Below are positions 1 through 64,000 of a stretch of DNA of 64,000 bases, piece after piece. A program made the position numbers and the translations under genes. A model generated the notes under the pieces. It was given only the letters and a program-made list of their open reading frames with translations, did no database searches and was not told where the DNA came from. The DNA lies in NCBI GenBank assembly GCA_015143295.1, contig CM026562.1, positions 11,250,041-11,314,040 on the forward strand, written 5' to 3'. The stretch comes from Tetracentron sinense. Taxonomy: Eukaryota; Streptophyta; Magnoliopsida; Trochodendrales; Trochodendraceae. Position 1 is the first letter of the stretch. Every line of letters begins with the position of its first letter.

Positions 1-656
1 AGCGAATCCGAAGTAGTATGCCCGATATGGGCATTGAGACGGCTAAAATCCATAATTGGATACTATACTTTGGCCTAAACCTACATCGTCCCACCATTTC
101 CAAACTGGGGGTTGGATTTCGATCCTATTTCTTCTAACGTGTGTATTTCAGTACATCCTAAGTGTTGGAGTTGGTTTCGAGTGAATCCAAGGCCGTATGC
201 CCGATATGGGCGCCGAGACTGCCGAAATCCATAATTGGATACTATACTTCGGCCTAAACCTACATTGTCCCACCATTTCCAAACCGGGGGTCGGATTTCA
301 TTTCCGTTTCTTCTAACGCATTTTTTTAAGTACATCCTAAGAGTTTGAGTTGGTTTCGAGCAAATCCGAGGCAGTATGCCCGATATGGGCGCTGAGACGG
401 CCGAAATCCATAATTTGATACTATATTTCGACCTAAACCTACATCGTCCTACCATTTCCAAACCGGGGGTCGGATTTCAATCCCGTTTCTTCTAACACGT
501 GTATTTCAGTACATCCTAAGTGTTGGAGTTGGTTTCGAGCGAATTTGAGGCCATATGCCCGATATGGGCGTCGAGACGGTCGAAATCCATAATTTGATAC
601 TATACTTCGGCCAAAATCCATAGTTGGTTTCAGTATTAGCACTACCACTACCACCA
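1..656. repeat. 179-bp tandem satellite, about 3.7 copies, running off the left edge
   Basis: The marker TATGCCCGATATGGGC or a close variant recurs at about 17, 196, 375 and 554, an exact spacing of 179 bases each time. The units also share the segments GGCCGAAATCCATAATT and CATCGTCCCACCATTTCC. Each unit contains a short palindrome, GCCC-gatat-GGGC. The array continues beyond the window. A single diverged relative lies at about 1765-1830. Open frames across the array are by-products of the repeat and I do not regard them as genes. Tandem arrays of this size are common inside CACTA elements, and the neighbouring minus-strand transposase fits that, but the left element end is outside the window. 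Confidence 0.9.
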
Positions 657-699
657 CTCATCCACCACCAGTAAAACCACCCAACCACCACTAATTACA

Positions 700-955
700 A
701 CTGCATTTATGGAAGAATATACTTCATAAATTTTCTTACTGAATGACCCTTGCAAGGGTTAGGAATGTCCTCATTCTTGGGCCGCTCATACGGGTACTCT
801 TTACAATAAAAGGTCCGATCATGTTGAGGCTCGTGATTCCTAGATATACATTATTTCAGAACATTTTCCTGGACCAGGCATTCACGTGCGCATGTACACG
901 TAATCGATGATGATAACATACGTTGACCAAAACAATACTTATACAATATTATTCA
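700..955 (-). pseudogene. SUVR-type SET methyltransferase pre-SET fragment, left arm
   Basis: Translation of the minus strand gives LSSSITCTCARE followed by CISRNHEPQ, FYCKEYPYERPKNEDIP and NPCKGHSVRKF. I recognise this order as the cysteine-rich pre-SET region of plant SUVR2/SUVR4-type histone lysine methyltransferases, which bind zinc through these cysteines next to the SET domain. The fragment has an in-frame stop after VLK and ends in a frameshift just after RKF. The stretch normally found after CARE (the TGGEFAYT-like part) is missing, as in the right arm. It is a non-coding gene fragment; identification rests on recalled family motifs, not on a search. Confidence 0.7.
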
Positions 956-1420
956 TCTTTCAATTATGTCATTAACATCGTGGAGGAATCCGTACTACGT
1001 ACTGAAGGACCACCAACATACTTGAATTTGAATAGGCTGAAAATTTGAATTCATTTCTCGACTTATCCCTTTCACTTGTACCGTTTACGACAACTTCATT
1101 TGGCTATCCATTCGAAGAACTATCTGGAATTCAAAAATTGCCAATTTGAGCGACTATGTCTTCCACTAATTTTATACCCGGATTTAGACTAGGTTATTGG
1201 AAGTCAACTCGATTGGGGCACCGAGATGTCATTTCTTCTATCTTTGAATGGTTTAGATGACTCTCATCCCCAAAAGGAAGTTGTTGGGAACGGTAATAGA
1301 GATAGGGATAAGAATAGAACGACATGAAAAAGTTTAGGTTATTCAAATTCACGTAGTTTGGTGGTTGTTCAGTAACACAGAACCTGCCATGATGTTAACG
1401 ACATAACCACAGGCTAATAT

Positions 1421-1730
1421 TGTTGTTCACGTTGTTTTGGTCATTGTATGTCATCATCATCCATTCCGTGTGCATGCGCACGTGAAGGTCTGGGCAAGGA
1501 CGAGGTTCTAAAAGAATGTATATCTATGAATCGCGAACCTCAACATCACCAGACTTTTTATTGTAAAGAGTGTCTGCATGAGCAGTCCAAGAATGAGGAC
1601 ATTCCTGACCCCTGTAAGGGTCATTTAATAAGAAAATTTATCAAATATCTTCTTCCATAAATGCGGTTGTAATAAACAGTGCCGGAATCGGGTGGTACAT
1701 CGAGGCATAACATGCAATCTGTAAGTCAAA
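1421..1730 (+). pseudogene. SUVR-type SET methyltransferase pre-SET fragment, right arm, with splice donor
   Basis: Reading from 1421 gives CCSRCFGHCMSSSSIPCACA, the cysteine pattern of the SUVR pre-SET domain. Then come KECISMNREPQHHQ, FYCKECLHEQSKNEDIPD and CKGHLIRKFIK. After a one-base shift near 1650 the next frame continues KCGCNKQCRNRVVHRG and ITCNL, again typical SUVR sequence. It stops at CTGTAAGTC (about 1725-1733), which has the form of an intact intron donor. The copy therefore derives from genomic DNA, not from a spliced message. A 70-codon frame (1448-1660) is open, but it lacks the SET domain and ends at the frameshift. It probably makes no functional enzyme; an RNA role is possible because of the opposed copy to its left. 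Confidence 0.75.
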
Positions 1731-1892
1731 GTTTATCCTTATTCTGAATTTAGTGTTAGCTAGTGTTGGAGTTAAATCTGCACATTTTGGTACCCGATTT
1801 GGGCACCGAAAAGCCGAATTCCCATTCTGGAAGCTAACCCTTAAGTTTTAACCTTAGAAAATCTCCAATTAATCTGACTAAATCTTGGATTT

Positions 1893-2302
1893 GTAGAATA
1901 TAGTGTTCCAACTCACGAAAGTGAGGTATCTCTATCACTAACACATGCTAAGCCAATCACATATATTGCAGATTTTGCAAGGTATAGAGTCCAACTCACA
2001 AAAGTAAGGTTCATCCTTCACTAACATACTAACTAAATAGGTATAACATTCAGATTTTGCAAGGTAAAGTGTTCCAACTTATAAAAAGGAGGTATTTTTC
2101 CATTACTAACATACTAACTAAATAGGTCTAAGATTCAGATTTTGCAAGGTAAAGTGTTCCAACTTATGAAAATGAGGTATTTCCATTGCTAGTATACTAA
2201 CTAAATAGGTCTAAGATTCAGATTTGCAGAGTAAAGTGTTCGAACGACCGAAAATGAGGTATGTCCATTACTTACATACTTAACTAAATAGGTCTAAATA
2301 GA
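1893..2302. repeat. Tandem repeat, about 80-85 bp, five copies
   Basis: The units share AAAGTGTTCCAAC, a GAGGTAT(T) block, CATACTAACTAAATAGGT and CAGATTTTGCAAGG. They start near 1905, 1986, 2066, 2151 and 2235, so the period drifts between about 80 and 85. The array lies between the SUVR inverted repeat and the second CACTA ORF and is probably internal to the CACTA element. No coding sequence is seen. Confidence 0.85.
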
Positions 2303-2455
2303 AAATAAAACATTTAAAATTAACATTTTGCTGCTCCGATGCGTGTGGTGCTATCGAAGGCTCACTTGCATGTTGTTCGTGATGTATTTGAGTTAATAAA
2401 TGATTCAAGATCACATTATTAAACATGTTTAATTAATGTCAATTAGATTATATAC

Positions 2456-3182
2456 CTGCCCCTGCCCCTGCCCCTGCCCCTGCCTCATCCCCATCCCCTG
2501 TAGTACCCGGTCGAGGGTCGCCTGGATCTGAGTGATCTGAGTCTACTGGGTTTCCACAACCGCCTGAGTAGACGCGAGCTGATCCCTCAGCATCTGGGTC
2601 TCAGCAACTCCTGACGCCGAATCAGCATAGCTCGACGATCGTGACTAGCCTAACTGAGTGGCAGTCGGGCCTAATCCGAGACCATGTATTCTCCCAGGAT
2701 GCTCAGGTGGCATGACCTGGGAGAATACATCATCTCGCGCCGTGCTGTCCTGTGACCCATTTGGTAGCTGCGCCAGGAGCTCCCTCATGCATCCCTACAA
2801 ACAATTGGAAACAGTTGTTGGATATCGCATATGTTAAAAAATGAAATATTTTATATAATGGAATATTCGAACTTCTAAAGATTACCGTCCATCTACTCTC
2901 CAGCCTCCTCGTTCACCGGTGTACCACTCTTGCCTTGGTGCGTGGCGATCCACACCTCTGCACGCCTCGGGGCTATCTGGGTCGGGCTTGCCTTCTTCTC
3001 TGATCCCAATAATGACAACATCAACCAGCGAACATAATATAAAGATGAATGATAAATTTCAAATTTAGGAAACGTTTCTTCGAACATACCATTGTGTCTT
3101 TGACATGAGCAAAGCTCTTCAACCCAGAAGTGTGTATCACCTTCTGTTTTTTCTGATTCTCTTTATTTTGAACGCTTCTTTT
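2456..3182 (-). pseudogene. CACTA second ORF (Transposase_24-like), broken
   Basis: On the minus strand an exon begins after a TTTTGCAG acceptor at 3183 and reads KRSVQNKENQKKQKVIHTSG, then KSFAHVKDTM. After an intron the reading resumes EKKASPTQIAPRRAEVWIAT, then HQGKSGTPVNEEAGE and a stop. A further exon (about 2460-2785) reads DDVFSQVMPPEHPGRIHGLG, then LRDQLASTQAVVETQ, and runs into the glycine/glutamine coding of a (CCTGCC)n tract. This order is typical of the Transposase_24 protein of plant En/Spm elements. It follows the DUF4216 end of the TNP2-like gene on the same strand and may be its last exons. Several in-frame stops (after EEAGE, TQLG and VVETQ) make it a pseudogene. Confidence 0.75.
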
Positions 3183-3261
3183 CTGCAAAATTGAAATTTA
3201 TTCCCATTTAGAATGAATAAGTGACATTATTGAAGTCTATTACATATTAGAATAAAGAACT

Positions 3262-6200
3262 TCAAAAGATATACCATCCCCGTATCGGAGAACCAATAAT
3301 CCACGAGGCCATGCCACTGGCTCTCTGGAATATCTGAGGGGCATCTGGCATAGACACCCACCGGTCAGAAGGATCTTCTATGTAAAATACCTGCTCTGCC
3401 TGAGATGCCATTACATATGGTTCATGAGACACAGCGTGTGTTGGGAGCAGGCGTGTAAAGTTCACAAGCGTAAACCCATACTCATCGGTCTTTATTCCTC
3501 TACTATGTGACGTCACATCATCCCAGTCGCACTTAAACAATACAAATTTTAAGTTTTCTGAATACGTCAATTGCACAACGTCGGTTAAGCGGCCATAGTA
3601 GGTTATATCTCTTGCAATGGGAATCCTATCCCTAGAAGATGCATAACAAGGAGTTGTTGCAGTGACCGTAACACCACTATTTTGACTTCTGCATCCGCGC
3701 TCTCTATTTGTAGTACAAAACCTATATTTTTATTGATGACGTAGCCCTTAAAACTTCGTGCGACTGACTGTGGACTATATGCCAGGCATTTAATCTCATC
3801 AGACACCAAACTGCATGACGCTCGTAGCCTTTCAACCTAATTGAAGGCCAAAGGCATATGACTTACATAATAAGATTGGTTCAATATGCAAAACTTCATA
3901 TAAGTGTTATGCAAATACTGAATTTAAGAGCATATGACTTACATAACTCCTAAGCCATTCAACAAACTGATCATTGTGCTTTCGTTGGAGTTCGTACGGA
4001 GACGATCTTAGTTTGGGATTGGTCATCTTCAGTACATTCATGTGTTGACTGCAAATAACGAATCGATCCATGTTTTTCAAAGTCAAATTGATCAAAAATA
4101 AAAATTAAATTAAAGACAATTAACAAAAAAATTCATGATAGTATTCGTCTTACTCTTGATATGTTATGAGTTGCTCATCGTTGAACAACACATAACGATG
4201 TGCCTGCTGCCATTCTAATTCACTTAGGGCAAATGGCTGCGCACCCCCGATCACACTTTCATCGTCATTCCTCACCGGTCGATTGAATCTCGATTCAACA
4301 TTATTTAGGTACCTTGAGCAGAATGTCAAGCATTCTTCGGCCCAGTACCCTTATGCTATGCAACCCTCTGGTTGAGCTCGGTTGTGGACATACGATTTCA
4401 TCGTCGACAAGTACCTATAGGAATTACATTTAGGTAAAACAATGAGACAATCATATAACGACAAGAAGTTTGAGCAATTGATACATTATAATTGAAGTCA
4501 TACCTTTCGATGGGATACATCCACTGGTATTGTACAGGTCCACCTAGCCTTGCCTCTGTTGCTAGATGTATAGGCAAGTGCACCATAACATCAAAGAATG
4601 CCGGTGGAAAAATTCTCTCTAAATGACATAGCGTAAGCGCAATTTTCTCCTCTAACCGTCTTAATTCCTCAACATCACAGACTTTGGAACATAAAACCAA
4701 AAAGAAGTTGCTCAATTCAATCAGCACGGAAGTGACATTCTTCGGCAATGTCTTCCTCGTAGCCAATGGTAGAAATTGTTGCATTATTACATGAGAGTCG
4801 TGGCTCTTTAGTCCATAAATTTTACGCTGTCCGATATTGACATGTCTTGCAATATTAGACGAGTAACCATCTGGCACCTTCACACTCTTCAGAACTTTGC
4901 AAAACAACTCTTTCTCATTCTTGTCCATTGAAAAACAAGCCCGGGGCAGATACACTTTGTTTGTGCCAGGCTGCAACTGAAAGTGAAGTGCTGGTCTTAT
5001 GCGCATATCAACCAAGTCGAGTCGAGCTTTTAAGCTATCTTTCATTTTTCCGTCCAAACCCAACAAAGTTTCAAGCACATTGTCGCATACATTTTTCTCA
5101 ATATGCATTACATCAAGATTGTGCCTCAACAAATTGTGCTCCTAATATGGCAACTCAAAGAATATACTCAGCTTCTTCCAGTTATACGGCATGATATCCT
5201 GGGTAGCCTGCCTTCGGTGTTTTTGCCCTGTCTGCTTCCCAAGGCAGAAAGCAATCCCCTCCAATTGACGGTACACAACGGACCCAGACATTGTAGTTGG
5301 AGCAGTACTTAGCTCTACAGTGCCATCAAAAGAGTGTTTGTCCCTGCGAAACCTGTGATCTGCCTTTAGGAATCGACGGTGCCCCATGTAACATTATTTC
5401 CTGCTATTAGACAAGTGCCGACTGCAAGTGTCCTTGTGGTATGAAGGGCATGCAAACTTTCCTTTCGTACTCCAACCAGACAACATAGCATACCCTAAGA
5501 ACCACAGGCCATGTGCTGTGAGCAATACTCATCATTCCAAATGGATTGAAGCCGTTAGTCGCCAACCCAAGTCTCACATTTCGAGCATCCAAAGCGAAAA
5601 AAGGGTAGTTGTCCAAATTTTCCCAGGCCGGTGAGTCTGCAGGATGCCTTAACCTCCCATCCTTAGTTCGACCTTCATCATGCCATCTCATTTCAGAAGC
5701 AGTCTTGGACGACATAAACAATCTTTGTAACTCGGGTTTCAACGGAAAGTGACGCAAAATTTTCGCAGTAGTCTTCTTTTTCTTGCCTCCCGACTGATCA
5801 TCCCCTGTCTTCCATCTTGATTCACCACAGATGTTACATGTTTGCTTGTTCACAGTGTCTTTCCAGTAAAGCATGCAATCATTGGGGCAAGCATCAATTT
5901 TTTCATAGCTAAGCCCCAAGTCAGACATCACTTTTTTTTCCTGAAAGTACGTATCCGGTAGTGTTGATCCCTCGGGGAGTATCTCCCTCAACAACTCAAG
6001 CAATAAGGTGAATGATTTGTTGCTCCATCCACTAAGACACTTAATGTGATATAATCTTACGATGACAGACAACTTCATGTGATTCAAGCATCCTGGATAC
6101 AAAGCCTGTCCCGCATCCCTTACCAATTGGAAGAATTTATCCGTCTCAGGAGTGGGATCCCGACTATTGTCACCGGTTTCATCTCAATTTGGTACCCCAA

Positions 6201-6611
6201 ACAAATCGTGCACCAGGTCTTCCATCTCATTATGTCTGTCGTGCACATCAGGATTCTGAGACATTCTTCCGCCAATCGATGTGTGTTGTAATATGTCTCC
6301 CCCGTGATAAAACCAGATTTTATAGTTAAGGTCGAATCCATAATAGATCATATGGTCCTACGCTGTACCTCTCTCTTGATAAAGGACATTGTTGCATTTG
6401 GGACATGGACACTTTATACCGCCATTGTTATCAATCGCTCCACGAGCTAATGCAAACTCTAAAAACTTCTTCACCCCTTCTTTGTATTCCCTTGAAACCC
6501 TATGTAACCAAAAAAATATCATATGCTTAGATGGTCATATTTTATCACTCCGGGTTTCGTCAAAACTTATGACAAATAGTACCTTGACTTTCCAATCCAA
6601 CTCCTATCCAT
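3262..6611 (-). pseudogene. TNP2-type CACTA (En/Spm) transposase, broken
   Basis: The transposase would cut and paste the CACTA element. Reading starts at 6611 with MDRSWIGKSR, the N-terminal transposase-associated domain. An intron ends near 6500 and REYKEGVKKFLEFALARG and the zinc motif KCPCPKCNN follow. The TNP2 domain lies at 5407-6126 (DAGQALYPGCLNHMKLSVIV; CNICGESRWKTGDDQSG). DUF4218 is at 4398-5132 (MLRHNLDVMHIEKNVCDNVL) and DUF4216 at 3262-3800 (FVLFKCDWDDVTS; ASQAEQVFYIEDPSDRW). The frame is split between several segments. A shift lies near 3690, where the sense continues in another frame as ITYYGRLTDV, and stops lie around 4140-4400. The domain order is complete, but the protein could not be made as one chain. 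Confidence 0.9.
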
Positions 6612-7540
6612 GAGGGATCAGATGAGATTTCTAAGTCCTGCTTCGTTAGCTATTCTGAGAAATAGGAAACGTTGATCACATCAGTCAATTGCAATAACAC
6701 AACTATCAAATGACTTCCCCATCTACACAATATGTATGCATGCATGCTTCCTATCATTTTCAACTTCTCTTCTAACGAGTGGGGTGTTCCTATCCCATTT
6801 AGGAATGCATAATCTCCAATATTCACTTGCTCAAGTGGCTTATTCCATTTCAAGGAAATTTTGGCAGCATTCCCCTATGGTTCTTCAGGCACACGACTTA
6901 GACTAGGGGCAAGCATGCCACATAGTCTAAATATGTACCCAGAGAACAAGAGAAACAACTGCCAAAATTTTCCTCAATCTGGATAAACAATGAGCAATTG
7001 AATATACTAGAGATTATGCATTCCCAAACTGTCCAACTGGACAATTCAAGAATCATATACAGACAAATACACTGTATCACAAACAAAACCGAAATGTTGT
7101 TGACCTACATATAGCCCCACAAGAGAACTAAATGACATAATTTACAACTAATCCGTCCAAATAGGTGATACAAGAAATGCACTTGTCATGCAATGATTGT
7201 TGAACGGGAAATCTAAGCTTCAATGCATGGATGAGTATGAACCTATGAACTTAAATTTCCATTTAGTCACTAATAATGTCCAACATAGGGTAATATGTAC
7301 ATTATCAGCTCCAACATTGACATATAACATAGAGATCAGAAGGAAATATCTTATAACCACCCAAACAGTTAACATAGATCACGAGGTTTAATCTTGCATG
7401 CACTATACAAAGTGTACCAGAACGGGAACAAGGATGTTAACAATTAAGTAAGCAAAAGATACATACAATTGAACTACAAATCTTATTGGGCATATATACC
7501 ATAGATAAAACATCAGATTAAGAAATCTCATTACTTGGGC
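6612..7540. other. CACTA 5' region with no recognisable gene
   Basis: This stretch lies upstream of the TNP2 start on the minus strand and probably held untranslated exons and promoter of the transposase gene. Only short, unconvincing frames are present and I recognise no domain, RNA gene or terminal repeat. Confidence 0.5.
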
Positions 7541-8330
7541 ATGGTTAGATGGATAAATCCTAGTGTTGAGTCACTCTTAACCCTATGATTTTTTTTTTTT
7601 TAAAATCTAAAAATTAAAGGAGGTTTGATGGATGAACCCTAGGGGTGAGTGAGTTTTAACCATAGTTAGTGGGTGTTAAAAGGGACACATGGTTGCTTAT
7701 AGAGATCCTTTAACTGGTGTTAAACATAATTAACCTAATTTCCTCATTTATCATTATATTTTCTTGTAACCAATGTTAGATTATATTAATCCTGGGGATA
7801 AGTGAATCTTAACCACAATTAAGGGAGCTCTATAAGCCACCACATGTCCCCTTTAACGCCCACTAACTGTGGTTAAAATTCACTCACCCCTAGGATTCAT
7901 CCATTTATCCTTGATTTTTAGAAGAAAAACAAAACCTTAGATTGATTATGCTTAACCACAATTAAAGGGGGCTCTACAAGCCACCACGTGTCCCCTTTAA
8001 CACCCAATTAATTGTGCTTAAGATTCACTCACCCCTAGGTTTGATCCATCTAATCTTGCTTTTAAGGAAAAATTAAGCATATCCACCTTTGGTCAATTAT
8101 GCTTAACCACAATTAAAGGATCTCTATAAATCGCCATATGTCACTTTTAATACCCGCTAACTATGGTTAAGATTCACTCACCCCTTTTATTACTAATGAT
8201 AAGATAAAACATTGATTGATATTCTACTAAATTCCAATACTACTCTTATTATCTTATGAGTCCTCCACTTCTAAGTGGACCCAAGTATCCCGTGTCCCTT
8301 TTAACCCATGTTTAACTATGGTTAAGTTAA
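7540..8330. repeat. Cluster of foldback modules in both orientations
   Basis: A module of about 70 bases recurs forward and inverted. It reads roughly ACCCTAGGGGTGAGTGA, then TTAACCATAGTTA and GGGTGTTAAAAGGGACAC. Forward copies lie near 7545 and 7619. Inverted copies (ACATGTCCCCTTTAACGCCC ... TTCACTCACCCCTAGG) lie near 7848, 7983, 8130 and 8290. Related pieces occur at about 9930, 10150, 10430 and in the Helitron-like units at 8.7-8.9 and 62.6 kb. Nearby copies in opposite orientation would fold on each other. I cannot define exact termini or target duplications, so assignment to a MITE family is open. Confidence 0.7.
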
Positions 8331-8529
8331 ATTAAATTAAATTAAAATTAGTAATTTTAATGTTTCGCCAAGGCCCTGACATGCCCTTTCTTTGTTATAT
8401 CCAAAATGCCCCTAAAGTTTGTTGGTTCTCAAAATGTCCCTATGTCATATTTCTATAACCAAAGTGTCTTTCATAACTTTTTATATCTAAAATGTCCCTC
8501 AAGTTTCTATACTTAAAATATTCTTAAAT

Positions 8530-9025
8530 TTTTATTCCAAAATACCCTTATATAAAAACAAAACATTGATTTAGTGTTACTTTAATTTCCAAACTACCCT
8601 TGCCTTTGATTTAATGTTTTACTTTAATTTCTAAACTACACATTGCCTTTGATTTAATGTTTTAATTTAATTTCTAAACTACCTCATGCCATCTATCTAT
8701 TTAGAATCATAGCCAATCACGATTGACCTCGGGGAGAGTTCAATCACACCCGTGGGTTAACACGTGCCCCTTTTAATTCCTATTACTTAAATTCCTAAAC
8801 TACCCCTTGCCATCTATCTATTAGGATCACAGCCAATCGCGATTGACCTCGGGGAGAGTTCAATCACACCTATTTTTTAACACGTGCCCCTTTTAATTCC
8901 TATTAACTGTGATTAACTTCTTCCCCTCGCTCTCACATGCATTGCACGTACCACTAGCGAGTTCAATCGAGTGTCATTAACTCCTTCCCCTCGCTCTCAC
9001 GTGCATCGCACGTGCCACCCACTAG
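8530..9025 (+). mobile_element. Helitron-like element end, copy 1
   Basis: The segment ends in a 7-bp hairpin, CACGTGC-atc-GCACGTG (8998-9014), then CCACCCA and CTAG (9022-9025) followed by T. A 3' hairpin, a short spacer and CTRR before a T is the signature of Helitron 3' ends. The same end occurs at 62743-62746 after a related body (ACCCTTATATAAAAACAAAA, ATCTATCTATTTAGAATCA, GAGTTCAATC). Part of the end is duplicated inside this copy (CATGCATTGCACGTACC at about 8936-8953). No helicase gene is present, so it would be non-autonomous. The 5' end is not resolved. Confidence 0.55.
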
Positions 9026-9300
9026 TTAAAATTAATAGAATAATTATAGTACATATTGAAGCACAATCTAATTACAAAAATCAAGGAAGCTAAAATATAT
9101 ATAATTCAATATTTTCTTTTTAGAATTTTGTAGAATCAACAGAAGCAAAATACGCATTAACAAACCTCTATAACAGATTTATATTTTTTTAATCCCTAAA
9201 TTCAAAGAATAATCTTTAAAAAAAGATAAAAAAATTATTTAATCTCTTTGCTTTCCTTCCAACCATTACAAAGCAACAAAGCAAGGAAAAAAACACAACT

Positions 9301-9425
9301 TTTTTTTTTTTTGGTAATGGTAATACGGTTAGGCCCAACCCCAGTTAGAGGGTGAGTATCTGCTCCAGTTAGTGGGACGGGTGGAAGACTCGCACCCTGA
9401 CGGGATGGAACCCGGAACCACACAA
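9301..9425 (-). mobile_element. SINE remnant, 5'-truncated, minus strand
   Basis: A run of about 14 T at 9301-9314 is the A tail of an element read from the minus strand. The minus strand begins TGTGGTTCCGGGTTCCATCC, which resembles a pol III B box (GGTTCNANNCC), and continues through ACTCACCCTCTAACTGG and GGGCCTAACCGTATTACC to the tail. No A box is seen, so the 5' end is probably lost. Length and layout fit a plant tRNA-derived SINE; the family name cannot be settled here. Confidence 0.5.
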
Positions 9426-9599
9426 GATCAAATGAGCAAAACCAAATTTTTTCAAAAAAAAATATAGAAAAAAATATGTAAAATTATAAAATGATACCAA
9501 TTAATTGAATTAATAGAACTTGTGCACCCAAATCCAAGAGATTAGAACATTCAAGCGCCAAAAGATATAAACATCAACAGAAAACAGTGGAGAAAAAGA

Positions 9600-9835
9600 A
9601 AGAATGAAATTACCTGAGCGTGGGTGCTGCGAGCTGAAAGGTGGTCGGAGGTGAGGGGGCCGTGGACCTTCCTTGGAGGGGTGGAGCAACCGTGGAGCTG
9701 CCAGAGGTGGGAGAGAGAGAGTTAAGAAAGAGAGAAAGCCAAAAGCAAAAAAAAAGGATTGCATGCACGTTTCGAGGGATTACCTGAGCATGGAGAGAGA
9801 AAGCCAAAACTGAACTTGTTTTCTATCTACTCATC
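9600..9835. repeat. First copy of a directly duplicated G-rich segment
   Basis: The blocks GTGGAGCTGCCAGAGGTGGG, AGAGAGAGTTAAG, GAGAAAGCCAAAA and ACGTTTCGAGGGATTACCTG recur at 11105-11335 in the same order and orientation. On the minus strand the last block reads CAGGTAATCCCTCGAAACGT, which has the form of an exon end with a splice donor. The pair may be duplicated untranslated exons of the CACTA transcription unit; that is inference. Open frames here are rich in proline, serine and leucine and look like chance. Confidence 0.65.
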
Positions 9836-9849
9836 AACTAGGTTGCACT

Positions 9850-11100
9850 ACACTTAAATATTTAACTATGGTTAAGATTTTTTTACCCTTATGGGTAATG
9901 TTTCTTATAAAATGAGATTATCTTTGTTCAAACCTAAGAGTTAGTAAATCTTAACCATAATTAATAAGGGTTAAAGGAACACGTGTTAGCCTGTGAGTGC
10001 AATTGAACAAAAGGTCTCGAGTCCAATGCCCCCGAGCTTTGAGTACGAATATGTCCAATTGTGAGAACTTGAGATTGCACTCATTCACAAAGGGGTGGGA
10101 ATTAAAGTGGGTGGGTTAATATTTTTATAAAATCATGGTTAGATTGTTGGACCCTAAAGATTTGTAAATCTTAACTATAGTTAATTAGGATTAAAAAGAG
10201 ACATGTGTTGACTGGTGGGTGCGATTAAACTCTCCCGAGTTTAATCGCAATTGACTTGATTCCAACTCATCAACTTTAAAATAAAATATTTTATACTAAG
10301 TTGATTAATTATTTAATTAGGCATTATCATGGATAATGAACAATTGCCCCTTAAAAAATAGAAAATAATCACCTCCTCGGTCAGTGACACGAGGAGGGGA
10401 GTCTTGGCTCCCTTTCCTTGCCACGTGTCCCTCTTTTAACTGTCTTTAACTATGGTTCAAATTCACCAACCCCTAGGGTTCACCCCTCTACCCTTGGTTG
10501 TAGAAAAATAAAATAAAATAAAAAATTAAATTTAACCAATGGGTCAAAAAAACTTAACCCAAGTTCATGGTAGGTGGAGGGGACGGTTTTGTGAGAGCGA
10601 GGAGCAATAATTTGCTTCTGGCCCGTGGAGCGAACTATTTCTCACCAAAAAAATACAATATTGAATTATTTAATATGACATAGACATGAGGTAAGAGGAC
10701 AACCTGAACTTTTGAAAAAGAAAACTTTTATATCATGTTATTTAATTAATTAACAAGGCATGACTATAGAGCATGGGACAATTGTCTCATAACAAAGATG
10801 AATTGACCTAATAACTTATAGTCATTAAAAAAAAAAAAGGGTGGGCATAGCCCCTGAACCCCTAGACCCATAATATTCCGTACCCACCTAATAATTCTTC
10901 ACAAATTTATCAATAATTACAATCATTTTCATTTAATCATTTAGTGCCCCCACTACTAGTAGTTTAATCAATTACTATCACAAATTTATATATATATATA
11001 TATATAAAGAGGCAACAAGAATCTTATTATGTCATTCTAAGTATATCAACATATGCAAAATTACCACTAATTAAATTAAGTCATTTTCATTAAATTTAAA
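9850..11100. other. AT-rich non-coding stretch with dispersed repeat modules
   Basis: No gene is seen. Diverged copies of the 70-base module (AATCTTAACCATAATTAATA; ATCTTAACTATAGTTAATTA) lie at about 9950, 10165 and 10440, and there are poly-A and AT-rich tracts. Confidence 0.6.
10987..11006. repeat. (TA)n microsatellite, 20 bp
   Basis: Ten uninterrupted TA dinucleotides. Confidence 0.9.
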
Positions 11101-11104
11101 CAAA

Positions 11105-11335
11105 TTATAAATTTAAGAAATTACCTGGTGCTGTTGGCCGTGGAGGGGTGGATGATCTTGGAGTTGCCGAAGGGCTACCGTGGATGATTGTGGAGCTGTC
11201 GGAGGGCTACCATGCCATGGATGATCGTGGAGCTACCAAAGGTGGGAGAGAGAGAGAGTTAAGAGAGAAAGCTAAAACAAAAAAAAGGGATGCAAGGACG
11301 TTTCGAGGGATTACCTGAGCGTAGAGAGGGGAAAT
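11105..11335. repeat. Second copy of the directly duplicated G-rich segment
   Basis: This matches 9600-9835 in order and orientation, ending with the same ACGTTTCGAGGGATTACCTG block. It contains an additional small internal repeat (GATGAT.GTGGAGCTG and variants, about 11150-11240). Confidence 0.65.
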
Positions 11336-11579
11336 GAGGTGGCCGAAGTTTCGGATGTCGCCGGAGGTGGCTGCCGAGGGAGAGCAGGTGATGTAGAAAG
11401 TTACAGGTTGCCGGCGCTGGTCGGAGGTCATTAGAGATGGTGGAGTGGCCGGAGAACAAGTCGTCGGCGGTGGTGGAGTGGTCGGAGAGCACGATAGCAG
11501 AGAGAACAGGTGAGCCAGAGAGCAGGAGAGCAGAGAGCAAAAGAGTAGGGGAGGAAGAAAGAAAAAACCATCAGGGTAC

Positions 11580-11952
11580 TAATAAAGGCATATCACGGCG
11601 GTTATATTATAACCGCCGTCATATATAAAAAATCCACGACGGTTATATTATATCCGCCGCCATAACAAAACAATGGATGACGGTTATTGATAAACCCGCC
11701 GCTATATTTTTCCGCGAATAAGGAGGCAGGAAACCAAAAGGGTTGGAGGGAAAGATTTCTGCGGCGGGTATCTATGAACCCGCCGTTTTATATGATATAT
11801 AATGGCTTTTATTAATTAACCGCCGTTAGTATTGTCCTGAAAACAGTTTGTAACGGCGGTATTACATACCCGCCGTGGTATGTGATATATGGCGGCGGAT
11901 TCTTGGAACCGCCTCCAAAAAGCCGCCGCCACAGGCCATTATTTTTGTAGTG
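11580..11952 (-). repeat. CACTA terminus with subterminal hairpin repeats
   Basis: At least six short inverted repeats of the type GGCGGTTAT-att-ATAACCGCC occupy 11595-11940. Variants are ACGGTTATATTATATCCGCC, GCGGGTATCTATGAACCCGC, GCGGTATTACATACCCGC and GGCGGATTCTTGGAACCGCC. The region ends CCATTATTTTTGTAGTG at 11952. In CACTA elements such subterminal repeats bind the element's own second protein (TNPA in En/Spm) and bring the two ends together. No such binding can be shown here. Confidence 0.75.
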
Positions 11953-12339
11953 CCTACAAATAATGAATGCACCTTGATGTTTTGATGGAATGTATGCACT
12001 AAAAAGAGGAAATGAAATGACTATGAAATGTTGCATGCCATGTGTTCGATTAAATGCCTAAATGAGAAGTTTGCCAATCAATGAAGAATATGAAAGCATG
12101 AATATGTGTAGTTTCCTCCAAAGTCATAACCTTGATCAAATGTCATATAGATTATCTAAATTATCACATGTTTATACTATGAATTCAAATGCTATGCACT
12201 ATCCTTCATGTCATATTGTCATCATGATTACTATAAGTGCTACTACACACACGCGCATGTATGCATGAACCGATTTTTTTAAAGTACAAGTATTTAAAAG
12301 AAATAAACAAGAACAAGAATGTGATTCACGATACGATTG

Positions 12340-12630
12340 ATAATGCCGGACATCAGGCTGGTCAAAGGTAGGGCATATGCCTAGGATATATCATACCTGG
12401 CTCACAAGGAAAACAAGTATGAATGATAAGGCTGGACATCGGGCCGGTCAAGGGTAGGGCATATTGCAAAATATGTCATACATGGCTCACAAGAAAACAA
12501 GATAAGAAGGTTGGTGTACCCTTTTCTATATATATATTTCATTGAAGGGATGTTACGTTCCCGGCTCACAAGTCGCTTCATGGGCACTAACATCTGGCTC
12601 ACAAGTAAACAAGCAAGTCAAGTCAAGAAC
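12340..12630 (+). repeat. Hairpin-forming repeat units ending GGCTCACAAG (array 1)
   Basis: Three to four diverged units contain GGGCCGGTCAAGGGTAGGGC, a short spacer, then ATATGTCATAC and TGGCTCACAAG. Within a unit, GGTAGGGCATAT can pair with ATATGTCATACC. The later units (about 12500-12610) are more decayed. Confidence 0.65.
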
Positions 12631-13899
12631 ATGACAAGAACAAATAAGACAAGTGATTCCAACAAGAAAAGTACAAGATGTGTGATTCTCACAAACAAGA
12701 CCGAGACAAGAAACAAGTTTTCAAACATGACAAACAAATTTTGAAAGAACCACGAATGACTATTTTCAAGAAAAAGACATGACTTTCAAAGTAAGAGTTT
12801 TACTGGAGTTTTCGCATTCATTCAGGCATGTCACGATTATTACATTGATTTACTTTACTGCTATTTGTCATATGCCGCTATTATTGCTTTAGATTGAAAT
12901 GATGAATTATATCTTGTTGCTTTTGTGTGATTGTTATTGCTATGGTTAGTTAGTGGCTTGTACTCGCTGAGTATTCCATGCTCAGCCGTACTTTTATGTC
13001 GGCAGGTGCACGGGTCCCTTTTGACATTTGTGCCCCGGGTCCTTGGGTTGAGAAGGACTACGGCGAGGAAGAACCATATGAGGCTTCGGTAGTTAAGCCT
13101 CAAGCTGAGGCGAGGGACTTAGACCATTGACCCCACGGGGGCGATTATTGAGCGAGAGAGAGTTGTGAGGTTTATCATTTTGTATTTTGGATAGGTGGGC
13201 ATGTCCACTTTGATTTGATATGTTATGTATATTTTCACTTGGGATACTGACTTTGTATAGAAAAGAAAAAGTTGGTTCACGCTTCCGCTTTCATGATATA
13301 ACTTACGTACTCTGATTCACGTTATATTATGGTATGTTTACCTTGTTCATTACAACGTCAAGTCTCCTTCAGAATCCACACGGACCTTCTTTTTCTTTAA
13401 ATCTTTCTCTAATGGAAGCTAATGACCCTTCCAAATTTCTAGCTCTAGGATCTTGAATAAAAGATCCAATCTTGATCTTCAAAACACATGAAATGAATAA
13501 GTATAAGAATGTTGCACACCACTTGTTTGATAAAATGCATGAATGACCTTGAAAACCAAGACTAAGGAAATATGAATAAAGGTTAAAGAAACGTTGCATG
13601 CTAAGTGTTTGACAAAATGCATGAATGAAAATTCAAGGAAATTAAAGAAGATTATTAAAGCATGTTTATGTAGTTTTCTTAGAAATGATAATTTTGGATC
13701 AATTGCCCTATATGCTTGTTTTAAATTCCAACATGATCATAAAAAGAATTGAAATACCATATGTGTACCTTGAACCATCTATGATAGTATGATTGTCACA
13801 AATGCCACACACACTAAGAACGCATGTATGAACCAAACGTTTCAGTATAAGCATACATGTAAGAAATAAATAAGAACAAGATACGTGATTTATGGAACA

Positions 13900-14340
13900 A
13901 ATTATAAACCGAACATCGGGCCGGTCAAGGGTAGGGCATATCCCCCGGATATGTCATACCTGGCTCACAAGAAAACAAGACAAGCAAGCAAGACAAGAAC
14001 TTAGTATGTCCGTCCATTTCATAGTTCGGGTACTAGTCAAACAAGACAAGAACCTAGTATGTCCATCCATTTCATAGTTCGGGTACTAGTTAAACAAGAC
14101 AAGAACCTAGTATGTCCATCCATTTCATAGTTCGGGTACTAGTCAAGACAAGACATGAGGCTAATGTGTTCTGTTCCATTACAGTCCGAGCATTAGTTAA
14201 GCACGACAAGAAGCTAGTATGACCATCAAAGTCATAGTTCGGGTACTAGTTAAATAAGGCAAGCAAGAATAACAAGAACCTAGTATGTCTGTCAATTTCA
14301 TAGTTCGGCTACTAGTTAAACAAGACAAGCAAGTAAATAA
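13900..14340 (+). repeat. Hairpin-forming repeat units (array 2)
   Basis: One unit of the GGTAGGGCATAT type (about 13930-13970) is followed by six of a second type. In these, ACCTAGTATGTCCGTCC is followed by TTCATAGTTCGGGTACTAGT, and CTAGTA pairs with TACTAG. One unit (about 14160) instead has CTAATG with CATTAG, a change that keeps the pairing. Confidence 0.7.
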
Positions 14341-16017
14341 GAAGACATACATGATTCTCACCAGACAAGAATAATCTCATGAGGTGTATAAGGAACTCAC
14401 AAGGTAATGAAAAACACGTATTGGTTAAAATAGGAATGGAAAGTATGATGTAAGGTATGATGTTCAAGATTTTATTTCGTTATTTCATTCTAGCTTCCGC
14501 ACTCTGATGATATAAATGTGATGATAAACTGTATTACACATGTTATGTTATTGTTATTACTATTGTTGGCTAGTAGCTGGTACTCGTTGAGTATTCCATA
14601 CTCAGCCGTACCTATTGATGTCAGCAGGTACACCATACGCTTATCGAGGCAGTTCATGGAGAGTAGGAGTTTGCTCGGATTGCCAGTTAGATGTTGGAGG
14701 TTGACATGTGGTCATAGGGTTGAGAGGGAGAGAGATATGTATTTTGGGTTCTTATGTCTGGGGATGTTTGTATCACTTGAGTTGGGACTCAAGTTAAGGA
14801 GTTCATCTACATGTTTTAATTTCTATTCAATTATTGTAATCAAATTCACTTGGAATATAGTTAAGTCATTGAGGAAATTTTTAGTTTAGTATTTGGCATG
14901 CCTTGTATACTCTTTGCAGATTAGTTTTAAGTATAAGTCACGTCGCCAAAGTATCCTAACTCCTAGGGGGTATTTTGGGGCGTGATAGCCTAAACTTTAT
15001 ACTATCTACCTTGTGATGCTCTCAAACTAAACCATAATATTACTGAGTTGCTCTTGAATGAAATAAATTGATGACGTTAGATGGTTTGTAAGCTATCACT
15101 ATTATGGAAATTCTATGATTTTGACTCTATGTATTCTAAGATTTCTAAGTACAGTATGTTGTTCAAAAACACTCTATGTACTTTAAGATTTCTAAGTACT
15201 CTAAGGTTTACATGTCTCGCATGAATCTATGGTTTCTCATAAGCACGGTTTATAAGCATTCATAATAATTTCTAAGAACTCATAAGCTACCAAGCTCATA
15301 AGCATTGATAAAGCCAAACATCGGGTTAGTGAATGGTAGAGTATATCCAAGGATATATCATACCTGGCTCAAAGTAATCTCATAAGACATCGATAAAGCC
15401 AACGGCAAGGTTGGTCAAGGATTTGGCAGCCCACTTTGATGTATTCAATAAAGGGTATTTATATACCCAGCTCTAAGTCTTTTCACGGGTGCTAAGATCT
15501 GGCTGTAAGTTATGCCCATAAGAACCTCACAAGCTCATAAGATCTCATAAGCCTTGTAAAATTTTGCACCCCCTAGTCTTTTTGTACACCTCTAAAAACC
15601 CTTTTGAAAACCCTTTTTCCACGTGATTCGATTTCCGAAAAACGCCCCTCAGGTAAAAAAAGACCAAATGCCCCTAGGATCCAAAATGATCAAAATACCC
15701 CTAAAAAAGTGCTAAAAAGTTTTCATTTTGGTTAAAATAATTTTATAAATTTTTTGACGAATTTTGGCTATTTGTGGAATTAAATCAGACTTAAAATGGC
15801 AGAAAATGACCGAAACACCCCTAGAGTGTAAAATGACCAAAACACCCTTGAAAAGTACTGAAAAATCCATGTTTTATCTAAAATATTTTTTCAGAATTTA
15901 TTAGTTCAATTTTGACTATTTTCGAGCTAAAAATGGTCTAAAACCGAAAAACGGCTTTTCGGTGAATCAGAGCACGGCACGTGGTGAACCAAAAAATAAA
16001 ATAAAAAATTAGTTTTT

Positions 16018-16230
16018 GGCCCCTAGCTAGGGGCGCTACCTCAAACAGCGCCCCCCTAGGGGCCTGTTCTCTTTTGGGCACATCGGCAGTGCATTTTTTA
16101 AAAACCCGGCTAGGGGCGCTACTTCAAGTAGCGCCCCCCAGTTTCGTCCAATTTTGCTGCCTAACTGTTGCTTGCCGCCTTGCTTTTTGGGGTTCTTATC
16201 CAAAAGGGGCGCTACTTGAAGTAGCGCCCC
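16018..16230 (+). promoter_or_regulatory. Three palindromes directly upstream of the LTR TATA box
   Basis: Three 25-base inverted repeats lie at 16030-16054, 16113-16137 and 16206-16230. The second and third have perfect 12-base arms, GGGGCGCTACTT and AAGTAGCGCCCC, with a single C or G between them. The first has 8-9-base arms and is nested in an outer pair, GGCCCCTAG (16018) and CTAGGGGCC (16056), giving a 47-base structure. The last ends about 15 bases before the TATA box. They may bind a dimeric activator, or form hairpins; neither is shown. Confidence 0.75.
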
Positions 16231-16242
16231 CCTGTTTTGAAA

Positions 16243-16256
16243 AACTATAAATACCC
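16243..16256 (+). promoter_or_regulatory. TATA box of the Ogre-like LTR
   Basis: ACTATAAATACCCC is a canonical plant TATA box. It is followed by a pyrimidine-rich stretch (CACTTCATTCTCATTTC) where transcription would begin about 30 bases on. Confidence 0.75.
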
Positions 16257-16497
16257 CTCACCCCCTCACTTCATTCTCATTTCATTTTCACTTGCTCTCT
16301 TCTCTCTCCTCTTTCAAAACCTCTCTTTAGCGTTGGCGATCCCGGGTATTCAATTTTGAAGAATCATTCTCGGGAGCACTTGTTTCAGAAACCCTTTTGG
16401 GTTTCCCGGAAGGTAAAATATCGCCAAACTCTGACATTTTCTTAGTCCTTATTAGTCTTAAACTATTTTATTGTTTTTAAAATACTTAGAATGCTTG

Positions 16498-16770
16498 CAC
16501 TGTCGAACCCCTGCCCGGTTTTACTTAAACATATCTTACCCTGTCGAACCCCTGCCCGGTTTTACTTAAACATATCTTACCCTGTCGAACCCCTGCTCAG
16601 TTTTACTTAAACCTATCCTACCCTGTCGAACCCCTGCCCGGTTTATTCGAACATAGCCTACCCTGTCGAACCTCTGCCCGAATCTCAATTCAAACCTTGG
16701 TTCAAACCCCACTTACCTTAGCCGAACCTCTGTCCGAATCTCGGTTCAAACCCTGGTTCAAACCTTACCC
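16498..16770 (+). repeat. 41-bp tandem repeat, five good and two decayed copies
   Basis: Units start TGTCGAACCCCTGCCCGG near 16501, 16542, 16583, 16624 and 16664, then decay into GTCGAACTTCTATCTAAATC-type copies up to about 16800. The first two are nearly identical, so the expansion is recent. Confidence 0.9.
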
Positions 16771-17419
16771 ACCTAGTCGAACTTCTATCTAAATCTCACT
16801 TTAAACCCTGGTTCAAATCTTACCAAACCCTAACCCAACTCAGATGCTCATTGACATGAGCTCAAACTGTCCAAATACTCCCTGGCAAGAGCATAAAAGT
16901 CCCAAGCGCTCCTGAATAGGAGCCCAAACCATTCAAACTAACATCCAAAAGACAAATCCTAGCATTTCAAACACCCACAATCCAAACAAAACAAATCAAA
17001 CCATCAACTATCCCTCTGGAACTACGTGTAGCTTGATTCCACTAACAGTGGATACGTAGGCAACCCTGATCGGGTTAAGCTCACCTAGGATAGAACCCCT
17101 GTCCTGTCCCGTCCCGGCTTATTTTAAACATGTACATTATTGTTCATATAACGCCTGTCAAAATATATATGAAATACAAGATTCTCTTATGGTTTCCCCT
17201 ACTTTAATTTAGACTTAGGGAGTACGTAATCATCTCCGGATGGAAGTTTAGGGGTGCCTAACACCTTCCCCTAACTCAAATGAATCCTTACCTTGAACTC
17301 TATTTTCAGACCAAAGCCTTATCCAACCTTTTAAGGGACCCTATTTTCCTTAACAATATAAATAGGTTTAAGGGACACTTTCTCTTTTCTACATTTTTAG
17401 CAATATTCCTCCTCGGGTT

Positions 17420-17600
17420 TTGATTTCGGCGACGAATCTTTAGGAAAAATGGAAAACAGGATGTTTTCTGTACTCATTTCAGCGATGAATCTGGATGAGT
17501 CATCCACTTCGTTGATGAAGTCAATCCGAAATAAAAGAACAGTAGGTTTCCTGACTCAATTTTGGCGACGAATTCAGGAACGAAATCCATTTCGGCAACG
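17420..17600 (+). repeat. Cluster of TTCGGCGACGAA-type palindromic motifs upstream of the accessory ORF
   Basis: Variants TTCGGCGACGAA, TTCAGCGATGAA, TTCGTTGATGAA, TTTGGCGACGAA and TTCGGCAACGAA recur over 180 bases. The perfect palindrome TTCGTCGACGAA of the same type occurs in the LTR at 20935-21150, and the motif recurs at 39990-40140. Here the cluster lies 140-320 bases before the ATG at 17743. Confidence 0.75.
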
Positions 17601-17742
17601 AACTGAGTCGTGAGTCTAAATAGTAACCCCCAAATCCGAATTTTTTTTAAAACCTAATCTTTCCCTCCAAAGTTCCTATTCCATTGGTCTCACACCCTTC
17701 TTCCTCCCCAATCTTTGCAAATCTCTCCTTATCTCTCAGAAG

Positions 17743-19872
17743 ATGCCTCCTAGAATGAAGAACGCATCAGTGGAGCCGCCAAAGAAGAAATCAAGAACAG
17801 ACAAAGGGAAAGAACCGGCTTCAAGTTCAACCCCAGTCCTTGTGAAGTTCAAGGAAGCCAAATTCGAGAAATTCTTCAAAGAAAAATTCTTACCTCGCTC
17901 TCCTCTTTACGGTAAGGTTGTAAATTTCATTAGTTTCGATGCCTTACGCCTAGAACCCATAAAAACCCTTTTCTCTACCCTAAAATGGGACAAATTTCTT
18001 GAATCAAACCAACTCATGTTCCCTGAGTTAGTTAAACTCTTTTACACCCACATTCATTTCAATCAATCTGAATCACTCATTACTTCATTTGTCTTAGGTA
18101 AAAACATATCTTTTCACCCAAACCAATTACACTCCATTTTGAAAATTCCTCAGTGCAACCTTCAAACCTTTGTGAATGGTCAGTGGACCAGACATGAAGG
18201 ATTTGATGTGGTGGTAGCACTAAAAATGATGTGCCTGAACCAAGATTTCACCACTCCTTTTCAACCAAAGGTTAAAGACCATACACTCACAGCCAGACAT
18301 ATTCACCATATCATAACCTATAACCTAGTTCCTAGGGCTGGTGGTAGGGAGTATCTCACCTACTTTGATGTATTCCTTATGTGGTGCATCCTAACCACCA
18401 CACCCATTGATCTCTCCTACATCATTGTCCATTGTATGGATGATGCATTTAAGAGAAAATCAGGGTGTCTCCCTTTTGGTCAGGCCCTGACTAAAATCTT
18501 TAAACATTTCAATGTTCCCCTAGCATCTCAAACAGATTATGTCACCCCTGATGACTCCTCCATTTATAGCAAGGCAACCATTCAAAGAATGGATTATTCT
18601 TGGAATGAAACCCAAAAGGTTTTGACCCCCAAACCCTCTGCCTCTTAATTCTCCACTACTCCTTCTACTTCCTCAATCCCTATTCCTACTCCTGGTATGC
18701 CTACCTCTACTCCCACTACATCTATCCCTTCCTCTTCAGCTGCACCTTCAGAGAAACCCCTCGCTAAGCAGCAACCAGAATCAATGCCAGAGGAGGAGGC
18801 CCAGGCTGTGTAGCAGCCAGTTTCTGTTCCAGCAGAGGATCCTGTAGATGTGCTACAGGGTGAGAAGCACCCTTGGAATGAAATGCCTGATTGGTCTAAT
18901 TTTGTGGACGCTGGAGAGATACCTGAGAGTTCTCATAGACAGGTGTCTCCTCACTTTGAGGACCTTGGTCAGTTTTATGAGATGCCCAGTAGGCCAGCAG
19001 CCTCAGAAGAGCAGTTGAGCATCATGGCAGGGCAGATTGCCTCCATATCCTCTAGCCTGGAGCAGTTTCAGTTGGAGATGAGGATGAGCCAGTAGGCTTT
19101 TCAAGAGGAGATGAGAGCCTCCCTAGTCTCTTTCATAACTGAGACAAAGGCAAGCCTTGCTGCCATTCAGTCAGAATCTCGAGAATGTTTTCAGAACCTC
19201 CAATCAGCTTCTTCCTCCAGGCTTACAGCTCTTGAGACAGAAATAATCAATATCCCCAAGGAAGTACAGTCCTCTCTAGCTACTGTTCATGGTGATCTAA
19301 GAGAGAGAGCTGATGCCACTTACTCAGTTTTGGGGACAGTCAACATGGATTCTTCAGTCACCAAAAATAGGGTTAACTCAGTGTCTTCTCTCCTTCATAG
19401 ATTGGGAATAGCTCACTCAGAAGAAAGTATAAAAATAGAGAAAGTCACCCATTTAATCCAAGGACAAGTGGATTCCTCAACTCTTCAATTGAAGACTCAA
19501 GGCAAGCTTCTCCTGGATATGGCAGAGCATGATTCCATATCAGCCTCCATCACTTTGAGAGCTACTGATGAGTTGAAGAAAATGAACAATTTTCTGGTTA
19601 ACTTGGCTAGTGGAGTCACTCCTTCCCAAGCTCCACCTTCTTCCTCCAAAGGCAAGAGGCCAATGAAGACCATGGAGACTCCTTCCAAAAAAGATGCTCC
19701 CATTATCTCTCTTCCCTCTTCCGATGAAGAATCTTCTTCCTCTGACTCTCCTGATGGATCTCCCACCCACTCTAGCAGTGAAGAAGTGACCAAGGCCCCA
19801 GATAATGAAGATGAAGAACCCTCAGAAGACTATCTCTCTAAAGTTACAGAATTAATCAAGAAACAAAAATAA
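17743..19872 (+). pseudogene. Retrotransposon accessory ORF (putative plant transposon protein type), three in-frame stops
   Basis: One frame of 710 codons runs from ATG 17743 to TAA 19870-19872, interrupted only by TAA at 18646, TAG at 18811 and TAG at 19093. The first 300 residues (AKFEKFFKEKFLPRSPLYGK; PIDLSYIIVHCMDDAF; GCLPFGQALTKIF) resemble the putative plant transposon protein domain of unknown function. A low-complexity Ser/Thr/Pro linker follows, then a helical, probably coiled-coil part (LVSFITETKASLAAIQSESR) and an acidic Ser/Glu tail. At all three stops a CAA or CAG glutamine codon with one C-to-T change would fit the context. The ORF lies about 530 bases upstream of a polypurine tract and LTR, in the position of an extra 3' ORF. 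Its function is unknown. Confidence 0.75.
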
Positions 19873-20386
19873 GATGGATTATAACTTTTTTTTGATGTTG
19901 ACATAGGGGGAGAAATGGAATGTAATGAAAATTGATGTGATTCTGGTAGATGTAATGACATTTGACTTTTTAAGTTTAACTATTTCTATGAAATGAATGA
20001 GAATCATTTTTGACATTTTTTTTTGCATCTTTGGACTTTTTTTTTTGCATCTTTGGCAGCATATACAAATATGATTCTTGTTTGATTGTTCAAACATTGA
20101 CATCTTGCTTAAAATTCATGGAACTTCTCTTGATCTTTATCCCTGATTAATCTGTCTTGATCCAATATGTTGTGAATAGAAATTAAATCTGAAATTTATC
20201 TTTGTGGAACTTCTCTTGGTATTTAAATAGGGTGATATATCCTTTAGTCCATCTAAAATATGCATCCAAACACCAACTATGTTTTCTATTGCATATGTTT
20301 TAGGGGAGCTTACCTCATAGCTTTTATGTATGGACCAGTATAAGGGGAAGCCTAGCCCCATTTCATTACATTGTAATGTCATCATC

Positions 20387-20400
20387 AAAAAGGGAGAGAT
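20387..20400 (+). other. Polypurine tract before the 3' LTR
   Basis: CATCAAAAAGGGAGAGAT ends directly at the TG of the LTR. This is the primer site for plus-strand synthesis in copia-type elements. Confidence 0.75.
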
Positions 20401-21904
20401 TGTTAGCCTCAGGGTTACAACCATGGGTATCCTAAATAATTTTGATAATTACATAATAATGAAATGAACTATTTGGTACTAATAATCTTGTTTAAAGTGT
20501 TTGAACATTTCAGAATACACAAGATGACAACACTCGAATCATGAAAAATGATGGAAATTACCCAAGAGGAAGTTCAACCCATTGTATACAAGATGAAGAT
20601 TCAAGATAAGACCATAGTCCAAGTTGGGTCCATTGAAGGTTAAAGGCAAAATCACTAGACCCAAGTCAAGTCAAGTTCATCTCTCAACTATTTAAATGTA
20701 TTTAGTTTTTATTTTTGAGAGTTCATAGGACATATGTAAAAAGTCCTCAAAAAGAATGGTAAGTTGAAAAGCTCAAGAATCATAGATTGACCATAGGAGC
20801 ATAGGATACTCTTTAAAAATCATTCTAAAGCTCTAATTGATCATAATATCATGATAAGAGTATAGCTAATTGACCTAGGAAATCAATCACATCCATTTGG
20901 TCTGATCCAAAACTGAATTCAGGTTTTTTTACTCTGACTTCGTCGACGAATTCTCTGGGTAGATTGAATTCGGCGACGAAGTCATGACAGAATTCTTAAA
21001 ATTCAATTTTGTCTCTTGATTTCGGCGACGAACTTTCTGGTTAAATTAAATTCGGTTATAAAGTCATTACAAGGTTTTTCATAATTCAATTCTGTCTTCT
21101 TTATTCGGTGACGAATTCAAGTGGGAACTCCACTTCGATGACGAAATCTTGTCTGACTCTGAAAAATCATTGTAACAGCTATTTTTCAACGGATTAAATT
21201 GCATTTAATGAGCCTATAACGGCTTTATTGGATCAAATGCTATAAAATGAGTTCATTTATGAACAAATAACAACTCTTGATCCCAACAATAACTCCTATT
21301 GATCACTCATTCATTGCTATTGATTCTCACTCATTCTCACACTTAGAAAATCCCCAAAAATCTCTCTTGAGCTCATTCAACTCCTATTTCCTTTGAGAGA
21401 CTATATTAGAGTTTGTATTTCACTCTTATTCAGCTCATTTAAGGAGCTTTCATTTCGGATTTTAAATTCTAAACTCATTTATTGAGGTCAGTCAAGAATT
21501 TAGGATTCTTGCACTGAAGCTGTTGCTTCAGTTTTATCAAGAGAGGGTTGTGCTCTTGAAAGGCTTCAGCTTGACCTAAAGGAGAGCTTATAAAGGTAAT
21601 ATCTCGAGCTGCAAGAGAGATTGTAAGGGTTTGGACTCCACCTGTGAAGGAGCCTATGCGATTAAGGAATCGTGGTGAATCTTCTAGCAAGAAGCTGAGG
21701 CGGGGAGTAGGCTGGTTTGCTGAACCTCCTGAACAAATCTTGAGTTTTCACTTTCCTTACCTCTTCTCCTTTTCTTTTAATATTCTATTGTTTAGCTTGT
21801 AGCATATTTAATTTTATTCCACCTTTTGAACTTGTGGTTCATATTTTTAAAATTTGCCATAGACCCTATTTACCCTCCCCTTTAGGGTAATTACTTGGCC
21901 AACA
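20401..21904 (+). mobile_element. 1.5 kb LTR (3' LTR), SIRE-like
   Basis: The LTR starts TGTTAGCC and ends GGCCAACA, giving an inverted terminal match. The same start occurs at 46735 and 48692, and with one change at 40525. Inside are a palindrome cluster (20935-21150), a TATA box CTATAAAATGA (21240-21250) and the end motif CATAGACCCTATTTACC shared with the copy ending at 48242. It is preceded by a polypurine tract, so it closes the element that carries the accessory ORF. The matching 5' LTR is not recognisable. Confidence 0.8.
20935..21150 (+). promoter_or_regulatory. Palindrome cluster upstream of the LTR TATA box
   Basis: TTCGTCGACGAA (perfect palindrome) is followed by TTCGGCGACGAA twice, TTCGGTGACGAA and TTCGATGACGAA. 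The cluster ends about 90 bases before the TATA box at 21240. Confidence 0.8.
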
Positions 21905-22150
21905 GATCGAATGCTCCATAATTCACAAGATGAGATCTGTGAAATTAGAGAAGATAGTTTATATCTGCCTAATCACGGCGATCTGATGATGTGCCCAAAG
22001 GCAGGATCACATTCAGCCAGTGTCTATGTTTTCAATGCCAATTGATTCTTCCTAAATTGGCAATACCATTAGAAATAGACCCATAATCTAATAGGTATTA
22101 ATGAAGACAATAGATCCCTAATACTATCTTTTTTGTCATTTGATTAGATC

Positions 22151-25100
22151 ATGACAGGCCTACACCCATTGACTGAAATTCTCGTGATGAAAAGTTAGTA
22201 GGAACTATATAGACTGGAAAAGAAAAATTAGAATAGTATTTGCTGCTGATAACCTCGACATATGTCTTACACCTAAACCCGAAATTCCTCTAGATGCTTC
22301 ACCGGCCCAAAAGGTTGAGTTAGAGCAATGGGAGAGGTCCAATCAGATGACCAAGTGTTACATTCTGGCTTCGATGTCTAACATCTTACAAAGCCAGCAT
22401 GAACATATGGATAAGGCTTCTAACATCTTACAAAACCAACATGAGATGTTTGGTGAGAAAAATAGATCAACTTGACAAGTAAAATTGAAATCCCTTGTTA
22501 ACACCAAGATGGCTGAGGGAACTCCAGTCAGGGAGCACATCATAAAGATGATGGGCTTATTGAATGAACTGGAAATTCTTGGTGGAGAGATGGATGTCAT
22601 CACTCAGGTTGACACTGTTCTGCAGTCACTCCCTTCGTCTTTCAATTCGTTCGTGTTAAATTATAACATGAACAAGAGTGAAATGTCACTAAGTGAGCTT
22701 ATGAACTCACTTGCGTCTATAGAAGATTTGATCAAAAAGTCAACAAAGAGTGAAATTTTAACTGTCGATAAACTTGATACCTCCCATCGATCTAAAAAGT
22801 TTAGAAAGAAGAATAAGGGTAAAGGTAAGTTTAAAGACAATAAAGGTAAGGCAAAAGTTGCCAAAGGTTCTTCAGGAAAAGCTGGCAAGGAAAACAAAGG
22901 CAATGGAAAGTGTTACCACTGTGTTAAAATAGGCCAATGGAAGAGGAATTGCAGGACTTACCTCGCAACTCTTAAGAAGGGTGGCGGAAGTACTCTAGGT
23001 ATGAGATGCTTTGAAGTACTTATTACTGTTGAGTCTAACTTTCTGGATGGTCCTCCTAACTTATGGTGCCTGGATTCTAGATCCACTGTACACGTATGCA
23101 ATTGTTAGCAGGGGTTCAAGAAAACCAGAAAGCCGACCAAACAGGAGCAGAAGCTTAAAGTTGGCTCTGGTGCAAATGTTGCAGTGAAGTCAATTGGCTT
23201 GTTTATTCTTTATTTACCTAATGGAAAGACATTAATTTTAGAAGACTGCTTTTATGTGCCTTCTGCACATCATGATTTGATTTCAGTATCTAGACTCTTA
23301 CATTGTGGATTCTCTATCGTTTTTAATTCAATTATTGAAATTAAGAAAGATGGAATGGTCTTGATTACTGGTAATCTCATTAATGGTCTTTATTTAATAT
23401 TCCTTTTGTTAAATAATGAATGTCTACAAAGTGACAATGTCTCATCATCTAGAATGTCTGGAATGAAGAGACATTGCACTGAGTCTACTTATCTTTGGCA
23501 TAAGAGACTTGGTCACATCAATCTTGATAGGATCAAGAGGTTGGTAACAAATGGTCCCTTTGATTTCCTCAAGGTAGAACCACTCCCTACTTGCGAGTCT
23601 TGTCTCGAAGGGAAGATGACCAAGATGCCTTACCTTAAAAAGGTAGGAAGAGCTAAAGAAAATTTAAGACTAATACATAGTGATGTATGTGGTCCATTTA
23701 ACATTGTTGCACGAGGTCAATACCAGTATTTTGTCATATTTACCGATGACTATTCCAGATATGGATATGTCTATTTGATGCAACAAAAATCTGACACCTT
23801 TGAAAAGTTCAAAGAATTCAAATTAGAAGTTGAGAATCAAACTGACAAATCCATAAAGACACTTCGATCAGATCGAGGTGGTGAATACCTCACCAATGAG
23901 TTTATAGATTACTTAAGGGATAATGGGATTATCTCGCAATGGACAAGTCCTACCTCTCCTCAAAAAAATGGAGTTTCTGAAAGAAGAAACCGGACCTTAT
24001 TAGATATGATTCGCTCTATGATGAGCCATGCCAATGTACCCTCATATCTTTGGGGATATGCTTTACAAACTGCCATTTATATTCTGAACCGGGTTCCATC
24101 TAAGTCTATTCTGGTTACACCCTATGAATTATGGACTGGGCGAAAACCTAGTTTACAACATCTAAGGGTATAGAGTTGTCCTGCGTATGTTCGCAAACTC
24201 AAACCCACTAAGTTGGAATGTAGGACAGAGAAATAGAATTTTGTAGGGTATCCAAAAGAAACTAAGGGTTTCTATTTCTACTCCAAGGCAGACCAAACAA
24301 TAGTTGTTAGACATCATGCCACTTTCTTGGAGGAAGAAATGGATCTCCTTAAGAAGGTTGAATTTCATGAGATGAAAGACAACACAACCAATGTCCAAAT
24401 TGAACCTAATCCTTCTATTAATAATTCTCCTAATTCTATTCCACTGAGAAAGTCTGAAAGAGTTTCTAGACCACCAGATAGACTTCAATATTACTATAAT
24501 GAGGTTTATCTAGTTACCCTTAATGATGAGGATACGGATCCTACTACTTATCATGAAGCTACATTAGATGTAGATGCATCTCAATGGAATAAAGCCATGA
24601 ATTCTAAAATAGATTCCATGTATGACAATGGCGTCAGGACTTTAGTAGATCCACCAGATGGTATAAGGTTAATTGGATGCAAATGGATTTACAAAAGGAA
24701 GAAGGGTGCTGATGTTAACGTGGAGACCTATAAAGCTAGACTTGTTGTAAAAGGTTATACTCAAATTTAAGGAGTTGATTATGAGGATACCTTTTCACCT
24801 ATAGCTATGCTCAAATCCATCAAGATATTTCTAGCTATAGTTGCACACCATGACTATGAGATATGGCAAATGAATGTCAAAGCTGCTTTCCTTAACGGAA
24901 TGTTAGATGTAGACATCTATATGAAGCAACCAGAGGGCTTCATTACTCCTAACCAAGAGAACATGGTATGCAAGCTCAACAAGTCGATATATGGTTTGAA
25001 ACAAGCTTCTAGAAGCTGGAACCAAAGATTTGATCTTTCAATCAAAGAATTTGAAAGCATCATGTATGTATAAGAAGGACAGTGGGAGAGCAGTAGTATA

Positions 25101-26090
25101 CCTAATTCTATATGTAGATGACATTCTACTCATTAGGAATGATGAAGGGATGTTATCATCAGTCAAGATATGACTTTCTCAGCATTTCTCAATGAAAGAC
25201 TTGGGAGAGGCATCCTATATTCTCGGAATAAAGATTTTGAGAGATAGAAAATGCCGAATATTGGGATTGAGCCAAACTTCCTACATAGACAAGATATTGT
25301 CTAGGTACAGTATGAGTGATTGTAAGACAACACTCATTCCTTTTAGACATAGTGTCACTTTGTCTAAAAAGATTGCCCCTACATCAGCTGATGAGATCGA
25401 GCAGATGAATAGGTGCCCTTATGCTTTGGCAGTTGGGAGCCTCATGTATGTCATGTTATGTACTAGACCGGATATCTGTCATGCAGTGGGAGTTGTTAGT
25501 CAATTCCAAAGCAATCTTGGTACTAATCACTGGACAACTGTGAAGCACATCATGAAGTACCTGAAAAGGACTAGGGATTATGTGCTTACTTTTCAATCAG
25601 AAGATTTAGTTGGACTGGGATATATTAATTTCGATTTCCAATCTAATCCGGACAATAGAGCTTCCACATCAAGGTATGTGTTCACACTGGGTGGTGCTGC
25701 TGTCAGTTGGTGCAACATAAAGTAGAAGAGTATTGCTGACTCCACCACAAAAGCAGAATATATTGCAGCTTTAGAAGCAGCAAAAGAAGCAGTTTGATTC
25801 AGAAAGTTTTTACAAGAGATAGGAAATGTTCCTTCGGCACTTAAACCTATCACTCTCTTCTGTGATAGTAATGGTGCAGTAGCCCACAGCAAAGAACTTA
25901 GGAGCCACAAAAAGATGAAACATGTGGAGCGGAAGTATCATCTCATTCGTGAGATCATTGATAGGCAAGATGTAGTTGTTACAAAGATTAGGTCTCAACT
26001 TAATGTTGTTGACCCGATGACCAAGGCTTTATCAGATAAAGTATTTGTAACACACTTAGATAGTATGTGATTGAAATCTATGGCACAGTG
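22151..26090 (+). pseudogene. Ty1/copia gag-pol polyprotein gene, inactivated
   Basis: Gag, protease, integrase, reverse transcriptase and RNase H follow in copia order. The Gag zinc knuckle (about 22910) reads CYHCVKIGQWKRNC, with Gln where the zinc-binding His belongs. The protease site (about 23070) is WCLDSRSTVH; the usual DSG is DSR. Integrase begins at 23490 with the HHCC finger (HKRLGH, CESC), then HSDVCGPF, FTDDYSRYG and KNGVSERRNR. Reverse transcriptase includes MNVKAAFLNG and LYVDDILL (about 25110). RNase H has FCDSNGA (about 25860). Stops occur near 22474, 23106, 24171, 24234, 24768 and 25071, and a frameshift separates 25073 from 25192. It lies directly after the LTR ending at 21904; no 5' LTR of its own is visible. 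Confidence 0.9.
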
Positions 26091-26097
26091 ACTTTCA

Positions 26098-26112
26098 GGG
26101 CAAGTGGGAGAT
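26098..26112 (+). other. Polypurine tract of the copia element
   Basis: GGGCAAGTGGGAGAT directly precedes TGTTAGAC, the start of the 3' LTR. Confidence 0.7.
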
Positions 26113-28337
26113 TGTTAGACATGATGCCCAGAAAAGTCATTTAGAGTATTAGACTCTCAATAATTTGATTAATAAAGACTTCTTAATCTATTGTATATTC
26201 ATTATGGGTAATTGACCATGATCATGAGATGATCTATACGATATGAGATATCGATAAAGGTCTATAGGATATATTGTAAGAAAGTTATGTGATTGAATTA
26301 TCATAGGCAGATATAACTTTCTGATTCCTTATACCTTATATAGTCACAGCTATGGGTGAAGCTGGGCACTTCACTTATATGGCTACCAGAATGCTAAGAT
26401 GTTCTCAATAGTTGAGATGTAGTTCTATCTTAAACTATTGTAGTGGAGACTACACATCAGCATATGGGTGTTTAAATGTACACTGACTGATTGTATTCAA
26501 TGAGAGACTTCTTGCATAAACATACTATCAGATAGTTGGTCTCTCATTCACATTGAACGGTTTCGATGAACCTTAGATCTGATGAGTTCATTTATGATTG
26601 AGCAGTGATCTGACTATTTTGATTCCACCAAAGTATTTTCTACCTTAGGGAATATGATACAGTGATAGTTGGATAGCCAGAAAGTTGTTCGAGTCATGAT
26701 GAATTTCAAACAAGAAATCCATACTCATTAATTTGAGAGATTATCCAAGTTCCGGGTAAGACAGTTGATTAAGTTCAAATCCTACGCAGGTGATTTTGAA
26801 ATCAAAATAAGTTTTGAAATATGCTTTTATTAAAAGATATTATACTTATCAAAGGATTTTTTCAAAATGTTTCATGAGAAATTGTTTCTCATGGCTTAAT
26901 CATAAGACTTGGAAACCCAGATGATGTGCAATGGGCTATGGGTTAGATAGTATGTCGATCTCAAAGCCCCATTAGGGATACTGTATTTAGAAGGATAAAT
27001 CGAATTCAAAAGTTCATGTGGCGGGATCCGTATTGGTTAATGTTCATACACTGGGATTCAATTGTAACATGGATATCTCACGTCACTTGCAATTCTGATG
27101 TAATTCCTGTTTAGGGTGAATGAGATAACATTGGGTAAGCTAGGGTAAGAATGTCCCAGAGCAATCTGTGCAGATGCTCACATAAGAAATACAAGTTCAA
27201 TAATTGATTAAATGTTAATCAATTATTTAAGTGATTAAAAGTTAATTATTTAATTAAATATATTAAAAGTTAATCTATGGTTTAAATTTATTGTTAATTT
27301 AAATCTAGGGATTGTTTTAATAATTATTTAATTAACCTAATTAAAGGGGGAAATGGGTTTGACCCATATCCAAAAACCCATTAATATGGACCTTTAATAT
27401 GGGCCCAAACCCATGGATTAAAACCTTAGGGTTGGGCACCACTTTGGAGCAATCCTAATTGGATTAGGATTAGTTTAATTGAATAATTGTTGAAATATAA
27501 TTCCTTTAACTATGTAATTTAAATTCAATGGTTGGATTGCATTGAGGATTAAGAAGTGTTGTAATTAGATTAGAACTTGGAGTTTTAACTCCGCAAAAGC
27601 TCACGCCCACAATAGCTCACCCCCCCCCCCCCCCCTGGTTTGATCTCCTAGTTTGACTAGGTTTCCTCCCATGTGTTGGATGTTGACTTATCCCTTTTAA
27701 TTAAGGAATCCTCTTCAAAAGGAACACTTTAATTAGTAGGATTACTATAACTAAAGTAGTTATAGATAAAATAGGAGTTTGATTAATTAATAGTAAGAGT
27801 TATTATTAATTAATAATTCCTACAAGATAAGTTGTCTTTGGATTAAGATTAGGATTAGATCCAATCTATAAATATACCAACACCCAAACCGTGTGGAGAG
27901 AATTCATAATTCTCCAGAAATTTTTCTCTCCCTCTCCTCTCTCTCTCCAAACCGTGAGCCCTAGGGGATACCCCTAGGGATTTTCGTGAGTTATAAGGGT
28001 GTTCCTTATTGGGTTTTTTCTACTTTAGGGTTTTGAACCTTAAGGTTGTTGGTGATAGAAGGTCTACACTACTACTCCATCTCTTTCATCTTGCTTCAAC
28101 AATTCCGAAGGAGATTCTAAAGCTTCGTGGGGATAGCGAAGAACAGGGATCGAGCTTCTAGTATTTTTTTGAGAAATCTCTACAAAGAGTTCTGATGGTT
28201 CGAGTGGATTAAGCTTCACCGATGAACATCATTCATCGAGGTGATATGACACTTTTAGATAATTATTTTATGCTTTCATGGTGTTAAGATCTAGGGGATC
28301 CAGTTTTTGCATAATTTGTTATCCGGATCCCCCTTCA
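26113..28337 (+). mobile_element. 3' LTR of the copia element, about 2.2 kb
   Basis: It starts TGTTAGACATGATGCCC right after the polypurine tract and probably ends at GATCCCCCTTCA. A run of 16 C lies at 27620-27635. Its layout matches two other LTRs of this class, at 41249-41837 (minus) and 56366-58493 (plus), which start TGTTGGAC(A/T)TATATGCC. The right border is a judgement from the CA end and the family pattern. The 5' LTR is missing. Confidence 0.6.
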
Positions 28338-30449
28338 AACCGAAGTTAAGGGTCAAACTAACCATAGTTAGGATTGTAACCACAGTTGAGGGTAACAAGG
28401 TTGGGCCCGATTGACCAAAATTGGGCCCGATAGGTCAAGGGTAAGCCCGGTAGGCTAAGAGATTAGGCTCGGTAGGCCAAACTGAGGTTTCACCGGAGTT
28501 AGGGTTGCTAACTAGGGTTAAAGTAGAAAATCAACCATGGTTAAGACTGTTAACCATGGCAAAAGAGTACAAAGCAGAAACATTTTGGTCTCAAGGCAAG
28601 TTTTGATATTTTTTAGCATTTTTCCAGATTTTTTAAGGGTTAAGGGGGTGTTAATCATGGTTAAAAGTTAATTGGGGTTGAGTTAACCTTAGTTAAAGGT
28701 CTAGACAAGTCAGGGTGGGCCTAGATAGCATGGCAGGGCCTAGAATGGCCTCCTACCTGGTCTGGGCCCCTATGCAAAGCCCAAAATACAGCAAATAGGG
28801 AATGGCGGTAAACTGTTTACCGCCATTCCCAGTGCTTTCCTGTACAAAGTTTTGCAAGCCTAGGGTTTTAGTTAGGGGTGAACCCAAGGGTCATAGAACC
28901 TTCTGGGTTGAAGAGGGGACTCCCCTGAGTGTCATGGGCCTTTGGTGGGCCTAGGGAGTAGTCTGAAGTGAGCTCCACAGTGGGCTGAAATCACTGTAAA
29001 TGCAATACCTTAATGGTGGTAATTATTCTACCGCCATTCTGGACAGTCTTCAGTTATGGGTGTATTAACCATGGTTAAGCAACAAAGGTTGACCTGGAAG
29101 GACCAGTGTAGATCAGTAAGGGCCTGAGGAGGTTAACCATGGCCCTAGAATAGACCAGGGCCCACTCAAAATGGTGCAACAGGTGCTCTTTTACAGAAGG
29201 CCCAGTGACGGTACTGAGTTTACCGTCATTCTTGGTTTTTTCAAAAATTATGTTTTGCTTCCTAGGGCTGAGCCAGGCTATCTCTAAGGGATCCCTCATG
29301 GCCTGAGAGTCCCCCAGAGAGGTAGGAAAGGTGCCATGCACAGGGTGGCCATGGCCACAGCTTCTAAAACCTCCAGGGGGCTCCCCCCACGCCTATGAAG
29401 AAGGCAGGGGGCCCCTACCTTGGTTAGATAGTGATGAACAAGCAAGAAATAAAATAGAGGACCTCTGGAATAGGACCAAGGGCCTTTACAATGCTTCAAA
29501 AAAATTAAAATAGGGGTAGGGAAGCCTACCGTATCTGCTCGATGCTCACAAGGGGAGAGGCAGCACACGGTGGTGATGGGCTGGTGCACAATGGTGGAGC
29601 ACAAGGGAGTAGCTTGGGTAGCTCCTGGGGGGTCTAAGGTGACCTCAGGGTGAAAGACAAAGGTCTGGGAGATGGGGATTCTGCTGGACGAAATCCCACA
29701 GGGATTCTCTACTAGAGCTTTTTTTGGAGTGAGTTGAACCAATGGAGTGGGGGTTTATATAGGGTAAGATGGACCTAGGGCATTCTAGGGATTCCTAAGA
29801 AGGTTGAGAACCCTAGGGGGTGGAGAGGAGTGCTGCAAGGGGGTATCAATAAGAAAATTTACAGAAACCCAGTAATGGCGGTAGAATAACTACCGTCATT
29901 CTCAGTTTTTTGCTAAACTAGGCCCAACCTTCTTTCACTTGGCCTGATTCACTGTAGAAATTTCATAAATTGGAAATGGCGGTAATCTTATTACCGTCAT
30001 TTTCAAAATTTTCAAAATTCTTCAAGTGTGCCCCACACCAATAGGTCTTAAAGCATGTGGGCCCATATTTGGGCCCACAAAATGGTTTGGCTCTGGATTT
30101 TAGGGTTCTTGGGCCCTAGGTTTATCCTAGGGTTTACCTAGGGTAAGGCCTAAGGTTAGACTAGGGTTCACCTAGGGTTTGACTAGAGTTTGACCTAGGA
30201 TTTGACCTAGGGTCTGACTAGGGTTTACCTAGGGTTAGGGTTTGTCCTAGGGTTAGTTCTAGTGTTTGACTAGGGTTTATCTAGGGTTTTATTAGGGTTT
30301 ACTTGGGTCAGAGTTTGTCTTAGGGTTAGGCCTAGAGTTTGACTAAGGTTTACCTAAGGTTTGACTAGGGTCTACCTGAGAGGGGGATTAACCATGGTTA
30401 ACATATTTAACCATGATTAAGGGGGTATAAAAAGTGGGAGCTTACACTG
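28338..30449 (-). mobile_element. Minus-strand LTR with repeated GGCGGTAA hairpins
   Basis: Read on the minus strand it starts TGTAAGCTCCCACTTTTTAT at 30449, matching a plus-strand relative at 51253 (TATAAGCACCCAATTTTTAT). A minus-strand TATA box, CTATATAAACCCCC, lies near 29750-29765. Five hairpins occur, at 28801-28827, 29012-29038, 29206-29228, 29874-29900 and 29974-30002. The first has perfect 12-base arms, AATGGCGGTAAA and TTTACCGCCATT. The two rightmost lie upstream of the TATA box. AACCATGGTTAA-type palindromes are also frequent. The left border near 28338 is uncertain and no coding region follows. Confidence 0.55.
30120..30375. repeat. Degenerate short tandem repeat (CCTAGGGTTTGA type)
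   Basis: About 15 imperfect units of 15-18 bases such as GACCTAGGGTTTGACTAGGG lie inside the U3 part of the minus-strand LTR. The complement occurs at 51330-51420 in the related LTR. Confidence 0.8.
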
Positions 30450-32049
30450 CTTTTAGGAGAAATCCCCGAAAAGATTCATGGAATCAACATTCAATTCAAG
30501 AGAATCTCCAAAGGCAAATTCAAAACTTGGCTGAAAAGTCTAGAAGTTTGAGCGAAGAAGTGATGAAAATAGCTCAACTGTCTAGTACTAGACTCAGTAT
30601 GGACACTTCCTATGCTTATCATGAGGAAGGCAACAGGATAGACCAAAATTTTAGGGCTCCCCAAAGGAGAAGAGAGAATGGGAAGAAGAAGAAGAAGGTC
30701 ACCTTCACATCTTCTCATGAAATGGATAAAGACCAAATGGTCAACGAAAAGCCGAAACCATCTACGTGAGAAATGATGACCTTAGAAGCATTACCTCTTG
30801 CACCTCCTTGAAATTCCAAAACCCCATTAGGTGTGAGGGAGAGTGATTATGTGTTGTCTGATAGACTAGGTTGTTATTCATGCCTATTATGTCCTAGTGC
30901 TATCTATGTGATGTATATTAGTAGGTTTTGCACTTTCTTATTTGTTTCACTCTTTGATTTTGTTTTTTGATTGATTAAAAGAAAAACTCCGAAAAGATTT
31001 TGTGGTTCTTTTAGATAGGTTGTTTTTTCTTCATACATTGAAAAATCCAAAAAAAAACATTGAAAAATCAAAAAATTCAAAAAGATGTTGTTTGGGCTTA
31101 CTCTCCTATCATATTGTGCATGTTTCAATTTCCTTGCATTCATAAATCTTATTTCATGTCAAGGTAAAAATATTGATTAGGATTGAGTTCATGAGGATAT
31201 TATACCTTACAAAGTCTTTTGGAAAATTGAAAAATAGACAAAGCCTCTAAATCACAGTTAGAGTAGGTTAAGCAATGTTGCAAAAGTGTCATGCACATGC
31301 ACTCTGACTTACTCTAGAAGAGGGTCTAAATTCCTAAGTAAAGGTAATGCTATTATTCATGATGATCTTTTTGGTTGACCAAATCTGGATTGACCATTAT
31401 GTTAAATATCCTATTTGCTTGTGCCCCTGCTTCAAGAAAAAAATTAAGACAATGGAAAGGGCTACCTCTGGGATAGTGTAAAAGTCACTATTGGATGCAA
31501 ATAGTATGTAATGGCTACCTATGCAAACAATAGTTATCTATTTGGGTTGCTAGTGGGAAAGCCCTTGCTGCCAATAGGTAGGGCTACCTACCCAATTAGT
31601 GTGAAAGCCACCATTGTATGTAAAAATATGAGAAAGCCAAGAAAAGATCTCCAAAATATGGCTATGTTTGTCATGAAAAGAAAAGAAAAGACACATCGCA
31701 TAAAAGATGAACAAGGGTGAAAATTAGCACATATTCTTCAAATGCTTAAATTCAGGATTTAACAGGTTTGACTTCTAGTGTATGAGTCACCTTGTGTCCC
31801 TGAAATGCAATAATGTCATAACCTTAACCATGGGTTGAAACCTCCAAAAGAGTCAAGTCAAAAACCTCACTACACACACTATGCTTCAAAGTGAAACTTT
31901 TCCCTAAATGTGTCTTGGTTGTTGTGTGTGTTTTTTTATCACCCATGTGACTAGTATAGGTGGACATATCCTCATTTAGCCAAAACTTAATGATATTATT
32001 ATCGAACCAATACCCATGGCCATCATATGGATGAGATCGCTACCATGAT
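30450..32049. other. Retrotransposon-like internal DNA, no recognised gene
   Basis: An open frame at 30434-30769 reads through charged, lysine-rich sequence (RRRENGKKKKKVTF) and one at 31511-31720 through a locally repeated GGCTACCTA... segment. Neither resembles a family I know. The stretch lies between two LTRs and is probably internal non-coding retroelement sequence. Confidence 0.4.
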
Positions 32050-32770
32050 CTGCGGCTCTTAGACTTCATGGCCTGATACTCAGTTGTTGCAGAGTAGGTT
32101 GACCCCCAATGGTAGGATTCTACATCTCTTGATGTGTTCTAAACTCCATCCTAGAGGTCATACCACTGACATCAGTTCTGATCGAGCTCGCTTTCTACAT
32201 GCCCTACTCACTGATGAGCCTATTGATCTCACTTCTCACATTATTGAGTTGATGATTCATGCGTTCCGCCTCAGTACTGGTACAATTGGCTTGCCATTTG
32301 GCATCTTGATATGAGGTATACTTGCCTCTCATGACATCCACCATTCAACCGATGACTTGGTTAGTACGTCTAAAGGTCCTCTCACAGCGAAGGCCTACAC
32401 CAGTAGTCTAGCACATGCTGCTGATCATTCTGCACCTATACCCAAGGAGGGCCTTGCTCAGCCTCCTCCTGCTCCGTCGACTACTATGGATATGTTGGCT
32501 GCCCAGATGGCCCAGCTTGTTGTGAGCCAGACTGTCTTTATTAATAAGACTTGCGCATCACAAGTTGCTTTTCACAACATGATGGAGACTCAGTTCTCTA
32601 ACTTTGCAGCTGAGACCAAAGGCCACTTCCGGTATCTCACCACTGTTGTGACAATATGAGAGCCGACATTACGTATCTTCGAGAGGAGTGGGCACTTTAG
32701 GATGATGTTGATGCCACTCAGAGCGATGGTGGAGATGGTGCTGATGCTGCTGCTGCTCCTTAGATTATTT
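32050..32770 (+). pseudogene. Second, diverged copy of the retrotransposon accessory ORF, broken
   Basis: The reading RGHTTDISSDRARFLHALLT, DEPIDLTSHIIELMIHAF and IGLPFGILI aligns in order with EYLTYFDVFLMWCILTTTPI, PIDLSYIIVHCMDDAF and GCLPFGQALTKIF of the ORF at 17743. A linker and a helical part follow (MDMLAAQMAQLVVSQTVF; HNMMETQFSNFAAETKGHF). Stops lie before 32084, at about 32312 and at about 32657. It precedes a CAAAAAGGGGGAGAAAT tract (33175) and the LTR at 33487, so its position in the element is like that of the first copy. Function unknown. Confidence 0.55.
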
Positions 32771-33474
32771 TCTATGGATGTTCTATTTTTTGATATTGTG
32801 GGATGTATATTGGTTTGGACCATGAGTACTATTTTGATGTGATCAGATACTTTGTGTTTGACTATGGATCACTTTTTGTTATTTCCTACTTTCCTATCAT
32901 GTTATATCACTATGTTTTATGGATATAGATTGTATGGATTTTGGTTTCCATGAATTAGTTGTGATGTTCAACTCTTTGTTGGCTTGTGATGCAGGACTAG
33001 TTCCTTTTGTTATTTTCTTTGGAAACTATGTCTTAATGCTATCTACTTTTGGTAATATTGTCATATCTTGTTTAATAGCATTTCTTGAATGGATGTACTT
33101 TTAAAATATTTTGAGTGATATTGCAATTGTTTCCTTGCTTATTGTTTCATTGTGCGATGCTTTGGCATTCGTGTCAAAAAGGGGGAGAAATATTGAAGTA
33201 CTCCATTGCTTAGTTTGTATATACATTGATTCTGTTCCACCTGATGTTTTTTCCACTTTATATTTCTCATGCTTCACTTGGTTGTGTGTTTTAGCATGTG
33301 CAGGTGTTCAGAATAGTTGATATAAAAAGATCAAGCGCTTTGAGTTAAAAAGGTTGTACTAATTTTGTATGTCAAAATTGTAATTCTGAGTCATGTAATT
33401 GATTAACTCTCCGTGTTTGGGATTTTGTATCGAGTCATGTACTTCAGTTGGTATTTTGTCACGGAATTGCCAAA
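32771..33474 (+). other. 3' untranslated part of the element, no gene
   Basis: T-rich non-coding sequence. A purine tract CAAAAAGGGGGAGAAAT at about 33175 resembles the polypurine tracts of copia elements. Small open frames here are hydrophobic by base composition. Confidence 0.5.
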
Positions 33475-33486
33475 TGGGGAGATTGT
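33475..33486 (+). other. Polypurine tract before the 3.4 kb LTR
   Basis: GCCAAATGGGGAGAT ends at the TG of TGTAAGGTCC. Confidence 0.6.
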
Positions 33487-34419
33487 AAGGTCCATATTTT
33501 GTATTGGCTTAATTCCGATGTCAAAATGGTGTCAATGTAAGTCTAGTGTCGTTGTTCCTCTGGTTGATGAAGATTGATGAAGATGAAGCTCCAAAGATTC
33601 AAGATAAGTACATTCCGGTTTCAAGCTTCGCTCACACTGTAGAACCCCGGAACCGAGTTCACTATGCTATGAATAGTGTTAGTGAATAGTGTCCTTATAT
33701 GGCGTGTGTAAAGGCCTAAGGCCTCTCATTTTGTTCTTGATATTATGATTAGTCAATTGAGGGTTTTAGGTACATGGTTTGAGTCTTAAAAAGAGAGTGT
33801 AAAGATACTCTAAGTGGGTAAAATCAAGGGTACAAATACCCTAAGTGTTTCAATGGGTTGTTGGTGAATAGTGCTAGTGCATGAGGAATAGAGAGGCCGG
33901 AGCCTCTCATGCGTGTCGGTGTAAATTTGATGATCATTGAGGTGGGTTAAAGACTTATGAAAAATGATTTATGAGTTGTGAGTAGGGTGTTGGACACAAG
34001 GGAAAAGAGTGAAAACACTCGAGGTGTTCTAGGTGTTTAAAAGGTATGTCTTGGCATTTGCTTCAACTTTAAAGGGCTCTAGTTTAGTCATCGTTGTTCA
34101 TAATCGAATGATTACTGAATTTTTGGAAATGTATTAGAACCCTCTTCAAGGTTCATGTTTATCATTTCCCAGATTTTGAGTCGGGGCCGAGTCAAAAGTG
34201 GGAATTCCAAAATCGGGTCGGCTGCAAATCTGGGCTGTCGCAACCCATTGCAGACTAGTCAGCTTTAGGGGCATTTTGGTCTATTAATAAAGAAGAATTA
34301 GAATTTCTTCAAAACACAAATATTGTTCCTCTTCGAAAGAAAAATCCAACGCAAGTTGAATCGTCAAAATCGGAGCTCCGAGTCAAAAGTTATGGCCAAA
34401 ATACTGAAGTGCGTTTTGC

Positions 34420-34530
34420 AGCACCGGTCAATACCGAGAGATCGGTCCACTACCGAGAGATCGGTCATAAGCACCGATCGATCGGTCCACTACCGATCGA
34501 TCGGTCATCTATCGGTCGTTTATCGGTCCT
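34420..34530 (+). promoter_or_regulatory. ATCGAT-centred palindrome cluster in the LTR
   Basis: ACCGATCGATCGGT (perfect 14-base palindrome) occurs once; ACCGATCGATCGGTC and ACCGAGAGATCGGTC variants bring the cluster to five or six sites within 110 bases. No clear TATA box follows; the closest candidate is TATTCATAAACAC near 34613. Confidence 0.75.
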
Positions 34531-35504
34531 ACGTGATTTTCAGAATTTTTTAAGGGGTTTTTTGGTCTTTTGGCCACTCCACCCTTATTTTTAAGGGTTG
34601 GCTCGAGCCAAGGGTATTCATAAACACCCTTAGCCATATTTTGAGAGAGAGAGAGAGAGAGGAGAGAAGGGGTTTTCACCCTAGGGTATCAACTTGAGAA
34701 AATCAAGGGGGTTTTGAAACCCACGACCATCCCAAAAGCTTGGATCTCTCAATTTGCGGCTCAAGCACGCGAGGAGCACGTTCTCCAAGCTCGGCAGCAT
34801 CTTCCATGGTATTTTTCAAGGGTTTTCCTCCCCTATTCAAGGTTAGTACACCCTTCCTAGTTAAGCTTAGTGATAACCTAGGTTTTCCTTTAAGCATGCT
34901 TGTGTGTGATCTTGTATATATTCCCTCTTCTTAATCATGTATAAAATGCCCTAAATGAACAAGATGAATTAAATGGTTGTGGATGTATGGGATGTGGATG
35001 GTAGAGATGCTTGGATGCCATGTAGAGGTGATGATTATTGTGTGATGAAAAGGGTGGAAGGGCAATGTATCCATAATGCACATACACTACATGTTTGATG
35101 AAATGCTTGATTTAAATATACAAGTTAAAGGTTAAAAGAATTATTGCATATCACATATTTGATGAAATGCATGAATGAGGACTAAATTAAGACAATGAAA
35201 ATATGATTTAGGGGTTTCTCCCCAATTGGGAAACTTGAATGAAATGTTATACATGTTCCTTGAAAACTCACATTCTTATTGGGATTATAGTAATACTATA
35301 TGATGTTTATCATTATATCACCATTATATCACCAATTGTTATGCATGCATGATTATGTCACTATGATTTCCACAACTTGCTACACACAAGCACAGATATG
35401 TGAATGAACTAAGGTTTTTAAATGAGCATTAAGAAGTGAAACGAGTACAGGTAAATGTAAGGAAAATAAGTAAGGCCTCACACGCATAAGTTTGATAAAT
35501 GAAA

Positions 35505-36300
35505 TGTCAAGGAGGTTGGTAGCCCCGGTTAAGGGTGCTAACCTCTGGCTCATAAGAAAAGTATTGGAATTGTCAAGGGGGTTGGTAGCCCAGGACTGTG
35601 CGGGTGCTAACCCCTGGCTCATAAGAAAGGACTTGAAAGTATTGTACTGTCAAGGAGGTTGGTAGCCCCGGTCAAGGGTGCTAGCCTCTAGCTCATAAGA
35701 AAAGTAACGGTATTGTCAAGGAGGTTGGTAGCCCAGGATTATGCGGGTGCTAACCTCTGGCTCATAAGAAAGGTGTTGTATTGTCAAGGGGGTTGGTAGC
35801 CCAGGGATGTGCGGGTGCTAACCCCTTGCTCATAAGAAATATATTGTACTGTCAAGGAGGTTGGTAGCCCAGGGATCTGCGGGTGCTAACCTCTGGCTCA
35901 TAAGAAAAGAATTGAATTGTCAAGGAGGTTGATTAACCTCTGGCTCAGAAGAAAAGTAATGGAATTGTCAAGGGGGTTGGTAGCCCAGGATTGTGAGGGT
36001 GCTAACCCCTGGCTCATAAGAAAGATATGGAACTATCAAGGAGGTTAGTAGCCCAGGGATGTGCGGGTGCTAACCTCTAGCTCATAAGTAAGGTATCGTA
36101 CTGTCAAGGAGGCTGGTAGCCCAGGGATGTGCGGGTGCTAGCCTCTGGCTCATAAGAAGTGTATTGTACTGTCAAGGGGATTGGTAGCCCAGGGATGTGC
36201 GGGTGCTAACCCCTGGCTCATAAGAAAGGTATTGTACTGTCAAGGAGGTTGGTAGCCCAGGGATATGCGGGTGCTAACCTCTGGCTCATAAGAAATATTG
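35505..36300 (+). repeat. Twelve-unit tandem array of about 67 bp with conserved hairpin arms
   Basis: Each unit runs TGTCAAGGAGGTTGGTAGCC, a short loop, then GGGTGCTAACCTC and TGGCTCATAAGAAA. GAGGTTGGTA can pair with TGCTAACCTC, followed by a bulged G and CCC/GGG. At the second arm position eight units have A with T and four have G with C; I found no mismatch at this pair. One unit (about 36100) has C with G at the fifth pair where the others have T with A. One unit (about 35917) has lost its loop but keeps GAGGTTGATTAACCTC. Two stem pairs are G-T on the plus strand, which pair in plus-strand RNA but not in minus-strand RNA. Confidence 0.85.
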
Positions 36301-36473
36301 AAAGGACAACTCAAAGAGGAATTGTATGATGCATAGAGATGTTTTAGTTTCATAATAATTATGACTTGATAAAATGTTTATGTATTATGTTGCTTTACAT
36401 AATTATGATCTGTACTATTCCATCACTTGTATATGTTATTTACTCGTTATTATAATGGTTAGCTAGGAGCTTG

Positions 36474-36512
36474 TACTCGCTGAGTATTCCATGCTCAGCC
36501 GTACTTTTATGT
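36474..36512 (+). other. Conserved short hairpin GCTGAGTATTCC...CTCAGC
   Basis: GCTGAGTA-ttcc-ATGCTCAGC is found here, at about 12965, and as GTTGAGTATTCCATACTCAGC at 14587. It is always followed within about 20 bases by a TGTCGGCAGGT-like motif. It is the best conserved segment of this LTR family in the window. Confidence 0.7.
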
Positions 36513-36905
36513 CGGCAGGTACAATATACGTTTATGTATTCTGGGTCCGTGGATCGAGGTTATCAGGGAGAGTAGGAGCTTGATTGAATTGTCACCAGAC
36601 ATTGGGGGCTCGGATATGTGGTACTATGGGGGGGGGGGGTTGAGTGAGAGAGACATGTATTTTGGGATTTACTTTTGGGGGGATTTTCATGTAAGCTTGA
36701 ATTGGTGATTCAAGCATTTGTACATCTGTATTATTGTATTTTATTCAGTCGTTCGTTTTTGTAAACACTTGGGAGTACATTTATTTTAAAGAAATTTTAT
36801 GTGTCACTTTTTGGCATGCCTTGTATGCTCTTGCAGGATGGTTGTCGTGGTAGGTAACGAGCTCAAATATCGCCTAACTCCTAGGGGATGTTTTGGGGCG
36901 TTACA

Positions 36906-37990
36906 CACACTCTTAGGATGGTAAGTGACCTAGATACCTTGTGGTTACCATAGGTGAAATTGACTTAGAACACCTTAAGCATATATCCTAGGTGAATAGA
37001 AATTGACCCATGTAATGTTAATAGCCTTTGGATGATCTTAATTAGGTTTTGGATGTTGAAACAGGGGTGGCAGTGCAAAACAATCAAAATTTGCACAGGT
37101 CGTTCGAACGCCTAACCTGCCCGTTCGAATGCCCAAGAACAGCTGGCTGGCCGTTCGAACGGGCAATTGAGATAAAAAAAAGTAGCTTGTCTAGCCCCCC
37201 GTTTTTGTCTGTTTTCAACTAATCTCAAGGCCGTTCGAATGCCCCTCATGGCCATTCGAACGGACCTCGTATTTTTGCTTTCTAAATTCATCCGAAGTTT
37301 GTTTTGGCAAGTGCTATTGCCTTGACTATTTATTGGATGATCCCTTAGCTCGTTCTAAGGAATTTGAGAGAGAGTTTAGAGACTATTCTGAAGATTTGAA
37401 GGTTCTTAAATCCCCACTTAGTGTATACCTTTAGTTCTCCTCTCTCATGCTCTAGTTGATGCAAGATCGAATTGTTCTATCTTAAGTTGTATCGGTTGAT
37501 CTCCATTATCGTTAGAGATCTCACTGGAGCAGTATTTCGTTCCTTCATATTAGTTTGAACTCTATATGAGTGTTGGTTGGCATTGCCAAAGCCGTTGAGG
37601 ATGGAGATCGATCGTTGGATCGTAGATTAAAACTTTGAGAAAAGTTGGCCGGTGAGGAATCGAAGTTGCTGCTGCAGAGATGGAACGAGGAGTTTGTGGT
37701 TGTTCTACAAGACAGAGAATCTGTACTGAGGAACAGTCTTTGGTGTCTGGTTGAGTAAGATTTGGTCTTGTGTTTGATAACTTATTCTCATAGTGGATTT
37801 TGTGCTGGACTAGGTCCCGTGGTTTTTCTCTGAAGGGTTTTCCACGTAAAAATCTTGTGTGTGGTGGATTGCTTGTCTTCTTTACTTTCTGCACTTGTTT
37901 GCTTTGTTTGCCATAACTCTGATTATTAATCGATAAATAAAAAATTGGTAGACATTGCTAGGAAGACCTATTCACCCCCCCCCCCCTCTA
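36906..37990 (+). mobile_element. 5' LTR-like region of a SIRE-like element
   Basis: It shares GGACTAGGTCCCGTGGTTTT, TCTGAAGGGTTTTCCACGTA and AAAATCTTGTGTGTGG with the 3' LTR region at 40990-41050. It ends AGACCTATTCACCCC with a run of 12 C (37975-37986) and CTCTAGG, like the ends of the other SIRE-like LTRs here. The left border is not clear. Confidence 0.55.
37085..37265 (+). promoter_or_regulatory. TTCGAA-centred palindrome cluster
   Basis: CCGTTCGAACGG (perfect 12-base palindrome) and variants CCGTTCGAATGCC, CGTTCGAACGCC and CCATTCGAACGG give five sites in 180 bases. A weak TATA-like CTATTTATTGG follows at about 37327. Confidence 0.75.
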
Positions 37991-38009
37991 GGTCAAGGAA
38001 TCATTGAAC

Positions 38010-39507
38010 AGATATATTTTAGTTATAAATGTTGGCAAGTAATAGTAAATGGTCCCGACATCCCCTCTAAAAATTTTAATGAAATTCAAATTCCTATGGA
38101 TGAGGATGAGTGGACACAAGCCGACACCAAGCTTGTTCAACTTAATGCTAAGGCTATAAGCAACCTATATTGCGCATTGAGTGTACAAGAATTTAATAGA
38201 ATCTTGGCTTATGACTTCACAAAGGAAATTTGGGACAAACTCCAAATTACCTATGAAGGGACTAATCAAGTAAAAGAAGAGAAAACTAATATATTAGTCC
38301 ATAAATATGAAATGTTTAAAATGGTAGAAGATGAACTCATTTTAATTATGTTTTCAACATTCACTAACATTATTAACGAATTGAAATCTCTTGATAAGAT
38401 TTATAATAATGCAAAAAATATAAGGAAGATCCTCTGATCCCTATAAAAGGAATGGACTCCCAAGGTCACGGCCATCCAAGAGGCAAAGGACTTGACAAAG
38501 CTACCCTGGATGAGCTTCTCGGATCTTTAATGACCCATGAAGCAATCATGAGGAATCAAGAAACCCAAGAAGAAAAGCCTATACCAAGAAGGGGTCATGC
38601 CTTGAAATGCTCTGAAGATAGTGAAAGTGAAGATGAGAGTGAAAAGGATGAAGAAATGCTTCACTTAGCAAGAAAATTCTTGAAACATAAGAAGAACCTC
38701 AAGAAAATAGCTTACAAGAAAATATTTGAGAAAGAGGTCATCAAGGGCAAAAAGAGAAAAGAAGGAGACATCATTTGTAATGAGTGCAAGAAGTTGGGAC
38801 ACATTAAGCTGGATTGCCCCAAACTCAAGAAGAGCCATAAATACAAGAAAGCAATGAAGGTCACTTGGGATGACTCGGATGATAGTGGGTTGGATGGAAG
38901 CTCAAATGAGGATGAACAAGCCAATCTATGCCTCATGGCACATGAGGATGAGGTAAACCCTTCACTTGAAGATTCTCCTTCATTTGATGAATTAAGAGAA
39001 GCATATGATGAACTATATGATGAATTTAGAAAAATGGCTTCAAAGAATAAAAAGCTTAAAAAGGAAAATTCTTCTCTTTAAATCAAAATGAAATTCTTGA
39101 AAGTAAAAATAAATTTTTGAAAGAAGAGAACGAAAAATTGCAAATTGAAAAAAAAATAAAATAGTTTCTATGCTTAGAGTCTCAACCATTGAATGCAAAA
39201 ATGTGAAAATTTAAATACTAAAGTTGATGCATTAACTAGCATTGTAACAAAATTCACAAATGGTAAAAAGACTTTAGATACATTAATACTTGAAAACCAA
39301 AGATGTGCTTTTGATAAAGCCGGACTAGGCTATAATCAATTTAAGAAACAAAATAATTATCAAAACTTTTTCAATAGATCTAGTGCTAAATATAAAATCA
39401 TTTGTAATAAGAAGGTTAAGCAAACTTGGGTTCCAAAAGGAACAGTTCATCCTAAAGATAACCTTGTTAGACTCAAGATGGTTTGGGTACCAAAGGGTAT
39501 AACCTAA
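38010..39507 (+). pseudogene. SIRE-like (Ty1/copia) gag, frameshifted; no pol follows
   Basis: The first part (to about 38437) reads EWTQADTKLVQLNAKAISNL, EIWDKLQITYEGTNQVKE and IINELKSLDKIYNN, the capsid-like part of copia Gag. After a frameshift near 38440 it continues ATLDELLGSLMTHEAIMR, an acidic SESEDESEKDEEM stretch, and the zinc knuckle CNECKKLGHIKLDC with all four zinc ligands (about 38770-38815). A coiled-coil segment broken by stops (39080-39190) and a basic tail (KQTWVPKGTVHPKDN) follow. Where protease, integrase and reverse transcriptase should start, the sequence passes into 3' non-coding DNA and the polypurine tract. The element is therefore gag-only and non-autonomous. Confidence 0.8.
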
Positions 39508-39989
39508 ACTTGTAGGTTTCATCCAATGAAAAAGGAAATGTGCTTAATGATAAATTTAAATGATTTCCTTGTATGTGATTAAGCATGATATGCTTTGAAT
39601 AATATTATGATTGCTTGATCATGCTTGATGAATGCATATAATGATCATCTTGATGAAATGAATGATGATATGTTTCTATGGATGAAATGCTTGAATTTAA
39701 AATGATGAATTCATGTATGTATGTGAAATGCTATGATGAAATAAAATCTCACTGCACAATGTTCAACTGAGTGGTATCGTAAGTCTTTGATATCTGCACT
39801 AGATATTATAGAGCAACTACCTAACAAGCTCAGGAATTAGAACACTTTTTTATCACTATTTGATGATCCTTGTGTCTTCTATTGTTTATGATATTTGTAT
39901 GTTTTGGATAGTATTTGGATGCTAAAATAGTCAAAGAATTAAGAAAAATGGATTTAGATTTGAAATTTTGAATTTTCTCAGTGTTTATA

Positions 39990-40140
39990 CTGATTTCGGC
40001 GACGAAATCAAGAGAGCACTTAAGATTCGGCGACGAATCATTAATTTGAAGGAAACAGAATGTTTCCTGTATTCTTTTCGGCAACGAATTCTCTGGGCCA
40101 AGAAAATTTCGGTGACAAAATTGAGCGTAACCATATTGAT
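39990..40140 (+). repeat. TTCGGCGACGAA motif cluster upstream of the 3' LTR
   Basis: TTCGGCGACGAA occurs twice, with TTCGGCAACGAA and TTCGGTGACAAA. The flank GGAAACAGAATGTTTCCTGT also matches the cluster at 17420-17600, so the two stretches share ancestry. Confidence 0.75.
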
Positions 40141-40510
40141 ATGATTTCTTTGCAATTACTTTATTTGGAATCATGTATTGCAATCATCATGCTTTTTGAT
40201 AATGTCAGGGGGAGAAAAATGATAATGGAATGATAATTCCTAAACCCTTAAGTTTAATTGGTATTATGAGCCTATAATCTTTATTGATAAATTTAAGTGG
40301 TTCTACATATTCAAATTGATCTAAAATGCTTGTAATGACTTATACAAATGGATACAAATGGAATCATGGCTAATCTAAACTATTTTTAATTGACATTAAA
40401 TATATTGAAAATAATGCATATGTTTAGGGGGAACTTGCCTCAAAATTTCATTGAATTCATATATTGAGGGGGAGCTTATTCCCAATCTATTCTATTATTT
40501 TGTCATCATC

Positions 40511-40524
40511 AAAAAGGAGGAGAT
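40511..40524 (+). other. Polypurine tract of the gag-only element
   Basis: CATCATCAAAAAGGAGGAGA, then T, ends at TGTCAGCC. Confidence 0.7.
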
Positions 40525-41245
40525 TGTCAGCCTATAGGTTTTCACCTTAGGTCTTTATAGTGATTTTGATAATAACACAATGATAGAGTGAGATTTGTGT
40601 TACTAATGCTTTTATTGAGTTTATATAATAAACAGTTTATAAAGAGCATTAGCAAGTCATTCAAGATGAAAAACACAATAATAGAATGAGATTTGTGTTA
40701 CTAATGCTTTTATTGAGTTTATATAATAAACAGTTTATAAAGAGCATTAGCAAGTCATTCAAGATGAAAAAGCATGAAAATGACTCCATCCACGAAGAAA
40801 GATCTTTACCAAGTCAAGAAAAGCTATTGAATCAAGTTGGATCACAATGAAGATAATTAAAGATCATATCAAAAGTCAAAGTCCAAGTCAGATCATCAAG
40901 AAGATTGAAGGATCATAGTGTCAAGTCTGAGGGAGTCAGGTTCGAGTCTTGTAAGTATTTGGTACTTTGTCTTAGTAATATTTCTTTACTGGACTAGGTC
41001 CCGTAGTTTTTCCCTGAAGGGTTTCTACGTAAAAATACATTGTGTTGTGGTTTGCTTGTTTCCTTATTCCACACTTTATTGTCCATCCTCCCTTAGTTAA
41101 TAATTTAATTGTAAAATCTCATTAGTTAATAATTTAATTGTTAAATCTTAAAAAGGGTGGATAGACTTATAAGAAGACCTAGTCATCTCCTTGAGTTTGT
41201 GAGTTCTTGACTAGACATAGATTTGGGATTCACCGGATTTTTTTT
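40525..41245 (+). mobile_element. 3' LTR (shortened) of the gag-only SIRE-like element
   Basis: It starts TGTCAGCCTATAGGT and is close to the solo LTR at 46735 (TGTTAGCCTATAGGT). A tandem duplication of 98 bases lies at about 40577-40770. Only about 720 bases remain and no CA end is clear; the promoter part of the 46735 copy is absent. Confidence 0.65.
40577..40770 (+). repeat. Recent tandem duplication, period 98 bp, two copies
   Basis: The segment starting AGATTTGTGTTACTAATGC at 40591 recurs at 40689 and stays identical through AGTCATTCAAGATGAAAAA. Slight differences only appear at the joint (GATAGAGTG against AATAGAATG). Confidence 0.9.
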
Positions 41246-41248
41246 AGA

Positions 41249-41837
41249 TTCTTATTGAGCGTTTACACACTTCTCCAAACACTGTGTGCATGACCCAACG
41301 TACCCAAAGTTATTCCTGTGTATTGGATATTGTCATATGGCACATCAAAGTCATATAGACTGATGTTTGAAAAAATGTTAACCTCTCAGGTTTAATGATA
41401 ATATGTATGGATAACCCTAATACAATCTGACAGTGTATTCCATAGGTATCCACTAGTGACCCCGTTCAATATTATGTACTTACTACATATACTCACATGT
41501 TAGTCAAGAGTCAACACTCTCTGTGAATGAGATTCATCACACTATCTTATAGAGCTATACATGTGCAAGCCATGATGAAGTATGACACCCAATCAGTACT
41601 AGATCTAGAGGCTTAGAACATTATTAGGTTTACAAAGAACTGGAAAATCATATCTCCTCGCAACCTTTGCATGATTTTCCTTCAATGTTACCTAAGGAAC
41701 CTTATGTCATCATCAAATGAGACATTAACAATTATAAATACCCTTTATATATAGTTGTGTGAATGTGATGCATTTTTAATCAACATAGAAAAGTCTTATA
41801 TTAGCTTTCGAGGGCATATAAGTCCAACAAGGGTCCC
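41249..41837 (-). mobile_element. Copia LTR fragment, minus strand
   Basis: The reverse complement starts TGTTGGACTTATATGCCC at 41837 and matches the plus-strand LTR at 56366 for about 590 bases (AACGGGGTCACTAGTGGATA, GAGGTTAACAT, TTTGGAGAAGTGTAAA). The rest of the LTR is missing. It lies just right of the 3' LTR of the gag-only element. Confidence 0.75.
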
Positions 41838-42975
41838 AATAAACCTGCATGTGCACCATGAGTATCAGAATTAAAATTGTAGACTCAAGTCTTCTTCTTT
41901 GGCACATACTTATAACCCTGTTCTGTTATTTGCTTATGAGTTCCTATTGATTTTGGATCATGTGCTATCGTTTCATGTCTGCATTGTTTCAGATTCATCA
42001 ACAAAAAATACAGCTCTACTAAGAAACAACTCGATGCTACTCCAAAAATAGCTTGCATGGGTGTAATCACTTAAGGGAGAAATTACAGTGGAGATGAAAG
42101 GAAACTTCAATTTCGAAAGGTGTCATGGAGATGAGATCATGTTTTCTGATTGATATTGCCATTTTTGGTTTGTGAACATTTTTATGTTTGTATGCCCGAA
42201 TATATAACAGAACCTATTGGAGAAGGATCCATCTAGTGGTTACTTCACATCCTTTGGTGTTCCATGCTTCTTTTTATTCTTATCTCCTTCAGCTGTCGAA
42301 ATGGATTGTTTAACCCTTAAGATAATTCTTGTCCTCAATGTTTTTCCTTCTATCACCAAAAGAGAGCAAGGATCTTGAGACGAAAACATGCCTCCTGTTC
42401 TTATTAATGTTTATTTCTTCTTATTGTTCTTGTTAAAAACTGTGGTGAATTATTTCCATTCAATCCACCACCACTTAAATAAGTACTAGTTACGGTTTGA
42501 TAGGAGAAGGGGTGGAGGAAACAGTTCTTAGGTGAAATTTTATTTCCTGTAATCGGTACCCTGGAAATATTTATTTTCTGTCGAATTTTTTTTGAATATG
42601 TTGAGAGGACGAAAATCCTTAGGCCCTTTCAGCCAAACAGGAGAAAACTGATCGAAATTAGAGCTTTCTGAAGAGAATTTTCTTTACAGAAAATTTCGGT
42701 TTTCTAGTTTTATCTGAAGAAACAAAAGCCAAAGTAAAAAAAAAAAAGGTGGTGGAATCTGCTTATACATACCAAAATACCAAACTTAAAATTATATCTA
42801 ACCAATCTATATAACATTTAATTGCGAAATACTTATCCAAACAAATCTATGGAAGAACAAAATAGTCTTAAGATATCAGTATCTAAATAAGCTTAACTAG
42901 TAACTACCTCGAGAAACCAGAATTAGTATCTAAAAAATAATTAACTACCCTAATTAATCCAAATTCGAATTGCTG
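41838..42975. other. Non-coding DNA downstream of the GDSL gene
   Basis: No gene or element end recognised. The stretch holds the 3' flank of the minus-strand GDSL gene. Confidence 0.5.
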
Positions 42976-45478
42976 TCAAACAATGAAATGGATCTTAGGC
43001 ATGATGTCTCGAATGAGCCATTTTGCCATTTGCTTATAAGCCTCCTGAGTCAAATGCATACCATCCCAACTAATGCGTCTCTCAGGATGGCGACAAACAG
43101 GAACCATTTGAGCTCCACAAGGCCTAGTAGGATCAAAGTTGTAATCGCCACCAATTCCACAACAAGCTTTCCGTATAGACCCCACATCGAAACCTTGTCA
43201 TGATAAATCACAAACAGTCATTAGAACTAATTCTCCATTATTAAACTATACATATTGTTTTGGGTATAAGTGATGTCAAGACTCACCAAGATAAGGAGCA
43301 TCCTGAAGGAGCCACTGGAAGGCATTGTAATAATCAGCATACACCACAACAACATTAGGGTATTCCTGATTTAACTCTAAAATGGATTGTTGGAGGAGAT
43401 TGTTGTAGTACATGGAAAAGTTGTTTAAATCTTTTAGGCACTTGAATTCGTCGTAAGCTGCGGAATCATTGCTTTTTAATGTTGTGAGATAAAAGGGAAA
43501 ACAACCCAATGGAAAACTCCCAGGGACAACGATTCGAAGAGCACCGTGATCAATCACTTCCTGTATCCATAGTAACAAAGTATTATGAATTTTTTGAAAA
43601 TTGCCAAATAACATTTGACTTTTTCTTCGAACGATTAATTCACGACTTCAGGAAAAAAAAAACATGATTTTTTCAAAAAATCGCGAATTTTACATGTTAA
43701 ACACAAATTATTCACCTTTTTTTTTTTGAGAAAGTGACTAATAAATATATAATATTTGAAATATATTTATTTAGAATTTTCTTAACATCTTGCCCAACAA
43801 GTTTTAGATTTATTTATGAAGTTCAAAATTTTCCTAGTCAAATAATTCTCGAATCCCCGATTTAGTAACTATGCATGTATCAGAGAATAAAGAAAGGAGT
43901 ATAATTTTTTTGTACAGGTGATCAATGATCACAACAAATTAATCACCATGTAGAGATGTATATCAGATTAATGTGTATTGCAGAAATAATATTTGGACTA
44001 TAATTCATCCAAGATGGGGCCCAAAAGTCAACAGACTAGCTAGATCGACAGATAGATATGCAGTTGCATGTGCCCTATGCCAATGGCTCCAGATGGTATC
44101 CTATTATTTTTTCAAGTAGAGAAAAAATGCTAGCATTACTACCAAGTTCAATGAGAAAGATAATATGTTGTTATGAGAAAGAAGCTTACTTTAGTGGCAT
44201 TCTTTATAGCCTGAAAAACTTCTGGCACAATTTTCTCGACCTCCTCTATGGTTTTGCCCTCGATAAAAGCATAGTTGCAATCGTTAAGTCCAATCTCCCC
44301 CATCATGAAGAGAGACTTTTCAAGCCTTTGTGCACACTCTAAAAAATATTGAGAAAGAAACAGTAACAGAAATATAGTTATGACATAGTTAAGCTAAGCT
44401 TGATTGAAAATTTATTGTAATCTGATAACCTGTTTTTGATTTACAGATGGAACTGAGATGAGTCTTGAACCACTGGAGTTGGACGTTGAGGGAACTGTTG
44501 GTATACAGTGGTATAATGTTCAATTTTGCAAGGGAGGAAGTGTCGAGTGCAGTCGAACCAACTACTGCAAAGTTTACTCCATGAGTGAAATCGGAATGGC
44601 TTTTCAGATACGGGTTGAGAAGGGGGAGATGAGCGGCGAGGGCTGTAATGCATAAAATATGAAATTGTTACTAGAAAATTAGTAACAAAAAGAGATTAAC
44701 AACAAATAAAAGTAGTAAGGGCTCATTTGGATCGGATTATGCTTATTGGAGACTTAATCGCTTATGTTCAGATTATGTCCCAATAATAACATTTTGGTTT
44801 GATTCATGAGCGGTTATGTATTAATTGATTATGAAAATAACCAGGGATTTCATTGTCTCATCAAGGGGTGATTATTGTGGAGCTAGCATAGCCGCTTATG
44901 CACCTTTACGACTCATGAAAATAATTGTAAGCACCCAAATTTGCACCCATTAAGGCCTACAAGATCCATTAAGTTTGAGAGAGAGATTCCTCAAAATATT
45001 GTTTTCTTTTTTCACAATAATCAAAATAGATTTTTTAACAATGACCATCTCTTATCGGCATAGTGTAACCAAACACAATTACAGCTATCAGTGCTTATTG
45101 ACAAAAACATTTATTCATGACAGCACTTATCAGCATTATCACTTATTACTGCAATAATCTGTACCGGACAAGCACTAAGAAACATAAGACATAGGTCTTA
45201 CCGAGATAGTCAACCATTAGGAGACCGTTCGAGGCTCGACCGGTGGGCATGTTGAAGAAAGTTTTGCCATATGGAAGGTGAGCATATACAGAGGCGGCGC
45301 CGATTGGAACTTCACGTATAAAATTACCAGTATCTGAAATCGAGTCCCCAAATTGATATATGGAGTCAAAAGTGCAACTTGGGAATTTAGCAGCACAAGG
45401 ACGAATAAGAAGAACAAGATAGTTTGATACTAAGAAGAGTAGGAGAAATGAGAGAAACCAAGCTCGGTGAGTAGCCAT
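42976..45478 (-). CDS. GDSL esterase/lipase (SGNH hydrolase), five exons
   Basis: Splicing exons 45202-45478, 44430-44642, 44190-44338, 43287-43560 and 42976-43193 gives an uninterrupted 376-residue protein. All introns are GT-AG with consistent phases. Residues 1-30 are a hydrophobic signal peptide, so the enzyme is probably secreted. The family blocks are complete: FGDSISDTGN with the nucleophile Ser46, HGVNFAVVGS (Gly114), GEIGLND with Asn182, and SWDGMHLT with Asp348 and His351. Most plant relatives have GGND at block III; here it is GLND. Length is normal. It belongs to the plant GDSL esterase group that includes acetylajmalan esterase-like proteins and acts on ester bonds; its substrate cannot be told. 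It is the only gene here that looks functional. Confidence 0.93.
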
Positions 45479-45554
45479 TATTAAAGAAAGTATTCAGAAA
45501 GGCAAAGGACAAGAGATTGTTATGCTTGGTGACGATTTTATCTAGACATCATGC

Positions 45555-45569
45555 CTATATTTATAAAAG
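45555..45569 (-). promoter_or_regulatory. TATA box of the GDSL gene
   Basis: On the minus strand CTTTTATAAATATAG lies about 80 bases upstream of the start codon, leaving a 5' leader of roughly 50 bases. Confidence 0.65.
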
Positions 45570-46031
45570 GTGTTTTTTACAATTGGAATCCGAAAGGCAA
45601 ATGGATCTTGATCCTATTACGCGGATGCTGATTCATACAAGTCCAAAGAACTTTTGAAACGTTATCTGATTTTCACCAAAAGACAAGAATTAAAGTTATG
45701 GGTATAATTGTGATTAAAGAGGCATTTTGCATGAGAAATGAAAATTTGAGGGTCTGTAATCATTAGTAGAAATTTCCACCCATCTCAGTTTAGAGGAACC
45801 TCGGTTCCTTTCTTCAGGACCCCTCTATAGAGACCCTCCACCCGATAGATAGCAATGTGGCGTTAATATGCAATCAAGGTTGACCCACTTAAAACAAAAT
45901 CTCCCACTTCTATGAATGAAACTCTACAAGATAAGAACAAGATCTAGTATATCTTTCATTTTTTTTGTGGGGCCCAACACATTTTTGTCTTCTTGTCTAG
46001 AAAAACGAAAAATGGATGAGAAGGAAAGTGA

Positions 46032-46602
46032 CACTACAAGAAAACTAGGTTTTACCAACGGTTTGAAATCCTCAGTAATATTCTCATTTCCGTCGATATC
46101 GGATGCAGCAACGGAATTCTGACTGTCGGTATGCCATCGCTAATACGAGCGTCAGTAAATCTATAGCGACGGAAATTTGCAACCATCGCTATTAATAATA
46201 ATTTCGTCCCTATATATGTGTTATGCAGGACCTTTTCCAGTACAGTTCCGACAGTTTGTTCTATCTCTAATGATTTATTATTAAATTACGACGATAATTA
46301 ACCGTTGCAATATCGTATATACCAACGGTTTTATTACCGAGGCTGATTTCAAATCTACCAACGGAATAATTATTGTCAGTATAACCACAAATATACTGAG
46401 GGTTAAATTACCTTCACTAATACTGATGGGATGTTACCGTGGCTATAATTCCAGTATACTGACAGTCATATATACGTCGCATATTGTAAATTAGCGATAG
46501 AAGATTACCGTCACTAATAATTTTTTTTTATTAAATTATTAGCGACGGTAATATTACCATCACTAATACCCTTTCGGAAAAAAAAAGGCCCTGTATGTAG
46601 TG
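46032..46602. mobile_element. Small non-autonomous CACTA element (about 570 bp)
   Basis: It starts CACTACAAGAAAACTAGG and ends GGCCCTGTATGTAGTG. In between are repeated CCGTCACTAAT, AGCGACGG and TACCAACGG blocks in both orientations, like the subterminal repeats of CACTA elements. It has no coding capacity. Left flank is TGA, right flank ACT; a three-base target duplication is not exact unless the end is read two bases earlier (TGTAG followed by TGA). Confidence 0.7.
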
Positions 46603-46734
46603 ACTGTATACCCTGTATACCTATCCACCTATCGTCTGTTAACCTGTCACCTATTTTCAAAGACAAATTCATATATATAATGATCGACACACATTCCTAA
46701 TAAAATTTAATTACAAAGTATCGATCCACATAAA

Positions 46735-48242
46735 TGTTAGCCTATAGGTATCTACCATAGGTCTCCTTAGTGATTTTGATAATGACACAATAATATAATG
46801 AGATTTGTGTTACTAATGTTTCCATTGAGTTAATGTGATATTCAGTTTATGGAGAGTATTAGCAAATCATTCAAGATGAAAAGGCATGAAAATGACACCA
46901 TTTATGAGAAGAATTCAACATCAAGTCAAAAGCAAGCTATTGGATCAAGTTGGATAAATTTAAAGATCGTACAAATCCAAGTCATGAAGAAGAAGATTGA
47001 TCATGAAGTCAAAGAAGACAAATTCAATCAAGATCAAGATGAAGAATGAAGACTCTCTTAGAAAGGTTTAATGTTTTACATTTTGGTATGAGACTATTTA
47101 GGACTTTTGTAAAAAGTTCTCAAAGTTTGGTTGATTGAATGCTCAAAACCTAGATTGACCTTAGAAGCCTAAGACCAACATTGAATAACTTTCTAAGGCC
47201 CTCGGACATCATAAAGAATGACCAAAATCATGATAAAGATGATTCATAAGACCTTGGAATTCAATCCCATCATTAAGGTTAAGAAAAATAGATTTTATGC
47301 TGAAAATCAACCATCCAGTCGACTAAATGAACCATCCAGTCGACTAGATGAAGGCCAAGATTTTGATCTAGCCACTGGGTTCATCCAGTCAACTAGATCA
47401 CTCATCCAATCGACTAGATGCCTGGAGACAGGTGTTAAAAACCCTATAACGGTTATTTTTAAATGACTCTTTTGCATTCAATGTGTCTCCAATGGCTATA
47501 TCTTTGCAATGACTATAAATAGCGATGATTTATGAATTAGAATGTGATGATATATCAATCCAATCATCTACTCCAAAGCTTAGATTTCCAAATCTATTGA
47601 GTTAAACGTAAAATCTCAAAATCCCATATCTTGAGCTATTCAACTCCAATCGTTGGGAGATTTTCTGTGAGCTTTAGAGAGATCATTTAGCTTGTTTTAG
47701 AATCAAATTATGATTGTAAAACACTTCTCATCTAAGTGTATTGAAATCAAGAATCGGTGGATTCTTGTCCTTGAAACGGAGAGCTTTGTAAAGTCAAGAG
47801 AGAGTGTTCTCTTGTAAATAGGATTAATCTTCACCCGTAAGAAGATTGTAAAGGTCTAATCATCACCCGTAAGAGGATTGTAAAGGTTTGATCTTCACCT
47901 GGATGAAGATTGTAAAAGGTTTGGTCATCACTCGGAATAAGACTGTGCGAGTAAAATCGTGGTGAATCCTCTACTGGGTATAGCTTGAGGCAGGGACGTA
48001 GGCAGGATTGCCGAACGTCGTGAACAATATCTTGTATTTGCATTCTCTCTCCCTACTCTTGTGTTTTCATTCTCTCTCCCTAGTCTTTACTTTATTGCTT
48101 TGCATTGTTTGTGTAGAATTTCATAATTCATTTCCCTTTTAATTAGTATAATCGAAATTCCGCTTAAGGGATTAAGAAGATTTTTGAAATTGTCATAGAC
48201 CTTATTCACCCCCCCCTTCTAGGGTCGAATCCTTGGGCAACA
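46735..48242 (+). mobile_element. Solo LTR, SIRE-like, with 5-bp target duplication ATAAA
   Basis: It starts TGTTAGCC and ends GGGCAACA, 1508 bases, flanked by ATAAA at 46730-46734 and 48243-48247. No internal region accompanies it, so it is the product of recombination between two LTRs. Inside are a GTCGAC palindrome cluster (47318-47425), a TATA box (47513) and the AGACCTTATTCACCC end motif with a C run. Confidence 0.85.
47318..47425 (+). promoter_or_regulatory. GTCGAC-centred palindrome cluster and TATA box
   Basis: ATCCAGTCGACTAGAT and variants (CCAGTCGACTAAATG, CCAGTCAACTAGATC, CCAATCGACTAGATG) give four sites in 108 bases. CTATAAATAG follows at 47513-47522, about 90 bases downstream. 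Confidence 0.8.
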
Positions 48243-48540
48243 ATAAAGTCAACATATGCAAAAATAAACAAGGTGATCGTCGTAAATAGTAATATTACAC
48301 AAATATCCCATCCACGATGTTGGGTATCATCTAATGGCTGAGTAGCGTCTGTATCATACGATGAATATCTGGGCATTTTGTTCACTTCCCGCCCAAAGTT
48401 ATTCATAAAACCTTCCATTCTTGACACAGTGCTTTGCAGAGCATAAATCATAGCCCTCTGTGACTTCATCATCACCACAAGCTCCGCCTAGTGAGCATCA
48501 AATGCGATTTCTCGATCTTGGGATTCATGAAAGCCATTGA
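48243..48540 (-). pseudogene. C-terminal fragment of an unidentified gene with a membrane anchor
   Basis: The minus strand reads ESQDREIAFDAH, one stop, AELVVMMKSQRAMIYALQ, STVSRMEGFMNNFGREVNK, an acidic/polar linker, then GWDICVILLFTTITLFIFAY and VDF. The hydrophobic stretch of about 20 residues close to the C-terminus looks like a tail anchor, and the preceding part is helical. I do not recognise the family. The solo LTR at 46735-48242 is inserted seven codons before the old stop: across the target duplication the frame continues MWIDTL and then stops at about 46710. The right side runs into the 230-bp tandem repeat, so upstream exons are lost or distant. Confidence 0.45.
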
Positions 48541-48691
48541 GATTTCTAAATAACCCACATGGTAATTGTTTTCAAAGCCATTGAGAAATATGATTTTTAA
48601 TGGAAAGTCAGCTTGTTTTCTAAGCCATGCATTGAGAAATATGAGTTTTAACGGAATGTCAGCTTCTTGATTTTTTAGCATCCCTTCAAAC

Positions 48692-50006
48692 TGTTAGCCT
48701 CAAGGTTACAACTCTAAGTACCCTTAATAGTTTCGATGATAACAAAATAATTGAATGATTTTAATGGTACTAATATTTCCATTTAAAATGTGTAATTTCA
48801 GAGAAAAAGAATATTAAACTCATCATTCAAGATATGAAGAATTGAAGAGTTCAACCACTCAAGGTCATCAAGATCAAAGTCTAAGTACTAGTCACTTCAA
48901 GGGAAAAAGTTTCAAGGACTCAAGCCAATTCATGAAGTCAAGTCAAAACTGAAGCTCCATAAGTTCCATGACAAGATTATCACTCAATGAAGACTAGTGT
49001 CAAAGTCTAGGACCTTGTAAAATCCTCAAGACATTGAAAATGATTGCTCAAAGGTTACCTAGATAGACCCTACGAGACTTAGAATAATTTGGACATCATT
49101 CTTAGGGCCTAAAAATATTTAAAATGATAATATTAAGATTGCCTAAAAACCACAACACCATTCTCATCACGTTGGTCTTATTATAGATGAGTTCCCTGAA
49201 ATTTTTCAATGGACTCGTCGATGAGTGGAATGACAGAAAATTGATCAATTGCTTACTGTTTCCACTCGGCGACATCTTTGGGTTTTTCCATACTCACTCG
49301 TTGACAATTGTATGCGGAAAATGTCTACAACGGCTAGTTCGCATTAATTGTGCTCTCAACGGCAATCACCATATTGATTGCTCAACTATAAATAGAGCTT
49401 ATTTATGAACTAAATAGAAGATTCTAACACTATTCATTCATACTTTGATTATTCAATACTCTCCAGCAATCAATACTCTGTTTTTACATTGAATACCTAG
49501 AATCTCAATCCCTCATTCTTTGAGCATTTAATTCCAATCAATATTGAGTGATTATTAGCTTTGTATTTCATTCTTATCTAGCTCAGTTAGGAGTTTTGAA
49601 ATTCGGATTTCATATCCAACAAAAATTCTGTTTAAGCTAAAGTCAAGAATCGAGGATTCTTGCACCATTTGAGAAGAAGGTCTTCTTGTATCCAAGAAAG
49701 GGTTTCTCTTGAAAGGGTTAGATTCTAAGCCTGTGATTATAAAGGCTTACTCTCTGCCCATAAAGAAGAGTGCGATTAGTAGAATCGTGGGAAAATCCTT
49801 AAAGAGGGAAGCTTAAAGGTGGGGACGTAGGCAAGTTGCTGAATCCTGATAACATATCTTATGTCTGGTATCTTTGTCTCTCTCTCTATATTTATCTTTG
49901 TTTATTGTTGGTATATATAGCATTAGATTTTAATTCCACAAAAATCAGTTAGATAAAATTTTTAAATTGCCATTGACCCTAATCCCCCCCCCCCCCCCCC
50001 CCCCCC
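48692..50006 (+). mobile_element. Solo LTR, SIRE-like, inside the 230-bp repeat, ending in a C run
   Basis: It starts TGTTAGCC and is flanked by CAAAC at 48687-48691 and 50007-50011. Removing the LTR and one CAAAC restores a normal repeat unit (CCCTTCAAACTTGTAATG). The right end is a run of about 24 C (49984-50007) in place of the usual CACCCCCC...GGCCAACA, so the last 30 or so bases of the LTR are missing. A TATA box lies at 49386-49395. Confidence 0.8.
49200..49310 (+). promoter_or_regulatory. ACTCGTCGATGAGT-type palindrome cluster
   Basis: GACTCGTCGATGAGTGG, CCACTCGGCGACATC and CACTCGTTGACAATT occur within 110 bases, and CTATAAATAG follows at 49386. The sites are more decayed than in the other LTRs. 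Confidence 0.6.
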
Positions 50007-51252
50007 CAAACTTGTAATGTAGGACAATGGGTAAAGAATTTAACACTTTTTCAATTTTTTTCTTTTTATGTCATTTCCTCTTAGTGACTCTGGCTTGTAA
50101 TAGGAAAAGTTTTGATAGCATCCTTATATTTTTCTAAGTAGTCCGTCCACATGGTAATTGTTTTCTAAAGCCATTGGGAATTATGAGTTTTAATGGAATG
50201 TCAGCTTCTTGGTTAGTTAGCATCTCTTTCAACTTTTAATGTAAGACAAAGGGTAAGGCCTTTCACACTTTTCTAGCTTTGTCTTTTTTATACCTTCTAA
50301 GGTCATTTCCTCCGACAGACTCTGGCTTGCAATAGGGAAATTATTGTTAGCATCCCTATATTTTTCTAAGTACCCCACATGGTAATTGTTTTCTAAGCCA
50401 TTGAGAAATATGAGTTTTGATGAAATGTTAACTTCTTGGTTTGCTAACATCCCTTCTAACATGTAATGCAGGACAAAGGGTAAAAAAGCCTTTAACACTT
50501 TTCCCAACTTTGTCTTTTTTACACCTTCTAAGTTCATTTCCTCCTACGGACTCCAGCTTGTAATAGGGAAAGTATTGTTAGCATCCTTATATTTTTCTAA
50601 GTACCCCACATGGTAATTATTTTCTTTGCTATTGAGATATATGTTTTAATGGAATGTCAGCTTCTTGATTTGTTAGCATCACTTCCAACTTGTAGTGCAG
50701 GACAGAGGGTAATCCTGTAACACTTTTCCCAGCTTAGTCCTTTTTCTACCTTCTAAAGTAATTTCCTACTACAGAATCTGGCTTGTAATTGGGAAATTAT
50801 TGTTAGCATCCGTATATTTTTCCAAGTACCCCACATGATAATTGTTTTTGAAGCCATTGAAAAATATGAGTTTTATTGGAATGTTAGCTTCTTTGTTTGT
50901 TAGTATCCCTTCCAACTTGTGATGTAGGAGAAAGGATTTAGCCTTTAACACTTTTCTCAGCTTTGTCTTTTTTAAGACTTCTAAGGTCATTTCCTCCTAT
51001 AGAATCTGGTCTATAATAGAGAAATTATTGTTAGCATCCCTATATTTTTCCAAGTACCCCCACATGATAATTGTTTTATACGCCATTGAGAAATATAAGT
51101 TCTATTCGAATGTCATTTTCACGGTTTGTTAGCATCCCTTCCAACTTATAATGTAGTACAAATGGTAAGGCCATCAAAACTTTTCTCAGTTTTCTTTTTT
51201 ATACCTTCTAATAGGGATTATTCTTAGCATCCCTGTATTTTTCTAAGTACCC

Positions 51253-51990
51253 TATAAGCACCCAATTTTTATACCTCTTCCTAATCAGGGTTAACCATCT
51301 TAACCATGGTTAATACCTTCAAACCATAGGACAAACCCTAGTAAAGCCTTAATCAAACCCTAGGCAAACCCTAGATCAAACCTAAGCAAACCCTAGGCTT
51401 AACCTTAGGTCAAAACCCTAGGGCCCAAGGCCCATTTTTAGGCCCAGAGACCCAAAACCTACAACCAGACTACCCTATTGACCCAAGCATGGGCCCACAA
51501 GCCTTAGATGACCGTTGGTGGGGGGCCCACATGCAGAATTTGAAAAATCAATTAATTGAGATAATAACATTACCACAATTTCCAATTTTGACAAAAGCTA
51601 CAGTGTCCCTACCTAATAGTGACTGGGTTGGAGTTTTAGCAAAAGCCAGGTAATGGCAATAATAACATTACCGATATTATTTTTTTAGCTTAGAACATGA
51701 ATGGCTATACTAGAATTACCATCATTCCTGAAGTTTGCATGAAACCTGTTGGCACCCCCCCCCGGACTCCCCCAGCTCTACCTCCCTAGGGTCCTCCACC
51801 TTGTTTAATATCCATAAACTACCCTAGGTCCCCCTTAGCCTATAAATACAAGCCCTCCCAAAGCTTTAAACGGATTCCAAAAAATCATTAGAAAAACTCT
51901 AAAATTTCTGAGAAAACCTTCAAGCTAGCACTGTTAGGCCCTTATACCCATCCCGAGAGTGCAACAATGGTGTGCTTACAGTTAGCTAGT
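51253..51990 (+). mobile_element. LTR fragment related to 28338-30449, plus strand
   Basis: It starts TATAAGCACCCAATTTTTAT and carries AACCATGGTTAA, a CCTAGG-type short repeat (51330-51420), GGCCCAAGGCCC blocks, decayed TGGCAATAA/TTACCGAT hairpins (51560-51730), and a TATA box CCTATAAATACAAG (51838). The downstream half of the LTR is absent or unrecognisable. Confidence 0.6.
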
Positions 51991-54289
51991 ATTTAGTTTT
52001 ACCCTGCCCTGACATACTTGAAACAACAAAAACATATGGAATGGTGTGCACCTATTTAGGAATTTGAGAACATAGCAAAATGCAGACTATGTCATAGTGG
52101 GAACATATTTTGAATAATCTAAATGCCACTACTAATCTAAGGGGAAATCCTTGGTGTGTGTCCACAAGAGAGTAAAGATGTTTAATCCCATTTGGATAAT
52201 ATTATCAAGAAATTGCAAAGGATATGATTAGATCATTAGAAGGCCAGATCCCACCTTATTGAATGATCATGGTATTGTGCAAAGTGTCTTGCATTTAGTT
52301 TGTTATGACTTCAGTACTGCACCCCTGGGCCTCGGGGAGGCCCTCTCGTTTCACTCATATCCTCTTCCACAGTCGAAGATTTTCTATTATAGTATTGCAC
52401 TTGTGCATCCGTACAGTCGCAAGGTTTTTTCGAGATTTCCTAATTATACTAGGAGTATTTCAAGTTGTCTCTAGGCCAGGTGTATAATATAATATTGGAT
52501 CTAATGTTTTCTATTCTGCATAGCACAAGTTTGGATGAGAGGATCTAATGTTTTCTATTATGCATAGCACAAGTTTGAATGAGAGGTTGTGAGAGAGTGG
52601 TTTATGTAATCTCTTTGTTTTAAACTAGTGAATGAGACAGCCTCTCTATGGATGTAACTTACATCAGGTGAATCACGTAAATATTGTGTGTTTTTGTGTG
52701 ATTTTGTTTTACTATTTGCAAGTTATTTTCACTGCACAAGGAAGACTCTGCATGGATGGTTAGGTTCGTCAAGTTTTGGAAATTTTCTCTTCTCGGAGAA
52801 GTTTATCCAAACAGGGCTGAAGAATGACCGATTTAATCAGATGCACTTCCGAATTTTCGAGTAGGGATAGACATTATAGCTAACGAGATTGGATTTGGGT
52901 CACACGTGTGCGTCTACACACTTCTTGTGTAGGGGACTTGGACAGAAATGAAGCACTTTAGCCCAAATTCTAGTCCAATTCACTGACTAATCACTAACGT
53001 AGAAATCAGACTGGATTGGATCAAGTTTACCTATTCTTTATTATATTAAACCCTGCTAATTAAGTACAAATATGTTTTTGAAATAAACTTCTACTAAATT
53101 CTGATGTTAAGTTTACCTTTGCAAGGGTGATTAAGCTAATCCTACATCGTACAGCTATATAGGGCTGTGTCCGTGGAGAGTCATAGAGGTTATACCCCTC
53201 TTTTTCATTGGAATCCGCCTAATGAGACCGTGCAGTCTCGAGGCAACCTGAAACTATTAGCTCTTGGGCGTGATTCTTAGGCGTCCAAAAATTTGGGATG
53301 CCCTAACATCCTAGCTGCTTACTCATCCGGTAAAAGGCGTTCTTTCTTCAGGTAAAATAACAACGTGATTCAATTTAAATAACATAATTAAGATTATTTT
53401 ACTTGAACCAATTCATTTGTATGATTCCCTCAAAATATCACGTTTCAGTTGAAATAACATGTTCAAACAAGTAGCAGGGACACTATTGCATCCCAAAAAA
53501 TTGGATGCTTTCAAATCCCGCATCCGTCCATCCGGTCACTGGTTTACCCATGGCCTGGTGGTCAAAGAAGCTTTATCCTTTTCATCAAGTAGAATAGACT
53601 TCTGTAATGTTGTTTCTGAGAAATGGCTTATCAAGAGTAACTCCTGTTTTCAAAAAACTGTGCTAGAATCATTCGGTTTCATGTAAATCTGGAGAAATCC
53701 AAGTGTTCGAACCTAAGTAACCCGCGGGAAGAATACTAGAGCATCAATTCTAATTATAGCATAGGGTCAGGAGGATCGCAGAGGGACAACTCAAATGTTG
53801 GATTGAGATGGCTACTGACAGAGGGATTTATTTTCTGGATGCCGATTTACAGCATAGTTCCAGCATCAAAACTAATCACACTTATACTAAATGATGCAGA
53901 TTTTATAAATGTATTGTGCAGAAAGTTTTTAATCCAATTAACTATTTTCATAGAAAGAACAGTTACAGATATACTACTTTTCTTGCTTGTTCTTCACTCA
54001 GAAATTAAGATACACCCTGCTACTAAGCAAGGAAACAAAATGCAAAACAAAAAACTTATTGTGCTTATACTAACCGTGGCACAAAAAGAAAAAAGAAAAG
54101 AACAAAAATACTTCCTCGAGGGCAGCACAGCAAATCACATTCTCAAAAAGAAATGAAAAACTAAAATAAAATGAAGAAAAATGTTAAAATGAAAGAAAGG
54201 ATTATAGAGGATATGCTATATGCAGAAGTGTCAGGATGTACAAACGGCAAGACGTAAGACACTCTCCATCTCATCATCATTTTGGGTCA
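51991..54289. other. Non-coding DNA, no recognised feature
   Basis: I found no convincing gene, element end or array. A direct repeat of about 65 bases (GGATCTAATGTTTTCTATT...GCATAGCACAAGTTTG) lies at 52497-52585. Small open frames are not supported by any motif. Confidence 0.5.
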
Positions 54290-55148
54290 TTAGTTCCATG
54301 AAGGGGATGATGGTTTATACACGAAGCCTTGAGAAGATGTTGTCCCATAGCTCAAGTCGAGGTTGTGGAGCTGTTCCATGAGCTGGGAGCGCCGTTCCTT
54401 GAAGAAGTCGAGACGTGTTGTTAATTCTACCAAAGCGGAAGATGCTATTGATGGCTGCCTCAGGTATTCCATCCCCTGAAACATGCAACCCAGTGGACTG
54501 TCCTCGTCAGCAAGCATACATCTATAGGTGCATAGGATAGCCTCTCAGCTTTTTACCAAAGAAGAAACCGCCTTACCTCGGCTGCTCTTGATGTGGAAGG
54601 CATGGTCGCAGAATCAACAGCACAGAGCTCATTCACAGAAATGTTTGTGGATGCCTCAGTAATTTTTGCACCCGATGAACTCTCCTATAGCAATCCATTT
54701 GAAATGACATTTTAAGGATGGATTATGATGGGAGAAAAACACAATTGCAGTCCAGAAATGGAAAGGGAAGGCTTCAACTAAGATGCAATTCACACCCTCT
54801 TACAAATTACACAACCCTAATTCTTAAAACCATGCACAGATCCCCTTAAAAAACCATAATTGGCCCAGGATGTGCAAGAAACAAATAGGGGAAAATAGAT
54901 CGCTTAGAAGAGTGGACAGAACCTACTCAATCCATGCAAACATAAAAGAAGCCCAATGGAGAGATCCATTAGAACCATCCAGTTTTGAAATCGTACCAGG
55001 CATTCAAAGAAACTAAGAAAAACAGAACATTCAAATAAATTAAGATTGAAATATAGAGACAAGTTGGAAGAGACATACCTCACTTTTTTGTTTCCTTTCA
55101 TGATTACAGAAAGCAAGGGTCATATCAAAATCTTGCTGAAGAAACTTC
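54290..55148 (-). CDS. C-terminal exons of an unidentified plant protein
   Basis: Three minus-strand exons join in frame: 55079-55148 (KFLQQDFDMTLAFCNHERKQ), 54577-54684 (ESSGAKITEASTNISVNELC) and 54290-54541. The last reads AILCTYRCMLADEDSPLG, then SALVELTTRLDFFKERRSQL, ends GFVYKPSSPSWN and stops. It is helical and charged near the end, with no catalytic motif I recognise. The frame and splice sites look conserved, so this is or was a real gene; upstream exons were not found. The last intron is only 35 bases in this model. An alternative acceptor after TGTTTCAG at 54476 gives a 101-base intron, still in frame, but removes 22 residues. Function unknown. Confidence 0.55.
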
Positions 55149-55904
55149 CTGGAGATAAAGAATAACAAAGATTAATAAGGAGTAAAATATTTTATGGTCC
55201 TTTCTTACCTATTCCACTATAAGAAATCATATTGTAATTCCTAATTTGCATGACCTATGCTAATTGACTACAATGCAAGAGGGGAACATACACATCTTCA
55301 AATTCATCAAAAGATGGTCATGCGGGATGCATTTCAGACTGTTTAAAGATCAGAGCTATAACTACAAGTTTAGAAGTTTCCTGAACTAATTTAAGCTCAA
55401 GTAGGGAAATGCTTAAGCTTATTAGGTTGTACATTGGTTCACATGTTCCAACCCCCATGACACACAAGTCCCTGGAGAAATAACATGCCTCCTAGAAGTA
55501 ACTTGACCATTGCCTATTCTGTTTTACATAAATATGCCAAATTATTAAGTAAACAAGAATAAAATCCTGTATTGAACGGCAAAATCCTATTTGTTACCCT
55601 TAAGATATATCCTTCTTATGATTGCAGGGTAAATCCCAGTTGAGTACTTTATCACACATTACCATGCAACCAAGATAAATATTTTCATGAGGATGGAGAG
55701 ATTGAGGAAGTTGCTCATAAAGAAAAGCTGGGTGGCTAAAGTGGAGACGTGTTTTTAGAATACAAGTTCCAATCAAACTAAAAGGAAAATTTTTAGGACA
55801 TTGATAAGACTAACAATGTTTAATAGAATAGAATGTTGAGCTACCAAGAAGTAACATATTCATAGAATGAATATAGCCGAGATGCAGATGTTGAGATGGA
55901 TGAG
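55149..55904. other. Non-coding DNA upstream of the 54.3-kb gene fragment
   Basis: No further exons recognised on the minus strand; presumed intron or flank. Confidence 0.4.
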
Positions 55905-56355
55905 TACCTAGTTGTTAAAGGCGTCGCCTCAGGCGGTCACCTAGGTGACCAGACGCTCTACTGGGCTCAGGCGACTGGCCGCCTAGGCGGTCATTATTAA
56001 AAATCCGATATATATAATATTATTATTGTTTAAGGATATAAAGATTTAATTTATGTAAATATGGTAGTTTGGTAAACATACTTCTCAATGTCTTTTACCA
56101 TATAATATGTCAGGGCTTGCATATCCAACAACAAAAAAAAGATTATAGAAGAAGAAAAAAGAGACGAACAGTGTCAAGTATGTTCCCTCATGTTACCGTG
56201 TCCTCTCTCTAGCTCAATGGGTGAACCAATTGGTCTCGCTCCCTTTGTTTGTGGGTAGATCATATGCTTCCCCTTTGTTTGTGCGTTTTTATAGGCGTAG
56301 TCCAGGCAACCGTAGGCATACAACTGGGCTCAAGCGGCTCAATAACAAAAAAAAA
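55905..56355. mobile_element. MITE-like element with GGCG-rich ends
   Basis: The left end reads GTTGTTAAAGGCGTCGCCTC followed by AGGCGGTCACCTAGGTGACC. The right end, read on the minus strand, is GTTATTGAGCCGCTTGAGCC. The ends match imperfectly as inverted repeats. No coding sequence; class assignment is uncertain (hAT or Mutator type). Confidence 0.5.
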
Positions 56356-56365
56356 GGTCTTTAAA

Positions 56366-58493
56366 TGTTGGACATATATGCCCTCGAAAGCCAATAAGAA
56401 ACTTTTCTATGTTGATTAGACAAGCATCATATTCACACAACCAACTATAAAGGGTATTTATATTAATTATTGTCTCATATGATGAAGACATAAAGTTCCA
56501 TAGGTAACATTGTAGGAAAATCATGAAAAGATTGCGAGGAGATATGATTTTCTGGTTCCTTGTAAACCTAATATTGTTCGAAACCTCTAGAGTACTGGTT
56601 GGGCACCGTACTTCATCATGGCTTGCACATGTGTAGTTCTATGAGATAGTGTGATGAATCTCATTCACAGAGAGTGGTGACTCTTGACTAACATGTGAGT
56701 ATATGTAGTAAATACATAATACTGAACGGGGTCACTAGTGGATACCCTCTGAAATACACTGTCAGATTGTATTAGGGTTATCCATTTGACAAATTGTCCT
56801 TAGACCTGAGAGGTTAACATCTTCTCAAACATCTGTCTATATGGCTTTGATGTGCCAATCGGCAATGTCCAATACACAGGACTAACTCCGGGTATGTTGA
56901 GTCATGTACACAATGTTTGGAGAAGTGTAAATACTCAATAAGGAATCCACAACTCCTTAATTGGAGATAATGATATCAAGGTGATACTTGTTGAACTGAA
57001 CTGTTAAATCCAGTAATAGTGCTTTTCGGTAAAAATGGTTTTTATCGAAGTTGATATTTTTCAATATGAAAAAGTATATATAAATATATGTGTCAGTTCT
57101 TTTCTAATGTTTCTTCAAAAGTGTTTTAGAGGTTCAGTTCAATGAAAAAGTAATCATGAGAAAGGGTTCTATTCATAAGCTAGGGACTAGACAGTTGAAT
57201 TGTTCCAATACCGGAAGCTTACAAGTGATATCGGAATGTGAAATGATTTATTTGTAAATATATTGTGAGATAGTACTTACAAGTAATTCTCTAATTTCTG
57301 GAGGTTAGTCACATTGTGTTAATGGACATTAATGTGATTGGTGGAAGTCCAGGGAAATAGATGAAATTCTATAATCTTAATAGAGTGATAGGAAAGGTGT
57401 TTCCTAGTAACAATGCTTTAGCCAAAAGGTTGAGTACTTGGTCCCACAATTGGAAATAGGAGATCCCTTTAGATCCCACACACAAGGACCTTCTTAAAGT
57501 ATTTAATTTAATTATTAATTAATTTCTCTAAGTAATCACTATATGGTATAGTGAAGCTCTAAAAGGTGGAATCACATTGGATGTGAAAAACCAAATGGGT
57601 AGGACCCATTGGGGATTTTGTTAAAAGAATCAAAAATTGACCTTAGGGTTTGTGAAACCCTAAGGAGCGTGTGGAGTGGGGCCCGCCTAAGGTGAGACGC
57701 CCACTTCAAGGAGAGACCTATTATTAATTAGTTTCTAATTAACCAAACTTCTTATTGGATAAGGTTTGTTAGTTAGTTAGTTAGTTACTAATTAAAGATT
57801 CCCTATTTGTTAGGGATTCCATTAGTTTCTTGCTAATTAATGAATCCTAATTGAATTAGGATAAAGATAAGATTAGTTGGACACTACTGGATAAAGTTAG
57901 TTTCTATTTATGATTAATTCTAATTAATTAGGAGAAATCAAGAATAGAAAGAATTGAGGAATCCTTATTAGATAAGGATTAGGAGTCTTGAGTTGCAAGC
58001 AACCCAAGATTCCCTATATAAAGGGTGGACGTCCAAGGCTTGGGGATAATAATAAAAATTTCCATAATTTTTATTCCTCTCCTCCCTCCCTCAATACCTC
58101 ACGCCCCTCTCTCTCCCCTCTAAGGTGTACGGTCACCTCTCCCCGTTTTCTTCTTCTATTTGTTTTCTAGTTTGAAAATAAAGAAGAAGAATATCAAGGA
58201 TCTTGTGAATCAAGAAAGAGTTCTTGATAATAAAGATTGGATCTTTATTTCAAGATCCTAGAACTGGAAATTTGGAAGGGTCATTAGCTTCCATTAGAGA
58301 AAGTTTTAAAGGAAAAAGAAGGTTCGTGTGAATCGACAGGAGACTTGACACTTGTGAAGTTTTGCGAGTACTATTCTAACGTGGATTTGACTTAACAATT
58401 TCAAAGTCACAAAGGTGATTGTTATTCCAACCTTCATTGAATAAAATCAATTAGAATCTTAGTCAGATCTTAAGATTCGATGTATGCCCCCCA
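56366..58493 (+). mobile_element. Copia LTR, about 2.1 kb, probably solo
   Basis: It starts TGTTGGACATATATGCCC and probably ends ATGTATGCCCCCCA. Its first 590 bases match the minus-strand fragment at 41249-41837. No internal region adjoins it. A plain five-base target duplication is not seen with these borders, so the ends may be off by a few bases. Confidence 0.6.
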
Positions 58494-58738
58494 AGAACTG
58501 TTTTTCTAAAATTAGAAAGTGGCATACTTTCATTAAATATCCCAAATTCTCTCTAAGCCCCACAAAACTCCTATAAACTCATATTTAAAGGGGTCTTTCA
58601 TAATTTAAATAAGTATAAGCCCCATAATTATATATATTACTCCTTATATATTTTTATTACTTTCCTCGAGTATAATCGAGAAGGAAGAAAGAAGAAAGGA
58701 GAGTATGAGTTATGACATCTCTCTCTCCTCCCCCATGG

Positions 58739-59680
58739 TTCAAAATATTGGCATCGGGTGTCGTATCGGTAATTCCAAAACAGGATACGTGTATCGGATG
58801 GATACAGTGGAAAAAATCAGGATACGCTATGAAATGCGTAGATACGCAAGCAAAAACTAGATACTTTGCATAAAACTTCTTTTAATACAAATATAAGTTA
58901 TTAACAAACTAAATGAAGGTCTCTAACTATGTTCATAACCATACATATGAGAGCTAAGAATTTTATAAGTTAAAAATGGCGTGTGTGCTGTACTGATAAA
59001 AAGATATGAAAATACAAATCTAAATGTTAAAACCTTACATTCAATGAGTTAAATAAAAATATATTGAATTACAAGTATAAATTTTAGCTTAATGTAAATC
59101 TTTTTATGCTGAACTATCACATTATTAGTTGACTTTTTGACCTTGTAGATGAAAAAAAATTTAAAACTAAAATATTAGACTTTTTTTGCCAAACTTTTGG
59201 GTTTTGGTGATTTTTGATATAATAGAATTTATTAAATATTGATATTTGAGAAATACCATATCATTTGAAAGTTGAAATTTTGACCAAATCCCTAAAAGGT
59301 GCTACAAAGAGGATTTTGTTCTTGAACTAGAAAGTTGACTTTTATTCTTCAGGAATTTGGATCAAGATAATTTTTATTGAATTTAAATGGGGGATAATCT
59401 CATTTGCATATTAATATCATAAGTAAATGAAAGTAATATTAATTTAAAATCATTTACTTAAATAATATTATATATATAAGTTGTGCGTATCGGGTCTTTG
59501 TTGTGGATCCTAGAGTAAATAGGAGAGAAAAATTAATTGAAAAATCCTCCATATCAGTCCTTTATCGATCCCATATTGGCCTGATACGGGGAAGTTTTTT
59601 CTAGCGTACCAGTGTATCGGGTAGCTCCAAACAAGATACGTATCGGCCTGTATCGGTCGATACGTATCGATATTTTAAAG
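58739..59680. mobile_element. MITE-like element with TATCGG-rich inverted ends, about 940 bp
   Basis: The left end TTCAAAATATTGGCATCGGG and the right end, read on the minus strand, CTTTAAAATATCGATACG match as inverted repeats. Both are followed by repeated GTATCGG/CGATACG words. The interior is AT-rich and non-coding. No clear target duplication. Confidence 0.6.
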
Positions 59681-60442
59681 CACGCCTTTCTCTTGTTCAA
59701 CGTCACATTAACTGTTTGACTATTTTTCTATTTTTTATTCAGTCCTAAACTCTCTCCTCTTTCTCTCTTGTTCGGCTATCACTGTAGACTGTTGTTTCTT
59801 TTTATTTTTTATCCCCACAATCCAAGGTATTAAACTTCGGTCACTAAAGAAGTTAACACAATTCGAGAAAGTGAAAGGAAGTTATGTAAAATTTAAAAGT
59901 CTAGGAAACATTGAAAATCTATGATGAAATTTTAGAAATTCAATACTTAAATTTGTAGTACTCAAATGTGAGAATCATGTTAAGTGACATGCGTTGTCTG
60001 CTCTATTTGAGTTATAATTTCTTTTTGATATTTCTTTATATTGTCAAAAATTTTAACTATGTTTTATCTTCGTTGTCAAGTGAAAGAGATATGTATTCTC
60101 TTTATTTTTCAATGATTATCCATGTTAATTGTTTTAGAAACTTGAAAAACTTATGAATGCACATTGAAGTTAATAAATAATTGAAATTCATTTTAGTTCC
60201 TAAACTTATTTCAGAACTAAATCAATATGTGAAGAGGAGATGGGTAGTTAAATAATTTTTAATTTACTAAATACTATTAGGAAATTATTTAATTTTTTTA
60301 ATATGATTAAAAAGCCCTTATGAACATAATATATTAATAACAAAATTATTAGAATAAAATCATAATTTATAATAATGTTAATGCTAGCAACACTCAGTTT
60401 TAAAGCTAATTATATTTATAATAAGGGTAATACTAGGGAGAC
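59681..60442. other. AT-rich non-coding DNA
   Basis: Nothing recognised; small open frames are T-rich and unsupported. Confidence 0.5.
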
Positions 60443-60645
60443 TTTTTTTTTTATAACTCGGGGTGTCCCCAACCCTACAAGTCAGGACTAATCCCTGAGG
60501 GTGCAATAGGAGCCCGCAGCCTGACACATCAGGAAAGTCCAGGAAATCCCGTGCGGGGCTAAAGGAGGAGTGAGAAGTTGAACCTAGGACCTTCCGCTTC
60601 ATGAAGCATATAAGTCCTGGGAACCACTGGTCCACCCCTTCAGGA
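60443..60645 (-). mobile_element. tRNA-derived SINE, minus strand, full length
   Basis: On the minus strand the element begins CCTGAAGGGGTGGACCAGTG, containing an A-box-like TGGACCAGTGG. About 35 bases on it has AGGTTCAACTTCT, a B-box-like motif. The body ends in a run of about 10 A (T run at 60443-60452). It has no coding capacity; its promoter is the internal pol III type. TAGGGAGA on the left (60434) and TAGGGACA on the right (60647) look like a target duplication with one change. Confidence 0.75.
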
Positions 60646-61452
60646 TTAGGGACACATGTCTTCCTGATGAAAAAAGTAAGTTTAAAGCAAGTAGAACTAG
60701 TATTACCTTTTAAGTTAAAACTAAAAAGCGACTTTTTTTGTACACTTCAATTAACTTCAATCAAAGTTCAGTATTTTCTCAACACTTTTTTGTCTTGTTT
60801 TGGTCGAAGTTTACCAAAGTTCACCGAAGTTTACCACGAAATCCAATATCTTTAAAATATAAGTGCATTTTGCTTCAGACAGCATGGAAGTCGGCTCAAT
60901 TTGGTCAACTTTGGCGGAAGTGAGTTGATTTTTGACACTATGCCTCTCTTTACCCCGTTCGACAATCATTGTAGACTTTATTTTTTATGTTCTGCTTTTT
61001 ATTCCAACACTTGAAATCTTAATTTATTATTCCATAGAACCGTCTCCAATGATAGTTCTATCAAAGTACATATTGACAATAGAAATTTTGTAATTTACAT
61101 GAATTGCATTTGCAGGGTCCTATATTTAAGGAAATACCAATGTTTTAAAATATGAAGGCGTGAGACGAGGCGTTAGGACCTCAACATGTGTGAGGCGTAA
61201 GCCATAAGCCTCACAAGAAAGCTTCATGCTCTCTCATTTTACAAATAAATTAAATATAAGAAAAATTGTAAAAAGATTCAAAAAGTTAATGAAAGATTAT
61301 AGGATATATATTCATATATATATATATATATATTTGTATTTGTTTACAATGTGTGTTCATGTGGGTGCACGTGTATACATAGGAAATATTATATAAATTA
61401 CTTGAAACAAATAAAAACTTTTTTAAAATGACATTGAAGTCTCAGTTGTGGC
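60646..61452. other. Non-coding DNA with an element end and a microsatellite
   Basis: At about 61141-61210 TTTTAAAATATGAAGGCGTG, then AGACGAGGCG and GTGAGGCGTAAGCC looks like one end of another MITE, but no partner end was found. A (TA)n run lies at 61313-61332. Confidence 0.5.
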
Positions 61453-62089
61453 CATGGTTTAAAAAAACGCTGAAACCATTACGTAACGCCCGTTACATAA
61501 CAGTTTCGGTGAATACCGTTACCCGTTACCGAGATGCTACACCATTTTTCGATTATAGCTCACGTAATGGCGTACGACTCTGTACAATTGATGGAATCTG
61601 CTTTTTGCAGGTTTTTCTTTTTTTGTCTTTTGTAGCCTTGCAGGTTTTTTGCTTTTCAGACTCAAACTAGGGACTAGGGAGGGTCAAACTCAAACTTCAA
61701 AGTTCAAAGACTCAAAATTTTTTCAAAAAATAGCTGAGTGCCTGAGTACTCTTACACTCACTCTTCAGACTTCACGTGAGTGTCTCTTGGTGAGTCAGTC
61801 TTCTCTCTTCTCCCATTTCATTTTCTCTCCGAGTCTTATATATTATGAACCCTCTCACGACTCAATCCTTCATAGTTCATTCCCTCAAGTAAAGACTAAA
61901 GAGTGAAGAGTGAAGAGTGAAGAGTCAAGAATCTCGTAGAATGGTAGAAGAGGAGCTCCAGTCTTGCCTCCTTGCGTCGTAGCCTACACCCTTTGTCACA
62001 CAACAAGGCTCTTGGTCAATTGGTCTTGGCTACACCTTTTCTCTCAATTTCTCATATTTGCCTATTCGGTATTCCTCTCTATTTTTTTT

Positions 62090-63075
62090 TTTGGAAGTTT
62101 GGAACACCAAATGTTAGTATTAATTATTAAATGTTAGTATTTTTTTCGGAATATTATGAATTATTAGAAAATTTTAGTTTTTTTTTGGAATATTATTAAA
62201 TGTTAGCATTAAATGTTAAAAAATGTTAGCAAATGTTAGTATTTTATTCGGAATATTATTAAATGTTAGAATATATTAGTATTTTTTTTGGAATATTATT
62301 AAATGGTAGAATATGTTAGTTTATTTTGAAATATTATTAAATGTTAGTATTTTGTTCAGAATATAATTAATGTCTTTACTATTATAATGCTAGAGTCTTG
62401 CGTAGATGAATTTTCCGAAATTCCCAAACTACCCTTATATAAAAACAAAACATTGATATAATGTTTTACTTTAATTCCCAAACTACCCCTTCTCATCTAT
62501 CTATTTAGAATCACAGCCAATTGCGATTGAACTCGGAGAGTTCAATCGCACCTGCGGGTTCACACGTGTCCCTTTTAACTTCTATTAACTGTGGTTAACT
62601 CCTTCCCCTCGAGCTCAAGTGCATCGCACGTGCCCCTAGCGAGTTCAATCACACCCACGTGTTAACACGTGTCCCTTTTAACTCCTATTAACTGTGGTTA
62701 ACTCCTTCCCATCGCTCTCACGTTCATCGCACGTGCCACCCGCTAGTTAGAATATGATATTACTTTTTTCAGAATATTATTAAATGTTAGTATTTTTTTC
62801 GGAATATTATGAAATGTTAGAAAATGTTACTATTAAATGTTAGAAAATGTTAGTATTTTGTTCGGAATATTATTAAATGTTAGAATAAATTAGTTTATTT
62901 TGGAATATTATTAAATTTTAGAAAATGTTAGTATTTATTTCGGAATATTATGAAATGTTAGTATTTTGTTCAGAATATTATTAAATGTTAGTATTTTTTT
63001 CGGAATATTATTAAATATTAAAATATGTTAGTATTTTTCTTTTGGAATATTATTAAATGTTAGTTTTTTTTTTTT
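62090..63075. repeat. Short tandem repeat (AATATTATTAAATGTTAG type)
   Basis: More than fifteen imperfect units such as GGAATATTATTAAATGTTAG and TTAGTATTTTTTTCGGAATA flank the Helitron-like insertion and lie immediately before the hAT coding region. Confidence 0.85.
62394..62747 (+). mobile_element. Helitron-like element end, copy 2
   Basis: The body shares ACCCTTATATAAAAACAAAA, ATCTATCTATTTAGAATCA and GAGTTCAATC with 8530-9025. It ends CACGT-tcatcgc-ACGTG (62719-62735), CCACCCG and CTAG (62743-62746) followed by T. It interrupts the AATATT repeat array, which resumes on both sides, so insertion into the array is likely. The left end near AGTCTTGCGTAGATG is approximate. Confidence 0.6.
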
Positions 63076-63119
63076 GCAGATTAGGGTATTCTTAGAGTAC
63101 TTATTGAATACTTGACATA

Positions 63120-64000
63120 ATGCCGAAAAAGAGAAATGACACAGACATTGGTTGGGAGTTTGGGCAGAGAGTAGAGGATAATAGGCATAAGATCAAATGT
63201 AATTATTGCGCTAGATTAATTACTGGGGGGATTACAAGATCTAAGGAGCATTTGGCTCACAAAGCAGGTGATGTAGCAAGGTGTACTGCAATTCCGAAAG
63301 AGGTCCGTATTATGATGAAAGATCATTTGAAGGATGCTTAAGTAGCTAAAGCTCAAAAAAGAAAAATTGCTGAGAGAATAGCTAACATGGACAGAGTTTT
63401 AGATGATGAAGAAGAAGATATTGACTTAGCGGAACAGTCACTTGATGATGAAGCTATTTTAGAAGGGGATTTGAGGGCCAGCATGGATAGCTTTCACTCA
63501 AATGAGACTAGTCGATGATTTACTGCTGCTACTGGGAGACGTTTTGACTCTGGAGGGTCATCATCACAGCAGCCACCAGCAAGCCGTCCATCACATTTGC
63601 CTAGGTCTTCAAGCCTACGAGTATCTAGTGAGAGTTCGCATGGTGTTAGAGGAAGAAGTGGTCGAGGTTCTATTGACCCTTTCTTGATGCGACTTGAGAC
63701 TGCAACTCAGCCTAGTGTGAAGTCCAGTTTCGATAAGGGGATAAGGTCAAAAGTGGGGCAAGGCAATTCCACGATTTTTCTATTGGAATCGCATCTCTCC
63801 TAATGCGGCGACCTCTCCTTACTTCCAGGCTATGATAGATGATATAACGGCAGGCCCAGGGGTTAAAGGACCTAGTTCTTACGAGATTGGAGGAAGATAC
63901 TTGGATTAGGAAGTTCAAGACTTGAGGCTTTATATTCAGAAGTTTCAGAGATCTTGGGAGGAATATGGGTGCCCTCTCATGTGTGATGGATGGAGTGGCC
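63120..64000 (+). pseudogene. BED-finger / DUF659 hAT transposase, broken, continues past the right edge
   Basis: Reading starts MPKKRNDTDIGWEFGQRV and contains a BED zinc finger, KIKCNYCARLITGGITRSKE followed by H, with C, C and H ligands in place. After a TAA (63339) the frame continues AKAQKRKIAERIANMD, a second stop (TGA, about 63516), and an Arg/Ser-rich linker (SSLRVSSESSHGVRGRSGRG). Near 63770 the frame shifts; the next frame reads FYWNRISPNAATSPYFQAMI, then GPGVKGPSSYEIGGRYLD, a stop, and CPLMCDGWSG, the DUF659 domain typical of hAT transposases. The hAT dimerisation domain would lie outside the window. Two internal stops, one shift and a third stop make it inactive. Confidence 0.85.

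Follow-up and report, generated by a model that had tools for sequence, protein, structure and literature searches.

Palindrome Arrays in the LTRs of the Window

In the window, i.e., the whole stretch of 64,000 nucleotides that was analysed, short palindromic sites are repeated in rows close to promoters; all features described below lie on the plus strand. Among six LTRs carrying such arrays, four are Sirevirus-like, one is gypsy-like and one is unclassified. The motifs named in a preliminary description were all found, in place or a few bases off, most copies being imperfect; exact copies within the window number one each for TTCGTCGACGAA, CCGTTCGAACGG, ATCCAGTCGACTAGAT and ACTCGTCGATGAGT and two each for ACCGATCGATCGGT and GGGGCGCTACTT. 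An unbiased scan of the window (at least three similar 12-mers within 300 bp, with no more than one or no more than two mismatched pairs) recovered four of the arrays described earlier, at 20.9, 34.4, 37.1 and 47.3 kb, as well as two further arrays at 17425-17602 and 39995-40119. Both of these internal arrays had been overlooked in the preliminary description, as had the partly known layout.

Palindromes cluster above shuffled expectation, and the earlier observation is confirmed. With no more than one mismatched pair, two clusters were found in the window and none in 100 dinucleotide shuffles; with no more than two, there were 21 (several of them ordinary tandem repeats) versus a shuffle mean of 0.40 and a maximum of 2 in 60 shuffles. 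The arrays at 16.0 and 49.2 kb fell below the threshold of this 12-mer scan, since the former is built of 25-bp units with an odd centre and the window copy of the latter has a single nearly clean site; both are clear once genome copies are aligned. TATA boxes are located downstream of the arrays at 16, 21, 47 and 49 kb, and weak TATA-like stretches only at 34 and 37 kb. In families A, B, C and F and in the 37-kb array, the site core is TCGA or a close variant. A CGG-CCG core is absent; in the family D and 37-kb sites CCG and CGG are present in reversed order.

Array E (16030..16230) occupies the LTR of the unclassified LTR element and consists of three 25-bp inverted repeats of the GGGGCGCTACTTNAAGTAGCGCCCC type, read from the sequence at 16030-16054, 16113-16137 and 16206-16230. 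All 17 sequences (16 genome copies and the window) hold three sites with no more than 6 mismatches of 25, and some copies are paired, 7.9-10.8 kb apart. The TATA box TATAAATA follows at 16246..16253, in most aligned copies too. Nine stretches of a 4-kb internal piece gave no significant Pfam match that would indicate the class of the family.

The 3.27-kb LTR of family D (33638..36905) was delimited by aligning it with a copy in which both LTRs are partly present. The element is without long ORFs; its PBS is TGGTATCAGAGC and its polypurine end resembles that of gypsy elements. It is probably gypsy-like, although no pol was seen. Array D (34433..34505) comprises four ACCGA-NNNN-TCGGT sites (34433, 34452, 34473, 34492) followed by direct half-sites TATCGGTC 11 bp apart, and the weak TATA-like TTCATAAA at 34617..34624 was recognized by eye in 18 of 18 aligned sequences. 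The CCGTTCGAACGG-type array at 37100..37263 (sites 37100, 37121, 37151, 37231, 37252), which is described from the window copy and GTTCGAAC pairs, lies upstream of a copia gag (37952). The TTCGGCGACGAA-like array at 39995..40119 (sites 39995, 40026, 40077, 40108) lies upstream of purine tracts and of the LTR start (40525) of another Sirevirus-like element. Its TATA position is decayed, as judged by eye; similar spacers with intact TATAAATA occur elsewhere in the genome.

Family F has its LTR at 46735..48242 (TG...CA, polyC-rich stretch, ends set by eye, genome copies available), with a CATCCAGTCGACTAGATG-type array of four sites at 47312..47420 (spacing 21-49-21) and a TATA box at 47514-47521. 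The LTR of family B was placed at 48692..49990 from the sequence and copies, the 3' end being approximate. Its ACTCGTCGACGAGT-type array (49213..49310; TATA box 49387-49394) is decayed in the window; 3 to 5 sites are present per sequence among 30 aligned, the window's own included.

The Family A Element and Its Internal Array

The LTR at 20401..21904 is the 3' LTR of a Sirevirus-like element (TG...CA ends set by eye, preceded by a purine tract and AT/TG). The LTR of this family A has 40 scored genome matches, itself counted. Array A in its U3 (20939..21145) shows sites at 20939, 20969, 21021, 21051 (decayed), 21104 and 21134; six sites are found in 23 of 30 sequences and five in the other 7 (29 copies and the window's own). 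The TATA box was read at 21241..21248, and TATAAA is present somewhere in the aligned piece of 28/30 family A sequences.

Sirevirus likeness is seen in several features. In one copy (L144), rve, SH3 and RVT_2 stand in the Ty1/copia pol order, INT then RT (RVT_2 at 1.6e-53; rve at 1e-4, below its curated cut-off), and directly after them comes the internal array. The copia fragment that follows the family A LTR in the window probably belongs to another element. The 5' LTR/PBS junction CA/ATTGG, of the CAACA-ATTGGTATCAGAGC type, was found in 5/6 of the family A examples listed and in 4/6 of those of family B. A looser pattern matched 8/30 A loci and 12/30 B loci, of which at least one A and at least two B are unrelated DNA. 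Solo LTRs and 3' LTRs are bound to escape this pattern. Visual inspection showed the purine tract with the AT/TG attachment site at 20390-20402 and, in the other element, at 40514-40526. An automatic search recovered it in just 1/30 A and 1/30 B loci, its pattern probably being too strict. Close to the 3' end of the LTR, the polyC-rich integrase signal was recognized by eye at 20401 (weak), 46735, 48692 and 37 kb, and also in 5' LTR copies.

In family A, the LTR array is repeated after pol with an identical motif and nearly identical spacing. This internal array C (17425..17602, TTCG[GT]CGACGAA type) has sites at 17425, 17478, 17508, 17561 and 17591 in the window, five in all, and mostly six in relatives: among 15 sequences (14 genome copies and the window), six sites were counted in 9, five in 4 and seven in 2. 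At the internal TATA position (17615..17622), the window has the decayed form TCTAAATA; of the 14 genome copies, 13 have TATAAATA there, 12 bp downstream of the last site. Among the genome places listed, 84/100 have the 12-bp gap before TATAAATA, with several different 12-mers; for the pattern CGACGAA...TATAAATA the control was also high (253 vs 133).

Behind the putative internal promoter lies an ORF at 17743..18648 (ATG to first stop, 301 aa) that matches Transposase_32 (PF20167, Pfam 1.2e-19) and bears a basic PPKKKSR stretch at its N-terminus. It is interrupted in the window copy and in all of the 10 fetched copies; codon-position divergence and dN/dS indicate past purifying selection. No homologues of its protein were found at E <= 0.001 among 644 candidates, the best match among PDB sequences reached only E 0.32, and the single-sequence fold was unusable (mean pLDDT 38.6). 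A further open stretch in the same interval (19096..19872), with a basic KGKRPMKTMETPSKK stretch and an acidic tail, gave no Pfam match and may be part of the same gene. By eye only, it looks coiled-coil-like. An envelope reading of the ORF is weakly disfavoured: the hydropathy maxima over 19 residues are 1.61 (first part) and 0.89 (second part), and therefore no clear membrane span is indicated. An internal promoter was suggested and not conclusively identified in the sections of Bousios 2010 (PMC2829016) drawn on here; judged from its sequence, the combination of array C, TATAAATA and the ORF is a strong candidate for it.

Conservation and Symmetry of the Arms

As had been described, the LTRs at 20401, 46735 and 48692 have homologous TATA regions: in majority-rule pieces of copies, the promoter-proximal alignments gave z from 9.7 to 16.1. 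That their palindromes differ was borne out as well, the arrays giving z 0.7 for 20401 vs 46735, 2.9 for 48692 vs 46735 and 8.1 for 20401 vs 48692, which have the array core TCG[GT]CGACGA in common. Strict family specificity is not supported, since the 20401 LTR and the internal arrays of its family and of the other element at 40 kb all contain TTCG[GT]CGACGAA-type sites, and the core TCG[GT]CGACGA recurs in the LTR at 48692. Variability of the arms is 1.6- to 14-fold below that of the flanks in all six family alignments, significantly so in five; in family D, the difference was not significant (34/192 shifts). Within families the arms are thus not fast-evolving. Turnover is real between families; the fast turnover proposed earlier is not supported within them.

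Position 3 outside the GTTCGAAC core is symmetric in 40 of 55 sites, versus 19.6 when re-paired (0/2000); symmetry at positions 1, 2, 4 and 5 was not significant. Whole arrays gave no convincing dyad symmetry outside the sites themselves (best centre vs shuffle maximum 19/19 in A, 16/19 in C and 18/17 in B).

CpGs in the arms are nearer to the majority base than flank CpGs in 6/6 alignments, over few flank columns. This could arise if the CpG-rich palindromes were mainly methylation switches or CpG islands without a dedicated dimeric reader. CG is indeed present in most sites, and CpG islands around the motifs are mentioned in the part of Bousios 2010 (PMC2829016) used here; symmetric arm changes and helical spacing, however, are not predicted by such a role, which we hold to be highly improbable.

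Helical Phasing of the Sites

The spacing of the sites follows a period close to one turn of DNA. The helical repeat of DNA is near 10.5 bp. In 20 fetched GTTCGAAC loci, the best spacing period among those tested (5-30 bp) was 10.5 bp (R 0.76, n=69). Phasing persisted without the selection pair (R 0.69, n=49) and for spacings of 32-99 bp alone (R 0.58, n=24); jitter at 10.4 bp gave 0/5000. With each spacing counted once per cluster (n=39), the best period was 10.6 bp (R 0.67 at 10.5). The window arrays gave a best period of 10.3 bp (R 0.72 at 10.5, jitter 1/20000), the window coordinates alone 10.4 bp (R 0.79, jitter 0/20000), and the arrays minus the two internal ones an R of 0.68 (jitter 26/20000). 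The spacings are about 0.5-0.9 bp below whole turns.

Among the pairs listed, 47/50 for GTTCGAAC and 48/50 for AGTCGACT are spaced 19-22 or 29-32 bp apart, the uniform expectation being 13.3; after dereplication, these are 34/36 and 12/14, the latter drawn from 22 of 50 strings with the repeats of one family excluded. AGTCGACT pairs number 626 vs 13 for the reversed pattern. GTTCGAAC pairs are no commoner than their reversed control, which is without CpG (1080 vs 1178). Only 7/20 GTTCGAAC loci have a TATA-like box at a distance of 20-130 bp from the sites, on one side or the other (flank shuffles: mean 2.35, max 7).

The 20 GTTCGAAC loci form 9 clusters, one holding 9 loci, and 19 of 29 12-nt gaps, among the places listed, are nearer another gap than the random 95th percentile; spacings and arms are therefore not fully independent. 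Such likeness would be expected if a chance palindrome had been copied by short tandem duplications and spread by concerted turnover, the spacing being merely the unit length. The duplicated 21-bp unit of family B and the 83-bp period of arrays A and C fit this neutral course as well. Yet other equal-length gaps are dissimilar (nearest neighbour down to 6/12) while 29/50 listed places have one spacing, the 32-99 bp spacings are phased too and the spacers are more variable than the arms, which makes an origin of this kind very unlikely.

The arrays could also act in RNA: those of U3, located at the genomic RNA's 3' end, might form stem-loops, some with GNRA-like loops, for packaging or dimerisation, or be diced into small RNAs feeding host silencing, as has been suggested for Sireviruses of maize. 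RNA folding z against shuffles ranged from -2.1 to -10.7 on both strands in 9 of 11 arrays, i.e., in 6 of 8 from the window and in all 3 majority-rule arrays (A, B, C). The exceptions are the window arrays at 17 kb (z -0.6/-1.5) and 49 kb (z -1.3/-1.1), which fold no better than shuffles. The asymmetric centres of families A and C, always GGCGAC on the sense strand (83 exact vs 0 reversed), and the small-RNA hotspots over maize Sirevirus palindromes, as relayed in the portions of PMC10760457 and PMC5311732 used here, also agree with hairpins. However, hairpins predict neither helical spacing nor the fixed TATA distance and have no need of the direct half-sites, 11 bp apart, seen in family D; in most palindromes the loop is of 4 bases or fewer. 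The hairpin idea of the preliminary description thus explains the spacing poorly, and we consider it unlikely. Helix-turn steps together with a second, internal promoter make docking sites for a paired protein likelier.

Proposed Mechanism

The arrays are probably promoter-proximal DNA elements offering cooperative sites for a symmetric factor that would drive both LTR and internal promoters. Support was found for the earlier proposal that dyad sites close to the promoter answer a conserved requirement, which is best read, given the helical phasing and the symmetric arm changes, as one for sites of a dimeric factor. Symmetric sites in rows, near-whole helical turns apart, would all come to lie on one face of the DNA, where a dimeric nuclear factor could bind cooperatively and activate the LTR promoter. 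In Sirevirus-like elements with the extra ORF, the bound factor might also activate the internal promoter of this ORF. Between families, the core would be retained while the arms shift symmetrically as the preference of the factor, or of its paralogues, changes. We infer protein binding, the dimeric state and activation from these patterns.

The boldest candidate for the factor is the element's own nuclear-looking protein: the product of the Transposase_32 ORF might itself read the palindromes, as a nuclear dimer acting on its own internal array and on the LTRs. It would then be a positive-feedback, self-recognising activator or anti-silencer, the arms recording protein-site co-evolution; this extension is doubtful.

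A hitherto descriptive feature of plant LTRs could be turned into a specific and testable account of how a protein recognizes DNA, spacing rule included, and Sireviruses gain a concrete candidate internal promoter for their extra (env-like) gene. Should a single factor or factor family read the arrays of many families, much of the retrotransposon content of a plant genome would have a shared control point.

Comparison with Known Systems

The layout is partly known; the 10.5-bp spacing, the symmetric arm changes, the conserved arms and the LTR-like internal array are new. Bousios et al. reportedly described the palindromes of maize Sirevirus LTRs as small-RNA hotspots in 2016. In the parts of PMC10760457 and PMC5311732 that relay the maize work, a palindrome-rich cis region of LTRs is likewise found, and stress is laid on secondary structure, small-RNA targeting and high variability. 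Unlike this emphasis, the arms here are conserved within families, and the spacing points to DNA.

In the sections of Bousios 2010 (PMC2829016) consulted, palindromic repeated motifs (RM) precede the TATA box and the env-like gene of Sireviruses (Ty1/copia) and are held specific to them, the comparison being other Ty1/copia elements. The arrays studied here share with RM the palindromic and repeated nature, the location upstream of TATA in the LTR and of the env-like gene, and the variation of the motif by element, with TCGA-centred cases in Vitis (CGGTCGACCG) and Tnd-1 (ACAATCGATTGT). The core differs, being CGG-CCG there and mostly TCGA or 1-2 bases off (GCGA, GAGA) here; Tnd-1 is likewise without CGG-CCG. 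Added to RM are, besides helical spacing and symmetric arm changes, an internal TATA box at a constant distance and arrays in LTRs that apparently lie outside the Sireviruses.

VANC of VANDAL elements, in the portion of Hosaka et al. 2017 (PMC5735166) used, similarly involves short repeated non-coding motifs that differ between relatives. These are DNA transposons with the motif YAGTATTAY, for which binding by their own protein was demonstrated, whereas the present case is built on sequence. Foamy virus Tas, as presented in the part of PMC8670036 used, offers a parallel in two promoters per retroelement, one of them internal; there a transactivator is at work, while here a motif common to both promoters is read from the DNA.

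Palindrome arrays in the window and the genome

The preliminary description reported rows of short palindromic sites before the TATA boxes of LTRs. A scan for clusters of similar near-palindromes across the window, independent of the coordinates in that description, recovered four of the reported arrays (20.9, 34.4, 37.1 and 47.3 kb) and added two internal ones (17.4 and 40.0 kb). Two further reported arrays, at 16.0 and 49.2 kb, fell below the scan threshold in the window; genome copies confirmed them, and the reported arrays are upheld. A looser scan gave 21 clusters, where 60 shuffles gave a mean of 0.40 and a maximum of 2; simple tandem repeats account for some of the 21. A stricter scan gave 2 clusters against 0 in 100 shuffles. 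In the scanned genome (1.16 Gb, 1479 contigs, plant-like repeats), TTCGTCGACGAA occurs 2083 times and its reversed pattern 55 times. Long tandem arrays at 1-616 (period about 179 bp), 35500-36319 (about 68 bp), 50070-51211 (about 229 bp) and 62077-63076 (about 30 bp) adjoin or lie within repeats.

Carrier elements

A polyC-rich 3' stretch closes the LTRs at 20401 (weakly), 46735, 48692 and about 37 kb, and in this they match the description for Sireviruses. Upstream of the 20401 LTR (family A) stand a purine tract and AT/TG. The 5' LTR copies of family A and of family B (LTR at 48692) continue into CA/ATTGGTATCAGAGC. The carrier of the 34-kb array (family D) combines a 3.27-kb LTR with an interior of 1.55 kb that contains no long ORFs; we take its primer-binding and polypurine ends to look Ty3/gypsy-like. 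The 16-kb family is regarded as an LTR element because its copies occur in pairs; a Pfam search of its internal piece assigned no class.

Conservation and symmetry of the sites

The promoter-proximal stretch is homologous among families A, B and F (LTR at 46735), with z of 9.7 to 16.1, so homologous TATA regions with differing palindromes were correctly described for these three LTRs. Homology of the 37-kb LTR to them in this stretch was not clear (z -0.4 to 4.0). Families A and B share a core and differ in the outer arms, TTCG/CGAA in A and CTCG/CGAG in B. Deviation from the majority base was lower in the arms than in non-CpG flanks in all six alignments; the arm/flank ratios were 0.20 (A), 0.07 (B), 0.45 (C, the internal array at 17.4 kb), 0.60 (D), 0.36 (E, the 16-kb family) and 0.62 (F). 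Shifted masks equalled the real arms in 0/326, 0/212, 0/288, 34/192, 3/318 and 1/187 cases, respectively. The sites are therefore held within families, while the motif differs between them. Of the fast turnover proposed earlier, the difference between families stands, but within families the arms vary less than their flanks.

Around GTTCGAAC, which forms the core of the 37-kb array, the two bases at position 3 outside the core were complementary to each other in 40 of the 55 sites, drawn from 20 partly related loci, against 19.6 with the halves re-paired (0/2000); symmetry at positions 1, 2, 4 and 5 was not significant in these sites. In 36 dereplicated loci the gap ends were symmetric over 3-5 bases (four bases: 78/144 against 59.5, 1/2000) and not significantly so at 1 or 2 bases. 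Pair 9 of the second site in the 16-kb family (n=17) was A-T in 11 sequences and G-C, G-T and A-C in two each.

Two or three AACGG boxes per LTR lie between array and TATA box in alignments of the three related LTRs (21173-21240, 47444-47500 and 49329-49365); they resemble the mitosis-specific activator core to which MYB3R factors bind in plants. A conserved TTTATGAAC follows the TATA box at 21251-21264, and families B and F have it at the corresponding position; its family A version is the inverted repeat GTTCATTTATGAAC. A perfect palindrome, TTGGCTCGAGCCAA, stands at 34598-34611, immediately upstream of family D's TATA-like stretch; by eye, 15 of the 18 aligned sequences have it unchanged.

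Candidate internal promoter and the gene behind it

By majority rule, the family A LTR array has six sites of the type TTCG[GT]CGACGAA spaced 30-52-30-53-30, and the internal array, located after pol, has six of the same type spaced 30-53-30-53-30. TATAAATA follows the internal array after 12 bp in 13 of 14 aligned genome copies, fetched, mostly as the best-scoring, from 39 other listed places (best 40 of 753 candidates); in the window copy this position has decayed. Genome-wide, CGACGAA and TATAAATA lie 4-30 bp apart 253 times, against 133 for a reversed control that was not CpG-matched. The gap was exactly 12 bp in 84 of the 100 matches listed, which included several clearly different 12-mers (by eye). 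LTR and internal array share a strand within 6 kb at four further places (contigs C1, C5, C6 and C9); at two of these (C5 and C9) the array is flanked by LTR matches separated by 9.5 and 12.0 kb. A copy on contig C5 carries copia integrase and reverse transcriptase upstream of the internal array.

An ORF begins with an ATG about 126 bp beyond the internal TATA and contains Transposase_32 (1.2e-19) and a basic PPKKKSR stretch. The comparison covered 11 sequences, the window's own and those of 10 copies, and the ORF is interrupted in every one of them. Divergence at the three codon positions was 0.108, 0.093 and 0.180. Median dN/dS was 0.23 over 55 pairs, including two copies with high dN (L115 and L118), which are probably frame-shifted. 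This codon-position pattern and dN/dS indicate that the protein was under selection in the source lineage. An Athila element of sunflower is reported to encode, downstream of pol, a Transposase_32 protein that bears a nuclear signal (PMC11728184).

Helical spacing and proposed DNA recognition

The first spacing set comprised the window arrays, with family B taken from its copies, and was collected after the arrays had been seen; its best period was 10.3 bp (5-30 bp scan), and the periodicity strength R was 0.72 at 10.5 bp, reached by 1/20000 jittered sets. Window coordinates alone gave 10.4 bp (R 0.79, 0/20000), and leaving out the two internal arrays gave R 0.68 (26/20000). The second set consisted of genome pairs of GTTCGAAC, whose number did not exceed the reversed control (1080 against 1178). 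Among the 50 matches listed, 29 were 20 bp and 6 were 21 bp apart, and 47 fell within 19-22 or 29-32 bp, ranges set post hoc, against a uniform expectation of 13.3. Twenty of these loci were fetched, hand-picked for differing gaps, and 17 held at least three sites at one mismatch or fewer. Their spacings peaked at 10.5 bp (5-30 bp scan) with or without the selection pair, as did those of 32-99 bp; after related loci were collapsed to 9 clusters, distinct spacings peaked at 10.6 bp. There were 626 AGTCGACT pairs and 13 pairs of the reversed control; the AGTCGACT sites were 21 bp apart in 35 of 50 distinct places among the matches listed (by eye). Among the matches listed there was also a large genome family, unrecognised in the window, in which CGAGTCGACTCG-like sites stand at a distance of 21 bp with an extra dyad between them.

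The arrays may possibly form RNA hairpins, since folding beats dinucleotide shuffles on both strands in 9 of 11 arrays (6 of 8 for window arrays only). RNA structure predicts neither the helical period, nor the fixed TATA distance, nor the direct half-sites of family D. Recognition of the arrays as DNA by a putative reader protein is therefore favoured, and RNA structure would be a side effect or serve a second use.

Comparison with known systems

Among the titles and abstract openings listed by searches of an open-licence library, none concerned a spacing rule for such palindromes or a mapped Sirevirus internal promoter. In the text of PMC2829016, 'helical' and 'spacing' occur once each, in the reference list only, and 'spaced' zero times. 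That paper (Bousios 2010, PMC2829016) provides the direct precedent: palindromes upstream of both the TATA box and env, a motif absent from classic copia elements, and an internal env promoter supported and not conclusively identified. The feature is a known one, for which the functional case is now substantially stronger: one element family carries helix-phased, symmetric sites at two putative promoters, with a selected gene behind the second.
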